DNA of 64,000 nt from Nautilus pompilius (taxonomy: Eukaryota; Mollusca; Cephalopoda; Nautilida; Nautilidae). This document shows, piece after piece, positions 1 through 64,000 of the stretch. Both the position numbers and the translations under genes were made by a program. The notes under the pieces are model-generated. The model was given only the letters and a program-made list of their open reading frames with translations, made no database searches and was not told the origin of the DNA. The DNA lies in contig JACATO010000626.1 in the NCBI GenBank assembly GCA_018389105.1, positions 62,001-126,000 on the forward strand. Reading direction: 5' to 3'. Position 1 is the first letter of the stretch, and each line of letters opens with the position of its first letter.

Positions 1-1015
1 CTGTTTTCAGATGCGCACTCAGTTGTTCTTGGTTGATTGCACAACCACTTGCGAGCCGCTGTTGTGTCATGGCCATTGTGCAAGCTGCTTTTATGTGTAT
101 TTCTGAGGTCTCATGTTGTTTTTGATGCGTTCAGTGCCTTTCTTCCAATTGCAAAAGCCATGGCTCGCATCACACCACGTTGGCTCATAAGCTGGGTGGT
201 GTTTTTCTGCAAACATAATGCATGGAAAGCAAAAGGCTTTGCATTGTTTTGCAGAATAAACCAACCATTCTCGTCTTACTTTTAGCCCATTTGGAAGCAT
301 TTGTTCATACCACGAAGAATGGAATGATCGCCCTTTTTGCATTTTTGGAACATGTAATGTTCATTAACGCCTGGTTGACAAGGTCCAATGTCCAATATTT
401 CTCGAATCAAACCCGGAACCATAGCTTTGTTTGCAAAATTGGCAGGATCTGTTGGATAAGATACAGAGCGGTCCAAAACAGGCGTATAGATACCTTCATC
501 TAATTTCGACGCCGTCGGTTTATCAATCGACTTTGGAGATCTATCATGGCTGATCATTGATGAGCAGTTGTCATCATCTTCGACATCGTCATCTTGAAGA
601 TCTTGGCACTTCGGACTGTCTTCAGCACAGGTTGATTCACCGTGAAAGTCGGGCATCAAGTCACGGAATGAGGAGGCACTTGGACTTGTCCCCGATGCAG
701 CCAGCGATGTTGATGTTGTTGCAGATGCAGTTGAACCTTCACCATGCTCAATTTGTCCTTGCTCGTCTTTTTTACTCTCCTCAATAAGCCATCCCTGAAA
801 TTACCAAATTACGATACATACATATATATACATATATTTTTAGACCTTACCTTGAAAGGGTTTTCCTGATCCGAAGTTCCTGGAGTTTTGAATCTAATCG
901 GTTTCCGAGCTCGGACCAAATCCGAGTGGCATCTCTCACTGTGACGCTTTGTATAGTCACTGTCCATTGTTTGACCACACACAGTGCACTCCAGTTTCCG
1001 ACACTTTGGCGGCAT
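1..1015 (-). pseudogene. ZMYM1/TTF-type zinc finger, hAT-related reading frame, broken, runs off window edge
   Basis: A minus-strand frame starts at the ATG at 1015 and reads a short zinc-finger-like peptide (ECTVCGQTMDS..H..H). A possible splice donor (CAAG|GTAAGG, at 850) and acceptor (TTTCAG, ending at 795) bracket a 56-bp AT-rich gap. The next open frame, roughly 794-282, is acidic and serine-rich and carries the phrase LDIGPCQPG. A frameshift near 300 moves the reading to the frame with HSSWYEQ and REWLVYSAKQ, then the cysteine cluster CKAFCFPCIMF. This order (PCQP, SWY, EWLxYS, FCFxC) is typical of the TTF-type zinc finger in ZMYM1-like proteins and related hAT transposases, which bind DNA ahead of an RNase-H-like domain. 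The two putative exons do not join in phase. I read it as a decayed transposase or a host relative of one; the catalytic part would lie beyond position 1. Confidence 0.55.
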
Positions 1016-1199
1016 GATGTGTAGGCGGTTGCTATAAAGAGCTCACTAGACCTATCTTAATTATTCAAATACTGTAAAATACAGCAAATCTTAAGCTTTT
1101 AAACAGTACATAATAGCATTATAGGGGACCATTATAATGGGGACAAATTTTGATGCGGTGAATTAATTCAATGATGTGATAGTTGTGAAATAATAGCGC

Positions 1200-2260
1200 T
1201 AGTGAAGAACATTTTTTTTCCAACATGTAAATTTCTGACCGATTGGTACCAAAATCCGACCAGGGGGTTTTCCACAGGTCAGGTTATCTTCCTCTGGAGC
1301 TGAAGTTCGAGGGGTTATGGCGTCCTCTGCGGGTTGCTGATCTGTTGGAGCCAAATTTTCCACAGGTTGAGTCGTCTGTGGTGTTTTCTCCTCCAAGGGC
1401 TCCTTCGGAGGATCCTTATCTTTATGGGTGTCAGCACTCTGGGAACTCCCCTCGGTGTGCCTGCCCCCTTTCTTTGCAGATCTTACAAAACGGTGGTTCT
1501 GTAGGCTGGTCTTTGTAGACCACCGAGAAGGAATATGTCCGACATTTCTCTGATTCTTCTCGGGATAGGCTCCCGGAGAATCATTTTAACGCTCCTCTGT
1601 CCTGAGAGGAATACTCAGGCAATCATCGTATTTCAAGGGTACGATTACCTTTCCACACTAGGACAGGGGCAATCCGCGGACCTTTACCGGGCCACGGGAC
1701 TGTCGCCTCTTACAGTATAGTTTATTCCGTTAATGGAGAGGCTTTTGGTCGAGATTAATTCAGCATCTCGATGGCCCCTCCATAGCTGGAAATGACTACA
1801 CGGACTTTCTCGCTGAGTCTGGCATCGAGCGACGCTTTCCCGACTTCCAGGCAACTTACCGCTTTGTTGGCCTGGAGGAAGAGCGAGCTGCTCTTCTCGG
1901 AATTTAGATTCCGAGGGTTGGACGGATCCGTGTCCGACTCCTCAGGAAATCTCTGAAGGACCGACCGTCTGTGTTCCTCCGTTGTCCTCATAGTCCTTCA
2001 GATTATTATTGCTAGCCCCTACCTCCTTTGTCTAGCTGTTCTGGCACAGCTGGAACCTGCTGAGGAGGCTGATGGCTGAGGCTCCATCGTTTTTTTAATA
2101 TTTATTAAGTTCGAAAAAATACAAACAACTGTAAAGGAAACTAAGTGGAGATAGGAACAAACAGAATAAGGACAGAAGTATTTAAATAACTTACAGTTGG
2201 CAGGTAAACTAAAGCTCAGAGGAAAAGGGGGAAAATAAGCTAAGTGTTCATGTGATCACT
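1200..2260 (-). mobile_element. LINE fragment M1: 5' UTR piece plus decayed ORF1
   Basis: The ORF1 start (MEPQPSAS, ATG at 2087) matches the MEPQPSTS start of other copies in the window. It breaks at once: a stop follows within about 20 codons and the frame resumes at 1991. Recognisable ORF1 phrases include SSSLFLQANK, VRVVISSYGGA, SGQRS and LREPIPRRIRE. At least three frameshifts or stops occur between 1991 and 1200, and homology ends near 1200. The AT-rich stretch 2095-2260 looks like the 5' UTR of copy H. This is an old ORF1 remnant with no coding capacity. Confidence 0.7.
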
Positions 2261-2760
2261 AAACCTGGCTCATCGTCCTGGGGGCATCGCAGACTTGTAT
2301 CCTAAAGATCCGTCCAGAATGAAAGTGCCACCTTTTCGGGTGGGCACTTCTATTCCATCAACCCCCTGAGTCATTGTGACAGATAGAGGGGGGGGCTGTG
2401 ACTGATTCTAAAAAGTGTCGGGAGGGGCCTCCAGCGAGTGGGCCTGGCTGTCTTCCGTTATTTCCCTTTTTGGTGGTGTGGGTGGGTTAGATTTTGGGCT
2501 GGTCCACTTGGGGCCTCATCTCCTTGATTTTTGGCTATTTGGGGGGTGAGGAGTTCACGCCTTTGTCTGTTCCAGGGGCCTGGACACCTTCCTCTGGAGC
2601 TATTGCTTCAGAGGTTGTGATGTCCTCTGGATCCTTAACCTCCATGGGATTTTGGTTACAGGAGACTTTGCTGTGTTCTCAACAGATTTTTCTAACAGAG
2701 ATCAAAAAATTGTTAATGTATTTATTATTAGTTTTAAACAAAATGTTTAGGGCAAAATAG
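2261..2760 (-). mobile_element. LINE fragment M2: ORF1 linker and ORF1/ORF2 intergenic region
   Basis: The minus strand carries the proline/glutamate-rich ORF1 linker, then the ORF1 terminal hairpin (arms at 2323-2332 and 2339-2349). The conserved GGACGG block follows, and then a decayed ORF2 leader. It stops where the M1 5' UTR begins, so the ORF2 body is missing. Identification rests on the hairpin plus GGACGG order seen in the better copies. Confidence 0.55.
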
Positions 2761-5279
2761 AAGTGTAGTATTAAATGATAACAAAAACTATTGTACATTT
2801 GAAGATGGTGGTGGTTTTGTTTTTTCATTGTCATTGGATGCTGAATACTGTATCTCTCCCACTGAATTGTAGATAAGCTTTAATCTGTCTTATCTCTGTG
2901 TCTGTATTATACTAAAGTCAGTTCATTGGAAGCACCATAGCCAATGGACCTATCTATCGTATGTCTAAATGATTGTAAACTGGTGTACCTTTGACTCTCT
3001 GATTGTATGAGTTGAGAAATGTTTGATGCTTGAAAAGAGAATATTATCCTCAGCTACCATGAAATTGGTAATTCAAAAAATATAGAGTAAATGAACTATG
3101 TATGGTTGTGTGGATATATATGCCTGAAAAGAGCCTGGCTTTTTCAAAATCTGTCATATTTACTGTGTGCTGGATTTTTGAGATAACTGTGTGGTACTGG
3201 GTAGTTGTGGCAGCATTGTTGTGCATCATTACAGAACAACATCCACCTGATTATAGTAAGTCTGACTTTCATCTTTTCTGATCCATGAAGGTGGTCATCA
3301 GAGGGGTATATTTGCTGATGGCAATTCTGTTTAGGCAGCAGTCCACAACTATTTACATTAACAACCATATGGCTCCCTATCACCCCGCTGGCTTTCCAGC
3401 TGCCAGCAATGACTTGCACGGGGGCTGGCAGTGGAACTGTTGCCACTGGGGCTTTCTGCTAGAAAAAACATGGGACCTGCCACACGAGAACTTGCGGAGA
3501 CAGCAATGGATGCACACCAGTTCGGCTTCACTCCATAGATAGGCTGGGTACAACAACCATAACTGATTTTTACTTAGAATTCAAAACCTTATTTACCAGC
3601 AGCAGAAGTGCACTGTCTCAAGCCACCTTGAAGAAATATAAATTAATATTTTAGAAACAGAAAATTGGATTCTCTGTTCTGTTTTAGAGAACCGAAGCTA
3701 CTTCACATCAGGAAATGTTTTAAAAAGAGGCTTTAGTCTCATGTTTACCTGTAAAATTGTTGTAGTTTGGTTTCTAATGTATAAATTTTAAGGTGATATA
3801 TGTATTGTTTTTGAAGACTTTTTAGAAAAATGTCCATGCCATGACTTTATTTTAGGAATTTATTATTTTGTTTTGTGCATTTTTAAAAAATGTTTTTATT
3901 TTTGTTATTTGGTTTTGGTCTGTTTTCCTTATGGTTGACTTGAAAATGTTTTAAATAAAAGATTTAATTAAAAACATTAAATGTCTGATTAGTTATTGAT
4001 ATTTTAGTCTATAATTCATTTTTCTAGCTATAAAGGTATCATTGACAAGTCAGCAAAACCAATGATATGTAAATATATTACTTTATTATTATAAAAGTAA
4101 CAAAAGAATAATATGAACTTAAAATGCTGATATTGCATTTTTAAGATTATGAAAACCAAGGTGATATGTAATTCCATTAGTCTACAAATAATACATAGCA
4201 TTAATGCCATCAGAAATGTCCATATTTGCCAATTTTGCTTCATTTTTATTGTGGGTGCAAGAAGAACATGGAATAAAGGCTGAATGGTAGACATTTGGAG
4301 TATTCCTTATATTTTACTGGTGGATTATGTATTAATTTTATTATGTTACAATGATGAGATAAGATCTTTGGGCTGTATTTTGCGGGTATATTGGTCAAGC
4401 AAAAATGGGGTTGCTCACTTGCCCCATAGGCTCTGGAAAGCTGCCTGGCTAATAATTGAGAGAAACAGTGCCAATGTCCATCTCCACATTTCACCCAACT
4501 GTCAACTATAATCAACACTGATGATCAGACTATTTATCCGAAACTAACATGGAAAGGGTCAAACAACTGAGAGCTCTGATGACAGGTGGTTTGTTTCATT
4601 AATTCTTGTAGGCCAGGATTAGTATTGAGGAAGTTGGTTTTGCATTTGTCTTTCCCCCACCCACCCGTTTCCGAGATGTGCCATATTACCACCGCCATTT
4701 CTATTGATCACCCCAACTTTCTCAAAATTCTGGATCCACTCCCTGATAACACAAACTATAAAAACAACAAAAACACAATCATACAATTTTACACTGCAAA
4801 CAAACTTTAAAGAAAATGTTATCATCTTTTAAAATTTGTATTGTATCAGATTATAAAATGCTTTAATAGAAGAAAATCAAATCAGTCAACCACCTGTCAT
4901 TTGACTTCCAGTTATCCAACTGGTCTTTGATATCTGACTTTTCCAATATAAGCCAAGTAAATTCATTTTCAAATATCCAACCTTTGTGAAATAGTTAGCA
5001 TCCTTTACACTTCTTGCTTGACGGTAGGTTGCAGCATGTTATCTAACTAATATTTAAAATAGTTCAGCCAGTCTTTACTACTGAACAAAACTAAAGAAAG
5101 TTGTTGGATAAGCAACAACACTGGTTTAGGTATCCAACCATCTCTAGATCCCATTAGGGTCAGATAACAGGTTGTTTACCCAAACAGTTCTGAAAAGGGG
5201 AAGTCGTCAGCTCTCACATTATTCTTGAGACTTCATCAGTGAGAATTTTTAAAAACATATTATATATGGAAAAAAAAGA
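2761..5279. other. AT-rich stretch without a recognisable gene
   Basis: I see no credible coding region. Open frames are short and overlap on both strands. The least AT-rich part, 3280-3545, is open for 85 codons on plus, but I do not recognise its translation. An AATAAA near 3954 lies in long A/T runs. This may be ordinary unique sequence or very old repeat. Confidence 0.5.
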
Positions 5280-6620
5280 AAAAACAAAAAGGCTGTGGAG
5301 AAACAATTAACAAGTCACAGTGATGAAGAGTATTTGAGAGAAGCAGCAGGAGCTGGAGTAAAGAATTGCTAAGCCCTATAAGTGTATCTTCTTACAACGT
5401 GATGCATCTGGACCTACTGATGGACCTTCTCCTGAAGCTATTCTTATACCAGGTGAACATCAAAGTGAAGTAGCCAGGATTCGTAATGGATGTTGGTAGC
5501 ATTTCTTGCAGAGTAAGGGTTTGCTATGAGAGGTAATGATCAAACAATTAGGTCTGCATGCAATGGTGACTACTTTGGTCTGTTGGAATTGATTGCAAAG
5601 TATAACACATTCTTGGCATAGCACAGTCAGACTAAAGCTAACAAAGGCAAGAGACGCATCAATTATTTATCAGCAAGTGTGTGCAAGGAACTGACTTAGG
5701 TCATGGCAAAAGTTTTGTAGATGTCCTGATTGATCGAGTTAAACAGAAAAAAATATAATTCAATATCTTTGGATTCATGTGAAGACAATGCTCACATTCA
5801 CCAACTTACTGTCATTTTGCAATATTTCAAACTAAATCGGCCTGTGTAGCGCTTGTTTGTACCTTTCTTAAGTCAACAGGCCATAATAGAAAAGAAATGA
5901 CAGAACATTTCTAATATTTATTCAAGGTGCTAGGATTAACATAGGGGAATTCTGTGGCTAATATTGCAGTTAAGCATGATAAAGCATGAGGACCATATGA
6001 TCAAATGAGTAAACTTAAGACAGGAATTTTATCTTGCAAGCACTTCAACAACATCAGCAAAACTTTGGAAGCAGTGTAACTCAATTTGAATTCTGTGGCT
6101 GGTGTTTTGAAGTCACTCAGATTTAGTCATGATAATTTTGAAGAAGCTGGCAAGATTCTTTCAGGAAAAGAAGATTGTAGGTAAAAGGTGTTGAGCTCAT
6201 CATATTGTGCATCAGCAGCCAGCTGAGCTAAGCTGATGCTAAAGGAAGCTTTTCATAATAAGGTCTGTTAACAATGTATCAACAGGCTTTTGGTATGCCT
6301 GAAATTTCACTTAACCTACAGCAAATTATGTAATCTTCTTGGATGTGGACCCTGATTCTATTACAATTGATGCAAGTAAGTTGTTGGACTTCTACTACAA
6401 GCAAGATCTGGATATCAACCTTGGTGTTCCAGTTATTCCTCTGTCTTTTTGGATCAGAAAAAGGAAGACTGCATCTTGGAAACATTTATGTATAATATCA
6501 TACTTCACAATGATGTTCAAGTTACTTTTCCTACATAGGAATTGCTTTGAAGATCTATCTCACACATGGTCACTAACTGTTCTGGTAACTGATCCTTTTC
6601 AAAATTAAAGCTGATCAAAA
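5280..6620 (+). pseudogene. Heavily decayed hAT-like (ZMYM1-type) transposase
   Basis: Read across frames on the plus strand, short phrases appear in the order expected for the RNase-H-like core of ZMYM1-like hAT proteins. GLLELIAKYN (about 5580) is followed by YLSASVCKELT (about 5660). Next come ISLDSCEDNAHIHQLT (about 5765, first catalytic-Asp region), LKSTGHNRKEMTEH (about 5870) and ANIAVKHDKA (about 5965, cf. the usual GQSYDNAS region). A remnant near 6220 resembles the RWSARADA segment. In-frame stops occur every few dozen codons, so it cannot make protein. I found no terminal inverted repeats or target duplication. It could derive from the same family as the frame at 1-1015, but the two lie on opposite strands. 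Confidence 0.5.
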
Positions 6621-7059
6621 GCTTTCAACAAGCTACTACGACTCAAAGTAGTCTCTCAAATCTTGCCATATTGACGCTGAATGGGATATACTTTGTAGTC
6701 TTGTCTATATGGACATTGTTCACACGTATGCCAGCCAAAAGCAACACAAGGCATTGCTTTGAAATACATACTATACATATTTAGATTTGCTATATTGAAA
6801 TGTAAATAGGAAAATATAAATAAAAAGCTAATCTACTGAAGTTTTCTAAAGCCCCACAAACATTTAAATCAGCTGTAAATACCAGGCACTTTCTCCATAT
6901 TTTACAGCATTTTATTTTTGTGCTCCTAGTTTGCATTTTTTTAATTAAAAAGGAATTCTGGCTGAGTTTGGAATATTCTGATAAGTATATCTGAGTTGTC
7001 ATCTGTCTGTCTGTGTAAGGAAGGCTAAGGAAAATTGTGTGTGCTTGTAGGTGTTAACT
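6621..7059. other. Non-coding AT-rich spacer
   Basis: No coding frame, RNA gene or repeat is visible. It separates the decayed hAT-like sequence from the first member of the LINE array. Confidence 0.5.
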
Positions 7060-7515
7060 AGGATATAAATATCTTCGACAGAGTAGGACCTGAGTTCCTG
7101 CTCTAAGATATCATTGAAGTTCTGAAGGAACGACGTCCGCTCCCTCTCCACTGTAGGTTCGTACACTACACCGAACAATGACTTTTCATTGGAGCTGATT
7201 TTTAAAGCAAACTATCGCTATTCTACCTCCATTATCACTGAAGGTGAGTTCTATTTCTATATTTAGACTATGGTGGAGAAGAATGCAGACACCTTTCTTC
7301 CTACCTATAGGGACTAAACTTGTGTATTGTTCCATGCCAGTTAGTGAAGTATCTATCTATTTCCTGTTTGTTTTGTAGATGTAGCTCTTGCATGCATATT
7401 TTGCTATCGTTTGCAGAATGTTCTTGATGATCTAGAAAGTCATTCCAGTGTTTGTTAAATTTTATCCCTCTTAAATTCAGGGATAAAAATTCCAAACGTC
7501 TGGACAATCGCTTAA
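7060..7515 (-). pseudogene. L0 ORF2 N-terminal fragment (AP endonuclease part)
   Basis: The frame reads SRRLEFLSLNLRGIKF, then KICMQELHLQNKQ, then NWHG, matching the first 65 residues of ORF2 in the other copies, including the conserved SLNLRG asparagine and the QE pair. The expected ATG is lost by a 2-nt deletion. The frame breaks at 7301 (stop after FSPYR) and continues decayed through RKKGVCILLHHS to about 7060. The endonuclease catalytic GDFN and SDH motifs are absent, so it has no function. Confidence 0.75.
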
Positions 7516-7677
7516 TCAGCTCAAAGTTAAACCCGAAAAATCCGCCCAAAGAGAGTGACACCTATTTAGGTGAGCATTTCCATGGGGCCGTGCCCCCGAG
7601 TTTGTTTAACAGGGGGAGGGAGGGAGCGATTCAGGTTCCTGAGGAGTTGTGGATACTGATTGAGTATCCCCTAACCC

Positions 7678-7809
7678 TAACCCGCGTTCTACGCGATAAT
7701 CTACAGACACTAACCCGCGTTCTACGCGGTAATCTACAGACAATAACCCGCGTTCTACGCGATAATCTACAGACAATAACCCGAGTTCTACGCGATAATC
7801 TACAGACAA
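7678..7809. repeat. 33-bp tandem repeat, four units, next to a CCCTAA-type run
   Basis: Four head-to-tail 33-bp units lie at 7678-7710, 7711-7743, 7744-7776 and 7777-7809, plus a short partial unit. Each begins TAACCC and differs from its neighbours by one to three bases. Immediately upstream, 7668-7683 reads CCCTAACCCTAACCC. Because 33 is a multiple of 3, both strands show open 11-residue repeats, which are an artefact rather than a protein. It sits inside copy L0, between its 5' UTR and ORF1 end. Confidence 0.9.
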
Positions 7810-8155
7810 TAACCTGAGGGCTCAGCACGAGCTAACAAAGAGAGAAATAGCAGGAAAGTGATCCGCCCACCTAATGAATATGCATGAGAACCTGACACAG
7901 TGTTTAACGCCAAAGACCCTCTCTGACTAACAAAGTCAATTCTAAACTAATCTGGCACCAAAATCGAAGAGTGAACGCAGGATGGAGAAAACTAAATAAC
8001 AATAGGTCGCTAGGCTGAGAAATTCACAGCACGATGAACTCAAGAAAAACCGCAAAACGCACGGAAATTTGAATAAATTTGCATAAAAAAGTGTCTTACC
8101 TTGAAGATGCTGTATCTTCGAAGAAAACGGCTCTGCTGTCGGAATTCGGGGTCGT

Positions 8156-10888
8156 CCGAGGTTTGAAGGGGAGGCTGGTGAGAGCAGGGGCTGCCCAAAC
8201 TCCTCCGAGAGCCGGCAGGAGAGGTACGGTTTGTCGTGGCTGAGACTCTCGGATACAGAGTTCACTCTCCGCCTGTCCCTAGAGGTGTATGCTGGGGTGA
8301 CCGGATGAGGGAGGCGAGAGTCTGAGATGAGGCTTAAAGTGCCGTGTGAGGAGAAAATGGATGGAGACAGGTTCTTCCCTCGTCACGTGGTGGTCAGAGA
8401 TGATGTCAGGTCGAGGTGTAGACGGGAGGTTGCCCGGTGACAGTCATCATGCTGACCGACGCCCAATTCCACATCGTGAAGGCAGAAGCTGGAGCAGAGG
8501 TGATGAAGCTGCAGGAGAGAGGGAGAAGCGAGGTTAGTCCAAAAGAGGGAAGAAGTGATAGATGGAGGCTGGGAGACGGAGAGGGATGCTGATGAAATAA
8601 GATCTTCCGAAAATTACAATCTCTCTAAAACGAAAAGGGGGAGAAGGGATAAAGAGGAGGAAAAGGAGTTTTAAAATCTTAGTCCCCAGACGAAACGTAG
8701 GCATCATCAAAAAGGTGAACAGCCCGCGGACGGACGTAGGGGTGGTGATGGGACTCGAGGGGTTGGCCTAGAGTTGAGATGAGGTGGTGGCTGGCTAGAT
8801 GAGGTGAGGGCGGAGTTGATGGTCTGTATTGATGTCCGAGGACGTTGATGAGCCAGATGGACGAGTATGTCGCCCTGTCAGTGATGCTGGACTGCGTGAC
8901 CGTATATTTTAGCCGTAAGTAAATCGTCACGTAGTTTTGGTTGAGGTGGGCTGACCGCCCTCTAGAACCTTCCGACTACCCCAAGCGATCCGCTGAGCGG
9001 AGAAGACCAGGAAGTTCGAAAGACGGTTCTTTTTACTCGAAGGGGGAACCCAAAGATGCGCCAGTACAAAGTGAGTTTGTCCTGGGGACTTTCAATGCGG
9101 AAGATGAAATCTCGGACTGGGCTCCACAGTTCTGTTGCCGGAGCAGGAGAATAGACAGTGGATGGCCGTGTCGTCCTGCTCGGGACAAGCGAGACATTTC
9201 GGAGAAGTTAGCAGTTTCCATTTATGCTTATTTTCCCTCGTGGGGAGTACATTTCGTAAGTTTCCAGTGTATGTCAGAGGAATACCCGTCCATCAGGCAG
9301 TTGATGGAAGCTTTCCAGATTCTATTCCATGGAAGCGGTCCTGATTGTGAGGTGGCTTCCCGCTTTCCCATGTAGTCCAGTTCCGTGATCGGGCCTTGAC
9401 ACCAGGAAGTAGATGTCACGCTGAGATAGTTTGTCTAGACCAACTACGTTAGTACCTAAGCTTACGGTGTTGTCTGTGCCAATGTTAACGTTAGATTTAT
9501 AGAATATTTTGGGTGTAGTGTAGGTGTCTGTCTTTTTGTAAAGAAAGAGGTTAGAAGAGGACCATCCGGTTAGTTGGGATTTAATTTTGTTAGTGTTGGG
9601 TATTAGTGCGGGTGTTAGTGAGAAAGTAGATGCCGAGAAGTTTGATCTTGTCTTCCGCCCATGTGATGTTGAACTGCTGTAGCGGCTGTCGGGCGCCCCC
9701 CCAAGCCGTGCTGCCTTGGTTTTACGGCGGTTAATAGGGCTCCTGAGGCTCGCTCGTATACTGCCATGGCTGCAAAGGCAGCTCCCATGCTTGTCTCATC
9801 CCTCAGCAGAAGTGTGGTGTCGTCTACATATTGTTGGATGCAGGTTCCTTCTATACCTGTGATGTTTGTTAATTGTCTGTTTAGTGCTGCCAATGGTTCC
9901 GCCGTTAGAACGTAGAGCACGGCGCTTAGGGGGCACCCCTGCCGGATTCCTCGGGTTGGGTGGAAGGACGAAGATAGCCGTTTTGGAAAATTTGAGTGCG
10001 TATGTTGGTGTAGGTGGTGAGATGTATATAATTGCAAAATACTCCCCGAAGCCAAGGATTTTGAGCAGAAAATTCCAGTCTACCCTATCAAAGGCTTTTT
10101 GTTGATCGACGGCTAGCATAATTCCTATGGAATTTTGTGTCTAGCCTACTTGTAGTTTCTCTGAACAGGTCTGATCAGCACTAGTAACTTCATGCATGAC
10201 TTTGGCTAACGCCTTAGCTATAATTTATAATCACTATTTAAGAGACTGATGGGCCTCCAGTTGTTCAAGCGCTCTGTCACCCTCCTTCGGTAGCAGTGCG
10301 TTGGCTTTCCGAGAGCACCCCCTTACTGTATGCGCTATTCTCAACCATTGTCAGGGCCTTAGCTAGGAGGTATTCAAGCCTCTTATAGAAATCCAGCGTA
10401 AGGCCATCATCGCCTGGGGATTTCTTTATTTGAAGCCCTAATGGCTTGTTTTATTTCTTGGATGGTTAGGGGTCCTTGAGAGCTCGGTTTCTAGTTTATT
10501 TTCTAGACACGCCAAGATGCTGTCCTGAGCTGACGGACAAGTGTCTTTACTGTACAACTCTTTATAGTACCGAGTCTCTTCCCTAATTATATCACCTATA
10601 TCGGTTAAGACGCGGCCTTCCTTATTTATAAGCTTGTTTATAGATTTCCTATCTGCCTTAGCTTTCTCTAATCCAGACTTTCTACAACCTTCGCCGTTCA
10701 TGGCCGGTACTCGGGCCTTCTGTCTTGTCTAATTGCAATCTGGCTAACTGGGTTTTGATGGCTTCAATTTTATTGACTCTATCTGAACCTAGCGCCGCTT
10801 TGGTTAATTCTTGTTTCAGTTGATTTTCTAGTAATTCTCTATACGCGCTACGTGCCTGACAATACTTGATACTAAAAGTCCTTATCTG
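8156..10888 (-). mobile_element. LINE copy A2, 5'-truncated, D/E subfamily
   Basis: It starts at 10888, directly after the T-run 10889-10896 (the A-tract of copy A1 on the minus strand). The first sequence is ORF2 linker, so ORF1 and the endonuclease were lost by 5' truncation. It ends near 8156 with the conserved 3' tail block (about 8290 down to 8156), but without a clear A-tract. Wording of the C-terminal ORF2 region matches copies D and E. Confidence 0.75.
8679..10888 (-). pseudogene. A2 ORF2 remnant: linker, RT and C-terminal zinc-knuckle region
   Basis: Pieces in order on minus: the linker before RT (about 10880-10700), ADRKSINKLINKEGRVL with TCPSAQD (10660-10530), and RT motif A region MLAVDQQKAFDRVDWNFLLK (10119-10055). 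GIRQGCPLSAVLYVLTAEPL (about 9965) and QQYVDDTTLLLRDE (about 9840-9800) follow. In the YxDD box Ala is replaced by Val; both aspartates remain. Later pieces are GPLPWNR and SSDIHWKL (about 9350-9250) and SITDRATYSSIWLIN (about 8880). At least six frameshifts or deletions separate these, and most of the thumb and connection is deleted between about 9700 and 9480. Non-functional. Confidence 0.75.
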
Positions 10889-11104
10889 TTTTTTTTCGGT
10901 GTAGTGGGGATGTTGAGGGTTGAGGTGCGAGCTGGGTCGGGCCGCCCAGCTGAGGTCTTATCTACGACCGTTTGTGTTGTTTTCTGGTTCCTCAGCCCCG
11001 CGGGCTATTCAAACTCCTTCGTATTGCACGCAGGAGGGGTAAGTTTCTCCAGGCTGCACTCCCTAATAACAGAGTTGTCTCTGTGTGTCCTTAGTTCTAA
11101 TTGG

Positions 11105-11324
11105 CACCTTTTTTCCTACCTGAGGGGTCGAGGCTGAAGATCATGCACCCCGACCAGTTAGCGAAGTGCTTATCTACCTGGTGTTGCGATTTTAGATGTA
11201 ATTCTTGTAGGCAGGCGATCATCGGTTGGTTAGAATTTTCAAGTTGATCGAGAAAAGTGTTCCAGTGGTGATTGAATTTAATCCCCCGTAAATTGAGGGA
11301 TAAAAATTCTAAGCGTCTAAACAT
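11105..11324 (-). pseudogene. A1 ORF2 N-terminal stub
   Basis: ATG at 11324 (or the in-frame ATG at 11330) opens FRRLEFLSLNLRGIKF, followed by CLQELHLKSQHQVDKHFANW and DPSGRKKG. This is the start of the AP endonuclease domain. Sequence then passes within a few bases into AATTAG and the 3' tail, which belong to the element's far end. Endonuclease active-site motifs after RKKG and the entire RT are missing. Confidence 0.8.
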
Positions 11325-11390
11325 GATCATAAGCCGATACTCATCGTCCGGAGAGGTTACCTAAGTCGAAAACGGGTGGTCCGTCCAAAA

Positions 11391-11418
11391 GAAGCGTCAC
11401 CGCTTAGCTGTTCGCTTC
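11391..11418 (-). other. ORF1 stop-codon hairpin, copy A1
   Basis: Stem GAAGCG/CGCTTC (11418-11413 with 11396-11391 on minus), 16-nt loop containing the ORF1 TAA. Confidence 0.75.
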
Positions 11419-12331
11419 CATGGGGTCGACCCCTGAGCCGGTGTGGGTGCCGGTTGTTGTTGTGGGGGCCGGTGCCTCACTGCACACCTCGAGGTGGCGG
11501 CGGAGTGGGGCATCAAGGGACCGGGATCGGCCAGGCGTCTCATGTCGGGGAGGGGTGACTGGGAGCGACTCCTTAACTGTTCGCTTCCCCGCTTTCCTCC
11601 TCCCCGTCGCTTAGGACGACGGTGTCGCCCTCCGAGGAGTGGCGGCTGCGGGTTTCCTCCCGCGGCTCCTCCTTGGGTGATGGTGGTGTTGGTGGCGTAG
11701 CTGTCTTCTCCGCTGGCGGGTGCGGTGTTCGGTTTGGTTGTCGTCTTTGTGGGTGGCGCCTCGCCGCTCGCTGATGTCCCCACGGGGCAGCTGTGGCCCG
11801 TTACCCGACAGTGTCGACAGTACCGGTAGAACACCGAGAACGGATATGTGCGGCCATCTATTGTCTCACGGATCCGGCGCGGGATGGGCTCCCGTAGGAG
11901 CATCTTCCCGCTCCGTTAGCCGGACAGGAAAGGGAGGCCGGGGATGGTGTCGTACTTAAGGGGTGTGAGTGTCGTACTGTATATTTCCAATATCTCCTGT
12001 GGCACTTTGCAGCCGGTCGTGAGGGGTAAACCTCTGATCTTTACCCCCTCCTGGCACAGTTTACCCCTTTGACGGTCAGGCGGTGCAACGCGTGGGCCAC
12101 ATCGTCTGCGTAGTGCAGTTTGCTGGGCTCTATGAACATGGAGCTTTTGTTCTCGAAGTGGAGGTTCCAGGGGTTGCCAGGCTCCATCAACAGTTCCTCC
12201 AGGAACTGACCAAAGGGCTTAATTCCACTCTTGGCCCCTGGCCCTTTGGTTGTTACATTGGTCGTCGCTACGGCCGGCATGGCGGCCTGCGCGTAGCTGG
12301 TTCCTGCTGAGTTCGACGGTAGGGGCTCCAT
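11404..12331 (-). pseudogene. A1 ORF1, disrupted
   Basis: The ATG at 12331 starts MEPLPSNSAGTSYAQAAM, then IKPFGQFLEELLMEPG, ENKSSMFIEPS and YADDVAHALHR. At about 12080 a deletion removes the conserved VRAVIPSYGG segment and joins to LTVKGVNCARRG, followed by a stop. A second frame (11903-11404) carries LLREPIPRRIRET and a damaged knuckle, CRHCRVTGHSC, in which His-Cys spacing has shrunk from x4 to x1, so metal binding should be lost. The basic linker and ancestral ending MEANS-stop are still visible, with the stop in the loop of the terminal hairpin. Confidence 0.8.
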
Positions 12332-12552
12332 CGATTTTTGGGGGATTTCCCGAAAGACAGCTGGCGAAAGAGGGTCCTACCGGAGAAGAGTAGGGTGAGA
12401 AGGGATAGTTAGGTGGAGAAGGAAGGACGGATGGCTGCTAGGACAGCGGGATGGAGACGGATTTGAGGAAGAAAGAAACGGAGAATAAGAGAAGATCGAG
12501 AAAAGCGAAAATACGGGGGGACGGGTCGAAGAGCCTACTGGGTGTATTAGAG

Positions 12553-15205
12553 CACTGGTTCCCTAATTTAACAATTTTTCGGGGGTAATGGAGGGGTGAC
12601 AGAAAAAGAAGTTAATAATTCTGAAAATCAAGAAAACATTGCGGTACCTGGCGTCAGGATTAATGTTAACTTAGTATGTAATGTTGTAAAGTAAACCTAT
12701 TATAATTAAGTAATAAAGTTAAACCGAATAACAATAAACATCAAAAACTAATATACAGTATTAGAAAAGAAGAAATATGTATCTAAGTGTGGCAACCCAA
12801 AAGTATTTTGACAGGTATGCTTCAGGACACAGTAAGTCACTCAGTAACCCTGATGACTCATCGTCGAGTCCAGTATGCGTCACTCACCGTCTGAGGCGAC
12901 CTCTATAATCAGTTTCTCTGTGAGCATCAGCCGGTATGCATGTGTACTGCCCTGTGCATAGTTAATATTTACCCACTGTTACATTATTCCTATGCTGAAT
13001 GAGCTCTTCTAATCCTATCTAGAACGTCATGAAAAAATAAATAAGTTCTCAATGTTCACACTTTTTTATGCAGTTTTTTCTTCTTTTTCTGCAGATTAAA
13101 CAATAAAATGTCCAAAAAGCGCACTACACTGACGCCTTTCTTCGCCATGGCTTTGTGAATTTACCTTCTGGTGGAGAGGACCGGCCACAATGTGTGGACA
13201 AATGAAAGCCTCAAGCCATCAAAACTCTCAGCTCACCTCCAGAAGTGCCATCCAAGTCTTCAAAATGAGGATCAGCCTTATTTTCAGCGCCGGGCTGTAG
13301 CACTGAAGAATATCCAGTTCGGTTCATCTGGAATTCAAGCCCAAAAGCTTCAAGCTGCGGTCGAAGCATCCTACTTTGTTGCATATAAAGTTGCCGAACA
13401 AGAGAAATGCCACACCCTTGCAGAGAATCTGATTATGCCTTGTGGTAAGCAAGGTATGTGGGAGGATCAAGCGAAGAAACCGAGTGCCATATCTCTATCA
13501 AACAACACAATCCGTCGATGACATGGCATCAGATATCCTGTCCCAAGTTACAACAGAGATCAAAGAAAGCTCATATAGCAAATTCTCCTTGCAATTTGAT
13601 GAATCGTGTGACGTAGCCAGTTGTGCTGTTCTCCTTGGGTTCGTCCGTCACGTCCACCAGGACAAGATCCAAGAAATTTCCTATTATGCGAGGATCTGCT
13701 GACAACCACTAAGGGAGAAGATGTCTTCAATATCATCAACAGTTTCTTTACCAAGAATGGATTGGATTGGAACAGCGCTCAACAGGTAGGGAGAGAAAGT
13801 CTAAATTAGTATAAATACAATGAATTACATGGCATATAGTCATAGTTTTATTTATTGTACAAGTAGCTAATATTTTGTACAGTTTAATCCATTCTTTTTC
13901 TTTCTTCCATTCCTTTTTTGTTGTTTACTAATTCTTCCTTTTCGTTTATTCTTTTCTCGATTGTTTCCGTTTTCTTTCTGTGTCTCTCTCTCTCTCGCTT
14001 TCTTCTTCTGACCAACTGGCACAACCTATAATCATTTTTCTTTTTAATCCAGGTCTCCGTCGATGATGGGTGGTTATCGTGGATTACGGGGCCTCATACA
14101 AGTTGTGAATCCAGAAATTTCTGTAGATCATTGCATCATTCATCGGTACTCTCTTGGATCGAAAAGCCTGCCTGGTAATCTGAAGTTAATGTTTGAAGAT
14201 GTGTTGAAAATCGTCAACTTCATCAAGTCCAGGGATGTGAATTCGCGCATATTCAAGGAGCTGTGCAAAGAAATGGGAGAGCAGCATCAAGTTCTGCTCT
14301 ACCACACCGATGTTCGCTGGTTGTCACGAGGCAAGGTTATACATCGTGTCATTGAGCTCCGAAAGGCTATTCAAGAATTCCTGGAACAAAAAGGATCTCC
14401 TTTTGCTACCAAGTTCACTGATAAGGAGTGGCTTGCTCGACTTTGTTACTTGGCTGACATATTTGCGGAGCTGAACAGTGGTAATCTGCAACTCCAGGGC
14501 CGAAACACGACTGTCATTGATGCCCATCACACTGTGGCTGCATTTCTGGGGAAACTGAGACTCTGGATTCGGCGCTTGGAGAAAGGAGTGATCGCCCAGT
14601 TCCCCACCCTAGACCAGTTTGTTGAGGAAAATAGTCAGGATACTGGATCACTTCGACAGACCATCAACAAAGAGATGAGCGACCATTTGAAGGGGCTTGA
14701 AACAAGCATGCATCACTGCTTTCCAGAGGGTGACCAAGAAACAGCCAGTCTTCAGTGGATCATTCATCCCTTCTCTGTACCTGATGAGGCCATTCATGAT
14801 AATGATTTCCCTGCAAAGGAGGAGTGGATCACAATGCGAGCCAATGAAGCCTTGAAAATCGAATTCCAAAACCAAAATGCAGATTCCTTTTGGATTTCAC
14901 GACTAGCTGACTCGCCAACTCTGTCCAAGAGAGCCTTGAAGTTGTTGGTATCATTCTCAACAACGTATCTCTGCGAGAAGGGGTTCTCAACTGTGCTGGG
15001 CTTGAATGTTGCGAACGATGCCAGGCTGGCACTTTCAACCACGAAACCAAGAATTCCTCAACTAGCTTCAAGCATGCAACTCCATCCATCCCACTGATGT
15101 TCTCGACATCTTTGTGCATCTCTAATGACTATTGCCAATGTCATATATATCAATGTTGACATTTTGTGAAAGGGGTAACAAGCTGAAAAAGTTTGGGAAC
15201 CATTG
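12553..15205 (+). mobile_element. Old hAT DNA transposon inserted in LINE copy A1
   Basis: The left end at 12553 reads CACTGGTTCCCTAA. The right end, reversed, reads CAATGGTTCCCAAA. These are imperfect terminal inverted repeats of hAT type. Flanks GTATTAGAG (12544-12552) and GTATAGAG (15206-15213) look like an 8-bp target duplication with one indel. LINE A1 5' UTR sequence continues on both sides. It carries a broken transposase on the plus strand. Confidence 0.8.
13108..15097 (+). pseudogene. hAT transposase (ZBED5/SCAND3-like), disrupted
   Basis: A likely start at 13108 (MSKKRTTL) stops within 16 codons. The BED-type finger is damaged by a frameshift; only the second half, SLKPSKLSAHLQKCHP, is in frame. 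Conserved phrases follow: VEASYFVAYKVAEQEK, LQFDESCDVASCAVL (first catalytic Asp, about 13600), CIIHRYSL, IVNFIKSRDVNSRIFKELC, LLYHTDVRWLSRGK and the C-terminal dimerisation box TTYLCEKGFSTVLGLN with the third acidic residue. The second catalytic segment (usually TDGA) is lost near 14060 by a short deletion. Between 13785 and 14052 a 268-bp non-coding gap begins GTAGGG and ends TTTTTAATCCAG, which could be an intron or an insertion. The final 344-codon frame (14063-15097) is open. Confidence 0.85.
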
Positions 15206-15847
15206 GTATAGAGAAAGGGATATCGAGGAAGTTGGCGCAGAGACAGGGCTGGACGGATGGTACGAACAAAGGGAGGCGGGCTGCTGAAAGGAAAAACCTA
15301 GTAGGTGTTTTTATTGATATGTAACGCGGCCTACTAGGTGGCAACAGACGGAGAACAAGGTACAAGGTGAGAAGACGGACGCGGCCCTAGAATTTACCAC
15401 GTGCGTGTGGACGAAGCTGAGCCAAGATGGCCGACCTAGAACGGGGAGGGGAATCTGAAAGTGAACAAAGGAAAACTGACTACAACGGGGCTCTGGGGTG
15501 AAATCCACCTGAAAACAGGGGATTTCGAACTGCCCTAAAAGGGCTTACTACTGAATATTCAGCGGGTGGCGTCTGATGTAAACAAAGGCACTAAAAGTTG
15601 AATTTTAAGGAAACTATTCTACGCTAAGAGTTTCCACCCGGGGCTAATCCTGGAAAAAGAAATGGCTAATCTAACTAATGATGTGATTTCCTCGAAGGGA
15701 TTTAACTTACAAATTATCGAAAAAACTAAAAATAGAACAAAAACGCCCACTTACCTTTCGTTGAGAAAAGGGTTCCAAAGTCAAACTTACCGGGCTAGAT
15801 GGCTCTTCAAGTCGGTCGATCTCGTCTAGTGAAAGCAAAATCTGATG
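15206..15847 (-). other. 5' UTR of LINE copy A1 (upstream part)
   Basis: This matches the F 5' UTR, for example the conserved run around CACGTG near 15398 and the stretch naming the start (AGACGAGATCG). It has a splice-donor-like GGTAAGT whose GT is at 15790-15789 on minus, 57 nt from the element start. A perfect 10-bp inverted repeat (15296-15305 with 15330-15339) encloses an AATAAA; F has the equivalent structure with a different stem. No conventional promoter motif is recognisable. Confidence 0.6.
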
Positions 15848-18800
15848 TTTTTTGTGTGGTGTGCCTACCTTTATTAAGACTAGAAAGTTCTGTGAGGTGT
15901 AGCCAGATCGGTTCCACGACCGGCCGTCTTAGCTGTTTACGAGTGAGACTTATGTACGCCTGTGAAAGTGGGTGTTTTAGCCTAAGTGAGAGTAGCCGGC
16001 TACCCAACCCCGCCCAGAGGTAGGATGTACCCAGGTGCTTGCTCTCGAAGTGGAGTTTTCTCTCCGTTCATCGCTAAGCTGTAAAGATTAGTTAACATCC
16101 TTCTACCGCCAACGTAGAAATCCGTAGTAGGTCGAGTTTGACCTCTGCCCCCTTGCAGTTTTCCTTACATTTTATGAATGGTCGCTAGTCGGCCTATTGT
16201 TCGAGTTAAGTGGTCATTCTCGTCCGGCGTCTGCTTCTTTCTTCTCTCGTTCCTGAAACAAAGGTGGGTTTTCCACCGGGGAGCTCCTCCTAAGGTCGGA
16301 GTTTGTGTTGATGCACGTTCTCAGACGTGGCTAATTAGTCGCTTGCCATCAAGCCGGCCTAACGCCTGGTTTATGAGCCAGGTGTTCGAAAACAGTTCTC
16401 GGTCCAACTCACTGGAAGAACCGGCCGTGTATTTTCTACGTAGCGACGGTAGACGGTTTGGGTTGGAGTGAGTTTTCCGCCCTCTAAAGTCCCCCGACTA
16501 CTCCAAGCTCACTGCTGGGCAGTGAAGATCAGGAAGTTCGAAAGACGGTCCTTTTTACTGTGGGGGGTTGAATCCAAAGGTGCGGCGGTAAGTTGAACCA
16601 GAACCTCGACCAGGTCCCACAGCGGCTCCTGCTGCGGGCAGCTGAAGATGCTGTGGAGGACCGTATCGTCTTGGCCTTCGCAAATGAGGCATTTGGGGGA
16701 GTCTATCAATTTCCACTGATGCTTCATTTCCCTCGAAGGGAGACGAGGTGGATAATCTTCCAGTGGTTGTCCGAGGTGTAGTTGTCTAAGCGACAACCTT
16801 TTGATCGGTCCCATAGCGCTTTCCACCTCCCCCTGTAATCTGGTTCCGTCACCGGGGCCGACGTCAGGTGGAGCTATAAGTCACGTTGCGATAGTTTGCT
16901 TATTGGTTTATAAGTTTGGTCTAGTTTAGCTTGATTCCCTATAAGGGTTATTTGGCTCTTACTCCAACTCTCTCTATGCTGAATTTGTGGTATCTACTTA
17001 GGTTATTGTTGATTTTTTGGTGGATTCTAGGCTTTCCGCGTAGGGTAACTATTCCGTATCTACCTGTTGGGAGTATAGTGTTTGGTACATCTATCGTATC
17101 ACCTATGATATCAAGTATGGATTTTATTCTCTGTGCGCGTATTTTGCTCTGTTTGCCACGTTTAATCCTCCGCAATTCCGGGGAAGGCGAATTACCTGTT
17201 TACTGACGAGGTGTTTGCGCCCTTGCCACAAGAACTTGTCCAGTTCAGCGTCAATGGTGGTACGCGCCCACTCCGGCATGTCTATGACTTTGCTCCTATA
17301 CCATATAGGGGCGGTGAGTATACAATTAATCACTGTTTCCTTACCTACAAAGCTAAGGTTATGGGCTCGCCAGCCCTTTATCTGACTTTTTATCTTTTCA
17401 ACTAGCTCGTGCCAGTTGTCCCTGTCTACGTTTGTCTCTGCTAAGGGGGCACACGATACCCAGAATTTTTATTGTCCCTAGCCCAGCTAATTCCAAAACT
17501 GTCGGGATTGTGGGGGGTTTTCCGAAGAGAACCGAGCCACGCCCCTTTGGTTTTGGTTTTGTTTATTCTGGCACCAGATGCCCGCTCGTAAAGGCGAAGT
17601 TTGTCGAACGCCGCCTCCAAACTCCGCTCGTCACGGACTGAGATCGTGGTTCGTCGGCGTACTGAATTATTTTAGCCTCTATTTTATCTGTTATTTCTAT
17701 CCCTCGTATTTTCTCCTCAGCGCGTATCGAACAGGCCGTCGTCTCTGCAGCGAGCACATACAGCAGCGCGCTGAGAGGGCATCCTTGCCGTATTCCGCGA
17801 GAGCATTTAAAGTACGCCGAGATGAAACCGTTCTGCGTAATTCTTGTCTGGATATCCGTGTACGCTAACTTTATCCAGCTAACGAAGTTATCCCTGAAAC
17901 CTAGTTCTTTAAGTGTTCGTAAGAGAAAACTCCACTCTATCCTATTGAATGCTTTCATCTGATCGACGGCCAGCATGATGGCTGGGGAGTTTTCCGTGTC
18001 TACTTTATGTAGGATTTCTCTGATCAGCTGGAGGGAGTCGGCCACTCTCCTCCCTCTGACTGAACAGGTCTGCTCCCCACCCGTGACTTTATACATAGCT
18101 TTGGCCAGCCTTTCGCTTAACACCTTAGCTATGATTTTATAGTCATAATTTAGTAAACTGATGGGCCTCCAGTTCGTCAGGCTGTCCCGGTCTCCTCCCT
18201 TGAACAACAGGGTCACCGTGGCACAGCGCTGGCTGGCTGAGAGAACGCCATCATCGAACGCACTGTTCGCTACGACTGCCAAGTCCTTAGCTAACAGGTA
18301 TCCGAACCTTTTATAGAACTCCGGCGGAAGGGGTGACTTCTCGTTGTTTAGAGCCGCGATGGCTCGTTTTATTTCTAGTTCCGTTATGGCTCCGTCGCAG
18401 AGCTCGGCCTCTAAGGGATCTAGTTTATGTTCTAACGTTTCGAAAAGTTCCTCCTGAGCTGACGGACAAGTTTCCTCACTAGTATACAGTTGTTTAAAAA
18501 ACCGAGTCTCTTCCCTAAGGATGTCCTCTATGTCGGTGACGTAGCGACCGTCGTTAGTTTTTAGACTAGTCATCTGTTTACTCTGAGCTCTAGCCTTCTC
18601 TAAGCCGCAGAAGGCTTTGCTGCACCTTTCTTCGCTAATAGCCTGCGCTTTGGCTCTTATTCTAGCGCCTTCTGCTTTGCTACTAGTTAGGTTGGTTAAC
18701 TCTTTTTTAATGGCTTGGATCTTATCTACGTTAGGGGATCCTATAGCCGCTTGGTTTAGTTCTATTTTAAGGGCGTCCTTAAGGTGCCTCTCTCTATATT

Positions 18801-19410
18801 GTCTATACGCCGATCGAATCTGGCAGTATTCTATACTGAGTTCCCTCAGTTTTACTTTCCCTATGTCCCACCATTCGGTCACACTAGGGAAGCTATTTAT
18901 GTGCGTTCTCCAGTCTTCCCAGAAGAGCTGTACACTTTCTACGTATTCTGACTCGGTCAGAACAGAGGTTGAGTTTTCCAGGTACCGGGTCCTCTGGCCG
19001 CCTGCCTGACTATAAAGCTAGCCGTTACCTGCGAATGATCGGTCCACGAGACTACGTCGTGCGTAATCTGCGTGAGCACCGGTGCTAGGTTAGCGCTAAC
19101 GTACACTCGATCTAGTCTAGTAGCTACGCTATATCTATGGCTATAATGAGTGTACTCCTTTAAGTCTGGGTGTTTAGTTCTAAACGCATCCACTAGCCCG
19201 AACTGTTGACACAAGGTCTCCAGCTGCGGGATCCCGGCGAGGTGCGTGCCCTATGGTTAACGGCCGGTCCCTGCCTATCTAACTCATGGTCTGGGACGCA
19301 ATTAAAGTCCCCCAACACATAAATCTCACTTGCAGGGTAGGCCATAAGTTCCCTCTCTAACATATCTTTGAGGCTCAGCATGAAGGCTACCCGCTCCCGA
19401 GCAACATTTT
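15848..19410 (-). mobile_element. LINE copy B, 5'-truncated inside the endonuclease
   Basis: On minus it starts abruptly near 19410 at NVARERVAF of the endonuclease. It runs through ORF2 to a stop at 16321, has a short 3' UTR, and ends in the conserved tail block (about 16075 to 15848) with a six-base A-tract. Its truncated 5' end abuts the truncated 5' end of copy C on the other strand, forming the point where array polarity switches. Confidence 0.8.
16321..19410 (-). pseudogene. B ORF2: partial endonuclease, RT and C-terminal domain, frameshifted
   Basis: Present on minus: ASEIYVLGDFNCVPDHELDRQG (endonuclease core, 19320), TRLDRVYVS and SWTDHSQV (SDH-type end of the domain with Ser to Thr), and a linker. 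One open frame of 439 codons (18882-17563) holds RT motifs RPISLLNYDYKIIAKVL, MLAVDQMKAFNRIEW and GIRQGCPLSALLYVLAAE. At the YADD box a 2-nt deletion shifts the frame directly after the first Asp (QYADE), destroying the second catalytic Asp. Later pieces in other frames include WARTTIDAELDKFLWQGRKH (17240) and the C-terminal knuckle CLICEGQDDTVLHSIFSC (16700). The natural end (NTWLINQALGRLD) stops at 16321. Confidence 0.85.
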
Positions 19411-19670
19411 CTTTTTCACCCCCAGTTTTTCTCTTCTCTCCTCCTTCCTCTCACGAAGGAGTTTGGGTAGGACACTCGTTAGGTCTCTTGTCACCCCTTT
19501 CTCGATTCTTTTCCTTTTCTCCGTTTCTTCCTTCGCTCAATCCGCCTCCATCCCGCTATCCTAGCAGCCATCCGTCCTTCATTCTGCTCTTGGTCACTCG
19601 CTCCAGACCCGCTCTCCTCCAGTAGGCCACCATTTCTCTCGGGACGCCCTCGGAAATACCGATAACAGCG

Positions 19671-20220
19671 ATGGAACCCCGGCCATCAACATCGACTACG
19701 ACCAACTACGCAAAAGCCGCCATGCCAGCCGCGGCCGGTCCGAGTGAGCATCCTGAAGGGCCTGGGGCCACGAACGGAATTAAACCCTTCGGAGAGTTCC
19801 TAGAAGAGCTTGCCATGGACCCGGGTCATCCTAAAAACCTGACTTTTGAGAATAAGAGCTCCCTATTCATCGAGCCCAGCCGACTGCGATATGCAGATGA
19901 CGTCGCCCACGCGCCGGGCTCAGCAACCGGGTACCCAGCTATGGCGGCGCCACAGATCGTTTGCGTGAACGCGGAGATGTTAAGCACGCGGTGCTTAGCA
20001 GTCAAAGAAGAGAGCTGCGCCATGAGGGGGACCAGCTAACCACAGGCTGCACCGTACCTCAACAGCTCCTGGAGAAATACGGGACGGTACTAGTCCCGTT
20101 CAAATACGACACAATCCCCGGCCTCCCTTTCCTGTCCGCCCAGCGGAGCGGGAAAATGCTCCTGCGGGAACCGATCGCGCGCCGGATAAGGGAGACGGTT
20201 GACGGACGGACCTACTCGTA
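19671..20220 (+). pseudogene. C ORF1, disrupted and truncated
   Basis: ATG at 19671 gives MEPRPSTSTTTNYAKAAM, then GIKPFGEFLEELAMDPG, ENKSSLFIEPSRLRYADDVAHA. A deletion near 19915 removes the ALHRAGLSGKVRAVIPSYGG region and shifts frame. A second frame holds VPQQLLEKYGTVLVPFKYD and MLLREPIARRIRETVDGRTYS. There the sequence passes into ORF2 C-terminal DNA, so the CCHC knuckle and basic linker are gone. Confidence 0.8.
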
Positions 20221-20674
20221 AACTAGTTAACTCGCCGAAATGCCTCCACTGTGAGGAGGAGGAGGACGATACGGTACTACGCTGTATGTCCTGGTGTCCG
20301 AGACAGACAGAGCTGTCTGTGGTGCCCGGTCCGGGACCTGATCTTCACCATCAGCAGCCACCGGGACAAACTCACTTTGTTCTGGCGTATCTTCGGCTTT
20401 AATCACCGGACTAAAAAGGACCGTCTTTGGAACTTCCTGGTCTTCACCGCCCAGCGGATCATTATCTGTGGTAGCCAGACGGCTTCAGAGGGCGGCCAAC
20501 CCACCTCAACCAAAATCACGTAGCGCATCGACTACGACAAGAGTGCGCAGTCACGAGCTCCAGCACAAACGGCCGACTGATGCACGCGGCCACGTGGCTG
20601 ATAAACGACGCCGCCTGCAGATTAACCCGCTCCTCACCGACCGACTAACGAACATTGTAGACCTCCCTCCCTGA
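20221..20674 (+). pseudogene. C ORF2 C-terminal remnant
   Basis: It begins LVNSPKCLHCEEEEDDTVLRC, the C-terminal zinc-knuckle segment, with one extra Glu compared with F and a shifted Cys pattern (MSWC instead of MFSC). Frameshifts follow near 20310 and 20520. It reaches the same ending as F, DLPP-stop, at 20674. There are no endonuclease or RT parts. Confidence 0.8.
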
Positions 20675-21424
20675 GCCGTCCACCGATCACCCCCCCCCCA
20701 GGTGACGCCTCGCCGCCCCTCGGTGGAAACACCACCACATAACATCTACGCCGCACCCGCTGACCTCAGAGACAGAGCGGCGACAAGGCGGCAGCCGTAG
20801 TACTACGGCCATTCATAACTCGCCGTCCGCCTGTCACTCAACCACAGGACAAAGGAACCGGCGGTCAAAGGTCGGCGCTCCTCGTCCTGCCAACACAGTG
20901 ACTGACGGCTAATAATAGCCACGACGCCTAAGTGCGTTACTCCATAATGGAGCCCGACGATAACTTAAAAAGCCACACTTTATTTATAACTCGGTCCCCC
21001 CCACCTACAACCATTAGCCGGTGGACTAACCGTATTCTCTCTCCGTTGCTGTTCAGTGACGACGCCAGCGCCATTATTATTATTATTAATTAATATACAT
21101 AACACCAACGAACAGAACGGGACTGAGGAACGGGGCCCCTGCCGGGGCGATGGGTCACCAACGCTCCGACAGGAGCTACTTCCCTATAATTTTCTCCCCG
21201 GGGAGCCAGTCTCCCCAACGTGGGACTCGCTGACACTACAGCACAACAACAACACCGACGACAGGTGCCCTGCGCAGTAGACGGAGGGAGAAACGTCTCC
21301 ATCCACTGCTGCCTTCATCAACACCCATCAATTAGAATACAATCAGAACCCCCCTAACCCCGCCTCCGGTTGGACAACCAAAAAATAAATTGCGGCCTTT
21401 TCACCTCCACCCCCCCCCAAAAAA
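20675..21424 (+). other. 3' UTR of LINE copy C
   Basis: Colinear with the F 3' UTR. It contains a 6-bp stem/5-nt loop hairpin (GGGGAG 21200-21205, CTCCCC 21211-21216) followed by AACGTGGGA. It also has the second hairpin GGAGA/TCTCC (21287-21300). The GGTTGGAC...AATAAA block lies at 21369-21390. Confidence 0.75.
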
Positions 21425-21579
21425 GATCTTTGAATTTTGTTCAGAGTTGTCTGTCTGGCGATTTTGGGTGACCTTCCATTGGGACAGTAGCCCAAGACCT
21501 TGCTTCTCGGTGAGTGTGTTCTTTGTTTTTTCTCCTTTTCACTAACTTTGTGCTTTTCTTGTTTTCAATTTGTTTAACC

Positions 21580-22583
21580 ATGGATTTGCCGCCCGGCCGC
21601 CGCCAGCTACACCTGTCGTGACGCCGACGGATCTTCCAGATCAACCAACCTTCAGGACCTTCCTACTAGGACTGGAGGAGGACCAAGAGCAGAAGAGACC
21701 CATCTCTTTTGCCAGAAACTGCTCCTTGTTCCTTTATGGGGACGGGATCCTAAATAACGTGAAGGTGGGCCAAGCCCTTTATGACGCCGGTCTTGGGGCC
21801 AGGGTTCGGGCAGTGCTGTCCGGGTTCGGCGGGGCTGCAGAAATACTCTGCAGTTCCCCGCAGGACGCGGAGTATTTGTCTACCCGCAACCTGGTTGTGA
21901 AGGGGGTCGGTTACCCCCTTCGGGGCTCCAGCCCAGTGGCTTGGGTGAAAGTCAGGGGCCTTCCTCTAGCCACCCCTAATTTAATCCCAGAGACCGTTCT
22001 TACCAGATATGGTAAGATCCTCCGGCCTCTAAAATATGACTGTCATCCCGGCCTGCCTTTCCTCTCAGGTCAGAGGAGCCTCAAGATGTTGTTGCATGAA
22101 CCAATCCCCAACCGAATACGGGAGGAGATTGATGGACACTTCTACTCCTTCCAAGTGGTATATAGGGACCAACCGCGTGCCCCGCCCTTTTGCACTCGTT
22201 GCAAGGAGGCGGGCCACACGGTGGCCACCTGCTCCGACGCCACTACCGTCATCTCTGCACCGGAACCGACACCTGTTACTACACCAGAGGTAGCCTGCCC
22301 GACGGAACCTGTCATTCCTGCCGTAGAGTCTGCTCCGGCTGAGGAAGTCACCACCCGCTCGTGCTCGGTTCCTCCCCCTCCGTCGCCGCGGAAGGTGAGG
22401 CCCCGTGTCTCCCGGGCTGCCAAGAGGACGGTGAGAGATTCTACACCCGTCTCACCTCCAAAACCCAAGGAGCGACGCCGGTCGAAGTCTCTGGAAGCTC
22501 CGTTCCAGCAGCTTGTCGAGGCTATCGCCCAATATCCCCCCGTGGATCCGGGGGTTGAGGGCATGGGAGAGCCGCCCGAATAA
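21580..22583 (+). pseudogene. D ORF1: RNA-binding protein with CCHC knuckle (start frame broken)
   Basis: The main frame runs 21570-22583 (337 codons). It has no in-frame ATG near its start: the ATG at 21580 is in another frame and meets a stop after 13 codons, so a small indel near the N-terminus is likely. Conserved order: FRTFLLGLEEDQ (about residue 27), FARNCSLFLYGDG, VRAVLSGFGGAAEILC, AWVKVRGLPL, YGKILRPLKYD, SGQRSLKMLLHEPIPNRIRE (an RRM-like region). A CCHC knuckle CTRCKEAGHTVATC follows, then a Pro/Ser/Arg-rich basic tail. The frame ends GMGEPPE-stop at 22583, the ancestral ORF1 end, with the stop inside the loop of the terminal hairpin. LINE ORF1 proteins package element RNA. Confidence 0.8.
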
Positions 22584-22594
22584 GGTAGCTCTCC
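22566..22594 (+). other. ORF1 stop-codon hairpin, copy D
   Basis: Stem GGAGAGC (22566-22572)/GCTCTCC (22588-22594), loop containing the ORF1 TAA (22581-22583). Confidence 0.8.
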
Positions 22595-22661
22595 TTTCTG
22601 ATTGACCTTTCGGCTAACGACCCATTAAACGTCCACGGACTGCGAGCTAGGTTTAGCGATT

Positions 22662-25600
22662 ATGGATAGACGCTAGGAATTTTTATCCCTGAATTTAAGA
22701 GGGATAAAATTCAAGTCCCATTGGAATACTTTCCTAGACCATCTACAGCATTCAGAACTTTCCTCTATAATATGCATGCAAGAACTCCACTTACAATCTA
22801 ATCAAGAACTAGCTAGTTATTTTTCTAACTGGTCCGGACTAATCCACTCCAGCCTTGAAAAAGTAGGTAGGGCTAAAGGTGTTGCTATTCTAGTACATAG
22901 TAACCTAGGTTTTACGATAGAGCACTCTTACAGTGATAATGATGGGCGTATCGCCATAGTTATTTGCAAAACCCAGTTCCAACGAAAAGTGATGATCGCT
23001 TCAGTGTACGCTCCCACCGTTGCGAGGGAACGGACACTGTTCTTTCAGAACTTCAATGATATCTTAGAGCAGGAGCTTAGGTCTCACCCTGCTGATGACT
23101 TATATATTCTAGGTGATTTTAATTGTGTCCCATCCCATGACCTCGATAGGCAGGGATCAGACATTAAAAGTAGGACGCATCTGATCGGGGCGCTGCAGCT
23201 GCAAACCATGTGTTCGCAGTTTGGCGTGGTCGATGCGTATAGATTCAAATACCCGGACGCGTTGTCATACACTCAATTCAGTAAAAAGTACAACGTAGCA
23301 ACTAGAATAGACAGAGTGTATGTCTCTAAACATGTAGCACAATCACTTCAAAGCGTTTCGCACGACGCCTTCGCGGGAAGTGACCACTTCCAGGTTCGGG
23401 CTGAGATTCTTCTTCCGGGGAACGCCAGGGGACCGGGGCTCTGGAAGCTCAACAACAGTATTCTGACGGAGTCAGAGGGTGTACAGAGTCTCTGGGAGGA
23501 CTGGTCGCTTCGTCGGGCGGAGTTTCCAGACCCACTGGAGTGGTGGGATATAGGTAAGGCTAAACTAAGGAACTTCAGTATTACGTATTGTCAGGTACGT
23601 ACAGCTTATAGGCAGTTTTTAGAAGATCAACTGACAGACTCTTTAAAATTAGAACTAAAACAAGCGGCCTTAGGGCTAGATAGAAGTGATAAAATACAAG
23701 CCATCAAAACCGAGTTAGCGAACTTACAATTACACAAAACAGAAGGCGCTAGAATTAGGGCCCGAGTACCGGCCATGAACGGCGAAGGAAATAGAATGTC
23801 TTTCTGTGGTTTAGAGAAATCTAGGGCAGCAAAGAAATCTATAACTAAGTTAAAAACTAAAGACGGCCGCGTTCTTACTAGTACAGCAGACATCCTTAGG
23901 GAAGAAGCTCGCTATTATCAAGATCTCTACACTAGGGCGGACACTTGTCCGTCAGCTCAGGACAAATTCTTGGCGTGTCTACAACTTAAACTAGACCCCC
24001 TAGAAGCCGAGCAATGTGAAGGCCCTTTAACCGTAAATGAAATAAAACAGGCCATTAGGGCCTCAAATAAAGACAAGTCCCCAGGAGATGATGGCCTTAC
24101 GCTGGATTTCTATAAGAGGTTTGAATACCTCCTAGCTAAGGACCTGACATCGGTTGCGAATAGCGCATACTGTAAGGGGGTGCTCTCAAAGCCAACGCAC
24201 TGCCACTGTCGTCCTGCTGCCGAAGGAGGGCGATGGGGAGTGCTTGGACAACTGGAGACCCATCTCCCTCCTAAATAGCGACTATAAAATCATAGCTAAG
24301 GCGCTAGCCAATCGGCTGGCCAAAGTTATGGATAAAGTTATCAGTGCTGATCAGACCTGTTCAGTACCAGGGAGGAGTGTCTCCGACACTCTTCATCTGT
24401 TCAGAGAAATTACAAGTAGGCTAGACACGGAAAATTCCCTAGGAATCATGCTAGCCGTCGATTTTCAAAAAGCTTTTGATAGGGTAGATTGGAATTTTCT
24501 TCTTAAGACACTTAAAACCCTTGGATTTGGGGAGTATTTTCTTAACTACATTAGACTAATCTACGCACACATACAGACGCATTTAGTCCACAATGGTTTT
24601 TGTTCTTCGTCCCTCCACCCTACTCGTGGAATTAGGCAGGGTTGCCCCCTGAGTGCCATGCTTTTCGTCATTGCCGCCGAACCGCTGGCCGCTTTCGTGC
24701 GACAGAATATCAACATCAAAGGGATCCACGGGACCAAAATATCGCAGTACGCAGATGACACCACTCTCCTGCTCCGTGATGAGGCCAGCCTTCGATGCCC
24801 TTGAGGCCTATGGTAAGGCCTCAGGGGCAAAAACCAACCTCCGGAAGACGAAGGCGGCGTGGCTTGGGGGCACCCAGGCGCCACTTTCGAAATATCCCGT
24901 CCAGTGGGTGGAGGACAAGATGCATCTCTTAGGTATCTTCTTCCCCCTTAACAACCGTACTAATGTCCAGCCCCTTAATTGGAATCCTGTTATTAACCAC
25001 ATCCATGCTCAACTAACCCGCTGGTCCTCCCTTAACCTCTCCTTCTTCACCAAAACTTTTCTTATTAGCACATACTGCACACCTAGCATTTATTACAAAT
25101 CTAAAATTATAGGACTGCCAGGTTGGGCGCGCACCTCCATAGACGCCGGTTTTGACCGGTTTCTGTGGCAGGGGCGCAAACACCTGGTCAATGCTCAAAT
25201 AACCAGACTCCCTCGAAGACAAGGAGGACTAAACCTCAACTTAGCGAGCAAAATAGGTGCTCAACTCTTAAAAACGGTATTTGATATCATAAGGACTGTA
25301 GATAGACCACGGTGGCAAATTCTCTTCTTAGATCGCGTAGCTACGGCCTTTAACATTTCTGATGGTTTGCATGTTTTAACTAACAAGCTAAAACTATATA
25401 GAGCCACACGAAGACTTCTAACCGACTACCACATAACCCTTCTCACTACATGGATAAACTCCGACATTAACATAAGTACAGACAACTCCGTAAGCCTAGG
25501 GACTAACGTAGTTGATCTAGCCAAATTATCTCATCGGGATCTTTACTTCTTCCTGTCGTCGCGCCCGATCACGGAACCAGACTACAGGGGGAAGTGGGAA

Positions 25601-26185
25601 GCTATTCTAGATTCTGGCCCTCTTCCATGGAATAGGATTTGGAACAGCAGCATCAACCGCCTGGTGGATGGGTATTCCTCCGACATACACTGGAAACTCT
25701 TACGAAATGTACTCCCCACGAGGGAAAATAAACATAAATGGAAATTATTAACTTCTCCGAAATGTCTCGCTTGTCCCGAGCAGGACGACACGGCCATCCA
25801 CTGTCTATTCTCCTGCCCCGGCAACATGGAACTGTGGAGCCCAGTCCGCGATTTGGTCTACCGCATTCAGAGTCCCCAGCGCAAACTTACTTTGTACTGG
25901 CGCATCTTCGGATTTCCCACTTCTAGTAAAAAGGATCGTCTTTCGAACTTCCTGGCCTTCTCCGCTCAGCGGATCGCTTGGGGTAGTCGCAAGGCTTTAG
26001 AGGGCGATCAGCCCACCTCAACCAAAACGCTCTTTCAAACCTACGTAGCCACTTACCTACGACAGAAATATACGATCATGCAGTCCAGCATTACGGACAG
26101 AGCGATATACTCAGCCACCTGGCTCATCAACGGCGCCTTGGGAAGGATCACCCCCGACCAACGCCTTCATCTCACCTTCAATTGA
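22662..26185 (+). pseudogene. D ORF2: AP endonuclease plus reverse transcriptase, three lesions
   Basis: ATG 22662 is followed by a TAG at codon 5, where the relatives have Leu. The open frame from there holds the endonuclease: SLNLRGIKF, MQELHL, VYAPTVARER, LGDFNCVPSHDLDRQ, ATRIDRVYVS, GSDHFQV. A 2-nt loss near 24189 shifts frame just before VVLLPKEGDG. RT motifs RPISLLNSDYKIIAKAL, MLAVDFQKAFDRVDW, GIRQGCPLSAMLF and SQYADDTTLLLRDEAS are intact. A second small deletion at about 24795 precedes the frame to 26185, which has WLGG, LLGIFFPLNN, WARTSIDAGFDRFLWQGRKH and the knuckle CLACPEQDDTAIHCLFSC. The ends match E. ORF2 nicks target DNA and reverse-transcribes the element RNA there. Confidence 0.9.
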
Positions 26186-27093
26186 CATCTTCTTCCTCTT
26201 CTGCGACTTCTGACCGGACGACCTGCAGCTTCACTAGGCCAACCCCCGGAGTTATTTCAACCCGTCGGCGAGCCACGGTGCAGTTCTGTCCCTGGTGGGA
26301 CTTTTTCGCACAACAGGATGGAATTCTTTTCTTCCTTCTCTCCTTTCGTTAACACCTTTCCCGTTTTGCTCTTCTTCGTTTTTGTCTTCTTTCTTTCGGT
26401 TTTTCGTTTTCAGGAAGAAGATTTTAACTCCCAGAAGACTTTTATCATCTAACATTTTCACCACATTCCATAAACTTACGTCATCCCCAACCTCTCTTTA
26501 TTCATAACTGCTCCTCCCCGCTCTCCCTTTCCTCTCGGATTTTCTTCTTTCCTTCCTCTTCTCTGCAACTTCATCTTTTCACTGTGGAATTGGGTGTTGC
26601 ACAGATGACTGGTCCAGTACCAGTCCTCTTGTGCACACTACTTCCCGGTTTGACTTTTCCGCAGGGACCTTCTAGGTCTCCAACGAGGGATTTTCCATTT
26701 AGATCTAGTTTTTGCACATTGGAATGGGTTTCACCCACCCCATGTTCATCTTCTTTTTCTTTTACAGATGTTCCGCTACCCGATTTCAAGTCACCTTTAC
26801 ACATAGAGGGATGAACGTTGTTTCCCTTTGCAGAAACATGGCTTTTTCGCCAAAATAAAATTAAAGATCCTCTCCCCCATCCGGTTGGATAATTTTACGA
26901 ATAAACAGTGGTCCCCCCATCCCAGCATACACTTCTAGGGACAGGCGGAGAGTCAACTCCGTTTCGAGAGTTCAGTCTCTGGATAAATCGTACCTCTCCT
27001 GCCGCTCTGCGAAGGAGTTTGGGTAGCCCGCTGCTCTCACACAGCCTTCCTCCCTTTAACTTAATTGCAACACAAAGAAAAAGAAAAAAAAAA
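26186..27093 (+). other. 3' UTR and A-rich tail of copy D
   Basis: Contains a 7-bp stem/5-nt loop hairpin at 26607-26625 (GACTGGT/ACCAGTC). A second hairpin at 26664-26680 (GGGACC, loop TTCTA, GGTCTC) is followed by CAACGAGGGA. Then come GGTTGGAT...AATAAACAGTGG near 26883-26910 and the conserved tail block (26937-27093). The block has AACTCC..GAGAGT and GAAGGAGTTTGGGTAGCCC. The A-rich end leads directly into ORF2 sequence of copy E. Confidence 0.75.
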
Positions 27094-30000
27094 GTTAAAA
27101 ACTAAAGACGGCCGCGTTCTTACTGGTACAGCTGACATCCTTAGGGAAGAAGCTCGCTACTATCAAGATCTCTACACTAGGGCAGACACTTGTCCGTCAG
27201 CTCAGGACAAATTCTTGGCGTGTCTACAACATACACTAGACCCCCTAGAAGCCGAGCAATGTGAAGGTCCCCTAAACGTGAACGAAATAAAACAGGCCAT
27301 TAGGGGCCTCAAATAAAGACAAGTCCCCAGGAAATGATGGCCTTACGCTAGATTTCTATAAGAGGTTTGAGTACCTCCTAGCTAAGGACCTGACAGATAT
27401 AGCGAATAGCGCATACAGTAAGGGGATGCTCTCAGAAAGCCAACGCACCGCCACTGTCGTCCTGCTACCGAAGGAGGGCGACGGGGAGTGCTTGGACAAC
27501 TGGGGGCCCATCAGTCTCCTAAATAGCGATTATAAGATCATAGCTAAGGCGTTAGCCAACCGGCTGGCCAAAGTTATGGATAAAGTTATCAGTGCAGATC
27601 AGACCTGTTCAGTTCCAGGGAGGAGTGTCACCGACACTCTTCAACTGTTCAGAGAAATTACAAGTAGGCTAGACACAGAAAATTCCCTAGGAATTATGCT
27701 AGCCGTAGACTTCCAAAAAGCTTTTGATAGGGTAGATTGGAATTTTCTGCTTAAGACACTTAAAACCCTTGGCTTCGGGGAGTATTTTCTCAATTATATT
27801 AGACTAACCCACGCACACATACAGACGCACTTAGTCCACAATGGTTATCGATCTTCGTCCGTCCACCCGTCCCGTGGAATTCGGCAGGGATGCCCCCTAA
27901 GTGCCATGCTTTTCGTAATCGCCGCTGGCCGCATATGTACGATCCAACAACGACATCAGAGGAATAGAGGGGGCTAAAATAGCCCTCTATGCAGACGATA
28001 CCACCCTCCTGCTGAAGGATGAGGCCAGCTTGGCGGCAGCCTTCGAAGCCCTGGAGGCCTTCGGACGGGCATCCGGGGTGGTAACCAACTACCGGAAAAC
28101 GAAGGCAGCATGGCTGGGGGGCACCCAGGGGCCGCTTTCGCAGTTTCCCGTTTCGTGGGTGGAGGACAAGATACAACTTCTAGGTATCTTCTTCCCCCTT
28201 AACAACCACACTAACTTCCATCCCTCTAACTGGAATCCTGTCATTAACAAAATCAAAGCTCAACTAACCCGCTGGTCCTCCCTTAACCTCTCCTTCTTCA
28301 TTAAAACCTTCCTTATCAACACCTACAGCACACCCGGCATCTACTACAAATCTAAAATTATAGGACTGCCAGGTTGGGCGCGCACCTCCATCGACGCCGG
28401 CTTTGACCGGTTTCTATGGCAGGGGCGCAAACACCTGGCCAATACTCAAATAACCAGACTCCCTCGAAGACAAGGAGGACTAAACCTCCTCAACTCAGCG
28501 AGCAAAACAGGTGCTCAACTCCTAAAAACCGTTATCGATATCATAAGGACTGTAGATAGACCAAGATGGCAAATTCTCTTTTTAGATCGCGTAGCTAAGG
28601 CCTTTAACATCTCCGATGGTTTGCATGTTTTAACTAACAGACTAAAACTATACAGAGCTACACGAAAACTCCTAACCGACTACCACGTAACCCTTCTCAC
28701 CACATGGATAGACTCCAACATTAACATAGGAACAGACAACTCCGTAAGCCTAGGGACTAACGTAGTTGATCTAGCTAAATTATCTCATCGGGATCTTTAC
28801 TTCTTCCTGTCGTCGCGCCCGATCACGGAACCAGACTACAGGGGGAAGTGGGAAGCTATTCTAGATTCTGGCCCTCTCCCATGGGATAGGATTTGGAGCA
28901 ACAGCACCAACCGCCTTATGGACGGGTATTCCTCCGACATACACTGGAAACTCCTACGAAATGTACTCCCTACGAGGGAAAATAAACATAAATGGAAATT
29001 GTTAACTTCTCCGAAATGTCTCGCATGTCCCGAGCAGGACGACACGGCCATCCACTGTCTATTCTCCTGCACCGGCAACATAGAACTGTGGAGCCTAGTC
29101 CGAGATTTGGTCTACCGCATTCAGAGTCCCCAGCGCAAACTTAATTTGTACTGGCGCATCTTCGGGTCCCCACTTCTAGTAAAAAGAACCGTCTTTCGAA
29201 CTTCCTGGTCTTCTCCGCTCAGCGGATCTCTTGGGGCAGTCGGAAGACTTTAGAGGGCGGTCAGCCCACCTCAACCAAAACTCTCTTTCAAAATTACGTA
29301 GCCACTTACCTACGCCAGAAATATACGGTCATGCAGTCCAGCACCACTGACAGGGCGACATACTCGTCCATTTGGCTCATCAACGGCGCCCTCGGGACCA
29401 TTTCATCTGACCACCACCTACACCTTTTCACGGATTGATGTCAACTATACCTTCTCACCTTTACTACAGCCTTCAACTTTTTCCGTCTACACCTTCTGAG
29501 CCACGTCACTTCAGTATCACCGCTCTTCTATCCACATACATCCAACCTCAGCACTAGGCCAACCCCCGGATTCCACTCCGTCGGCGGGCTACGGTGTTTA
29601 TTTCGACCTACGTTTCGGATGCCCTTTCGCCGCAAACATCTTATTTACTTTTAATTTTTTTTTTCACGTCCCTTGTTCTCTGTCTTCTTTCTTTCGCTTT
29701 TCAGGAAAGAAGATTTTAACTTTCGGATGCTTTCGCTTCTTTTTATCATCAAGCACCACATCCTTCCTTCCTCCAACTTTCTTTCACTCCTCGCACCACT
29801 CTTTATTTTTGTAACTTATTCCCTCCCTTCTTTTTCACTTTTCAACTCCCCACGGATTTTCCTCTTTTTTCCCTCTGCTACATCCACACTTCTCCTCCTC
29901 CGTCGTGGAACTGGGCCCTGACCGGGAAGATGGTTTCTACCACCTCTCCGGTCGCGCTACTTCTCGTCGTCATCTTGCTGACGGGGTCTTCTAGACCCCA

Positions 30001-30411
30001 TCGCGGGATTTCCGCTTTAAAGTGTGTCGGATCCGGTCCACGGGATGACTTCTCAACCCGTCCATTGGATCGCGTTTATATCTTTTACAGCCTCTACATT
30101 GACCAGCCTCTTCAGATGTCTCTTCCGTATTTTTGAGGGATGAACGTTGTTTCCCCTCTTGCAAAGGCGTAATTACAGCCATAAATTGAGACCCTCTCCC
30201 CGTCCGGTTGGATTTTTTGTGATCGAATAAACAGTGGTCCCCACCCCAGCATACACCTCTAGGGACAGGCGGAGAGTAAACTCCGTATCGAGAGTCCAGC
30301 CTCTGGAAAAATCGTACCTCTCCTGCCGCTTTGCGAAGGAGTTTGGGTAGCCCGCTGCTCTCACACAGCCTCCTCCCTTAAAAAATAGCACCACACGAAC
30401 ACACAAAAAAA
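27094..30411 (+). mobile_element. LINE copy E, 5'-truncated (D subfamily)
   Basis: Begins inside ORF2 (KLKTKDGRVL) directly after the A-tract of D, an ordinary 5' truncation. The 3' UTR has the hairpin GGGGTC-TTCTA-GACCCC (29983-29999). The tail block starts near 30261 and ends in A7 (30405-30411), followed by GATC of copy F. Confidence 0.85.
27095..29438 (+). pseudogene. E ORF2: RT and C-terminal domain, frameshifted
   Basis: The N-terminal frame reads KDGRVLTGTADILREEARYYQ to 27316, where one extra G shifts frame. The next frame has VVLLPKEGDG, RPISLLN-type wording with Trp-Gly in place of Trp-Arg (DNWGPISLL), MLAVDFQKAFDRVDW and GIRQGCPLSAMLF. A 7-nt loss at about 27928 shifts frame before the YADD box (LYADDTTLLLKDEAS is readable near 27990-28030). 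The frame 28030-29170 is open with WLGG, LLGIFFPLNN, FLWQGRKH, GPLPWDRIW and the knuckle CLACPEQDDTAIHCLFSC. A final 1-nt loss near 29165 changes the last frame. The natural end is the TGA at 29436-29438. Confidence 0.88.
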
Positions 30412-31458
30412 GATCAACCCGATTTTGTGTTGAGTAAGACGAGATCGTCCCGCTCGAAGAGGCATCGCGCCGGTAGAGTCTGTTTGTGGAGAAACTGCTC
30501 TCTAGTCGTCGAAAGGTAAGTGACGCTCTTTTCACCCAGCCCGTAGCTTTTCAATCAATCTACACGTAATTAGTAATTCCTTAGAGGAAAATTCTACGCT
30601 CGCTTATTGTTAGTTAGATTTATTATGCTCTTTTTCAGGTTTAGATACAGGTGGATTTTGATTAGTTAGGTTAGCTTCGTCCCTTTTCATAACTTTTAAG
30701 TTTTTCGCGTAGGATAGACACCACCTGTCGCCCCGTAATTCGTAAGCCTATATAGGCACGTGGGAGATCGGTGCTTATAGGGTTAACATCCCCCACCGTT
30801 TTCCGCCGAATCTCCAATTAGTTTTTATTTAGTTTAGTTCCTATTTTCACTTTCCCTCTTAGCTTAGAAGTGCGTGACGTAAATTGTAGGTCCCCCTCCC
30901 ATTGTTAGCTTAGCGTAGGTCGGCCATCTTGGCTTAGCTCCTTCCACGCACGTGGTAAATTTTAGCTCCGCGCCCGTCTTTCTTTCTATTTTGTTCTCTT
31001 CCAGTGTCCGCCGCCGCCGCCCAGTGGGCCGTCTTTTTAATAAAGTAGCCTACTGGGCTCTAATCCCAGCAGCTCGCCTCCATTTTCAGCTCTGCGGGTG
31101 ACATTAATAGTCCGCTAGCTCGGCTACACGCCGATTTAGGTCACCGCCACGTGCTCGCCAGCACCGGCTTTCAGTATTTTTGTTCGTCCTCGTGATTGTT
31201 TACCGTCTCATTAAGATCTCCTAAGTTCCTTCCTTACCCTTTCTCGCTGTATCTGTCCCCTCGGTAGGTCTCTCGCCCATCCCCCCCGTTTCGCTATCTA
31301 AACTTTTCTCGATCTTTCTCCTCCTCCTCCGTTTCTTCCTTCTCTCCATCCCGCTATCCTAGCAGCCATCCTTCCTTCCTTCGCCCCCTAACCTCTCCCT
31401 CGAGGCCCACTCGTCTCCAGTAGGCCCCTATTTCGGGTGTTTTAGACGCCGCAAGCTC
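30412..31458 (+). promoter_or_regulatory. 5' UTR of copy F
   Basis: A splice-donor-like GGTAAGT lies at 30515-30521, 104 nt from the element start. An 11-bp inverted repeat with one G:U pair (31019-31029 with 31048-31058) encloses AATAAA. The downstream half is C/T-rich. LINE 5' UTRs usually hold internal promoters, but I recognise no defined promoter box here. Confidence 0.5.
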
Positions 31459-32631
31459 GATGGACCCCAGCCATCGACCTCTACCGCTATCAGCTACGCA
31501 TAGGCCGCCATGCCGGCTAACCAGGCTCCACGTGGGCCGCCGGAGCGTCCTGGGGCCGAGAAAGGAATAAAGCCCTTCGGCCAGTTCTTAGAGGAGCTAG
31601 CCCTCAACCCCGGCCACCCCAAAAACTTAACCTTTGAAAATAAAAGCTCCCTTTTTATCGAGCCGAGCCGTAATAGGTACGCCGACGATGTGGCCCGCGC
31701 GCTGCATCGTGCCGGCCTAAGCGGCAAGGTGCGCGCCGTCATCCCGAGCTATGGCGGCGCCACGGAAATTGTCTGCGTCAGTAACGCTGACGCAGAACTT
31801 ATCAGCACGCGGTGTCTCACCGTAAAAGGTGAGTCCTGCGCCATGAGAGGGGCCAGTCCCGTCTCATGGATTAAGATCCGGGGACTACCCCTCACCACGG
31901 GCTGTGCCGTGCCGTGCCGCAGCAACTGCTAGAGAAATACGGGACCGTGCTGATCCCATTCAAGTACGATACGATTCCCGGCCTCCACTTCCTGTCCGGC
32001 CAAAGAAGCGGGAAGATGCTCCTGCGGGAGCCCATCCCGCGCCGGATCCGAGAAGTGGTTGATGGCAAGACGTACTCGTTCTCGGTATTTTACCGAGAAC
32101 AGCCGCAAGCACGTCCCTATTGCCGGATTTGCCGGACAACGGGCCACACGGCCCATAGCTGCCCCGCGGGGCAACAACAACAATGCGACGAGGCGTCGCC
32201 AGAAACTACAAAAAACGAAACCGAAACCGCCGTGATCGCTGACCAGCCAGCGGAAAAGCCGGCCCCAATCATTTCCGAACCCACACCAACACCAACCACA
32301 CTCCCGAAAGTGGAGCCTGTGGAAACCCAAACAACCGAAACAGTCATCCTCAGTGATGGGGATGACGACTTCACCCCGGTGAGACCTCGAAAGAGGAGGG
32401 CAGGGAAGCGGACCGTCCGCGAGTCCCTCCCCGTCACCCCCACGGGAAAAGGAGAGGCGCTTGAACGAGGCTCGCCGAGCCCGTTCACTCGACGCCCCGC
32501 TCCGACGCCTCCTGGAAGTATGCAGCGAGGCGCCGAGGCTCGAAACACCAGCCAGCGCACCCGTTACCGCCACCACATCCAGTCCTATCGATCCGGCTCA
32601 GGGAGCCGATCACATGGAAGCGCTCGCCTAA
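31459..32631 (+). pseudogene. F ORF1: RRM-like region plus CCHC knuckle, disrupted
   Basis: ATG 31459 has lost one base in codon 2, and the expected frame then has TAG where SYAQAAM should be read. An in-frame ATG at 31510 (MPANQAPRGPPERPG) opens the rest: IKPFGQFLEELALNPG, ENKSSLFIEPS, VRAVIPSYGGATEIVC, SWIKIRGLPLTTG. A 5-bp duplication (GTGCC) near 31905 shifts frame. The next frame holds YGTVLIPFKYD, SGQRSGKMLLREPIPRRIREV, the knuckle CRICRTTGHTAHSC and a Thr/Pro-rich then basic linker. A third shift near the end makes the open frame run to 32675. The ancestral frame ends MEALA-stop at 32629-32631, within the terminal hairpin. Confidence 0.85.
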
Positions 32632-32644
32632 GCGGTGACGCTTC
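32616..32644 (+). other. ORF1 stop-codon hairpin, copy F
   Basis: Stem GAAGCG (32617-32622)/CGCTTC (32639-32644), loop containing TAA (32629-32631). Confidence 0.78.
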
Positions 32645-32711
32645 GTTTTGGACGGACCTCCCGGTTTTGGACTAGATAAAGCCCACGGACGATGAGTATC
32701 GGCTTACGATC

Positions 32712-35700
32712 ATGCGTAGACTGGAATTTGTCTCCCTCAATTTAAGGGGGATAAAATCCAACAAACACTGGCACTCTTTTCTCGATCAACTCGAACATTC
32801 ACACCAACCGATGATCGCCTGCCTTCAGGAACTACACTTAAAATCACAACACGAGGTAGACAGGCACTTCGCTAACTGGACAGGGTGCATGCTCACCAGT
32901 CTCGACTCCACAGGTAGAAAAAAAGGTGTAGCTATCCTTTTCCACCACAGTATAAACGTAAGAACAGAACACTCTTACAGTGATAACGACGGTAGGATCG
33001 CGATCGCCAGTTACCAAAACGAGCTCCAAAGAAAAGTGATGATAGTCTCGCTATACGCCCCTAACGTGGCGAAGGAGCGGGCGGCGATCTTTCAGAACCT
33101 CAACCACAGGCTAGAAACAGAACTTAGGTCAGACCCCGCCGACGATATTTATATCTTAGGTGATTTTAACTGTGTAGCCTCCCACGAACTAGACAGGCAG
33201 GGTCCTGACATTAAAAGTAGGACTCATCTGGTCGGCGAGCCGCACCTGCGAACCATGTGCTCGAGGTTCGACCTAGCGGACGCCTTCAGATTTAAACACC
33301 CGGACGCGAAGGCGTACACACACTACAGTAAGAAGTACCAGATAGCCACTAGAATAGACGGGCTGTACGCTTCTAAACTCGCCCTTAGACAACTCCAGAG
33401 CGTCTCGCACACCGCCATCCCCTGGAGTGACCACTGCCAGGTTCAGGCCGCTTTCACGGTCCAGGCGAATACCAGAGGTCCCGGTGTATGGAAGCTCAAC
33501 AACGCTGTTCTGACCGAGTCGGAATACGTCGAGAGCATCCAATGCATCTGGGAGGACTGGTCCCTTCGCCGACCCCCTGGAGTGGTGGGACGCAGGTAAG
33601 GCTAGACTAAGGCAATTCATCAAAAAATACTGTCAGGCGCGCAGCTCTTACCAACAATACGTAGAGTCTAGGTTACAGTCAGATCTAAAAATAGAGTTAA
33701 ACCAGGCCGCTTTAGGATTAGATAAGACCAGTTCTATTAAAGCCATTCAAACCGAGTTAGACAACCTGCAATTAAACAAAACGGAAGGCGCTAGAATTAG
33801 AGCCCGAGTACCGGCTATGAACGGAGAAGGGAATAGTCGGTCCTTCCGTAGCTTAGAGAAATCAAAATCAGATAAAACCATAAATAAACTGATAAACCAA
33901 GACGGCCTCATCATCTCCGACATGGAGGGAATACTTAGGGAAGAGTCTCGGTTCTATAAAGAACTTTATAGTAAATCGGACACATGTCCGGTAGCTCAGG
34001 ACGAACTCTTGGCGTGTCTAGAAAGTAAACTAGACCCCCTAGATGCCGAACTCTGCGAAGGACCCCTAACCGTCCAAGAAATAAAACAGGCCATTAGGGC
34101 CTCAAATAACGAAAAAACCCCAGGAAATGACGGCCTTACGCTGGAATTCTATAAAAGATTCGAATATCTTCTAGCTAAGGACCTGACAGACACTGCGAAT
34201 AGCGCTCACAGTAAGGGGGTCCTCTCGGAATCCCAGCGCGTCGCCACGATCACTTTGCTCCCGAAGGGAGATGACGCGGTGCGCCTGGACAACTGGAGGC
34301 CCATAAGTCTCTTAAACAGCGATTATAAAATAATAGCTAAGGCGTTAGCCAACAGGCTAGCAAAAGTCTTAGATAAAATCATAGGTGCCGAACAAACCTG
34401 TTCAGTCCCCGGCAGGAGTATCACCGATACCCTCCAACTGTTCAGAGAAATCACTAGTAGACTAGACACGGAAAGTTCCATAGGTATTATGCTGGCCGTA
34501 GACCAAAAGAAAGCCTTTGATAGGGTAGACTGGAACTTTCTCTTTAAGACACTTAAAACCCTCGGCTTCGGGGAGTATTTTATCCGCTTCATCCGACTCC
34601 TTTACACTCTTCCTTCCACTCAGATCCTCCAGAACGGCTTCACATCGCCGTCGTTCCACCCAACCAGGGGCATCCGTCAAGGATGTCCCCTCAGTGCCAT
34701 GCTATACATCCTGGCTGCGGAGCCACTGGCGGCGTACGTCAGGAAGAACGACACCATCACGGGCATCGAGGGAATAAAACTACAGCAATACGCGGATGAT
34801 CTGACGCTGCTACTCAAAGACGAAGACAGCCTCCGTGGAGCCCTCGATGCCCTGGAGCTATACGAGCGCGCCACCGGAGCCAGTATCAACAAGAAGACGA
34901 CGCAGGCAGCATGGCTGGGGGGCACTGGCGGTCCCCTGGAGAAACACGGCCTAACGTGGGTGGACGACCAGATTAAGCTTCTGGGGATCTACTTTCCGAC
35001 TAACCACACCGCAGACACCCGCATGGACAATTGGAACCCCACTGTCAACCAAATCACCGCTCAACTAACCGCATGGTCCTCTCTCAACCTCTCTTTCTTC
35101 ACCAAAACCCAACTCATCCAGACCTATTCTATCCCCCAAATCCTCTATAAGTCCAAGATAATCGCGATGCCAGGCTGGGCGCGCTCCTCCATAGACGCCG
35201 AGTTTGATCGGTTCCTGTGGCAGGGGCGCAAACACCTGGCGAACAAACAAATAACTAGACTACCCCGAAGCCAAGGAGGGCTAAACCTTCCAAACATAGA
35301 GAGCATAAACGGTGCTCAACAAATAATAAACATAGTGAATATCATAAGGAACGTAGGCGTTAGACCAAAATGGCAGCAACTCTTTCTCGATAGGTTAGCC
35401 AGGGCATACAGGATCCCGCATGGGCTGCATGCTCTAACCGCGAAACTAAAACTATATAGAATACAGAAAAACATACTTACCGACTATCACGTAACTGCAA
35501 TGACTAACTGGGTAAAATCGGACATCAACATCAACGGTAATGAGGTAAGCTTACGATCACACAAAGTTGACCTCGAAAAATTGTCCCAGCGGGATGTCTA
35601 CTTCTCCCTGGCGTCACGACCTATTCAGGAACCAGACTACAGGGGGAAGTGGCAGAACGCACTCAGCTCAGGCCCGCTTCCATGGGATCGGATATGGAGT

Positions 35701-36279
35701 TCATCCATCAACCGCCTCGTGGACGGGTACACGGCTGACGTTCACTGGAAGACCCTTAGACACGTTCTCCCCACACTGGAGAACAAATTTAAATGGAAAT
35801 TAATTAACTCACCAAAATGCCTCCATTGTAAGGAGGACGACGATACGGTACTACACTGTATGTTCTCGTGTCCGAGACACATAGAGCTGTGGTGCCCGGT
35901 CCGCGACCTGATTTTCACCATTAGAAGTCACCGGGACAAACTTACTTTGTTCTGGCGCATCTTCGGCTTCAACCATAGAACTAAAAAGGACTGCCTTTCG
36001 AACTTTCTGGTCTTTACCGCTCAGCGGATTATTTGGGGTAGCCAGAAGGCTTTAGAGGGCGGCCAACCCACCTCAACCAAAACTCTATTTCAAAACCACG
36101 TAGCGCATCGACTACGACAAGAGTGCGCAGTCATGTGCTCCAGCGCAAACGACCGACTGATGTACGCGGCCACGTGGCTGATAAATGACGCCTTGGGCAA
36201 GTTGGATGCCGCCGGCCGTCTTATCATTAGCCCGCCCCTATTACAACAACCAACGGACATCATCGACCTCCCTCCCTGA
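32712..36279 (+). pseudogene. F ORF2: endonuclease, reverse transcriptase, zinc knuckle; one frameshift
   Basis: ATG 32712 opens MRRLEFVSLNLRGIKS. The endonuclease has CLQELHL, LYAPNVAKER, LGDFNCVASHELDRQG, ATRIDGLYAS (usual Arg-Val replaced by Gly-Leu) and WSDHCQV. A small deletion near 33570 shifts frame at SLRR. The following frame is open for about 900 codons to the stop at 36279, ending DLPP like its relatives. RT boxes are complete: RPISLLNSDYKIIAKAL, MLAVDQKKAFDRVDW, GIRQGCPLSAMLY, QQYADDLTLLLKDE. Next come WLGG, LLGIYFPTN, RSSIDAEFDRFLWQGRKH, GPLPWDRIW and the knuckle CLHCKEDDDTVLHCMFSC. Catalytic residues of both enzymes are present, so only the frameshift blocks a full protein. Confidence 0.92.
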
Positions 36280-37268
36280 GCCGTCCGGCGACCACCCATA
36301 GGGCGACGCCTCGCCGCCTCTCGGCAAAACAACATCCCCGCCGCACCCACTGACCTTAGTGCCAGTACGGTGACAGGGCGACAACCGTCTTACTACGACG
36401 GCTACTACAGGCCATTCACAAAACACCGAACCGCCTGTTAATCACCCACAGGACAATAGAGCCACCGGCCGACCGGCCGCTAGCCGATCAAAGGCCGCCG
36501 CACCCTGCCTTCCGTGAATGACGGCTATGAAAAGGCAATTCGCTCTAAAGCGTACCATAAAGAAATCCACAGCCACACTATTTATAACTTGGCCCTCCCC
36601 TACTTCTTGTAAGCCCCCCAACGCCGGTGGACTAACCGTATTCTCTCTCCGTTGCTGTTCAGAGACGCTGCGCGCCAAGCGCCAACAGCGTCAGCAACTC
36701 ACTGCTGAAAGTAACAACAACAACGAACAGAACGGGGTTGAGGAACGGGGCTCCTGCCGGGGCGATGGGAAACCAACGCACCGACAGGAACTACTTCCCA
36801 ATAATTTTCTCCCCGGGGGGCTAGGCTCCCCAACGCGGGACGCGCTGAAACGACAGCGAAACAATAAAACAACATCAAGAAGTCCTGCGCAGTAGACGGA
36901 GGGAGAAACGTCTCCATCCACTGCTGCATTCAACAAAAGAAAATAAATTAAAAACAGATCCCCCCCTAACCCCGCCTCCGGTTGGACAACCGAAAAATAA
37001 ATTGTGGCCCTTTCACCTCCACCCCCAATTAGCAATAAGGACACACGGGGAGACAACTCTGTTCTAGGGAGTGCAGCCTGGAGAAACCTACCCCTCCCGC
37101 GTGCAATACGAAGGAGTTTGGGTAGCCCGCTGCTCCCGCTAGGCTGAGGTACACGAAAACAAATCGATCGTAAATAAGATCTCACCTAAACAGCTGGGCG
37201 GCCGGACGTGGATCCGACCCAGCTCACACCACATACAAACACTAAGGACACACACACAAAAAAAAAAA
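36280..37268 (+). other. 3' UTR and tail of copy F
   Basis: Hairpins: GGGGGG-CTAGG-CTCCCC at 36815-36831 with one G:U pair, followed by AACGCGGGA; GGAGA/TCTCC at 36902-36915. The GGTTGGAC...AATAAA block is near 36980-37000. The conserved tail block starts at about 37037 and ends in A11. Confidence 0.75.
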
Positions 37269-37293
37269 GATCAAAGTGTAGTATCTGTTTTTA
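37269..37293 (+). other. U2 snRNA-like segment at the start of copy G
   Basis: GATCAAAG then GTGTAGTATCTG then TTTTTA. It matches U2 nucleotides 25-48 with one extra A and one C-to-T change, immediately after the A-tract of F. Confidence 0.75.
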
Positions 37294-38353
37294 CCACTTG
37301 GATTTACCAAGCGACGTCAAGGAACCCGCACTGCGGAAGTACTGACCTTCTCCTTTCGGACAGCTCAACGACAGGTAAGTGTGAAACCCGTTTCTTGCTG
37401 TGTATTTTTCGCTCGATTTTTGTCGATTTCTTTGTGCCTTTACTGTTACTTTATAGACTCCACTGTTAGTTAGAAGGCACGGCTTGTTCTCTGTGGTTTT
37501 TATAGCATTAATTAGGGCTCTGAATTTGATTAGGAAGCGTGCGGCCGGACGCTAGGTCACCGCAGAGTAAGTTCTTCGGAACGCCTCTATAGGCCCCTGT
37601 AACTTCCGCATTTCTGCCCACCCCACCTAGAACCGCGACGCCATCTAGCCTAGAATAGCTTCCCTAGATTAAGAGTTTCGAACTCTGATTACCAGACATT
37701 AGCCCCCCACGTAGGTTCATATAAGTAATAAGTCCGAGGACTTAGAATTTTCAAACATAAGAGTTTAGAACTCAAAGCTTCCTTCCCCAACTTAGTCTGT
37801 CTTTGTTCCACTTTCTCTCGTCGTATAAAAGTCTCCGGACTTACAGCGTGGATAAAAAAGTAACTGGTAAAAGTCGTCCGAGACTCTGTTGTTTTTAAAC
37901 TCGTAGGTAGCCAGGACACGCGATCTATACTTGTATCCTTAACTTAACTTGACTAGATAGCTTTTCTCCTTCTTACGGAGTTAGATAGCCTTTCCTCCTC
38001 CGCCTCTGAACGAACTAGATAGATTTCCCCCTAGATTTAATTTTAGACAAAAACAGCGCCGTTCAGAGGAACCGTACGCTAGGCAAGATACAACCACAGA
38101 GAGCAAACCGTCACCCCCATACAGGTTAGGATCCCAGTACCGTCCCTCCCTCCCCTTAGCCAACCCATCTCTTTCTTTCTTTCTTCCTATCTACTAGAGC
38201 CCCCCCCCCCCCCCTCCCCTCCTCTTTCAACGTAGCGTAGCCAGCCACTCCTCGGAAACAAAGAACCACTAATCGGCTTAACGGATTAGTGGCAACCGGC
38301 GAGTGAGCACGGCAGGCAACAAAGGAAGGCAAAGTATCGTATTACACGATCAG
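37269..38353 (+). promoter_or_regulatory. 5' UTR of copy G with U2-like start
   Basis: The first 25 nt resemble U2 snRNA (GTGTAGTATCTG intact), then diverge. A splice-donor-like AGGTAAGT has its GT at 37375, 106 nt in. The middle carries repeated short blocks reading roughly AAGAGTTTAGAACT and AGTCTCCGGACTTA, also present in I and J. A homopolymer of C lies near 38200-38214. Confidence 0.5.
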
Positions 38354-39250
38354 ATGGAGCCTCAGCCAACTGCGACAACATCAAACGCGCCGGCCACCAC
38401 CACCAACAACACGGAGGCCGTAAAAACTTCCCCGAAGGACGCTGGGGCCAACAGCGGAATTCAGTCCTTCGAGGAATTCCTCCGCAACCTGGAGCTGGAC
38501 GCAAAGGACGCGTCCAGCCTATCCTTCGAAAAGAAGAGCTCCCTGTTTGTAACCCCGGCCCCCGACGTCTACTGTGAGGACGTCGGGCGAGCCCTTAGCC
38601 TAGCCGGCTTGCTGTTCCGAGTAAGGGCAGTCATCCCAAGCTACGGCGGTGCTGTCGAGGTCATCTGCAGAACGACCAAAGACGCGGAAGAACTCTGCAC
38701 AAAGGCCCTCACCATCAAGGGCATCAACCACGTAATGCGGGGGGCCTCGCCCCTCGCATGGGTCAAAATCAGAGGTTTGCCTCTGACAACGGGATGCAGA
38801 GTTCCTGAGCAGCTGCTTGAACGGTACGGGCAAATCCTAATACCGTTTAAGTATGACTGTATACCGGGACTCCCTCTGCTGTCAGGCCAACGAAGTGGCA
38901 AAATGCTGCTTCGCGAACCGATTCCCAGAAGAATCCGGGAGGAAGTTAACGGGCGAATTTACAGCTTCTCGGTCTTCTACATAGACCAGCCCGCCCCGTC
39001 CCCGTACTGCAGAATTTGCAGAACCACCGGGCACACTAGGTTTAGTTGTCCGACGGGGGCGGAGAAAACAACAACAGCACCCCCACCTCAACATCAAGGG
39101 AGTCGTCAGCAGAGAGGCCCACGATGGTCCCCACCGTGGTCCTCCAAAAAATGCCCACCCCCACGACTCAAGGGGCTGATGGCATGGAAGTGCCCACCTG
39201 AGGTGTGTCACTTCCTTTTCGGACGGCTCTTTCGGCCTCGATTAGGATAA
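38354..39250 (+). pseudogene. G ORF1: shortened linker, altered C-terminus
   Basis: ATG 38354 opens MEPQPTATTSN and a 298-residue frame with no internal stop. It contains SFEEFLRNLELDAKDASS, FEKKSSLFVTP, VRAVIPSYGGAVEVIC, AWVKIRGLPLTTG, YGQILIPFKYD, SGQRSGKMLLREPIPRRIRE and the CCHC knuckle CRICRTTGHTRFSC (about residues 225-238). After the knuckle most of the basic linker seen in J (about 100 residues) is deleted. The frame then bypasses the ancestral stop (39199-39201) and ends WKCPPEVCHF...RLFRPRLG. J has the same ending, so the change predates both copies. The N-terminal RNA-binding half looks sound. Confidence 0.8.
39186..39215 (+). other. ORF1 stop-codon hairpin, copy G
   Basis: Stem GGAAGTG (39186-39192)/CACTTCC (39209-39215). 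The loop holds the ancestral TGA (39199-39201), which the present ORF1 frame bypasses. Confidence 0.78.
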
Positions 39251-39282
39251 CGACTCCGGATTGTGATCTTTGAATACCGATT

Positions 39283-42200
39283 ATGTCTTGACGCCTAGAA
39301 ATCTTATCCCTGAATTTAAGAGGGATAAAATTCAACAAACATTGGAATACCTACCTAGATCAACTGACTCACACCACACATGATAGAAAAATATGCATGC
39401 AGGAGCTGCATCTGCAGTCTAACCATGAGGTAGATAAGTATCTTACCAATTGGCATGGATTAGCAGTAACCAGCCTAGACCCCATAGGTAGGAAGAAAGG
39501 TGTCGCGATGCTCTTTCACCCGAACATGCATCCAAAGATAGAATACACATACAAAGACGACGACGGACGGATCGTCATAGCCAGCTACCAAAACCAGCTC
39601 CAAAGAAAAGTAATGATTGTATCGGTGTACGCCCCTACCGTTGCGAAGGAGCGGACAGCGTTCTTTCTGCGCTTCAATGATATCTTAGAGCAGGAACTTA
39701 GGTCATACCCTGCAGACGACATCTACATTGCAGGCGACTTCAACTGTGTCCCGTCCCACGAACCAGACAGGCAGGGATCAGACATTAAAAGTAGGACGCA
39801 TCTGATGGGAGCGCCACAACTGCAGACCATGTGTTCGCGGTTTGGCCTGGTCGATGCGTATAGATATAAACACCCGAACGCGTTGTCGTACACATTATAG
39901 TAAAAAGTATAGTGTAGCCACTAGACTAGACAGAGTGTACGCATCTAAACACATGGCTAGACAACTCCAGGACGTGGCGCACGACGTTATCGCGTGGAGT
40001 GACCATTCTCAGGTTACGGCCGGCTTCTTGATTCAAGCGAATACCAGAGGACCCGGATTATGGAAGCTCAACAACGCTATTCTGACTGAGTCGGAGTACG
40101 TCGAGAGCGTCCAGAACATCTGGAAAGACTGGTGGTCCCTGCGCAAGGACGAGTTCGCCGACCCCCTGGAATGGTGGGACTTAGGCAAGGACAGACTAAG
40201 GAACTTTAGCATAAGGTATAGTCAGGCACGTAGTGAATATAAGGTATACATAGAATCTAGACTTAAAGAGGAACTAAAGCTAGAGCTTAAACAGGCCGCT
40301 TTAGGGCTAGACAACAAAGAAAAGATACAAGCCATCCAAACCAAGATCAACCGCATTCAGGTAGACAAAACAGAAGGAGCTAGGATTAGGGCCCGAGTGC
40401 CGGCCATGAACGGCGAGGGCTGTAGACGATCCTTCTGTGGTTTAGAAAAAGCAAATGGTGATAGGAAGACAATAAATAAACTAATAAATAAAGACGGCCA
40501 GACCCTCAACAACCTGGAGGACATCCTAGATGAAGAGTCTCGGTTTTATAGTGAACTATACACTAGAGAAGACACTTGTCCTTCAGCTCAGGACGAAATC
40601 TTGGCGTGTCTGGAAAATAAACTAGACCCCCTAGATGCTGAACTCTGTGAAGGGCCCATAAACGTAAATGAGATAAAACAGGCCATTAGGGCCTCAAATA
40701 AAGACAAGACTCCCGGAAAGGACGGCCTTACGCTAGACTTTTATAAGAGATTTGAATATCTCCTAGCAGACGACCTGACTTTCGTTGCGAATAGCGCATA
40801 CAGTAGGGGGTTCTCTCAGAATCCCAGCGTGCTGCCACCATCGTCCTGCTACCGAAGGGGGGCGACGGGGCGTACCTGGAGAACTGGAGGCCCGTAAGTC
40901 TCCTAAATAGTGACTATAAGATTATTACTAAGGTGCTAGCAAACCGGCTAGGCAAAGTAATTGGTAAAGTTACGAGTGCCGACCAGACCTGCGCAGTTCC
41001 TGGCAGGAGTATCACGAATACCCTCCAGCTGTTCAGAGAAAGTACAAGTAGGCTAGACACGGAAAATTCCCTTGGAATTATGCTAGCCGTAGATCAAAAG
41101 AGCCTTTGACAGGGTAGACTGGAATTTTCTGATAAGGACACTTAAAGCCCTAGGCTTTGGGGAGTACTTCGTTAATTTCATCCGCATCCTCTACAAGGAC
41201 ATCACCACACAGATACAACAAAACGGTTTCCTTTCTTCGCCTATCCACCCAACTAGAGGCATACGGCAGGGATGCCCCCTGAGCGCCATGCTTTATGTCC
41301 TCACTGCTGAGACGATGGCGGCCTATATCCGCTCTAATGGAAACATTAGGGGTATAGGTGGCGTCAAAGTCCAGCAGTATGCCGACGACACGACGCTATT
41401 CCTGCAGGACATGGGTAGCCTGCAGGAGGCGCTCGGAGCTCTCGGGGTCTACGAAAGGGCCTCGGGAGCGAAAATCAACAAGAAAAAGACGACAGCGGCA
41501 TGGCTGGGAGGCTCCCAGAAGCCGCCTAAAAGTCACAGTGTGACATGGGTGGAAGGCCAAATTAAACTTCTAGGCATCTTTTTCCCCACTAATGCACACA
41601 CTAACACGCAAAAAGAAAATTGGACAGCAATCATTAACAAGATCAAACCTCTCTTATCTTACAAAGTCACAACTCATACACACATACGCAGCACCCAAAA
41701 TATATTACAAGGCAAAAATTATAGGGATGCCAACGTGGGCGCGCACCGCCATAGACGCCGAGATCGATCGGTTTCTGTGGCAAGGGCGCAAAAACCTGGC
41801 GAATAAACAGGTAATTAGACTCCCCAGATGCCGTGGAGGGCTAAACATCATAAACCTAGAGAGCAAAACAGGTGCTCAACAAAGCATAAATATACTAAAC
41901 ATCATTAGAACCACTGAGAATAGACCAAGATGGCATCAGCTATTTTTAGATCGTTTAGCTAAGGCATATCGCGCCCCTAGCGGGATGCATGTCTTAACTA
42001 ACAAACTAAAATTATACAGAGCTCAGAAAAACATACTAACAGACTACCACGTTAGTGCCCTCACTAACTGGATTAAGTCTAACATAGACATACACGCAAA
42101 CAACACTGTAAGCTTAGGTACAGAAATACACGATCTAGACAAGATATCCCAACGTGAAATATACTTCTCCCTCGCGTCACGCCCTGTACAGGAACCGAAC

Positions 42201-42842
42201 TACAGGGAGAAGTGGGAAAACACGCTGAGCTCAGGACCACTTCCATGGGATAGGATCTGGCACAGCACGAACAACATACTGGTGGACGGATTTACATCTG
42301 ACATCCACTGGAAAATCCTCCGTAACGTTCTCCCCACAAGGGAGAAGAAGTTTAAATGGAATTTAATTAGCTCACCAAAATGTCTCAAGTGCACAGAGAC
42401 GGACGAGACGACACTACACTGTATATTTTCGTGTCCTACGAACATAGAACTGTGGTGTCTAGTCCGAGATTTGGTCATGAAGATTAAAAGCCCCCAGGAC
42501 AAGCTTATCGCGTTCTGGCGCATCTTTGGGTTCCCGGGTAGGACTAAAAAGGACTGCCTTTCGAACTTTCTTGTTTTCACGGCCCAACGAATAGCTTGGG
42601 GTAGCCGGAAGGCTTTAGAGAGCGGGCAGCTCACCTCAACCAAAACACTCTTTCAAAATTACATAACCCAGTGGTTACGACAGAAATACGCAGTCATGAG
42701 ATCCAGTAAAAATGACAGACTTACATTTTCGTCCATCTGGTTAATAAACAACGCCCTCGGGCAAATAACCACAACCAACGACCTCACACCACACACCGAT
42801 ATACAACCACCAACAACACTTACACTAGACCAGCCCCCTTGA
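39283..42842 (+). pseudogene. G ORF2: endonuclease and RT with several lesions
   Basis: ATG 39283 meets TGA at codon 3 where J has Arg. The endonuclease frame contains MQELHLQSNHEVDK, VYAPTVAKER, AGDFNCVPSHEPDRQG and ATRLDRVYAS, with a frameshift at about 39893 (before HYSKKY), and then WSDHSQV. Further shifts occur near 40805 (before the VLLPK segment) and 41101 (inside the motif A region, QKRAFDRVDW). A deletion near 41648 removes the LLTAWSSLN segment. Motifs GIRQGCPLSAMLY, QYADDTTLFLQD, WLGG and LLGIFFPTN are intact. The last frame holds WARTAIDAEIDRFLWQGRK, the knuckle CLKCTETDETTLHCIFSC, and ends LDQPP-stop at 42842. Confidence 0.9.
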
Positions 42843-43058
42843 GTCTACCCATCCCTTCTTATTTCTATTATTAATGGAGCAGTATTCGTTTCCTTTCTTT
42901 CTTCTATCCCTCCTTCTCTTAGGAGGACCCCTCTTTCAGTAGTGCTACTTGTAGCACTACGACCCCTTAAAGAAAGTAATAATGTTCTTTTGACTAAGTA
43001 CTTTACTTATTGCTCTTCATACTATTCGTAATTCGCTTACCACCGCTATCACTATCAC

Positions 43059-43097
<39 letters not shown>

Positions 43098-43436
43098 CAT
43101 TATTACTATTATTATTTTTATAACTAGCAGTATAACTACTATAGAAGAGTAAAGTGAAAGACTACGGTGAACCTCAACGGGGAGTACGGGGAGGGGTCAA
43201 ACCCTCCCCCCTCCCCCGCAACCGACCACAGGCGAGAGACGGTAACGCGACACCGGGGTTTTTCCCGAGTGCCTAAGCCGGCTGCCTCGCCAGAAAACAA
43301 AGGACAACAGTGCGAGCTCTCAGCCGAGGGCCGCCACTTAGCGAACAAAGGACCGGCCACTTCAGCCAGAGAAGACTTAATCCCCCCAACAAAAGTCCAA
43401 TGCTACCCAAACTAGTGTCTTAAGGAACATATAGAG
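42843..43436 (+). other. 3' UTR of copy G before the hAT insertion, with an ATT microsatellite
   Basis: It lacks the stem-loop pair found in the H, I and J 3' UTRs. A run of ATT repeats spans roughly 43058-43120. The last bases, ATATAGAG (43429-43436), are the left copy of the hAT target duplication and belong to the LINE tail. Confidence 0.65.
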
Positions 43437-45982
43437 CAGAGGTCTTCAAAGTGGGGGTCGCGACCCCCAAGGGAGTCGCGTAACCATAGAAAGGGGGTCG
43501 CCAAAATTATAATTATGGAATTTTTTTTATAATATTCAACATTGTTTTTTTACTAATTTAACAACAAACACATCAATTTTCAATATAAATTGACAATCGT
43601 TTTAATTTAAATGGTATTGTTAAACTTCATCAAGAAAGCAAAATAATATGATATTTCATTATAACTTACCTTAACGATTCCTCTTCTTTTGTTTTATTTC
43701 TCACCTTCACTTATAAACTATGCATTACAATTTTTAATACGATCATGTCTCGCTCATCATTTTTTATTTTAAGATAAATCGACGATGGATAAGTGGCTGA
43801 TAAACAAGAGAAAAACCTCTGATGATTTGAGTGATGCCGGTACGATGGCAACCGGTGTAACAAGTTCTAAAGCGGAAGCAAAAGAGAATAAGCTTTTTTA
43901 TGTGAAAAAAAGAAAGTACAACGAAACTTATTTACAATTTGGATTCACTTTCATTGAAATAAATAATGAGCAGCGCCCAATGTGTGTGGTTTGCAGTGAG
44001 CACTTAGCAAGCGAAAGCATGAGGCCTGCAAAATTGAAAAGGCATCTCGAAACTAAACATCCTTCTTGTGTTAACAAACCCGTGGAGTATTTTGAAAGGT
44101 TGTTGCAATCTACAAGAAAACAACAATCAAATATTGAAGCGCATTCTGTAACAAATTTAAAATATTTGCGGGCATCGTATGAAGCATCTTTTTTGATTGC
44201 AAAGGCTAAAAAACCGTTTACAATTGGAGAAGAGCTTGCTCTTCCAATAGCCATCAGAATGACCGAAATTCTCATCGGACAAAAATATGCAAACGAATTA
44301 AAAAAAATTCCTATGGCTGACACCACAGTGAGCAGAAGAATTTCGAAAATTAGCGAGGACTTACATGAACAATTACTAGAAAGAATTAAAGAAAATTCAA
44401 AATTCGCAATTCAATTGGATGAGACAACGGATATCACAAACATGGCACAATTATTAGTGTATGTAAGGTATTGCTACCACAATGATCTTCATGAAGATTT
44501 ACTTTTTTGCAAGCCGTTGGAAGCACACGCTACAGGTGGGGCAATGTTTCAAAAAGTAGACGAATTTTTTGAAGAAGTCGGATTAAAATGGGCTGACTGT
44601 GTTGGAGTTTGCACAGATGGTGCAGCCGCAATGACAGGAAAGAATGTTGGTTTCCACAGTAAAGTCAGATCCGTTTGTAAAAAGGAAGTAACCTTCACTC
44701 ATTGCATGATTCATCGGGAGGTGCTAGCAACAAAAAAAATTAGCGAAGAATTGTGTGAAGTGCTACAAGATTCAGTGAAAATAATCAATTACATTAAATC
44801 CCGTGCTCTTAATACTCGACTCTTTACGAATTTTTGCAAAGAAATGGGCTCAGAATTTGAATCTTTGCTGCTCCACACGGATATTAGATGGCTTTCAAGA
44901 GGTCGAGCTTTAAGAAGGCTACTGACATTAAAAAATGAAGTCATGTTATTTTTATCAAGTAATAACTCGGATTTGGTAAGATACTTTCACAATGAAGACT
45001 GGGTTTCTAAACTTTGTTATTTATCAGATATTCTTGACAAGCTTAATGAACTCAACATATCATTGCAAGGTGCAAACACAAATATTTTTACATTAACTTC
45101 GAAAATTCAAGGTTTCATTAAAAAAACTAATGTTTGGTTGATTAATGTGAAAAGAAACATATACGAAATGTTTCCATGTTTGGAAGAGTTCATAACCAAA
45201 AACGCACTAAGTTTTGAAAAAGTTAAACCAGTCATAATCGCTCATTTAGTAAGTTTAGCAGAAAATTTCAAAAAGTATTTTCTCAAAGAATCAGACATGA
45301 GCCAATTTGCTTGGATTCAAAATCCATTTGATGTTGAGGTCGAAAAAGTGAGTAATCTTACAGTAAAGGCGCAGGAAGAATTGGCAGAACTTTCTTCTGA
45401 TTCTTCTTTAAAAATCACGTTCGCTAAAATGAGTCTCATATCGTTTTGGTCTGGTCTTGATTCAGAATATTCGAACTTATCTCAGCTTGCAATAAACACT
45501 CTTCTACCTTTTGCATCGACTTATTTATGCGAAAGTGCTTTTTCGGCATTAACTAACCTAAAAACAAAACATCGAGCAAATTTGAAATGTCTCGAAACCG
45601 TACTAAGACCAGCTTTGACAAAGTTAGAGCCTAGATTTGATCTTTTATGCAAAAAAAATGCAATCGCATCAATCTCATTGATTCAAATGAAATGATATAA
45701 TCTTAATAATGATATATGATTTTAACTGCTATTATCTTTCATAACCCCTTATTTTTTCGTACATATGCTTATTTCTATCGTGCTTTTTTCTGTGAATTCT
45801 TTTATAAATAAATAAAAAAGTAAAATATATTTTATTTCATGTTTAGCTTATGTTGATTTTTCGAAGCAATAAACTTTTTCGCTGCATTAACTTATTTTTT
45901 ATTTATAAAAAATTTTGGTGGGTCACGAAAAAAAAATTTTTCCAAAAAGGGGTCGCGACAAAAAAAGTTTGAAGAGCACTGA
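43437..45982 (+). mobile_element. hAT DNA transposon, apparently autonomous
   Basis: Length 2546 bp. The left end reads CAGAGGTCTTCAAAG and the right end, reversed, reads CAGTGCTCTTCAAAC: hAT-type terminal inverted repeats. Perfect 8-bp target duplications ATATAGAG flank it (43429-43436 and 45983-45990). A 16-bp perfect palindrome (GGGGGTCGCGACCCCC, 43453-43468) lies just inside the left end, with a partial counterpart GGTCGCGAC near the right end. Removing the element and one target copy restores a continuous LINE tail matching other copies. Confidence 0.95.
43785..45695 (+). CDS. hAT transposase, ZBED5/SCAND3-like, full length
   Basis: One uninterrupted 636-codon frame starts at the ATG in CGACGATGGATAAG, the first ATG of the frame. 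A BED-like zinc finger is visible as C67-x2-C70 with H87 and H92. The RNase-H-like catalytic core supplies Asp in FAIQLDETTDI (about residue 212), Asp in VGVCTDGAAAMTG (about 278) and Glu in the C-terminal box STYLCESAFSALTNL (about 583), which also belongs to the dimerisation domain. Between them are THCMIHREVLATK and LLLHTDIRWLSRGR, typical of this family. The protein would bind the terminal repeats and excise and insert the element in the nucleus. No frameshift or stop is present and the AT-rich codon use differs from the surrounding LINEs, consistent with a recent arrival. Host-gene domestication is unlikely given intact termini. Confidence 0.93.
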   Translation: MDKWLINKRKTSDDLSDAGTMATGVTSSKAEAKENKLFYVKKRKYNETYLQFGFTFIEINNEQRPMCVVCSEHLASESMRPAKLKRHLETKHPSCVNKPVEYFERLLQSTRKQQSNIEAHSVTNLKYLRASYEASFLIAKAKKPFTIGEELALPIAIRMTEILIGQKYANELKKIPMADTTVSRRISKISEDLHEQLLERIKENSKFAIQLDETTDITNMAQLLVYVRYCYHNDLHEDLLFCKPLEAHATGGAMFQKVDEFFEEVGLKWADCVGVCTDGAAAMTGKNVGFHSKVRSVCKKEVTFTHCMIHREVLATKKISEELCEVLQDSVKIINYIKSRALNTRLFTNFCKEMGSEFESLLLHTDIRWLSRGRALRRLLTLKNEVMLFLSSNNSDLVRYFHNEDWVSKLCYLSDILDKLNELNISLQGANTNIFTLTSKIQGFIKKTNVWLINVKRNIYEMFPCLEEFITKNALSFEKVKPVIIAHLVSLAENFKKYFLKESDMSQFAWIQNPFDVEVEKVSNLTVKAQEELAELSSDSSLKITFAKMSLISFWSGLDSEYSNLSQLAINTLLPFASTYLCESAFSALTNLKTKHRANLKCLETVLRPALTKLEPRFDLLCKKNAIASISLIQMK

Positions 45983-46249
45983 TATAGAGAGAAAACTCTG
46001 TCCCGAGGGTTCAGCCTGGAAAAATCCTACCTCTCCTGCCGTAAATAGTACGAAGGAGTTGGGTAGCCCGCTGCTCTCACTAGGATGAGGTACACCAAAA
46101 CATAACCACAGGTCGAAATAAGGCCTCAGACAAACAGCTGCGGCGGCCGGTCGTGGACCCGACCCAGCCCCCAACACACATACGCAACCTAACAGACATA
46201 CCCAAAAAACACCCCCACCCCCCCACCCCAAAAAAAAAAAATCACTTGG

Positions 46250-46441
46250 CTGCTGTGATGTTATCCTCTCATCTTTAGTCAGGACCCTTGACCCCTATAA
46301 TGTTTTCATGGAGACTTTCTTATGTATCAGCTGTAAACTCCAGAAAATAAATACCTGTCTACTTAGTCTACCTGGTTGGTGTCTGTAGATGTTTGAAGAA
46401 AACTGTAATAAAACAGGGTGACTGATAAAAAAAAAAAAAAA
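46250..46441 (+). pseudogene. Retrocopied mRNA 3' end (processed pseudogene or SINE-like) at the G/H junction
   Basis: About 177 bp of sequence unlike any LINE copy is followed by an A-run (46427-46441). AATAAA at 46407-46412 lies about 14 nt before the A-run, and another AATAAA is near 46348. Both sides carry the target duplication: an A-run plus TCACTTGG at 46230-46249, and again ending at 46449. These are hallmarks of an mRNA 3' end inserted by LINE machinery with 5' truncation. I do not recognise the source gene; no coding part is visible. Confidence 0.85.
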
Positions 46442-46449
46442 TCACTTGG

Positions 46450-47286
46450 ATTTACCCTTGCGGAGAACCTCTTTGGATTTTACCTCTGGGAGCTTGCGTG
46501 AAATCGGATTACCGAAAGTAACCAGGACATTCAAGGTTTCGACGACAGGTAGGTCTGTTTTGTCTTTTTTGCATAAATTAACATAATTTATGCAAATTTA
46601 GTAATTGCCAATTTTGGGTATTTTTTCGATTTCTGAAATTTAAATTAGCTTAGACTCCCTTGTTAATTAGGCCGCGCAAAATACAATTGTTCTTCGATTT
46701 CCTTTAGTATAAGTTTTTCTGTTTCCTTAGTTTGCTCGAGAAACTTAGTTTCTCTTGCGTTTAGGTTCCTCGGAACATTTTTCTCTAGGTAGTTAGGTTA
46801 TTTTTCTCCTGTGTAAAATTAATTTAGACTTAGTTTTATTTCTTGATTCAATTACTTAGAATTTTTTCGGTAAAATTACTTCTCTGGACTTAGAATTTTT
46901 CCGTAAATTACAACTTAGATTTCTCTTAAATAACTTAGAATTTTTTCTGGACTTAGGATTTTTTCTGTTAGATAGAGTTCTTTTATAACTTAGTTTATTT
47001 TCTTAAGTAAAATCCAATTCTTAGTACTTAGAAATTGTTCAAAACCTTCGATTTTCATAACAAAAACTCCCTTCTACTTAGCCTTTTCCCACTAACTAAA
47101 ACATTTCTCTAGTATTAGATATTTAGTTCCCAAAGTAATTTAAACCTTAAACCTCAAGTTTAGTTTAAATACTCCTTTCTTTAAGTTCACAAGTATTATT
47201 GTCAAGAGTAGTTTTTCTTCCTAAAAAACCTTTTGCACAATAGTTTATCTTTAAATCTTTCAACCAATTGGCAAAACACTAAACTG
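46450..47286 (+). promoter_or_regulatory. 5' UTR of copy H
   Basis: A donor-like CAGGTAGGT has its GT at 46549, about the same distance from the element start as in the other copies once the retrocopy is discounted. The rest is AT-rich with repeated short blocks of the form ACTTAGAATTTTT between 46860 and 47040. No defined promoter box is recognised. Confidence 0.45.
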
Positions 47287-48360
47287 ATGGAGCCTCAACC
47301 ATCAACATCTGTTACCTCTACACCATCCGTCAGCTACGCCCAATCGGCCATGACGAAGGAGATTAACAACGACATTTCGAAGGATTTTGGGGAAGAAAAC
47401 GGAATTCCGTCCTTCGGAGAATTCATGCAGGAGTTGGACCAGGAACCTGCATATCCAACAAACATGAATTTTGAAAAGAGAAGCTCCTTATTCATACACT
47501 CTAACAAGGAAATTACTTGTTCAGAGGTGGGAAATGCCCTAGTAAATGCGGGCATTAACGAAAGAGTAAGGGCAGTACTAAGTAGTAGTGGAGGAGCGGT
47601 TGAGGTGGTGTGTAGCTCAGCTGCAAACGCTGAGCTTATCTCAACGCGCAGCCTCAACATTAAAGGGATTAAATACCCCTTTCGAGGAGCCAGCCCCATA
47701 GCGTGGGTTAAAGTTAGAGGATTGCCCCTGGCAACAGGTTGCGCAATTCCGGAAAAAATCTTGTCCAAATATGGAAGGATAATTATTCCTTTCAAGTATG
47801 ACACTCTTCCAGGACTCCCATTCCTCTCAGGACAGAGAGAGGTGGGAAAATGATCCTCCGTGAGCCGATACCAAGAAGGATCAGGGAAACAGTGGATGGC
47901 ATGACATTTTCTTTTACGGTCGTGTACAAAGACCAGCCTGCCCAGCCACCTTTTTGCTTTATGTGCAAAACCACCGGGCACACTCCGACCAGTTGCCCAA
48001 AAAACAACGGCAGAACACAGAATGAAGCTACGAAAGGTGAGGAGGAAAAACCTCCAATAAACATAATAAATATTGATGAAGAACCATCAACACCTGAGCC
48101 TCCTCCTGAAAAGGAGATTGGAGACTCAGATGGATCCAGCGCCCCAGGTCCGAGAACAAGAAAACAAAGACGTAAGGGCGCCAAAAGGACCATTAGAGAG
48201 TCCACACCAGTAACGCCGCCCAAGAACAAAGAGCGGAAAACAGCAGAAGTGCCCAGAGACAGCTCTCTGGAAGCCCCACTTAAAAAAACTGCTGCAGACC
48301 ATTAACACCACCCCCCAAACTGAGACTCAGGGGGCTAAATCCATGGAAGTAACCTCCTGA
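47287..48360 (+). pseudogene. H ORF1: RRM-like region plus CCHC knuckle, two frameshifts
   Basis: ATG 47287 opens MEPQPSTSVTSTPSVSYAQ, then GIPSFGEFMQELDQEP, FEKRSSLFIHS, VRAVLSSSGGAVEVVC, AWVKVRGLPLATG, YGRIIIPFKYD and SGQRE. A small insertion at about 47838 shifts frame. The second frame begins MILREPIPRRIRETVDG and carries the knuckle CFMCKTTGHTPTSC, an acidic stretch and a basic tail (KQRRKGAKRTIRES). It stops at 48305 because of a slip in an A7 run. In the alternative frame the reading continues to the ancestral end QGAKSMEVTS-stop (48358-48360), inside the terminal hairpin. Expected full protein: about 355 residues. Confidence 0.85.
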
Positions 48361-48372
48361 ATACGTACTTCC
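48345..48372 (+). other. ORF1 stop-codon hairpin, copy H
   Basis: Stem GGAAGTA (48345-48351)/TACTTCC (48366-48372). The loop contains TGA (48358-48360). The last pair is A:U here and G:C in G and J, a compensatory change. Confidence 0.8.
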
Positions 48373-48439
48373 ATTTGACGGTCTTTTTGGTTTTGACTCC
48401 AGTAACGTCCATTGGACAAACGAGCTTGATTAAGCGATT

Positions 48440-51400
48440 ATGTTAAGACACCAGGAATTTCTATCCCTGAATTTAAGAGGGATAAAATTCAAAAAACGAT
48501 GGAATGATTTCATAGATCATCTTGAGCATTCCACAACTAAAACAATCATATGCATGCAAGAATTACACTTGCAAAATCAAACAGAGGTAGATAGGTTTTT
48601 CAAGAACTGGTCCGGAAAAATTTTAACAAGTTTAGATCCTTTAGGAAGGAAAAAAGGTGTAGCACTTTTTTTCCATCATAGTCTAAATGCACAAATAGTA
48701 CACTCTTATAGTGATAACAACGGTCGTATCATAATAGCTAGCTATCAAAACGAGCTCCAAAGAAAAGTGATGATTGCTTCAGTCTATGCTCCTACCGTCG
48801 CGAAGGAACGTACGACTTTCTTTCAAAACTTTAATGATATTCTAGAACAGGAAATTAGGTCACACCCTGCAGATGATATACTCATCTTAGGTGATTTTAA
48901 TTGCGTCCACTCCCACGACCTAGATAGGCAGTGCCCGGACATTAAAAGTAGAACGCATCTGATGGGAGAGTTGCAGCTGCAAACCATGTGTTCGCAGTTC
49001 GGCTTGGTCGATGCGTATAGGTATAAACACCCTGACGTCAAATCATACACTCACTATAGTAGTAAATACAAGGTAGCAACTAGAATAGACCGAGTGTATG
49101 TTTCTAAACATATAGCTAGGCAGCTCCAAGACGTTTCGCACGACGTTGTCGCGTGGAGCGACCACTCTCAGGTTAAGGCCAGCTTTCTCACCCGCGAAGA
49201 AGCCAGAGGCCCCGGACTCTGGAAAGTCAACAACACTATTCTGACGGAGCCAGAGTATGTTGAGAGGGTCCAGAGCTTCTGGGAGCGATGGCAGTCCCGC
49301 AGGGATGAGTTTGAGGACCCCTTGGAGTGGTGGGACGTAGTCAAGTTTAAGATTAAGGAACTTAGTATTAAGTACTGTCAGGCAAGAAAAGCATATCAGG
49401 AATTCCTAGAAAACAAGTTAAAAACAGTTAAAACTAGAAATTAAAAAGGCCAATTTAGGTACAGATAACAGCGTCAAAATAAAAGCCATCCAAAACAGAA
49501 TAGATAAAATGCAATTAAACAAAACAGAAGGCGCTCGCATTAGGGCTCGAGTACCAGCCATGAACGGTGAAGGGAATAGAATGTCTTTCTGTGGCTTAGA
49601 AAAATCTAAGGCCGAAAGAAAATCCATAAATAGACTTAAAACAAAAGAAGGCCGTGTCTTAACAGACATAGAAGACATACTAAAAGAAGAGACTCGGTTC
49701 TATAGTGAACTCTACACTAAAGAAGACACATGTCCCATAGCTCAGGACAGCATCTTGGCGTGTCTGGAAAATAAACTAGACCCCCTAGATGCCGAGTCTT
49801 GTGAAGGATCCCTAAACCTTACCGAAATAAAAGAAGCCATTAGGGCTTTAAATAAAGAAAAATCCCCAGGAGAAGATGGCCTTACGCCTGAATTCTATAA
49901 GAGATTTGAATATCTCATAGCAGAAGACCTGACTATGATTGCTAATTACGCTCATAGAAATGGGATCCTCTCAGAAAGCCAGCGAACAGCCACAGTCGTC
50001 CTGCTGCCGAAAGGGGGCGACTTGGAACGTCTGGACAACTGGAGACCCATAAGTCTCCTAAATAGTGACTACAAAATTATAGCCAAGGCGTTAGCAAACA
50101 GGCTAGCCAAAGTTATGAATAAAGTTACTAGTGCTGATCAGACCTGTTCAGTTCCAGGAAGAAGTATTACGAATACTCTTCAACTGTTCAGAGAAATCAC
50201 AGCTAAGTTAGACACGGAAAATTCCATAGGCATAATGCTAGCTCTCGATCAGAAAAAAGCCTTTGATAGGGTAGACTGGAATTTTCTTGCTAAGACTCTT
50301 AAAGCCCTCGGTTTCGGGGAGTCGTTTATCAACTTTTTCAAACTTCTTCAATCTAACATCTACTCTCAAATATATCAAAATGGCTTCGTCTCAACATCCT
50401 TCCACCCTTCAAGAGGCATAAGACAGGGGTGCCCCCTAAGTGCCATGTTGTATGTCCTTACGGCGGAACCTCTAGCTGCCCTCATAAACAAAGATCCCGA
50501 CATCAAAGGCATCCAGAACACAAAAATAATACAATACGCTGATGATACAACCCTCCTTCTGAAAGACGAAGCGAGTCTGGATGCAGCCTTCAAGGCACTG
50601 TGTACTTACGAAAAGGCATCAGGAGCGAGGATAAACCGCCGAAAGACTAAGGCAGCATGGTTGGGGGGCAATCAACAGCCCCTCCTACAACACAACATAG
50701 AATGGGTGGAAAATAGCATAAAACTTCTAGGTATCTTCTTCCCTGTCAAAAACAACACTAACACTCAGAAAGATAATTGGGTCCCAGCGATTAATAAAAT
50801 AAAAGCTTTACTAACCGCATGGTCCTCCCTAAATCTTTCCTTTTTTACCAAAACAGAACTAATTAACACTTACCTTGCTTCCAAAATCTATTACAAATCA
50901 AAAATCATAGGCATGCCAGCGTGGGTGCGTCACTCCATAGACAAGGAGCTCGACTCCTTTATATGGCAGGGGCGTAAACACCTGGCTAATAAAAATATAA
51001 CAAGACTACCTCGAAACCAAGGAGGGTTAAACCTCCTAAACTTAGAGAGCAAAATAGGTGCTCAACAAATTCTAAACGTTATCGATATCATAAGGAATGT
51101 AGACAGTGAATCAAGATGGCAAAAGCTATTCCTCAACCGCTTAGCTGAGGCTTACAACGTCTCTGACGGCATGCATGTCCTCACTAACAAACTAAAACTA
51201 TATAGAGCACAAGGAAAATTTCTAACCGACTACCACACCTCATTAATACATAAATGGACTAGTTGCAACATCAGCATAGGAACAAATAACCAAGTAAGCT
51301 TAGGTTCTCAACAAGTTGATCTAAGCAAATTATCTCAGCGGGATATACATCTCTTTCTGTCGTCACGACCTATTCAGGAACCGGATTACAGAGGGAGATG

Positions 51401-52106
51401 GGAAAGTACACTGTCTTCAGGAACACTTCCGTGGGATAGAATTTGGAAAAGCTCTGTTAACCAACTAGTGGACGGGTTCTCCTCCGACATTCACTGGAAA
51501 TTACTCAGGAATGTTCTCCCCACGAGAGAGAACAAAGTCAAATGGAATTTAATAAAATCACCAAAATGTCTCAACTGCCCAGAGACGGATGAAACGGCTC
51601 TACACTCTGTCTTCTCCTGTCCGGTGAACATAGAGCTGTGGAGCCTAGTCCGAGACTTGATTTTCAAAATTAAAAGTCCCCAGAAGGAACTTACTTCCTT
51701 CTGGCGCATCTTTGGCTTCAACAATAGAACTAAAAAGGACTGTTTATCTAACTTTCTGGTTTTCACCGCACAGCGGATTGCTTGGGGTAGCCGGAAGGCT
51801 TTAGAGAGCGGTCACCTCACCTCAACAAAAAAACTCTTCCAAAATTATGTAACCCATTGGTTACATCAAAAATACACAGTCATGCAATCCAGTGTAAGCG
51901 ACAGAGCATACTTCTCAGCCATCTGGTTGATTAACGACGCTCTAGGATACATCAACAAAAACAACAAACTCATCACACACACAGACACCTCTCTCCTACC
52001 AACACCTCTCTTAGACCACCCCCCCCTGAGTCAAACTCTCTCTTCCTTCCTCCTTATTTTGATATGTAATTTACTTTATTCTATGATGTCTTTTATCTTT
52101 CTATAA
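48440..52106 (+). pseudogene. H ORF2: endonuclease, RT and zinc knuckle; one frameshift, extended C-terminus
   Basis: The first frame (48440-49444) is a complete AP endonuclease: Asn11 in SLNLRGIKF, Glu41 in MQELHL, VYAPTVAKER (Tyr116), GDFN 151-154, ATRIDRVYVS (Asp217) and SDH 240-242. A 1-2 nt loss at about 49430 (KLKTVKTRN-stop) shifts frame. The second frame is open from there to 52106, with RPISLLNSDYKIIAKAL, MLALDQKKAFDRVDW, GIRQGCPLSAMLY, IQYADDTTLLLKDEAS, WLGG, LLGIFFPVKN and FIWQGRKH. The C-terminal knuckle reads CLNCPETDETALHSVFSC. An extra C in the run at 52018-52025 bypasses the usual PP-stop and adds a hydrophobic tail. All catalytic residues of both enzymes remain. Confidence 0.92.
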
Positions 52107-53104
52107 AACCTTCCCTTTCAGCTCACAGTAACGAAGACAGCCTCAAAATAATGTACTTATGTAATACATACCAAACCTCTTTATCCACAACTTTTCTACA
52201 CATAGCAGTCTAAAAGAAGAAGATTTTATCATCTGCTACAGCCAAGTGTATATTTATAATACACATACACATTTTCAATTTCTGGAAAACTCATCCTACT
52301 TCCTTCTTCTTTCCTAAGTAAAGAAATTTACCTTTTAAATTCAGCAACTCCAACCCCCTCCCCTTCTTCTAAGTGCAAGCCTCTATTTATTTATAAAGTC
52401 TTCCACCCACTTTATACCCTATGTAAATGGACTAACCATGCTTCTGTCTTCGTTACCTAATTAGCAACACCCCAGTCCCAACAACACACAAGGACATCAA
52501 AACTACCACACATATCTGCTTTTCAGATGGCGAGGAACTGGGTACCTGGTCACTGTGATGATAAACACCACAGTGATCGTACTACTTTCTCGGTACATGC
52601 CATCCAGAGGGAACCTCCGGTCCCCCCACGTGGGAGGTGAGTTTTTACTCACTAAGAAACATCATCCCGGGAACATTTAGTTCCCCGACGGGGGAGGACT
52701 GGACGAAAAGCTACAGGAAACGGAGGGAGAACATGTCTCCATCCATTTTACAAACAATTAAAACAAGAGACCTATACCCCACCCTGAATCCTCTTGGATT
52801 TCAAAAAATAAATTGTGGCCCACTTCCCTCAACAGAACAAGGACACACAGAGAGAAAACTCTGTTCTAGAGAGTCCAGCCAGGACAAACCTACCCCTCCT
52901 GCGTGCAATACGAAGGAGTTGGGTAGCCCGCTGCTCTCGCTAGGCTGAGGTACACTTTTAAACAAAACACAGGTCGAAATAAGACCTCACTTATAAACAG
53001 CTGTGACGGCCGGTCGTGGAACCGATCCAGCTACACCCACATACACACCCCTAAACACCGCACAACACAAAAAAAAAAAAAAAAAGAAAAAGAAAAAAAA
53101 AAAA
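52107..53104 (+). other. 3' UTR and tail of copy H
   Basis: Hairpins: an 8-bp perfect stem TCACTGTG/CACAGTGA at about 52549-52575, GGGAAC-CTCCG-GTCCCC at 52609-52625, GGGAAC-ATTTA-GTTCCC at 52669-52685, and GGAGA-ACATG-TCTCC at 52726-52740. The conserved tail block starts at 52839. It ends in an interrupted A-tract at 53069-53104, followed by the U2-like start of I. Confidence 0.78.
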
Positions 53105-53134
53105 GATCAAAGTGTAGTATCTGTTCTTATCAGT
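53105..53134 (+). other. U2 snRNA-like segment at the start of copy I
   Basis: Thirty bases equal U2 snRNA nucleotides 25-53 apart from one extra A. It includes the branch-point-recognition stretch GTGTAGTATC. It lies between the A-tract of H and the rest of the I 5' UTR. The remaining U2 sequence (Sm site, 3' stem-loops) is absent, so this is not a U2 gene. Confidence 0.8.
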
Positions 53135-54142
53135 CGGATTTACCCTGAGCGACGTCTCGGAACCCGCACTGCGGAAGTACCTGACTTTCTCCTTCGTACA
53201 GCGCACCGAACGGTAAGTGTTTTTCTTGCGTTTTGCTGTGAATTTTTCGCGTGTGTATTTTGCTGTGATTTCCTTGCTGTGCTTCATTTGTATTTTATTT
53301 AGACTCCTCTGTTAGCTCGAAGCACGATCTGTTTACTGTGAAATTTGCTAGATTATCTAGGGCTCTGAATTTGTTTAGGCAAATCGCGGCCGGACACTAG
53401 GTCTCCGCTGAGTAAGTCCCGAGGGACACCGCTTATAGGACCCGTAAGGTGGTTACACCTAGCTTCTCTACCCACCCGTAGACGCGCACACTTAAAGTAA
53501 GGTAGAATAGCCTGCGTAAGAGTCATAGGACTCAGAAATTTTTAGATACCCTTAGATTCCGACATAAGAGTCTTCGGACTCCACCCACGTAATTTGTAAA
53601 AGTCTAGAACTTGGGAGTTTTTCTCCCCCTGATATCTGCGAGTAGCCACCAGGTTACGGACTTAGAAAATTTCTTCGTCCTGCCCGTATAATTTGTAAGA
53701 GTCCACAGAGACTTAAGTTTTTCTTCTCCCCTTCCTCCGTAACCACTCTGAAATTTTTCTTCTCTCTGTATTTACTCTATCCCCCCCTTTTTCCTTCCCT
53801 TCATTGTAAGAACTTAGAATAGATAGAAACAGCCCTTGGGCATCTACGTAGCTAGCTACACTAGAATAGTAACAAAGATTAGATACCAAGTCCCAAGGAA
53901 AGGATAGGGTTAATAACACAGTAGACAGATCACCACATCAGTTCGAATCCCCAGCACCGACCCACCCACCCCGCCTGCCACCACAGCCCCCTCCAGCCCC
54001 TCCCCTTCTTTTTTCCATAGCACCAGGCCGCTCCCTGTAATCGGAGCCTAATCCGATTAGCGACTGCCTGCCTCACCGCCGGCAGAACAAAGGAGTACAG
54101 CCAGAGCGACCGACCATTAGCGGAATACACGCACAAAGCGAG
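53105..54142 (+). promoter_or_regulatory. 5' UTR of copy I with U2-like start
   Basis: 53105-53134 matches U2 snRNA nucleotides 25-53 except for one extra A. A donor-like CGGTAAGT has its GT at 53213, 108 nt in. Like G and J it has short repeated blocks built around AAGAGTC..GGACT. Confidence 0.55.
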
Positions 54143-54460
54143 ATGGAGCCCCAGCCATCTACGAGCTACGCAACCGCCGCCGACATTCCAACGACGAAGA
54201 TAAGCTCCCCAAAGGACAATGGGGCCCAGGAAGGAATGCCTTCCTTTAAGGAGTTCCTCCGCGAACTCGAGCTGGACGCTAAGGACGCGTCCAGCCTGAA
54301 ATTCGAGAGATGAAGCTCTCTGTTTATTACACCTGCCACCGGCGTCTACTGTGAGGACGTCGGGCGGGCACTGAATCAGGCCGGGCTCCTTACTAAGGTC
54401 AGGGCAGTGATTCCAAGTTACGGGGGGGGGGGCAATCGAGGTGATTTGCCGCACTACCCG
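54143..54460 (+). pseudogene. I ORF1 N-terminal fragment
   Basis: ATG 54143 opens MEPQPSTSYATAADIP, then MPSFKEFLRELELDAKDASS. A TGA follows in FER-stop where relatives have Lys (about 54311). LFITPATGVYCEDVGRALNQAG and VRAVIPSYGG follow, with the frame broken in a G10 run at 54422-54432. It ends in VICRTTRDTE, where it joins ORF2. There is no knuckle. Confidence 0.82.
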
Positions 54461-56279
54461 TGACACGGAAGATTCCATAGGAGTCGTGCTAGCCGTAGGT
54501 CAGAAAAAGGCTTTTGATAGGGTTAACTGGAGTTTTCTCATAGAAACACTTGAAACCCTTGGTTTCGGGGAGTATTTCATTAACTTTGTTAGGCTATTCC
54601 AAAACCATTTAATCACAAACATCTACCAGAACGGATTTCTTTCATCATCCATCCACCCAACAAGATGCATCAGGCAGGGGTGTCCCCTCAGCGCCATGCT
54701 GTATGTTCTGACAGCGGAACCGCTGGCCGCCATGATTCGCCAGAACCAAGCAATAAGGGGGATAAATGGTGTCAGGATTCAGCAATACGCTGATGACACC
54801 ACCCTCCTGCTAACAGATGCGTCCAGTCTGGACGCAGCGTTCAAAGTCCTGGAGGTCTATGAAAAGGCCTCTGGGGCAAAAATAAACAGAAGAAAGACCA
54901 CCGCAGCATGGCTGGGGGGCAGTAATAAACCCCTGCGCCAATACAACATCAACTGGGTGGAAGACAAGATTAAACTACTGGGAATTTACTTCCCAGTAAA
55001 ACACAGTACTAACACGCAGCATGACAACTGGCAACCTGTGATTAATAAAGTCAACGCTTTACTAACCGCATGGTCCTCGCTAAACCTTTCTTTCTTTACT
55101 AAAACTGAACTAGTCAATACATATCTCGCCCCAAAAATATACTATAAATCTAAAATAATAGGGATGCCAGGCTGGGCGCGCACCGCCATAGACGCCGAGT
55201 TAACTCGGTTTCTTTGGCAAGGACGCAAACACCTGGCAAACAAACAAATAATCAGACTCCCTCGGAACCAAGGAGGATTAAATCTGATCAATCTAGAGAG
55301 CAAAATAGGTGCTCAACAGATACTAAACATAATAGATATCATAAGGAACGTAAACGACAGACCAAGATGGCAAAATCTCTTCATCTCCCGGTTAGCGAAA
55401 GCATTTGACACCCTCGACGGGGTCGATGTTCTCACTAATAAACTAAAACTATACAGAGCACAAAGAAACTTACTAACAGACTACCACATAACCGCACTCC
55501 AACAATGGATCACTAGCAACATCTCTATAGGAACAGATAACATCGTAAGCCTAGGAGATACTAAAATAGAACTAGACAAATTATCCCAGCGAGACATCTA
55601 CCTCTTCCTGTCATCACGACCTATAGAGGAACCGAATTACAGGAAGAGGTGGGAAGACACCCTAAACTCAGGAACACTTCCGTGGGACAGAATATGGGCT
55701 AGTTCCATTAATCGTCTCGTGGACGGACAAACATCTGACATACACTGGAAATTAGTAAGGAACGTACTCCCCACAAGGGAAAATAAACATAAATGGAAAC
55801 TAATAAATTCACCCAAATGCCTCGCTTGTCACGAGGTGGACGAAACGGCAATCCATTGTCTATTTTCCTGTCCGCAGAACATAGAACTATGGTGCCTAGT
55901 CCGAGATTTGATTTTCAAAATTAAGAGTCTCCAGAACAAACTTACGTCGTTCTGGCGCATCTTTGGCTTCAACAACAGAACTAAAAAGGACTGCCTTTCG
56001 AACTTTTTGGTTTTCACCGCCCAGCGGATCGCTTGGGGTAGCCGAAAGGCTTTAGAAGGCGGTCAGCCTACCTCAACAAAATTACTATTCCAAAATTACG
56101 TAACTGATTGGTTACACCAAAAATATGCAGTCATGAAATCCAGCATAAATGACAGACAAATTTTCTCATCCACCTGGCTAATTAACAATGCATTAGGACA
56201 AATCAATACAAACAAAACTTTACACATACACTTTGACAACCCTCCAACTTCAACACCTAGTTTAGATCAACCACCCTGA
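54461..56279 (+). pseudogene. I ORF2: RT palm to C-terminus, motif A Asp lost
   Basis: An open frame of about 600 codons continues in phase from the ORF1 remnant. It starts at RT motif A, which reads VLAVGQKKAFDRVNW: the catalytic Asp of AVDQ is Gly here, so polymerase activity should be absent. GCIRQGCPLSAMLY-type wording (Arg-Gly replaced by Arg-Cys, TRCIRQGC) and QQYADDTTLLLTDASS follow. WLGG, LLGIYFPVKH, WARTAIDAELTRFLWQGRKH, LPWDRIW and the knuckle CLACHEVDETAIHCLFSC are intact. The end LDQPP-stop is at 56279. RT motifs before motif A and the endonuclease are deleted. Confidence 0.9.
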
Positions 56280-57321
56280 GTCACCCCCTTTAATATCTTT
56301 TTCATTTAAGTTTAATATAGGATGCTGGAAAAGAAGACTTCTTAATACTCTTTTTCTTCTCTTCTTCTTATTACTCTTTCTACTTCTTGATCTTTATCTT
56401 GTACACACATCGTGATTGCTATAATGTCTTAACTTGTACACTCAGCGTGTTTACTAAGTAATATTTGGAAATAATTAATTCTTCATATGTAAATCAACGA
56501 TTCTTTCTTAAATGATCTCTGATCATTTTAAAACATAAACTAAAAACAAAGTGGAACTTCTTTATCTTATCAAACCAAACTCCCACCCCCTCCCCTTATT
56601 TTCAGTGTAAGCCTCTATTTATTTATAAAGTTACCCCACCCCTATATTATACACATGGACTAACCATGAGTTTTTCTTCGTTGCAATAACAAACATACAC
56701 AGTCCCAAAGAAGATCAAGACACAAGAAACATCTATGTGGTGTGGAATGGGGCAGAGGATGCTGTGATGACAATCAACACAACAGACTCTGCTACTTCCC
56801 GAAATGACCACCTGCATGGGAACCTCTGGTTCTCCCACGTTGGAACAGTAAATAGCAAAAGTCATAAAGACTTTAAAGCTATAATTACAAGAGAATCTCC
56901 GATTCTCCCACGAGGGAGGACTGAAAATGAAGAAGCAAACGGAGGGAGAACATGTCTCCATCCATCACCCCGCAAAAATAAAAATAGAACTCTCTCCATC
57001 CTTCCAATTTTTGGAAACTGAAAAATAAACAGTGGCCCAAACTTCCCTTTCAGTACAAGGACATACAGAGAGAAAACTCTGTTTCTAGAGAGTTCAGCCA
57101 GGACAAACCTACCCCTCCTGCGTGCAATACGAAGGAGTTGGGTAGCCCGCTGCTCTCGCTAGGCTGAGGTACACTTTTAAACAAAACACAGGTCGAAATA
57201 AGGCCTCACTTATAAACAGCTGAGACGGCCGGTCGTGGAACCGATCCAGCTACACCCACATACAAACGCAACATAACAAACACTCCCCTAAACACCGCAC
57301 AACACCAAAAAAAAAAAAAAA
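56280..57321 (+). other. 3' UTR and tail of copy I
   Basis: Hairpins: GGGAAC-CTCTG-GTTCTC at 56818-56834 with one G:U pair, GAGAAT-CTCCG-ATTCTC at 56891-56907, and GGAGA-ACATG-TCTCC at 56945-56959. The tail block starts at about 57056. It ends in A15 followed by the U2-like start of J. Confidence 0.78.
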
Positions 57322-57351
57322 GATCAAAGTGTAGTATCTGTTCTTAACAGT
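57322..57351 (+). other. U2 snRNA-like segment at the start of copy J
   Basis: Same segment as in I with one T-to-A change, again directly after an A-tract. The shared extra A in G, I and J shows a common source rather than three independent draws from a normal U2 gene. Confidence 0.8.
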
Positions 57352-58377
57352 CGGATTTTACCAAAGCGACGTCTCGGAACCCGCATTGCGGAAGTACCTG
57401 ACTTTTTTTCGTCCAGCGCACCGAAAGGTAAGTTGCTTTCCTTCTCTGCTGTTTATTTTCGCGTGTCAATTTCCGTCAATTTCACTGTGCTTTTAGTATA
57501 AGTAATAGAACTAGACTCCACTGTTAATTAGAAAGCACGAACTGTTCACTGTGTGTTTCTTAGGCAAGCTAGGGCTCTGAAATTGTTTAGGCGCGTTGCG
57601 GTTGGACGCTAGGTCCCCGTCACATAAGTCCCACGGGACACTTATTAGCTCCTTAAAGGGTCTCCGGACACCTGTTCTGTTCCCCCTCTAGAATACGATA
57701 GAACATACTTCCTAAGAGTCGTCATACTCATTTCTTAACTGGCCACTTAGATTTTCTTCCCTCCGCTACGCTTCTTAGTTAAAGTCTCCGGACTCCTTTC
57801 TTCTGCCGCAAGGCCCCGTAAGTGGAAGTTCTTCCACAGCGTTTCCAAGTAATAAGTCTCTGGACTTAGTTTTTCTTCTCCGCCGCTTCCCTGCCCACCG
57901 TATAACTTGTAAAAGTTCTTTAGAACTTTCCTTTCTGCTAGGTTAAATAGGCTTTAAAACACTTCGTGTTATTTTCATATCTCTCGCGAGTAGATAGTCT
58001 CCTCTTCTCCTCCCCGCTTATCCGGGAGTAGATACGAAAACACGAACCTCTGGTTGCACTAGTTAAATCACCCCGCTTAAGTTAGGCAGCATACCTGTCA
58101 CGCTCCAGAGGAATCCGTAAACCCTGATAGATAGCAACACACAGTGAGCGCCCCCTCAGTAAAATCTGTTAGAATCCCACCACAGTTCCACCCACCCCAT
58201 CAGTCACCTACGCCCCCCCCCCCGCCAACCCCACTTCTCCATAGCACTCTGCCAGCCACTCCCTAATCCGATACATTAGGATACAAATACAGAGCCGTAC
58301 TAGACACAAAGAAAGCGTCGGTAAGTAGCCACTCCTTTTTTTCTTTCGCTATTATACTGGAGCGCGACACATCTGCG
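57322..58377 (+). promoter_or_regulatory. 5' UTR of copy J with U2-like start
   Basis: 57322-57351 matches U2 snRNA nucleotides 25-53 with one extra A and one T-to-A change. A donor-like AGGTAAGT has its GT at 57428, 106 nt in. A second GGTAAGT lies at 58319, shortly before ORF1, followed by a pyrimidine tract near 58335-58350. A C-run lies near 58212-58222. Confidence 0.55.
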
Positions 58378-59580
58378 ATGGAGCCTCAGCCATCGACATC
58401 CGCCAGCGCCGCCGTCGCCGCACCTGGCGACAAAAACAACGCGGAGACAAAAACCCCGAACGTTAATGAGGCCAACAAGGGAATAAAAACGTTCGAGTCA
58501 TTCCTCAGGGAACTGGAGCTGGACGCGTCCAGCTTGAAATTTGAACAGAAGAGCTCCCTGTTCGTGACCCCGGCCGCCGACGTCTACTGCGAGGACGTCG
58601 GCCGTGCCCTCAGCCTGGCCGGTCTGCTACCCCGTGTAAGGGCAGTCATTCCGAGCTACGGCGGGGCCGTGGAAATAATATGCCGGACAATGAAAGACGC
58701 CGAGGAGATGTGCACGAAAGCCCTGACCATCAAGGGCATCCATCACGTCATGCGGGGGGCCTCACCCCTCGCATGGGTTAAGATCCGGGGACTTCCGCTG
58801 ACCACGGGGTGCCGGATCCCCGAGCAACTGCTTGAACGGTACGGGCAAATCCTGATACCGTTCAAGTATGATTGTATTCCGGGGCTCCCGCTACTTTCCG
58901 GTCAGCGCAGCGGAAAGATGCTCTTGAGGGAACCGATACCCCGCCGCATCAGAGAGGTGGTGAACGGGCGGACCTACAGCTTCTCTGTCTTTTACAGAGA
59001 TCAGCCCGCCCCGCCCCCGTACTGCAGGATCTGCAGAACTACGGGACACACTAGGTTTAGTTGTCCGACGGGGGCGGAGAGAACCTCAGAATTACCACCA
59101 CCAACGAACCCAACGCCGGAGGTAAGTGCCCCCAACCCCGAAACCACCACGGAGGACACGGGGGACAAAAGGAAAAAGGACCAGAAAAAGTTGGCCCTGA
59201 AAACAAAACGACCACCCATAAAAGAAGAGCCGGATGAGGAAAGAAACGACCCGCCGGAACAACAAAAGCCGGCAGGCTCTGACGGGGAGGACGACCTAGT
59301 CGTCGTCTCCGTCAGGAAACCACAGCGCCCGAAGGGGCCGAAGAGGACGGTGAGGGGCTCCAGCCCTCCAACCCCTCCAAAGAAGAAGAAGAGGAAGGCG
59401 GAAAGCACTCCGTCCACAGCTGAAGTGAGAGAACCGTCAGCAGAGAGGCCCAATATGGCGCCCACCGTGGTCTTAGAAAAGCTAACACCCCTACGACTCA
59501 AGGGGCTGATGGCATGGAAGTGCCCACCTGAGGGATGTCACTTCCTTTTCGGACGGCTCTTTCGGCCTCGTTTTAGGTAA
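58378..59580 (+). CDS. J ORF1: full-length RNA-binding protein with CCHC knuckle
   Basis: ATG 58378 opens MEPQPSTSASAAV and a 400-residue frame, the only long uninterrupted ORF1 in the window. In order: IKTFESFLRELELDASSLKF, KSSLFVTPAADVYCEDVGRA, VRAVIPSYGGAVEIIC, AWVKIRGLPLTTG, YGQILIPFKYD and SGQRSGKMLLREPIPRRIREV (RRM-like region, about residues 45-215). The knuckle CRICRTTGHTRFSC (about 223-236) is followed by an acidic/basic linker with KRTVRGSSPPTPPKKKKRK. The frame passes the ancestral stop (TGA 59529-59531 in another frame) and ends RLFRPRFR. G shares this ending. Whether the extended tail is functional or a shared frameshift is uncertain. The protein would bind LINE RNA in a ribonucleoprotein particle. 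Confidence 0.82.
   Translation: MEPQPSTSASAAVAAPGDKNNAETKTPNVNEANKGIKTFESFLRELELDASSLKFEQKSSLFVTPAADVYCEDVGRALSLAGLLPRVRAVIPSYGGAVEIICRTMKDAEEMCTKALTIKGIHHVMRGASPLAWVKIRGLPLTTGCRIPEQLLERYGQILIPFKYDCIPGLPLLSGQRSGKMLLREPIPRRIREVVNGRTYSFSVFYRDQPAPPPYCRICRTTGHTRFSCPTGAERTSELPPPTNPTPEVSAPNPETTTEDTGDKRKKDQKKLALKTKRPPIKEEPDEERNDPPEQQKPAGSDGEDDLVVVSVRKPQRPKGPKRTVRGSSPPTPPKKKKRKAESTPSTAEVREPSAERPNMAPTVVLEKLTPLRLKGLMAWKCPPEGCHFLFGRLFRPRFR
59516..59545 (+). other. ORF1 stop-codon hairpin, copy J
   Basis: Stem GGAAGTG (59516-59522)/CACTTCC (59539-59545), loop with the ancestral TGA (59529-59531). Confidence 0.8.
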
Positions 59581-59613
59581 CGTCCACGGACTGCGATCTC
59601 TTGACCACCGATC

Positions 59614-62600
59614 ATGTCTAGACGCTTAGAAATCTTATCCCTGAATTTAAGAGGGATAAAATTCAACAAACATTGGAATAACTACCTAGATCAACTGTCA
59701 CACACCACCCACGACAGAATAATATGCATGCAGGAACTGCATCTGCAGTCTAACCATGAGGTAGATAAGTATCTTACCAACTGGCATGGACTAGCAGTAA
59801 CCAGCCTAGACCCCATAGGTAGAAAGAAAGGTGTCGCAATCCTCTTTCACCCAAACATGCACCCAAAAATAGAACACACCTACAAAGACGACGACGGACG
59901 GATCGTCATAGCCAGCTACCAAAACCAGCTCCAAAGAAAAGTAATGATTGTATCGGTGTACGCCCCTACCGTTGCGAAGGAGCGGACAGCGTTCTTTCTG
60001 CGCTTCAATGATATACTAGAGCAGGAACTTAGGTCATACCCTGCAGACGACATATACATTGCAGGTGATTTCAACTGCGTCCCCTCCCATGAGCTAGACA
60101 GGCAGGGATCAGACATTAAAAGTAGGACGCATCTGATGGGAGCGCCACAACTGCAGACCATGTGTTCGCGGTTTGGCCTGGTCGATGCGTATAGATATAA
60201 ACACCCAAACGCGCTGTCGTACACTCATTATAGTAAAAAGTATAGTGTAGCCACTAGACTAGATAGAGTGTACGCATCTAAACACATGGCTAGGCAACTC
60301 CAGGACGTGGCGCACGACGTTATCGCGTGGAGTGACCATTCCCAGGTCACGGCCGGCTTCTTGATTCAAGCGAATACCAGAGGACCCGGATTATGGAAGC
60401 TCAACAACGCTATTCTGACCGAGTCGGAGTACGTCGAGAGCATCCAGAACATCTGGAGAGACTGGTCCCTGCGCAAGGACGAGTTCGCCGACCCCCTGGA
60501 ATGGTGGGACTTAGGCAAGGACAGACTAAGGAATTTTAGCATAAGGTATAGTCAGGCACGTAGTGCATATAAGGTATACATAGAATCTAGACTTAAAGAG
60601 GAACTAAAGCTAGAGCTTAAACAGGTCGCTTTAGGGCTAGACAACAAAGAAAAGATACAAGCCATCCAAACCAAGATCAACCGCATTCAGGTAGACAAAA
60701 CAGAAGGAGCTAGGATTAGGGCCTGAGTACCGGCCATGAACGGTGAAGGTTGTAGGAGGTCCTTCTGTGGTTTAGGAAAAGCAAATGGTGATAGGAAAAC
60801 TATAAATAAACTGATAAACAAAGACGGCCAGACCCTCACTAACTTGGGGGATATCCTAGATGAAGAGTCTCGGTTTTATAGTGAATTATACACTAGAGAA
60901 GACACTTGTCCTTCAGCTAAGGACGAAAACTTGGCGTGTCTGGAAAATAAACTAGATCCCCTAGATGCCGAACTCTGTGAAGGACCCCTAAACGTGAATG
61001 AGGTAAAACAGGCCATTAGGGCCTCAAATAAAGACAAGACTCCCGGAAAGGACGGCCTTACGCTAGATTTCTATAAGAGGTTTGAATACCTCCTAGCAGA
61101 GGACCTGACTTTCGTTGCGAATAGCGCATACAGTAGGGGGGCTCTATAAGAATCCCAGCGTGCCGCCACCATCGTCCTGCTGCCGAAGGGGGCAACGGGG
61201 CGTACCTGGAGAACTGGAGGCCCGTAAGTCTCCTAAATAGTGATTATAAGATTATTACTAAGGTGCTAGCAAATCGGCTAGGCAAAGTAATCGGTAAAGT
61301 TACCAGTGCAGTTCCTGGTAGGAGTATCACGAATACCCTCCAGCTGTTCAGAGAAAGTACAAGTAGGCTAGACACGGAAAATTCCCTTGGAATAATGCTA
61401 GCCGTTGATCAAAAGAAAGCATTTGACAGGGTAGATTGGAATTTTCTGATAAAAACACTTAAAGCCCTAGGCTTTGGGGAGTATTTCGTAAATTTCATCC
61501 GCCTTCTCTACAGAGACATCACCACACAGATACAACAAAACGGTTTCGTCTCTTCGCCTATCCACCCAACTAGAGGCATACGGCAGGGATGCCCCCTGAG
61601 CGCCATGCTATATGTCCTCACTGCTGAGACGATGGCGGCCTATATCCGCTCTAATGGAAACATTAGCGGTATAGGTGACGTCAAAGTCCAGCAGTATGCC
61701 GACGACACGACGCTATTCCTGCAGGACATGGACAGCCTGCAGGAGGCTCCCAGAAGCCGCCTAAACGTCACAGCGTGACATGGGTGGAAGGCCAGATAAA
61801 ATTACTAGGCATCTTTTTTCCCACTAATGCACACACTAACATGCAAAAAGACAACTGTAATACAATAATCAACAAGATCAAGGCTTTACTAACAGCATGG
61901 TCTTCTTCAAACCTCTCCTATCTTACAAAGTCACAACTCATACACACATACGCTGCACCCAAAATTTACTACAAGGCCAAAATTATAGGAATGCCAGCGT
62001 GGGCGCGTACCGCCATAGACGCCGAGATCGATCGGTTCCTGTGGCAAGGGCGCAAACACCTGGCGAATAAACAGGTAATTAGACTCCCCAGATGCCGTGG
62101 AGGGCTAAACATCATAAACCTAGAGAGCAAAACAGGTGCTCAACAAATTATAAATATATTAAACGTCATTAGAACCACTGAGAATAGACCAAGATGGCAC
62201 CAGCTACTTTTAGACCGTTTAGCTAAGGCATATCGCGCCCCTAGCGGGATGCATGTCTTAACTAACAATCTTAAACTATACAGAGCACAGAAAAACATAC
62301 TAACAGACTACCAGGTTAGCGCCCTCACTAACTGGATCAAGTCCAACACAGACATAACACACAGCATGATCTAGAACAATTATCCCAACGTGATATATAC
62401 TTATTCCTGTCATCACGCCCGATCACAGAACCGGACTACAGGGGGAAGTGGTAAACAACCCTAAATTCAGGCCCAATTCCATGGGATAGAATTTGGAATA
62501 GCAGTATAAACCGCCTCGTGGATGGATACACCTCTGACATACACTGGAAAATTCTAAGAAACGTACTCCCCACCAGGAGAACAAACACAAATGGAAGCTT

Positions 62601-63028
62601 ATTAACTCACCGAAATGTCTCAGATGTAATGAGAAGGACGAGACGGCACTACATTGTATATTCTCATGTCCTCTGAATATTGAGCTGTGGTGCCTAGTCC
62701 GTGACCTGGTATTTAAAATTAAAAGTTCCCAGGACAAACTTAGTTCATTCTGGCGCATCTATGGATTCACTCCTAGAACTGCCTTTCGAACTTCATGGTT
62801 TTCACCCCTCATCGGATAGCCTGGGGTACCCAGAAGGCTTTAGAGGGCGGTCATCTCACCTCAACCAACAAACTCTTCCAAAATCACGTAACACTTTGGT
62901 TACGACAAAAATACGCAGTCATGAAGTCCAGTATAAATGATAGAGTAATCTATTCATCCATCTGGCTCATCAACAACACCGTTTACAACTACACCCTGAC
63001 GTCACACCATCCTCAACCATCACCTTAG
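59614..63028 (+). pseudogene. J ORF2: intact endonuclease, disrupted RT
   Basis: ATG 59614 (MSRRLEILSLNLRGIKF) opens 370 codons with all endonuclease motifs: MQELHL, VYAPTVAKER, AGDFNCVPSHELDRQG, ATRLDRVYAS, WSDHSQV. A nonsense codon (CGA to TGA, about 60723) ends it. The next frame ends at TAA 61147-61149, where TCA is expected. A 1-nt loss near 61190 and a 15-nt loss removing DQTCA (about 61310) follow. MLAVDQKKAFDRVDW, GIRQGCPLSAMLY and QYADDTTLFLQD are intact. A deletion of about 100 nt at 61748, between two GGAGGC repeats, removes the region up to PPK. Later frames carry LLGIFFPTN, FLWQGRKH and the knuckle CLRCNEKDETALHCIFSC with more shifts. The end is near 63028. Confidence 0.88.
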
Positions 63029-63938
63029 ACCAACCCCACCCTACCCTTGTCTTTCGTCACTCCCTTTCTTTTGTTTCAGATGAAACTAATCTAGAAGACT
63101 CTTAGGAACAGAAGACTTCTCTCTAGTTTTCTTGCTTTTTCAGCAATTTTGTAATTTCAGAATCTTTAAGACGACCTGCGGAGATCTTTTGAAATCCTAA
63201 ATCTTACTATAATTTCAATTCCACCTCCCCCAAACAACTTAACCCCCTCCCCTCTATCAGTGCAAGCCTCTATTTATTTGTAAAGTACTCCTCCCCAAAC
63301 ATCAACCCCGTAAATGGACTAACCATGTTTCTGTCTCCGTTCCTACTATCCACCCTTTACAGTCCAAACTAACATCAAAGGATTTTCAAAAGAAGACGGT
63401 GGTGCGGAATGGGGGGCTGGCCGCTAGGCTACTTCCCGGCATTTCCACCAGCCAGGGAACCTTCGGTCCCCCTACGTGGGAGGATCAAATGATCACCTCT
63501 AAATATTACCATCTGGGAATCTCTGATTCCCCAACGTGGGAGGACTGACCACCACAAATTAGGAAACGGAGGGAGAACGTGACTCCATCCATTTTTCACC
63601 AACAAAAAATAAAAAATAGAACCCACCCCACCTCCATACTCATGTTGGATTTAATAAAAATAAAAAGTGGCCCAAACTCTCCCCTCTCAGCTTCTAAGGA
63701 CACACAGAGAGAAAACTCTGTTCCGAGGGTTCAGCCTGGAAAAATCCTACCTCTCCTGCCGTATTTACGGAGGAGTTGGGTAGCCCGCTGCTCTCACTAG
63801 CAATAGGTACACATACACAAAACACAGGTCGAAATAAGGCCTCACTCATAAACAGCTGTGACGGCCGAACGTGGAACCGACCCAGCTCCCGACACACAAA
63901 CACAACCTTACACACACCCACCACCTCAAAAAAAAAAA
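63029..63938 (+). other. 3' UTR and tail of copy J
   Basis: Hairpins: GGGAAC-CTTCG-GTCCCC at 63455-63471 and GGGAAT-CTCTG-ATTCCC at 63515-63531, each followed by ACGTGGGAG. GGAG/CTCC at 63572-63586 is a weakened version of the third hairpin. The tail block starts at about 63696 and ends in A11. Confidence 0.78.
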
Positions 63939-64000
63939 GTGTACAGACTCACGAAACTAAACAAACATTTTACCTTTAAAATCTAAAGTAGATATTCTCT
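63939..64000. other. Sequence after the last LINE A-tract
   Basis: Begins GTGTACAGACTCACG. It may be another LINE 5' end or the array boundary; too short to decide. No coding frame. Confidence 0.3.

Follow-up and report, generated by a model that had tools for sequence, protein, structure and literature searches.

In this study, the LINE array in a 64,000-nucleotide stretch of Nautilus pompilius DNA (the window) was very probably built by Keno-like APE-type LINEs, which insert at (A)n/GATC (the slash marking the boundary) with a target duplication of 4-30 bp, the poly(A) tail and the copied GATC together restoring the site. The most plausible interpretation of the junction motif is a duplicated endonuclease target rather than the elements' own ends. 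The first-pass annotation had suggested an array seeded by the elements' own ends, a suggestion that did not hold, the target being the U2 snRNA site and similar (T)AA/GATC sites; the ends resemble own-end seeding because insertion duplicates the target.

Sequence comparison within the window verified the head-to-tail copies at their positions, and the A-tract/GATC boundaries claimed for C/D, E/F, F/G, H/I and I/J were all present. On the plus strand, copy C (19498..21424), a LINE with an internal deletion, ends in A6/GATC at 21425, where copy D (21425..27093) starts with GATCT, a 4-base U2 prefix. As was also claimed, D ends in A10 directly before a 5'-truncated copy, E (27094..30411), whose own A7 meets GATC at 30412. 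Copy F (30412..37268) starts with GATCAA, a 6-base U2 prefix, and closes with A11/GATC at 37269, the start of copy G (37269..46241), which carries a 21-base U2 prefix and is interrupted by a hAT insertion (approximately 43437-45979) with an 8-bp duplication, ATATAGAG. The G/H junction reads A12/TCACTTGG, a polyadenylated plus-strand insert of approximately 190 bp (46242..46441), and then A15/TCACTTGG leading into H; the insert arrived later and made a target duplication of its own. Copy H (46441..53104) starts with (G)ATCA, holds ORF2 in pieces at 48440-49444 (APE endonuclease) and 49509-52106 (RT), and its A-rich 3' tail gives A12/GATC at 53105. Copy I (53105..57321) opens with a 29-base U2 match (53105-53133) and ends in A15/GATC at 57322, and copy J (57322..63938) has a 25-base U2 prefix, or 29 bases with one mismatch. 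The GATC at the starts of G, I and J is thus only the beginning of a U2 match of 21-29 bp. Between 21001 and 64000 on the plus strand, GATC followed 5 of 41 A-runs of at least six. The 3' end of J reads A11/GTGTACAG, with no GATC site.

On the minus strand, copy B (15847..19405) has the 3' end A6/CATCA, and copy A3 (10897..15846) has an F-like 5' end, CATCAGATTTTG, and an internal deletion; A3 is split within approximately 12.6-15.2 kb by non-LINE sequence carrying a 344-aa ORF for which there was no Pfam match. A 5'-truncated copy (8140..10888) follows an A8, its own 3' end being without A-tract, and the 5' part of a further copy (7058..8140) is broken off against non-LINE sequence and contains a 33-bp minisatellite (7678-7814). 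The A-tract boundary claimed for this strand was recovered at approximately 10889 (A8 before the truncated copy) and a further one lies at 15847, whereas no A-tract marks the boundary near 8140. The claim that copies follow each other without spacer did not hold for G/H with its insert, and B and C lie head to head at approximately 19405-19498 without an A-tract. The contig carrying the window is 1.42 Mb long and the array lies in its interior. An inverted copy of the array's 3' flank is also present on this contig.

The copies are approximately 66-93% identical to one another and thus represent several lineages, which agrees with the earlier view that neighbours belong to different subfamilies. 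Five LINE frames of F, H and J were scanned; APE endonuclease, RVT_1 and zf-RVT domains were found in three of them, including PF03372 (APE) at 1.8e-13 in 48440-49444, and the two ORF1 frames gave no domain match. A homologue search with ORF2 returned relatives of at most 43% identity, almost none of them named and one from Holothuria. Moreover, a 3' RNA hairpin is conserved across the lineages, with its domain in J at 63699..63806 (plus strand) and equivalents in D to I starting at 26932, 30258, 37038, 45984, 52842 and 57060. Some elements are mosaics (e.g., G/J and H/L023).

To survey 3' ends without regard to their flanks, the first 40 clade-like RT matches were taken, of which 38 had data and 32 had readable 3' ends. 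GATC stood directly after 23 of these 32 ends (locus L039 included), and this count gives good support to the earlier proposal that elements inserted repeatedly at the same recurring target. The background was 61 kb picked as mostly non-LINE, where 2 of 187 A-runs had GATC, both at known U2-like sites (L021 and L033); after these were set aside, the count was 0 of 185. By BLAST against the LINEs of this analysis, 18 of the 32 ends run on into LINE-matching sequence, and five more (L056, L069, L079, L080 and L091) enter one common start that is probably LINE. The sequence downstream of L057 (A8/GCCCC) and L090 (A22/GATC) had no BLAST match to the LINEs compared. Three LINE/LINE boundaries in the survey were without full GATC (L070, L071 and L088), and other non-GATC flanks were found at five of the 32 ends (L055, L065, L067, L074 and L089), which, together with the 3' end of J, indicates that target specificity is not absolute. 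Many contigs are near-duplicates, so not all sites are independent.

Copies G, I and J open with 21-29 bases of the segment GATCAAAGTGTAGTATCTGTTCTTATCAG, which corresponds to nt 25-53 of the U2 snRNA gene of the same genome. U2 genes were located by covariance model, two on contig C2023 and one on C1704, and the segment occupies nt 25-53 in the genes of both contigs; its context is GGCTAA/GATCAAAG, with the boundary at U2 nt 24/25. All 40 exact matches to the 21-mer were read: 25 were LINE A-tract/U2 segment/LINE, ten were a LINE-derived A-run joined to the rest of U2, three were intact U2 and two were other; none of the 40 had a LINE after the 5' half of U2. Plus-strand LINE 3' ends are joined to a U2 remnant at ...TAA/GATCAA at four sites (L026, which is degenerate, L027, L030 and L037), and an inverted LINE piece provides the A-run at six of the ten U2-remnant sites, these six probably being one event copied. 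The U2 spacer between A-tract and next copy measured 21-30 bases at 25 of the 40 exact sites, a set chosen by the 21-mer, 4-6 bases in D and F of the window, and 17 in L069 and L079. The differing 5' starts have in common only GATC, or 4-30 U2 bases, with unlike sequence beyond. An Rfam scan of the window with E up to 10 did not detect U2, presumably owing to the shortness of the U2 segments; its three weak matches, to sR33, nhaA-I and Fluoride, fell below gathering scores and were rejected as chance.

Away from the arrays, an isolated copy on contig C231 reads ...GAGATAA/GATCA-LINE-A9/GATCA/GAAACTG (L064 and L097), a 5-bp duplication at a non-U2 TAA/GATCA site. This is the only complete two-sided target duplication seen, one of six 5'-side readings being informative (L097); in the other five, at C575, C933, C117, C1331 and C2313 (L092-L096), the start of the element fell outside the sequence taken. 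Furthermore, L060 reads A18/GATC-A10/GATC, a pattern resembling insertion of a poly(A) tail alone with a 4-bp duplication.

The junctions, the U2 identity, the one complete target duplication, the mixed neighbours and the copies of the 3' flank are direct sequence observations, from which we infer the cleavage steps, the order of events and the part of the A-tail in the target as follows. The elements are APE-type two-ORF LINEs sharing the Keno insertion site, and their endonuclease would cut between (T)AA and GATC on the bottom strand, U2 nt 24/25 being one such site. Reverse transcription would be primed at the cut from the poly(A) tail, so that most copies end in A-tract/GATC. The top-strand cut would be displaced downstream by approximately 4-5 bp in the H, F and D lineages and by 17-30 bp in others (21-30 for copies G, I and J and for that at C602:55165), and this displacement would place the target duplication on the upstream side of the new copy. 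The predicted product is A-tract/GATC...-LINE-A-tract/GATC..., in which poly(A) would form the left half-site and the duplication the right half-site, and each insertion would gain one new site available for the next copy. The asymmetry of the site would explain why the copies face the same way. Some arrays adjoin U2 gene remnants; others, the window's included, lie outside U2, within a repeated unit that was itself copied. The first-pass annotation had named age rising toward the 3' side of each junction pair as a sign of sequential upstream insertion, an order that this mechanism does not require.

The order of copies might instead come mainly from duplication or recombination of a once-formed array, in a segmental or satellite-like manner with little fresh insertion, which we consider unlikely. 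Segmental duplication had been set aside as an explanation in the first-pass annotation, and the pairings do differ, but it was dismissed too quickly: in the junctions that were compared, H/I/J of the window and contig C2479 are 94-99% identical, and the array's 3' flank (after J) exists in at least 40 copies of 96-100% identity, so amplification acts too, alongside insertion. The inverted flank copy and the mosaic elements are in keeping with such copying, as is the failure of the prediction that the usual B-type neighbour would stand upstream of the odd one in C283 and C1759, where the sequence found was non-LINE (C283) or a partial LINE abutting non-LINE sequence (C1759). However, 60 junctions fell into 23 upstream and 31 downstream clusters at 96%, with 40 distinct pairings at A/GATC. 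Near-identical downstream elements also stand behind different upstream neighbours, as repeated insertion predicts: seven elements in last position are 97-100% alike and all have the same 3' flank 5.3-6.7 kb further on, with two different upstream neighbours between them that are 75-77% alike. Moreover, copying cannot produce the U2 match or the duplication at C231. A candidate pair, window I and L036 on C1078, was rejected as the same copy, with 98.9% identity over at most the last 400 bp but 92.6% over 2.9 kb.

A reading in which the elements carry captured U2 in their RNA, so that GATC and any further U2 sequence belong to their own 5' end and no target duplication is involved, is very unlikely. 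Near-identical copies do begin alike at many sites (e.g., CTTATACTTGG), but the varying length of the U2 match before different sequence, the GATC after LINE 3' ends in U2 and in flanks without LINE match, and the outright duplication at C231 argue against it, and carried U2 plus duplication would give doubled U2, which is absent from the 40 sites. Least probable of all is an assembly artefact joining repeats from different loci at A-runs: many arrays lie on short contigs and the window's contig has a head-to-head inverted layout, but the same junction type recurs on many contigs, also where A-runs are only 4-9 long and the U2 segment is complete, and L030, L060 and the window have it next to non-LINE sequence on contigs of 0.7-1.4 Mb.

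Self-retargeting is already published for tandem R1 in Drosophila rDNA, where, in the excerpted text of PMC2718515, new copies insert into the duplicated target that flanks the 5' end of a copy already present, duplications are 14 bp, and the highest reported average is two to three R1 per inserted unit. Copies in the present arrays are likewise separated by target duplication; unlike R1, the sites read are U2 or A/GATC rather than 28S rDNA, several lineages mix, and arrays also occur outside the host gene. Keno is a Tx1-clade LINE with an APE-type endonuclease and the U2 3' flank (PMC4640811, excerpted text). The likeness to Keno rests on two traits, the APE-type ORF2 endonuclease and the U2 ...TAA/GATCAA 3' joint, whereas strict U2 specificity was not found here, given the C231 site and the five non-GATC flanks; multi-lineage arrays and sites reduced to A/GATC away from U2 are not described for Keno in that excerpt. 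Utopia, by the same excerpt, targets U2 with the same 3' flank as Keno, shows 20-bp duplications in reptile families and is occasionally tandem in U2 (Utopia-1_NVit), but it has a restriction-like endonuclease and belongs to another lineage, whereas the window LINEs have PF03372. Zepp of green algae, a different LINE, forms clusters of nested copies, one per chromosome and thought centromeric, with no snRNA target mentioned in the excerpted text of PMC3446292. Apparently new are the (A)n/GATC target, the mixed lineages within one array and the arrays outside U2. A low-copy gene such as U2 seems a poor survival strategy as a transposon target (PMC4640811, excerpted text), and duplication of the target at each insertion would be a concrete answer, with the LINE creating its own targets. 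More tentatively, several diverged LINE lineages may use a common self-rebuilding site, (A)n/GATC, made of a poly(A) half and a 4-5 bp duplication half, and, freed from U2, may have formed mixed-lineage 'satellites' that were then amplified in the genome. Near-identical loci with different neighbours make insertion order and rate measurable.

HeT-A/TART also form head-to-tail LINE runs with 3' A-tracts, attached to chromosome ends. A short telomere-like CCCTAACCC run was noticed beside the 33-bp minisatellite; since this run is short and lies within a copy, and the array is interior to its 1.42-Mb contig, a telomere function like that of HeT-A/TART was rejected.

The 727.6-Mb assembly (2558 contigs) was surveyed around the window, C602:62001-126000, in which sequence comparison identified seven LINE copies, D to J, on the plus strand (21425 to 63938), the deleted plus-strand copy C directly ahead of this run, and minus-strand LINE copies over most of 7058-19405. 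These elements encoded APE endonuclease, reverse transcriptase (RT) and zf-RVT domains; their longest frame in the window was 865 aa, and among other genomic RT matches the longest open frame reached 1199 aa. The window copies shared ~66-93% pairwise identity, which indicated that several lineages were mixed. In D, F, G, H, I and J, all six, a splice-donor-like motif lay 85-108 nt from the start of the copy; it read GGTAAGT except in D (GGTGAGT) and H (GGTAGGT).

The first-pass annotation had named boundaries at which a LINE 3' A-tract abuts the GATC of the next copy, and all of them were present in the window. Copies G, I and J matched GATCAAAGTGTAGTATCTGTTCTTATCAG over 21, 29 and 25 bases, respectively, and a minus-strand copy at C602:55165 matched over 30 bases, including one base beyond GATCAAAGTGTAGTATCTGTTCTTATCAG. 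This segment resembles U2 snRNA and was found exactly at nt 25-53 of the genome's own U2 genes (Rfam model), preceded by GGCTAA. The site of Keno, a U2-targeting LINE whose original description is reportedly that of Kojima and Fujiwara in 2004, is taken here to be the same U2 nt 24/25 position, as was also inferred from the junctions. The 3' flanking U2 sequence is reported to be common to Keno and Utopia, another such LINE, and Utopia occasionally forms tandem copies in U2 (PMC4640811).

All 40 exact genomic matches of a 21-mer from the U2 segment were read, a sample biased by the choice of that 21-mer. The order LINE A-tract, U2 segment, LINE was found at 25 of the 40 sites; the remainder of the U2 gene followed the 21-mer at 10, 3 were intact U2 genes, and 2 lacked an upstream LINE (L021 and L033, the latter continuing into part of U2). 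Upstream of the 10 U2 remnants lay the 3' end of a plus-strand LINE in four cases (degenerate in L026). At the other six sites, which seem to be copies of a single event, U2 was abutted by an A-run internal to an inverted LINE piece. Seven remnants (L027, L034, L037, L038, L042, L043 and L044) were composite, with U2 running from nt 25 to ~35 bp past its 3' end, followed by an A-run/GATC junction and a D-type LINE. A second U2-like 21-mer class, ending in CTGTC instead of CTGTT, occurred in many other places among the matches listed (C59, C120, C315, C358 and others) and is perhaps a U2-headed SINE family.

A flank-blind sample comprised the first 40 RT matches by rank with a 726-732 bp match (model positions 2 to 202/203), for which the expected 3' end only was retrieved, L039 being reused from an earlier retrieval. 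Data were obtained for 38 (C1672 gave none and C2461:21002 runs off its contig), and 32 of these 3' ends were readable, with L075, L078, L081, L084, L086 and L087 excluded. GATC followed directly in 23 of the 32, the junctions being called by eye on contigs that are partly duplicates of one another; in background, mostly non-LINE sequence, GATC followed 2 of 187 A-runs, each of the two being a U2-like site already known. Fifteen of the 23 ends ran on into sequence matching LINEs collected in this analysis, five (L056, L069, L079, L080 and L091) shared one start, probably that of a LINE, and three (L090, L060 and L064) had no downstream match to the LINE sequences compared. Among the nine ends lacking GATC, three abutted a LINE (L070, L071 and L088), L057 had GGTAAGT downstream with no LINE match, and five had other flanks (L055, L065, L067, L074 and L089), with an inverted LINE ~330 bp further on in L067.

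In LINE retrotransposition, the bottom strand is nicked by the endonuclease, and copying of the RNA 3' end begins at that nick. Here, the nick would fall between AA and GATC, and GATC, with or without more of U2, would be duplicated upstream of the new copy, leaving poly(A)/GATC on both sides. To judge by those junctions that retain only 4-6 U2 bases, the left half of the target may be supplied by the poly(A) tail itself. At C231, the 5' side read GAGATAA/GATCA/LINE and the 3' side A9/GATCA/GAAACTG (L097; L064), a 5-bp duplication at a TAA/GATCA site that is not U2. L060 read A18/GATC-A10/GATC, as would be expected had a tail alone been inserted and 4 bp of target duplicated. The H-type (GATCA), F-type (GATCA) and D-type (GATCT) starts fit the same short duplication, and in other lineages the duplication was 17-30 bp. 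A 3' UTR hairpin, conserved across the 16 aligned sequences and with a two-sided change in only 1 of its 25 pairs, is likely an RT recognition element.

The same logic of tandem formation by insertion into a duplication applies to R1 of Drosophila, whose tandem elements seem to form when a new R1 enters the 14-bp duplication that borders a resident copy at its 5' end; non-28S insertions occupy sites sharing 4-9 bp of identity and have duplications of 3-14 bp (PMC2718515). A search of open-access literature by title or abstract start returned no description of mixed-lineage U2-site LINE arrays.

The alternative, duplication of existing array units, had been dismissed in the first-pass annotation in favor of repeated insertion at a recurring target. 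Insertion was upheld, since pairings changed at A/GATC, but the dismissal was not, since the 3' flank was copied. The 270-bp 3' flank of J had at least 40 scored matches of 96-100% identity, itself included (91 candidates), and an inverted ~6-kb copy lay on C602:42001-48373 in pieces of 96-98% identity, indicating that the locus was multiplied. This inverted repetition of the array 3' flank (C602:42001-48373 and C602:125228-132408, ~96-98% identity) places two array units head to head on one contig. Across 60 junctions, clustered by single linkage at 96% (L076 and L083 dropped, their upstream sequence being too short), 23 upstream and 31 downstream clusters formed 40 pairings; 13 of the 60 were not LINE/LINE, comprising the 10 U2 remnants, an intact U2 gene, and L021 and L033. 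Such changes of neighbor at A/GATC boundaries are what insertion would predict. Seven last elements (C2380, C2333, C719, C1647, C1147, C283 and C1759) were 97-100% alike over their first 460 bp, with the J-type 3' flank 5.3-6.7 kb downstream of all seven, and had two kinds of upstream neighbor (five and two), 75-77% alike. The first kind, expected further upstream in C283 and C1759, was not found there, so recombination or loss also contributes. Both insertion and duplication thus shaped the arrays.

Identity between 39104-41430 and 59435-61747 fell abruptly from 93% to 81%, and a stretch of 98% identity between copy H and L023 stopped at H position 5452, pointing to mosaic copies produced by recombination or template switching between lineages. 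Copy G contained a hAT transposon (43437-45979) with a 636-aa ORF, a Dimer_Tnp_hAT domain and the 8-bp duplication ATATAGAG. Moreover, a polyadenylated non-LINE insert of ~190 bp, perhaps a retrocopied 3' UTR or a SINE, lay at 46242-46441 and had duplicated TCACTTGG.
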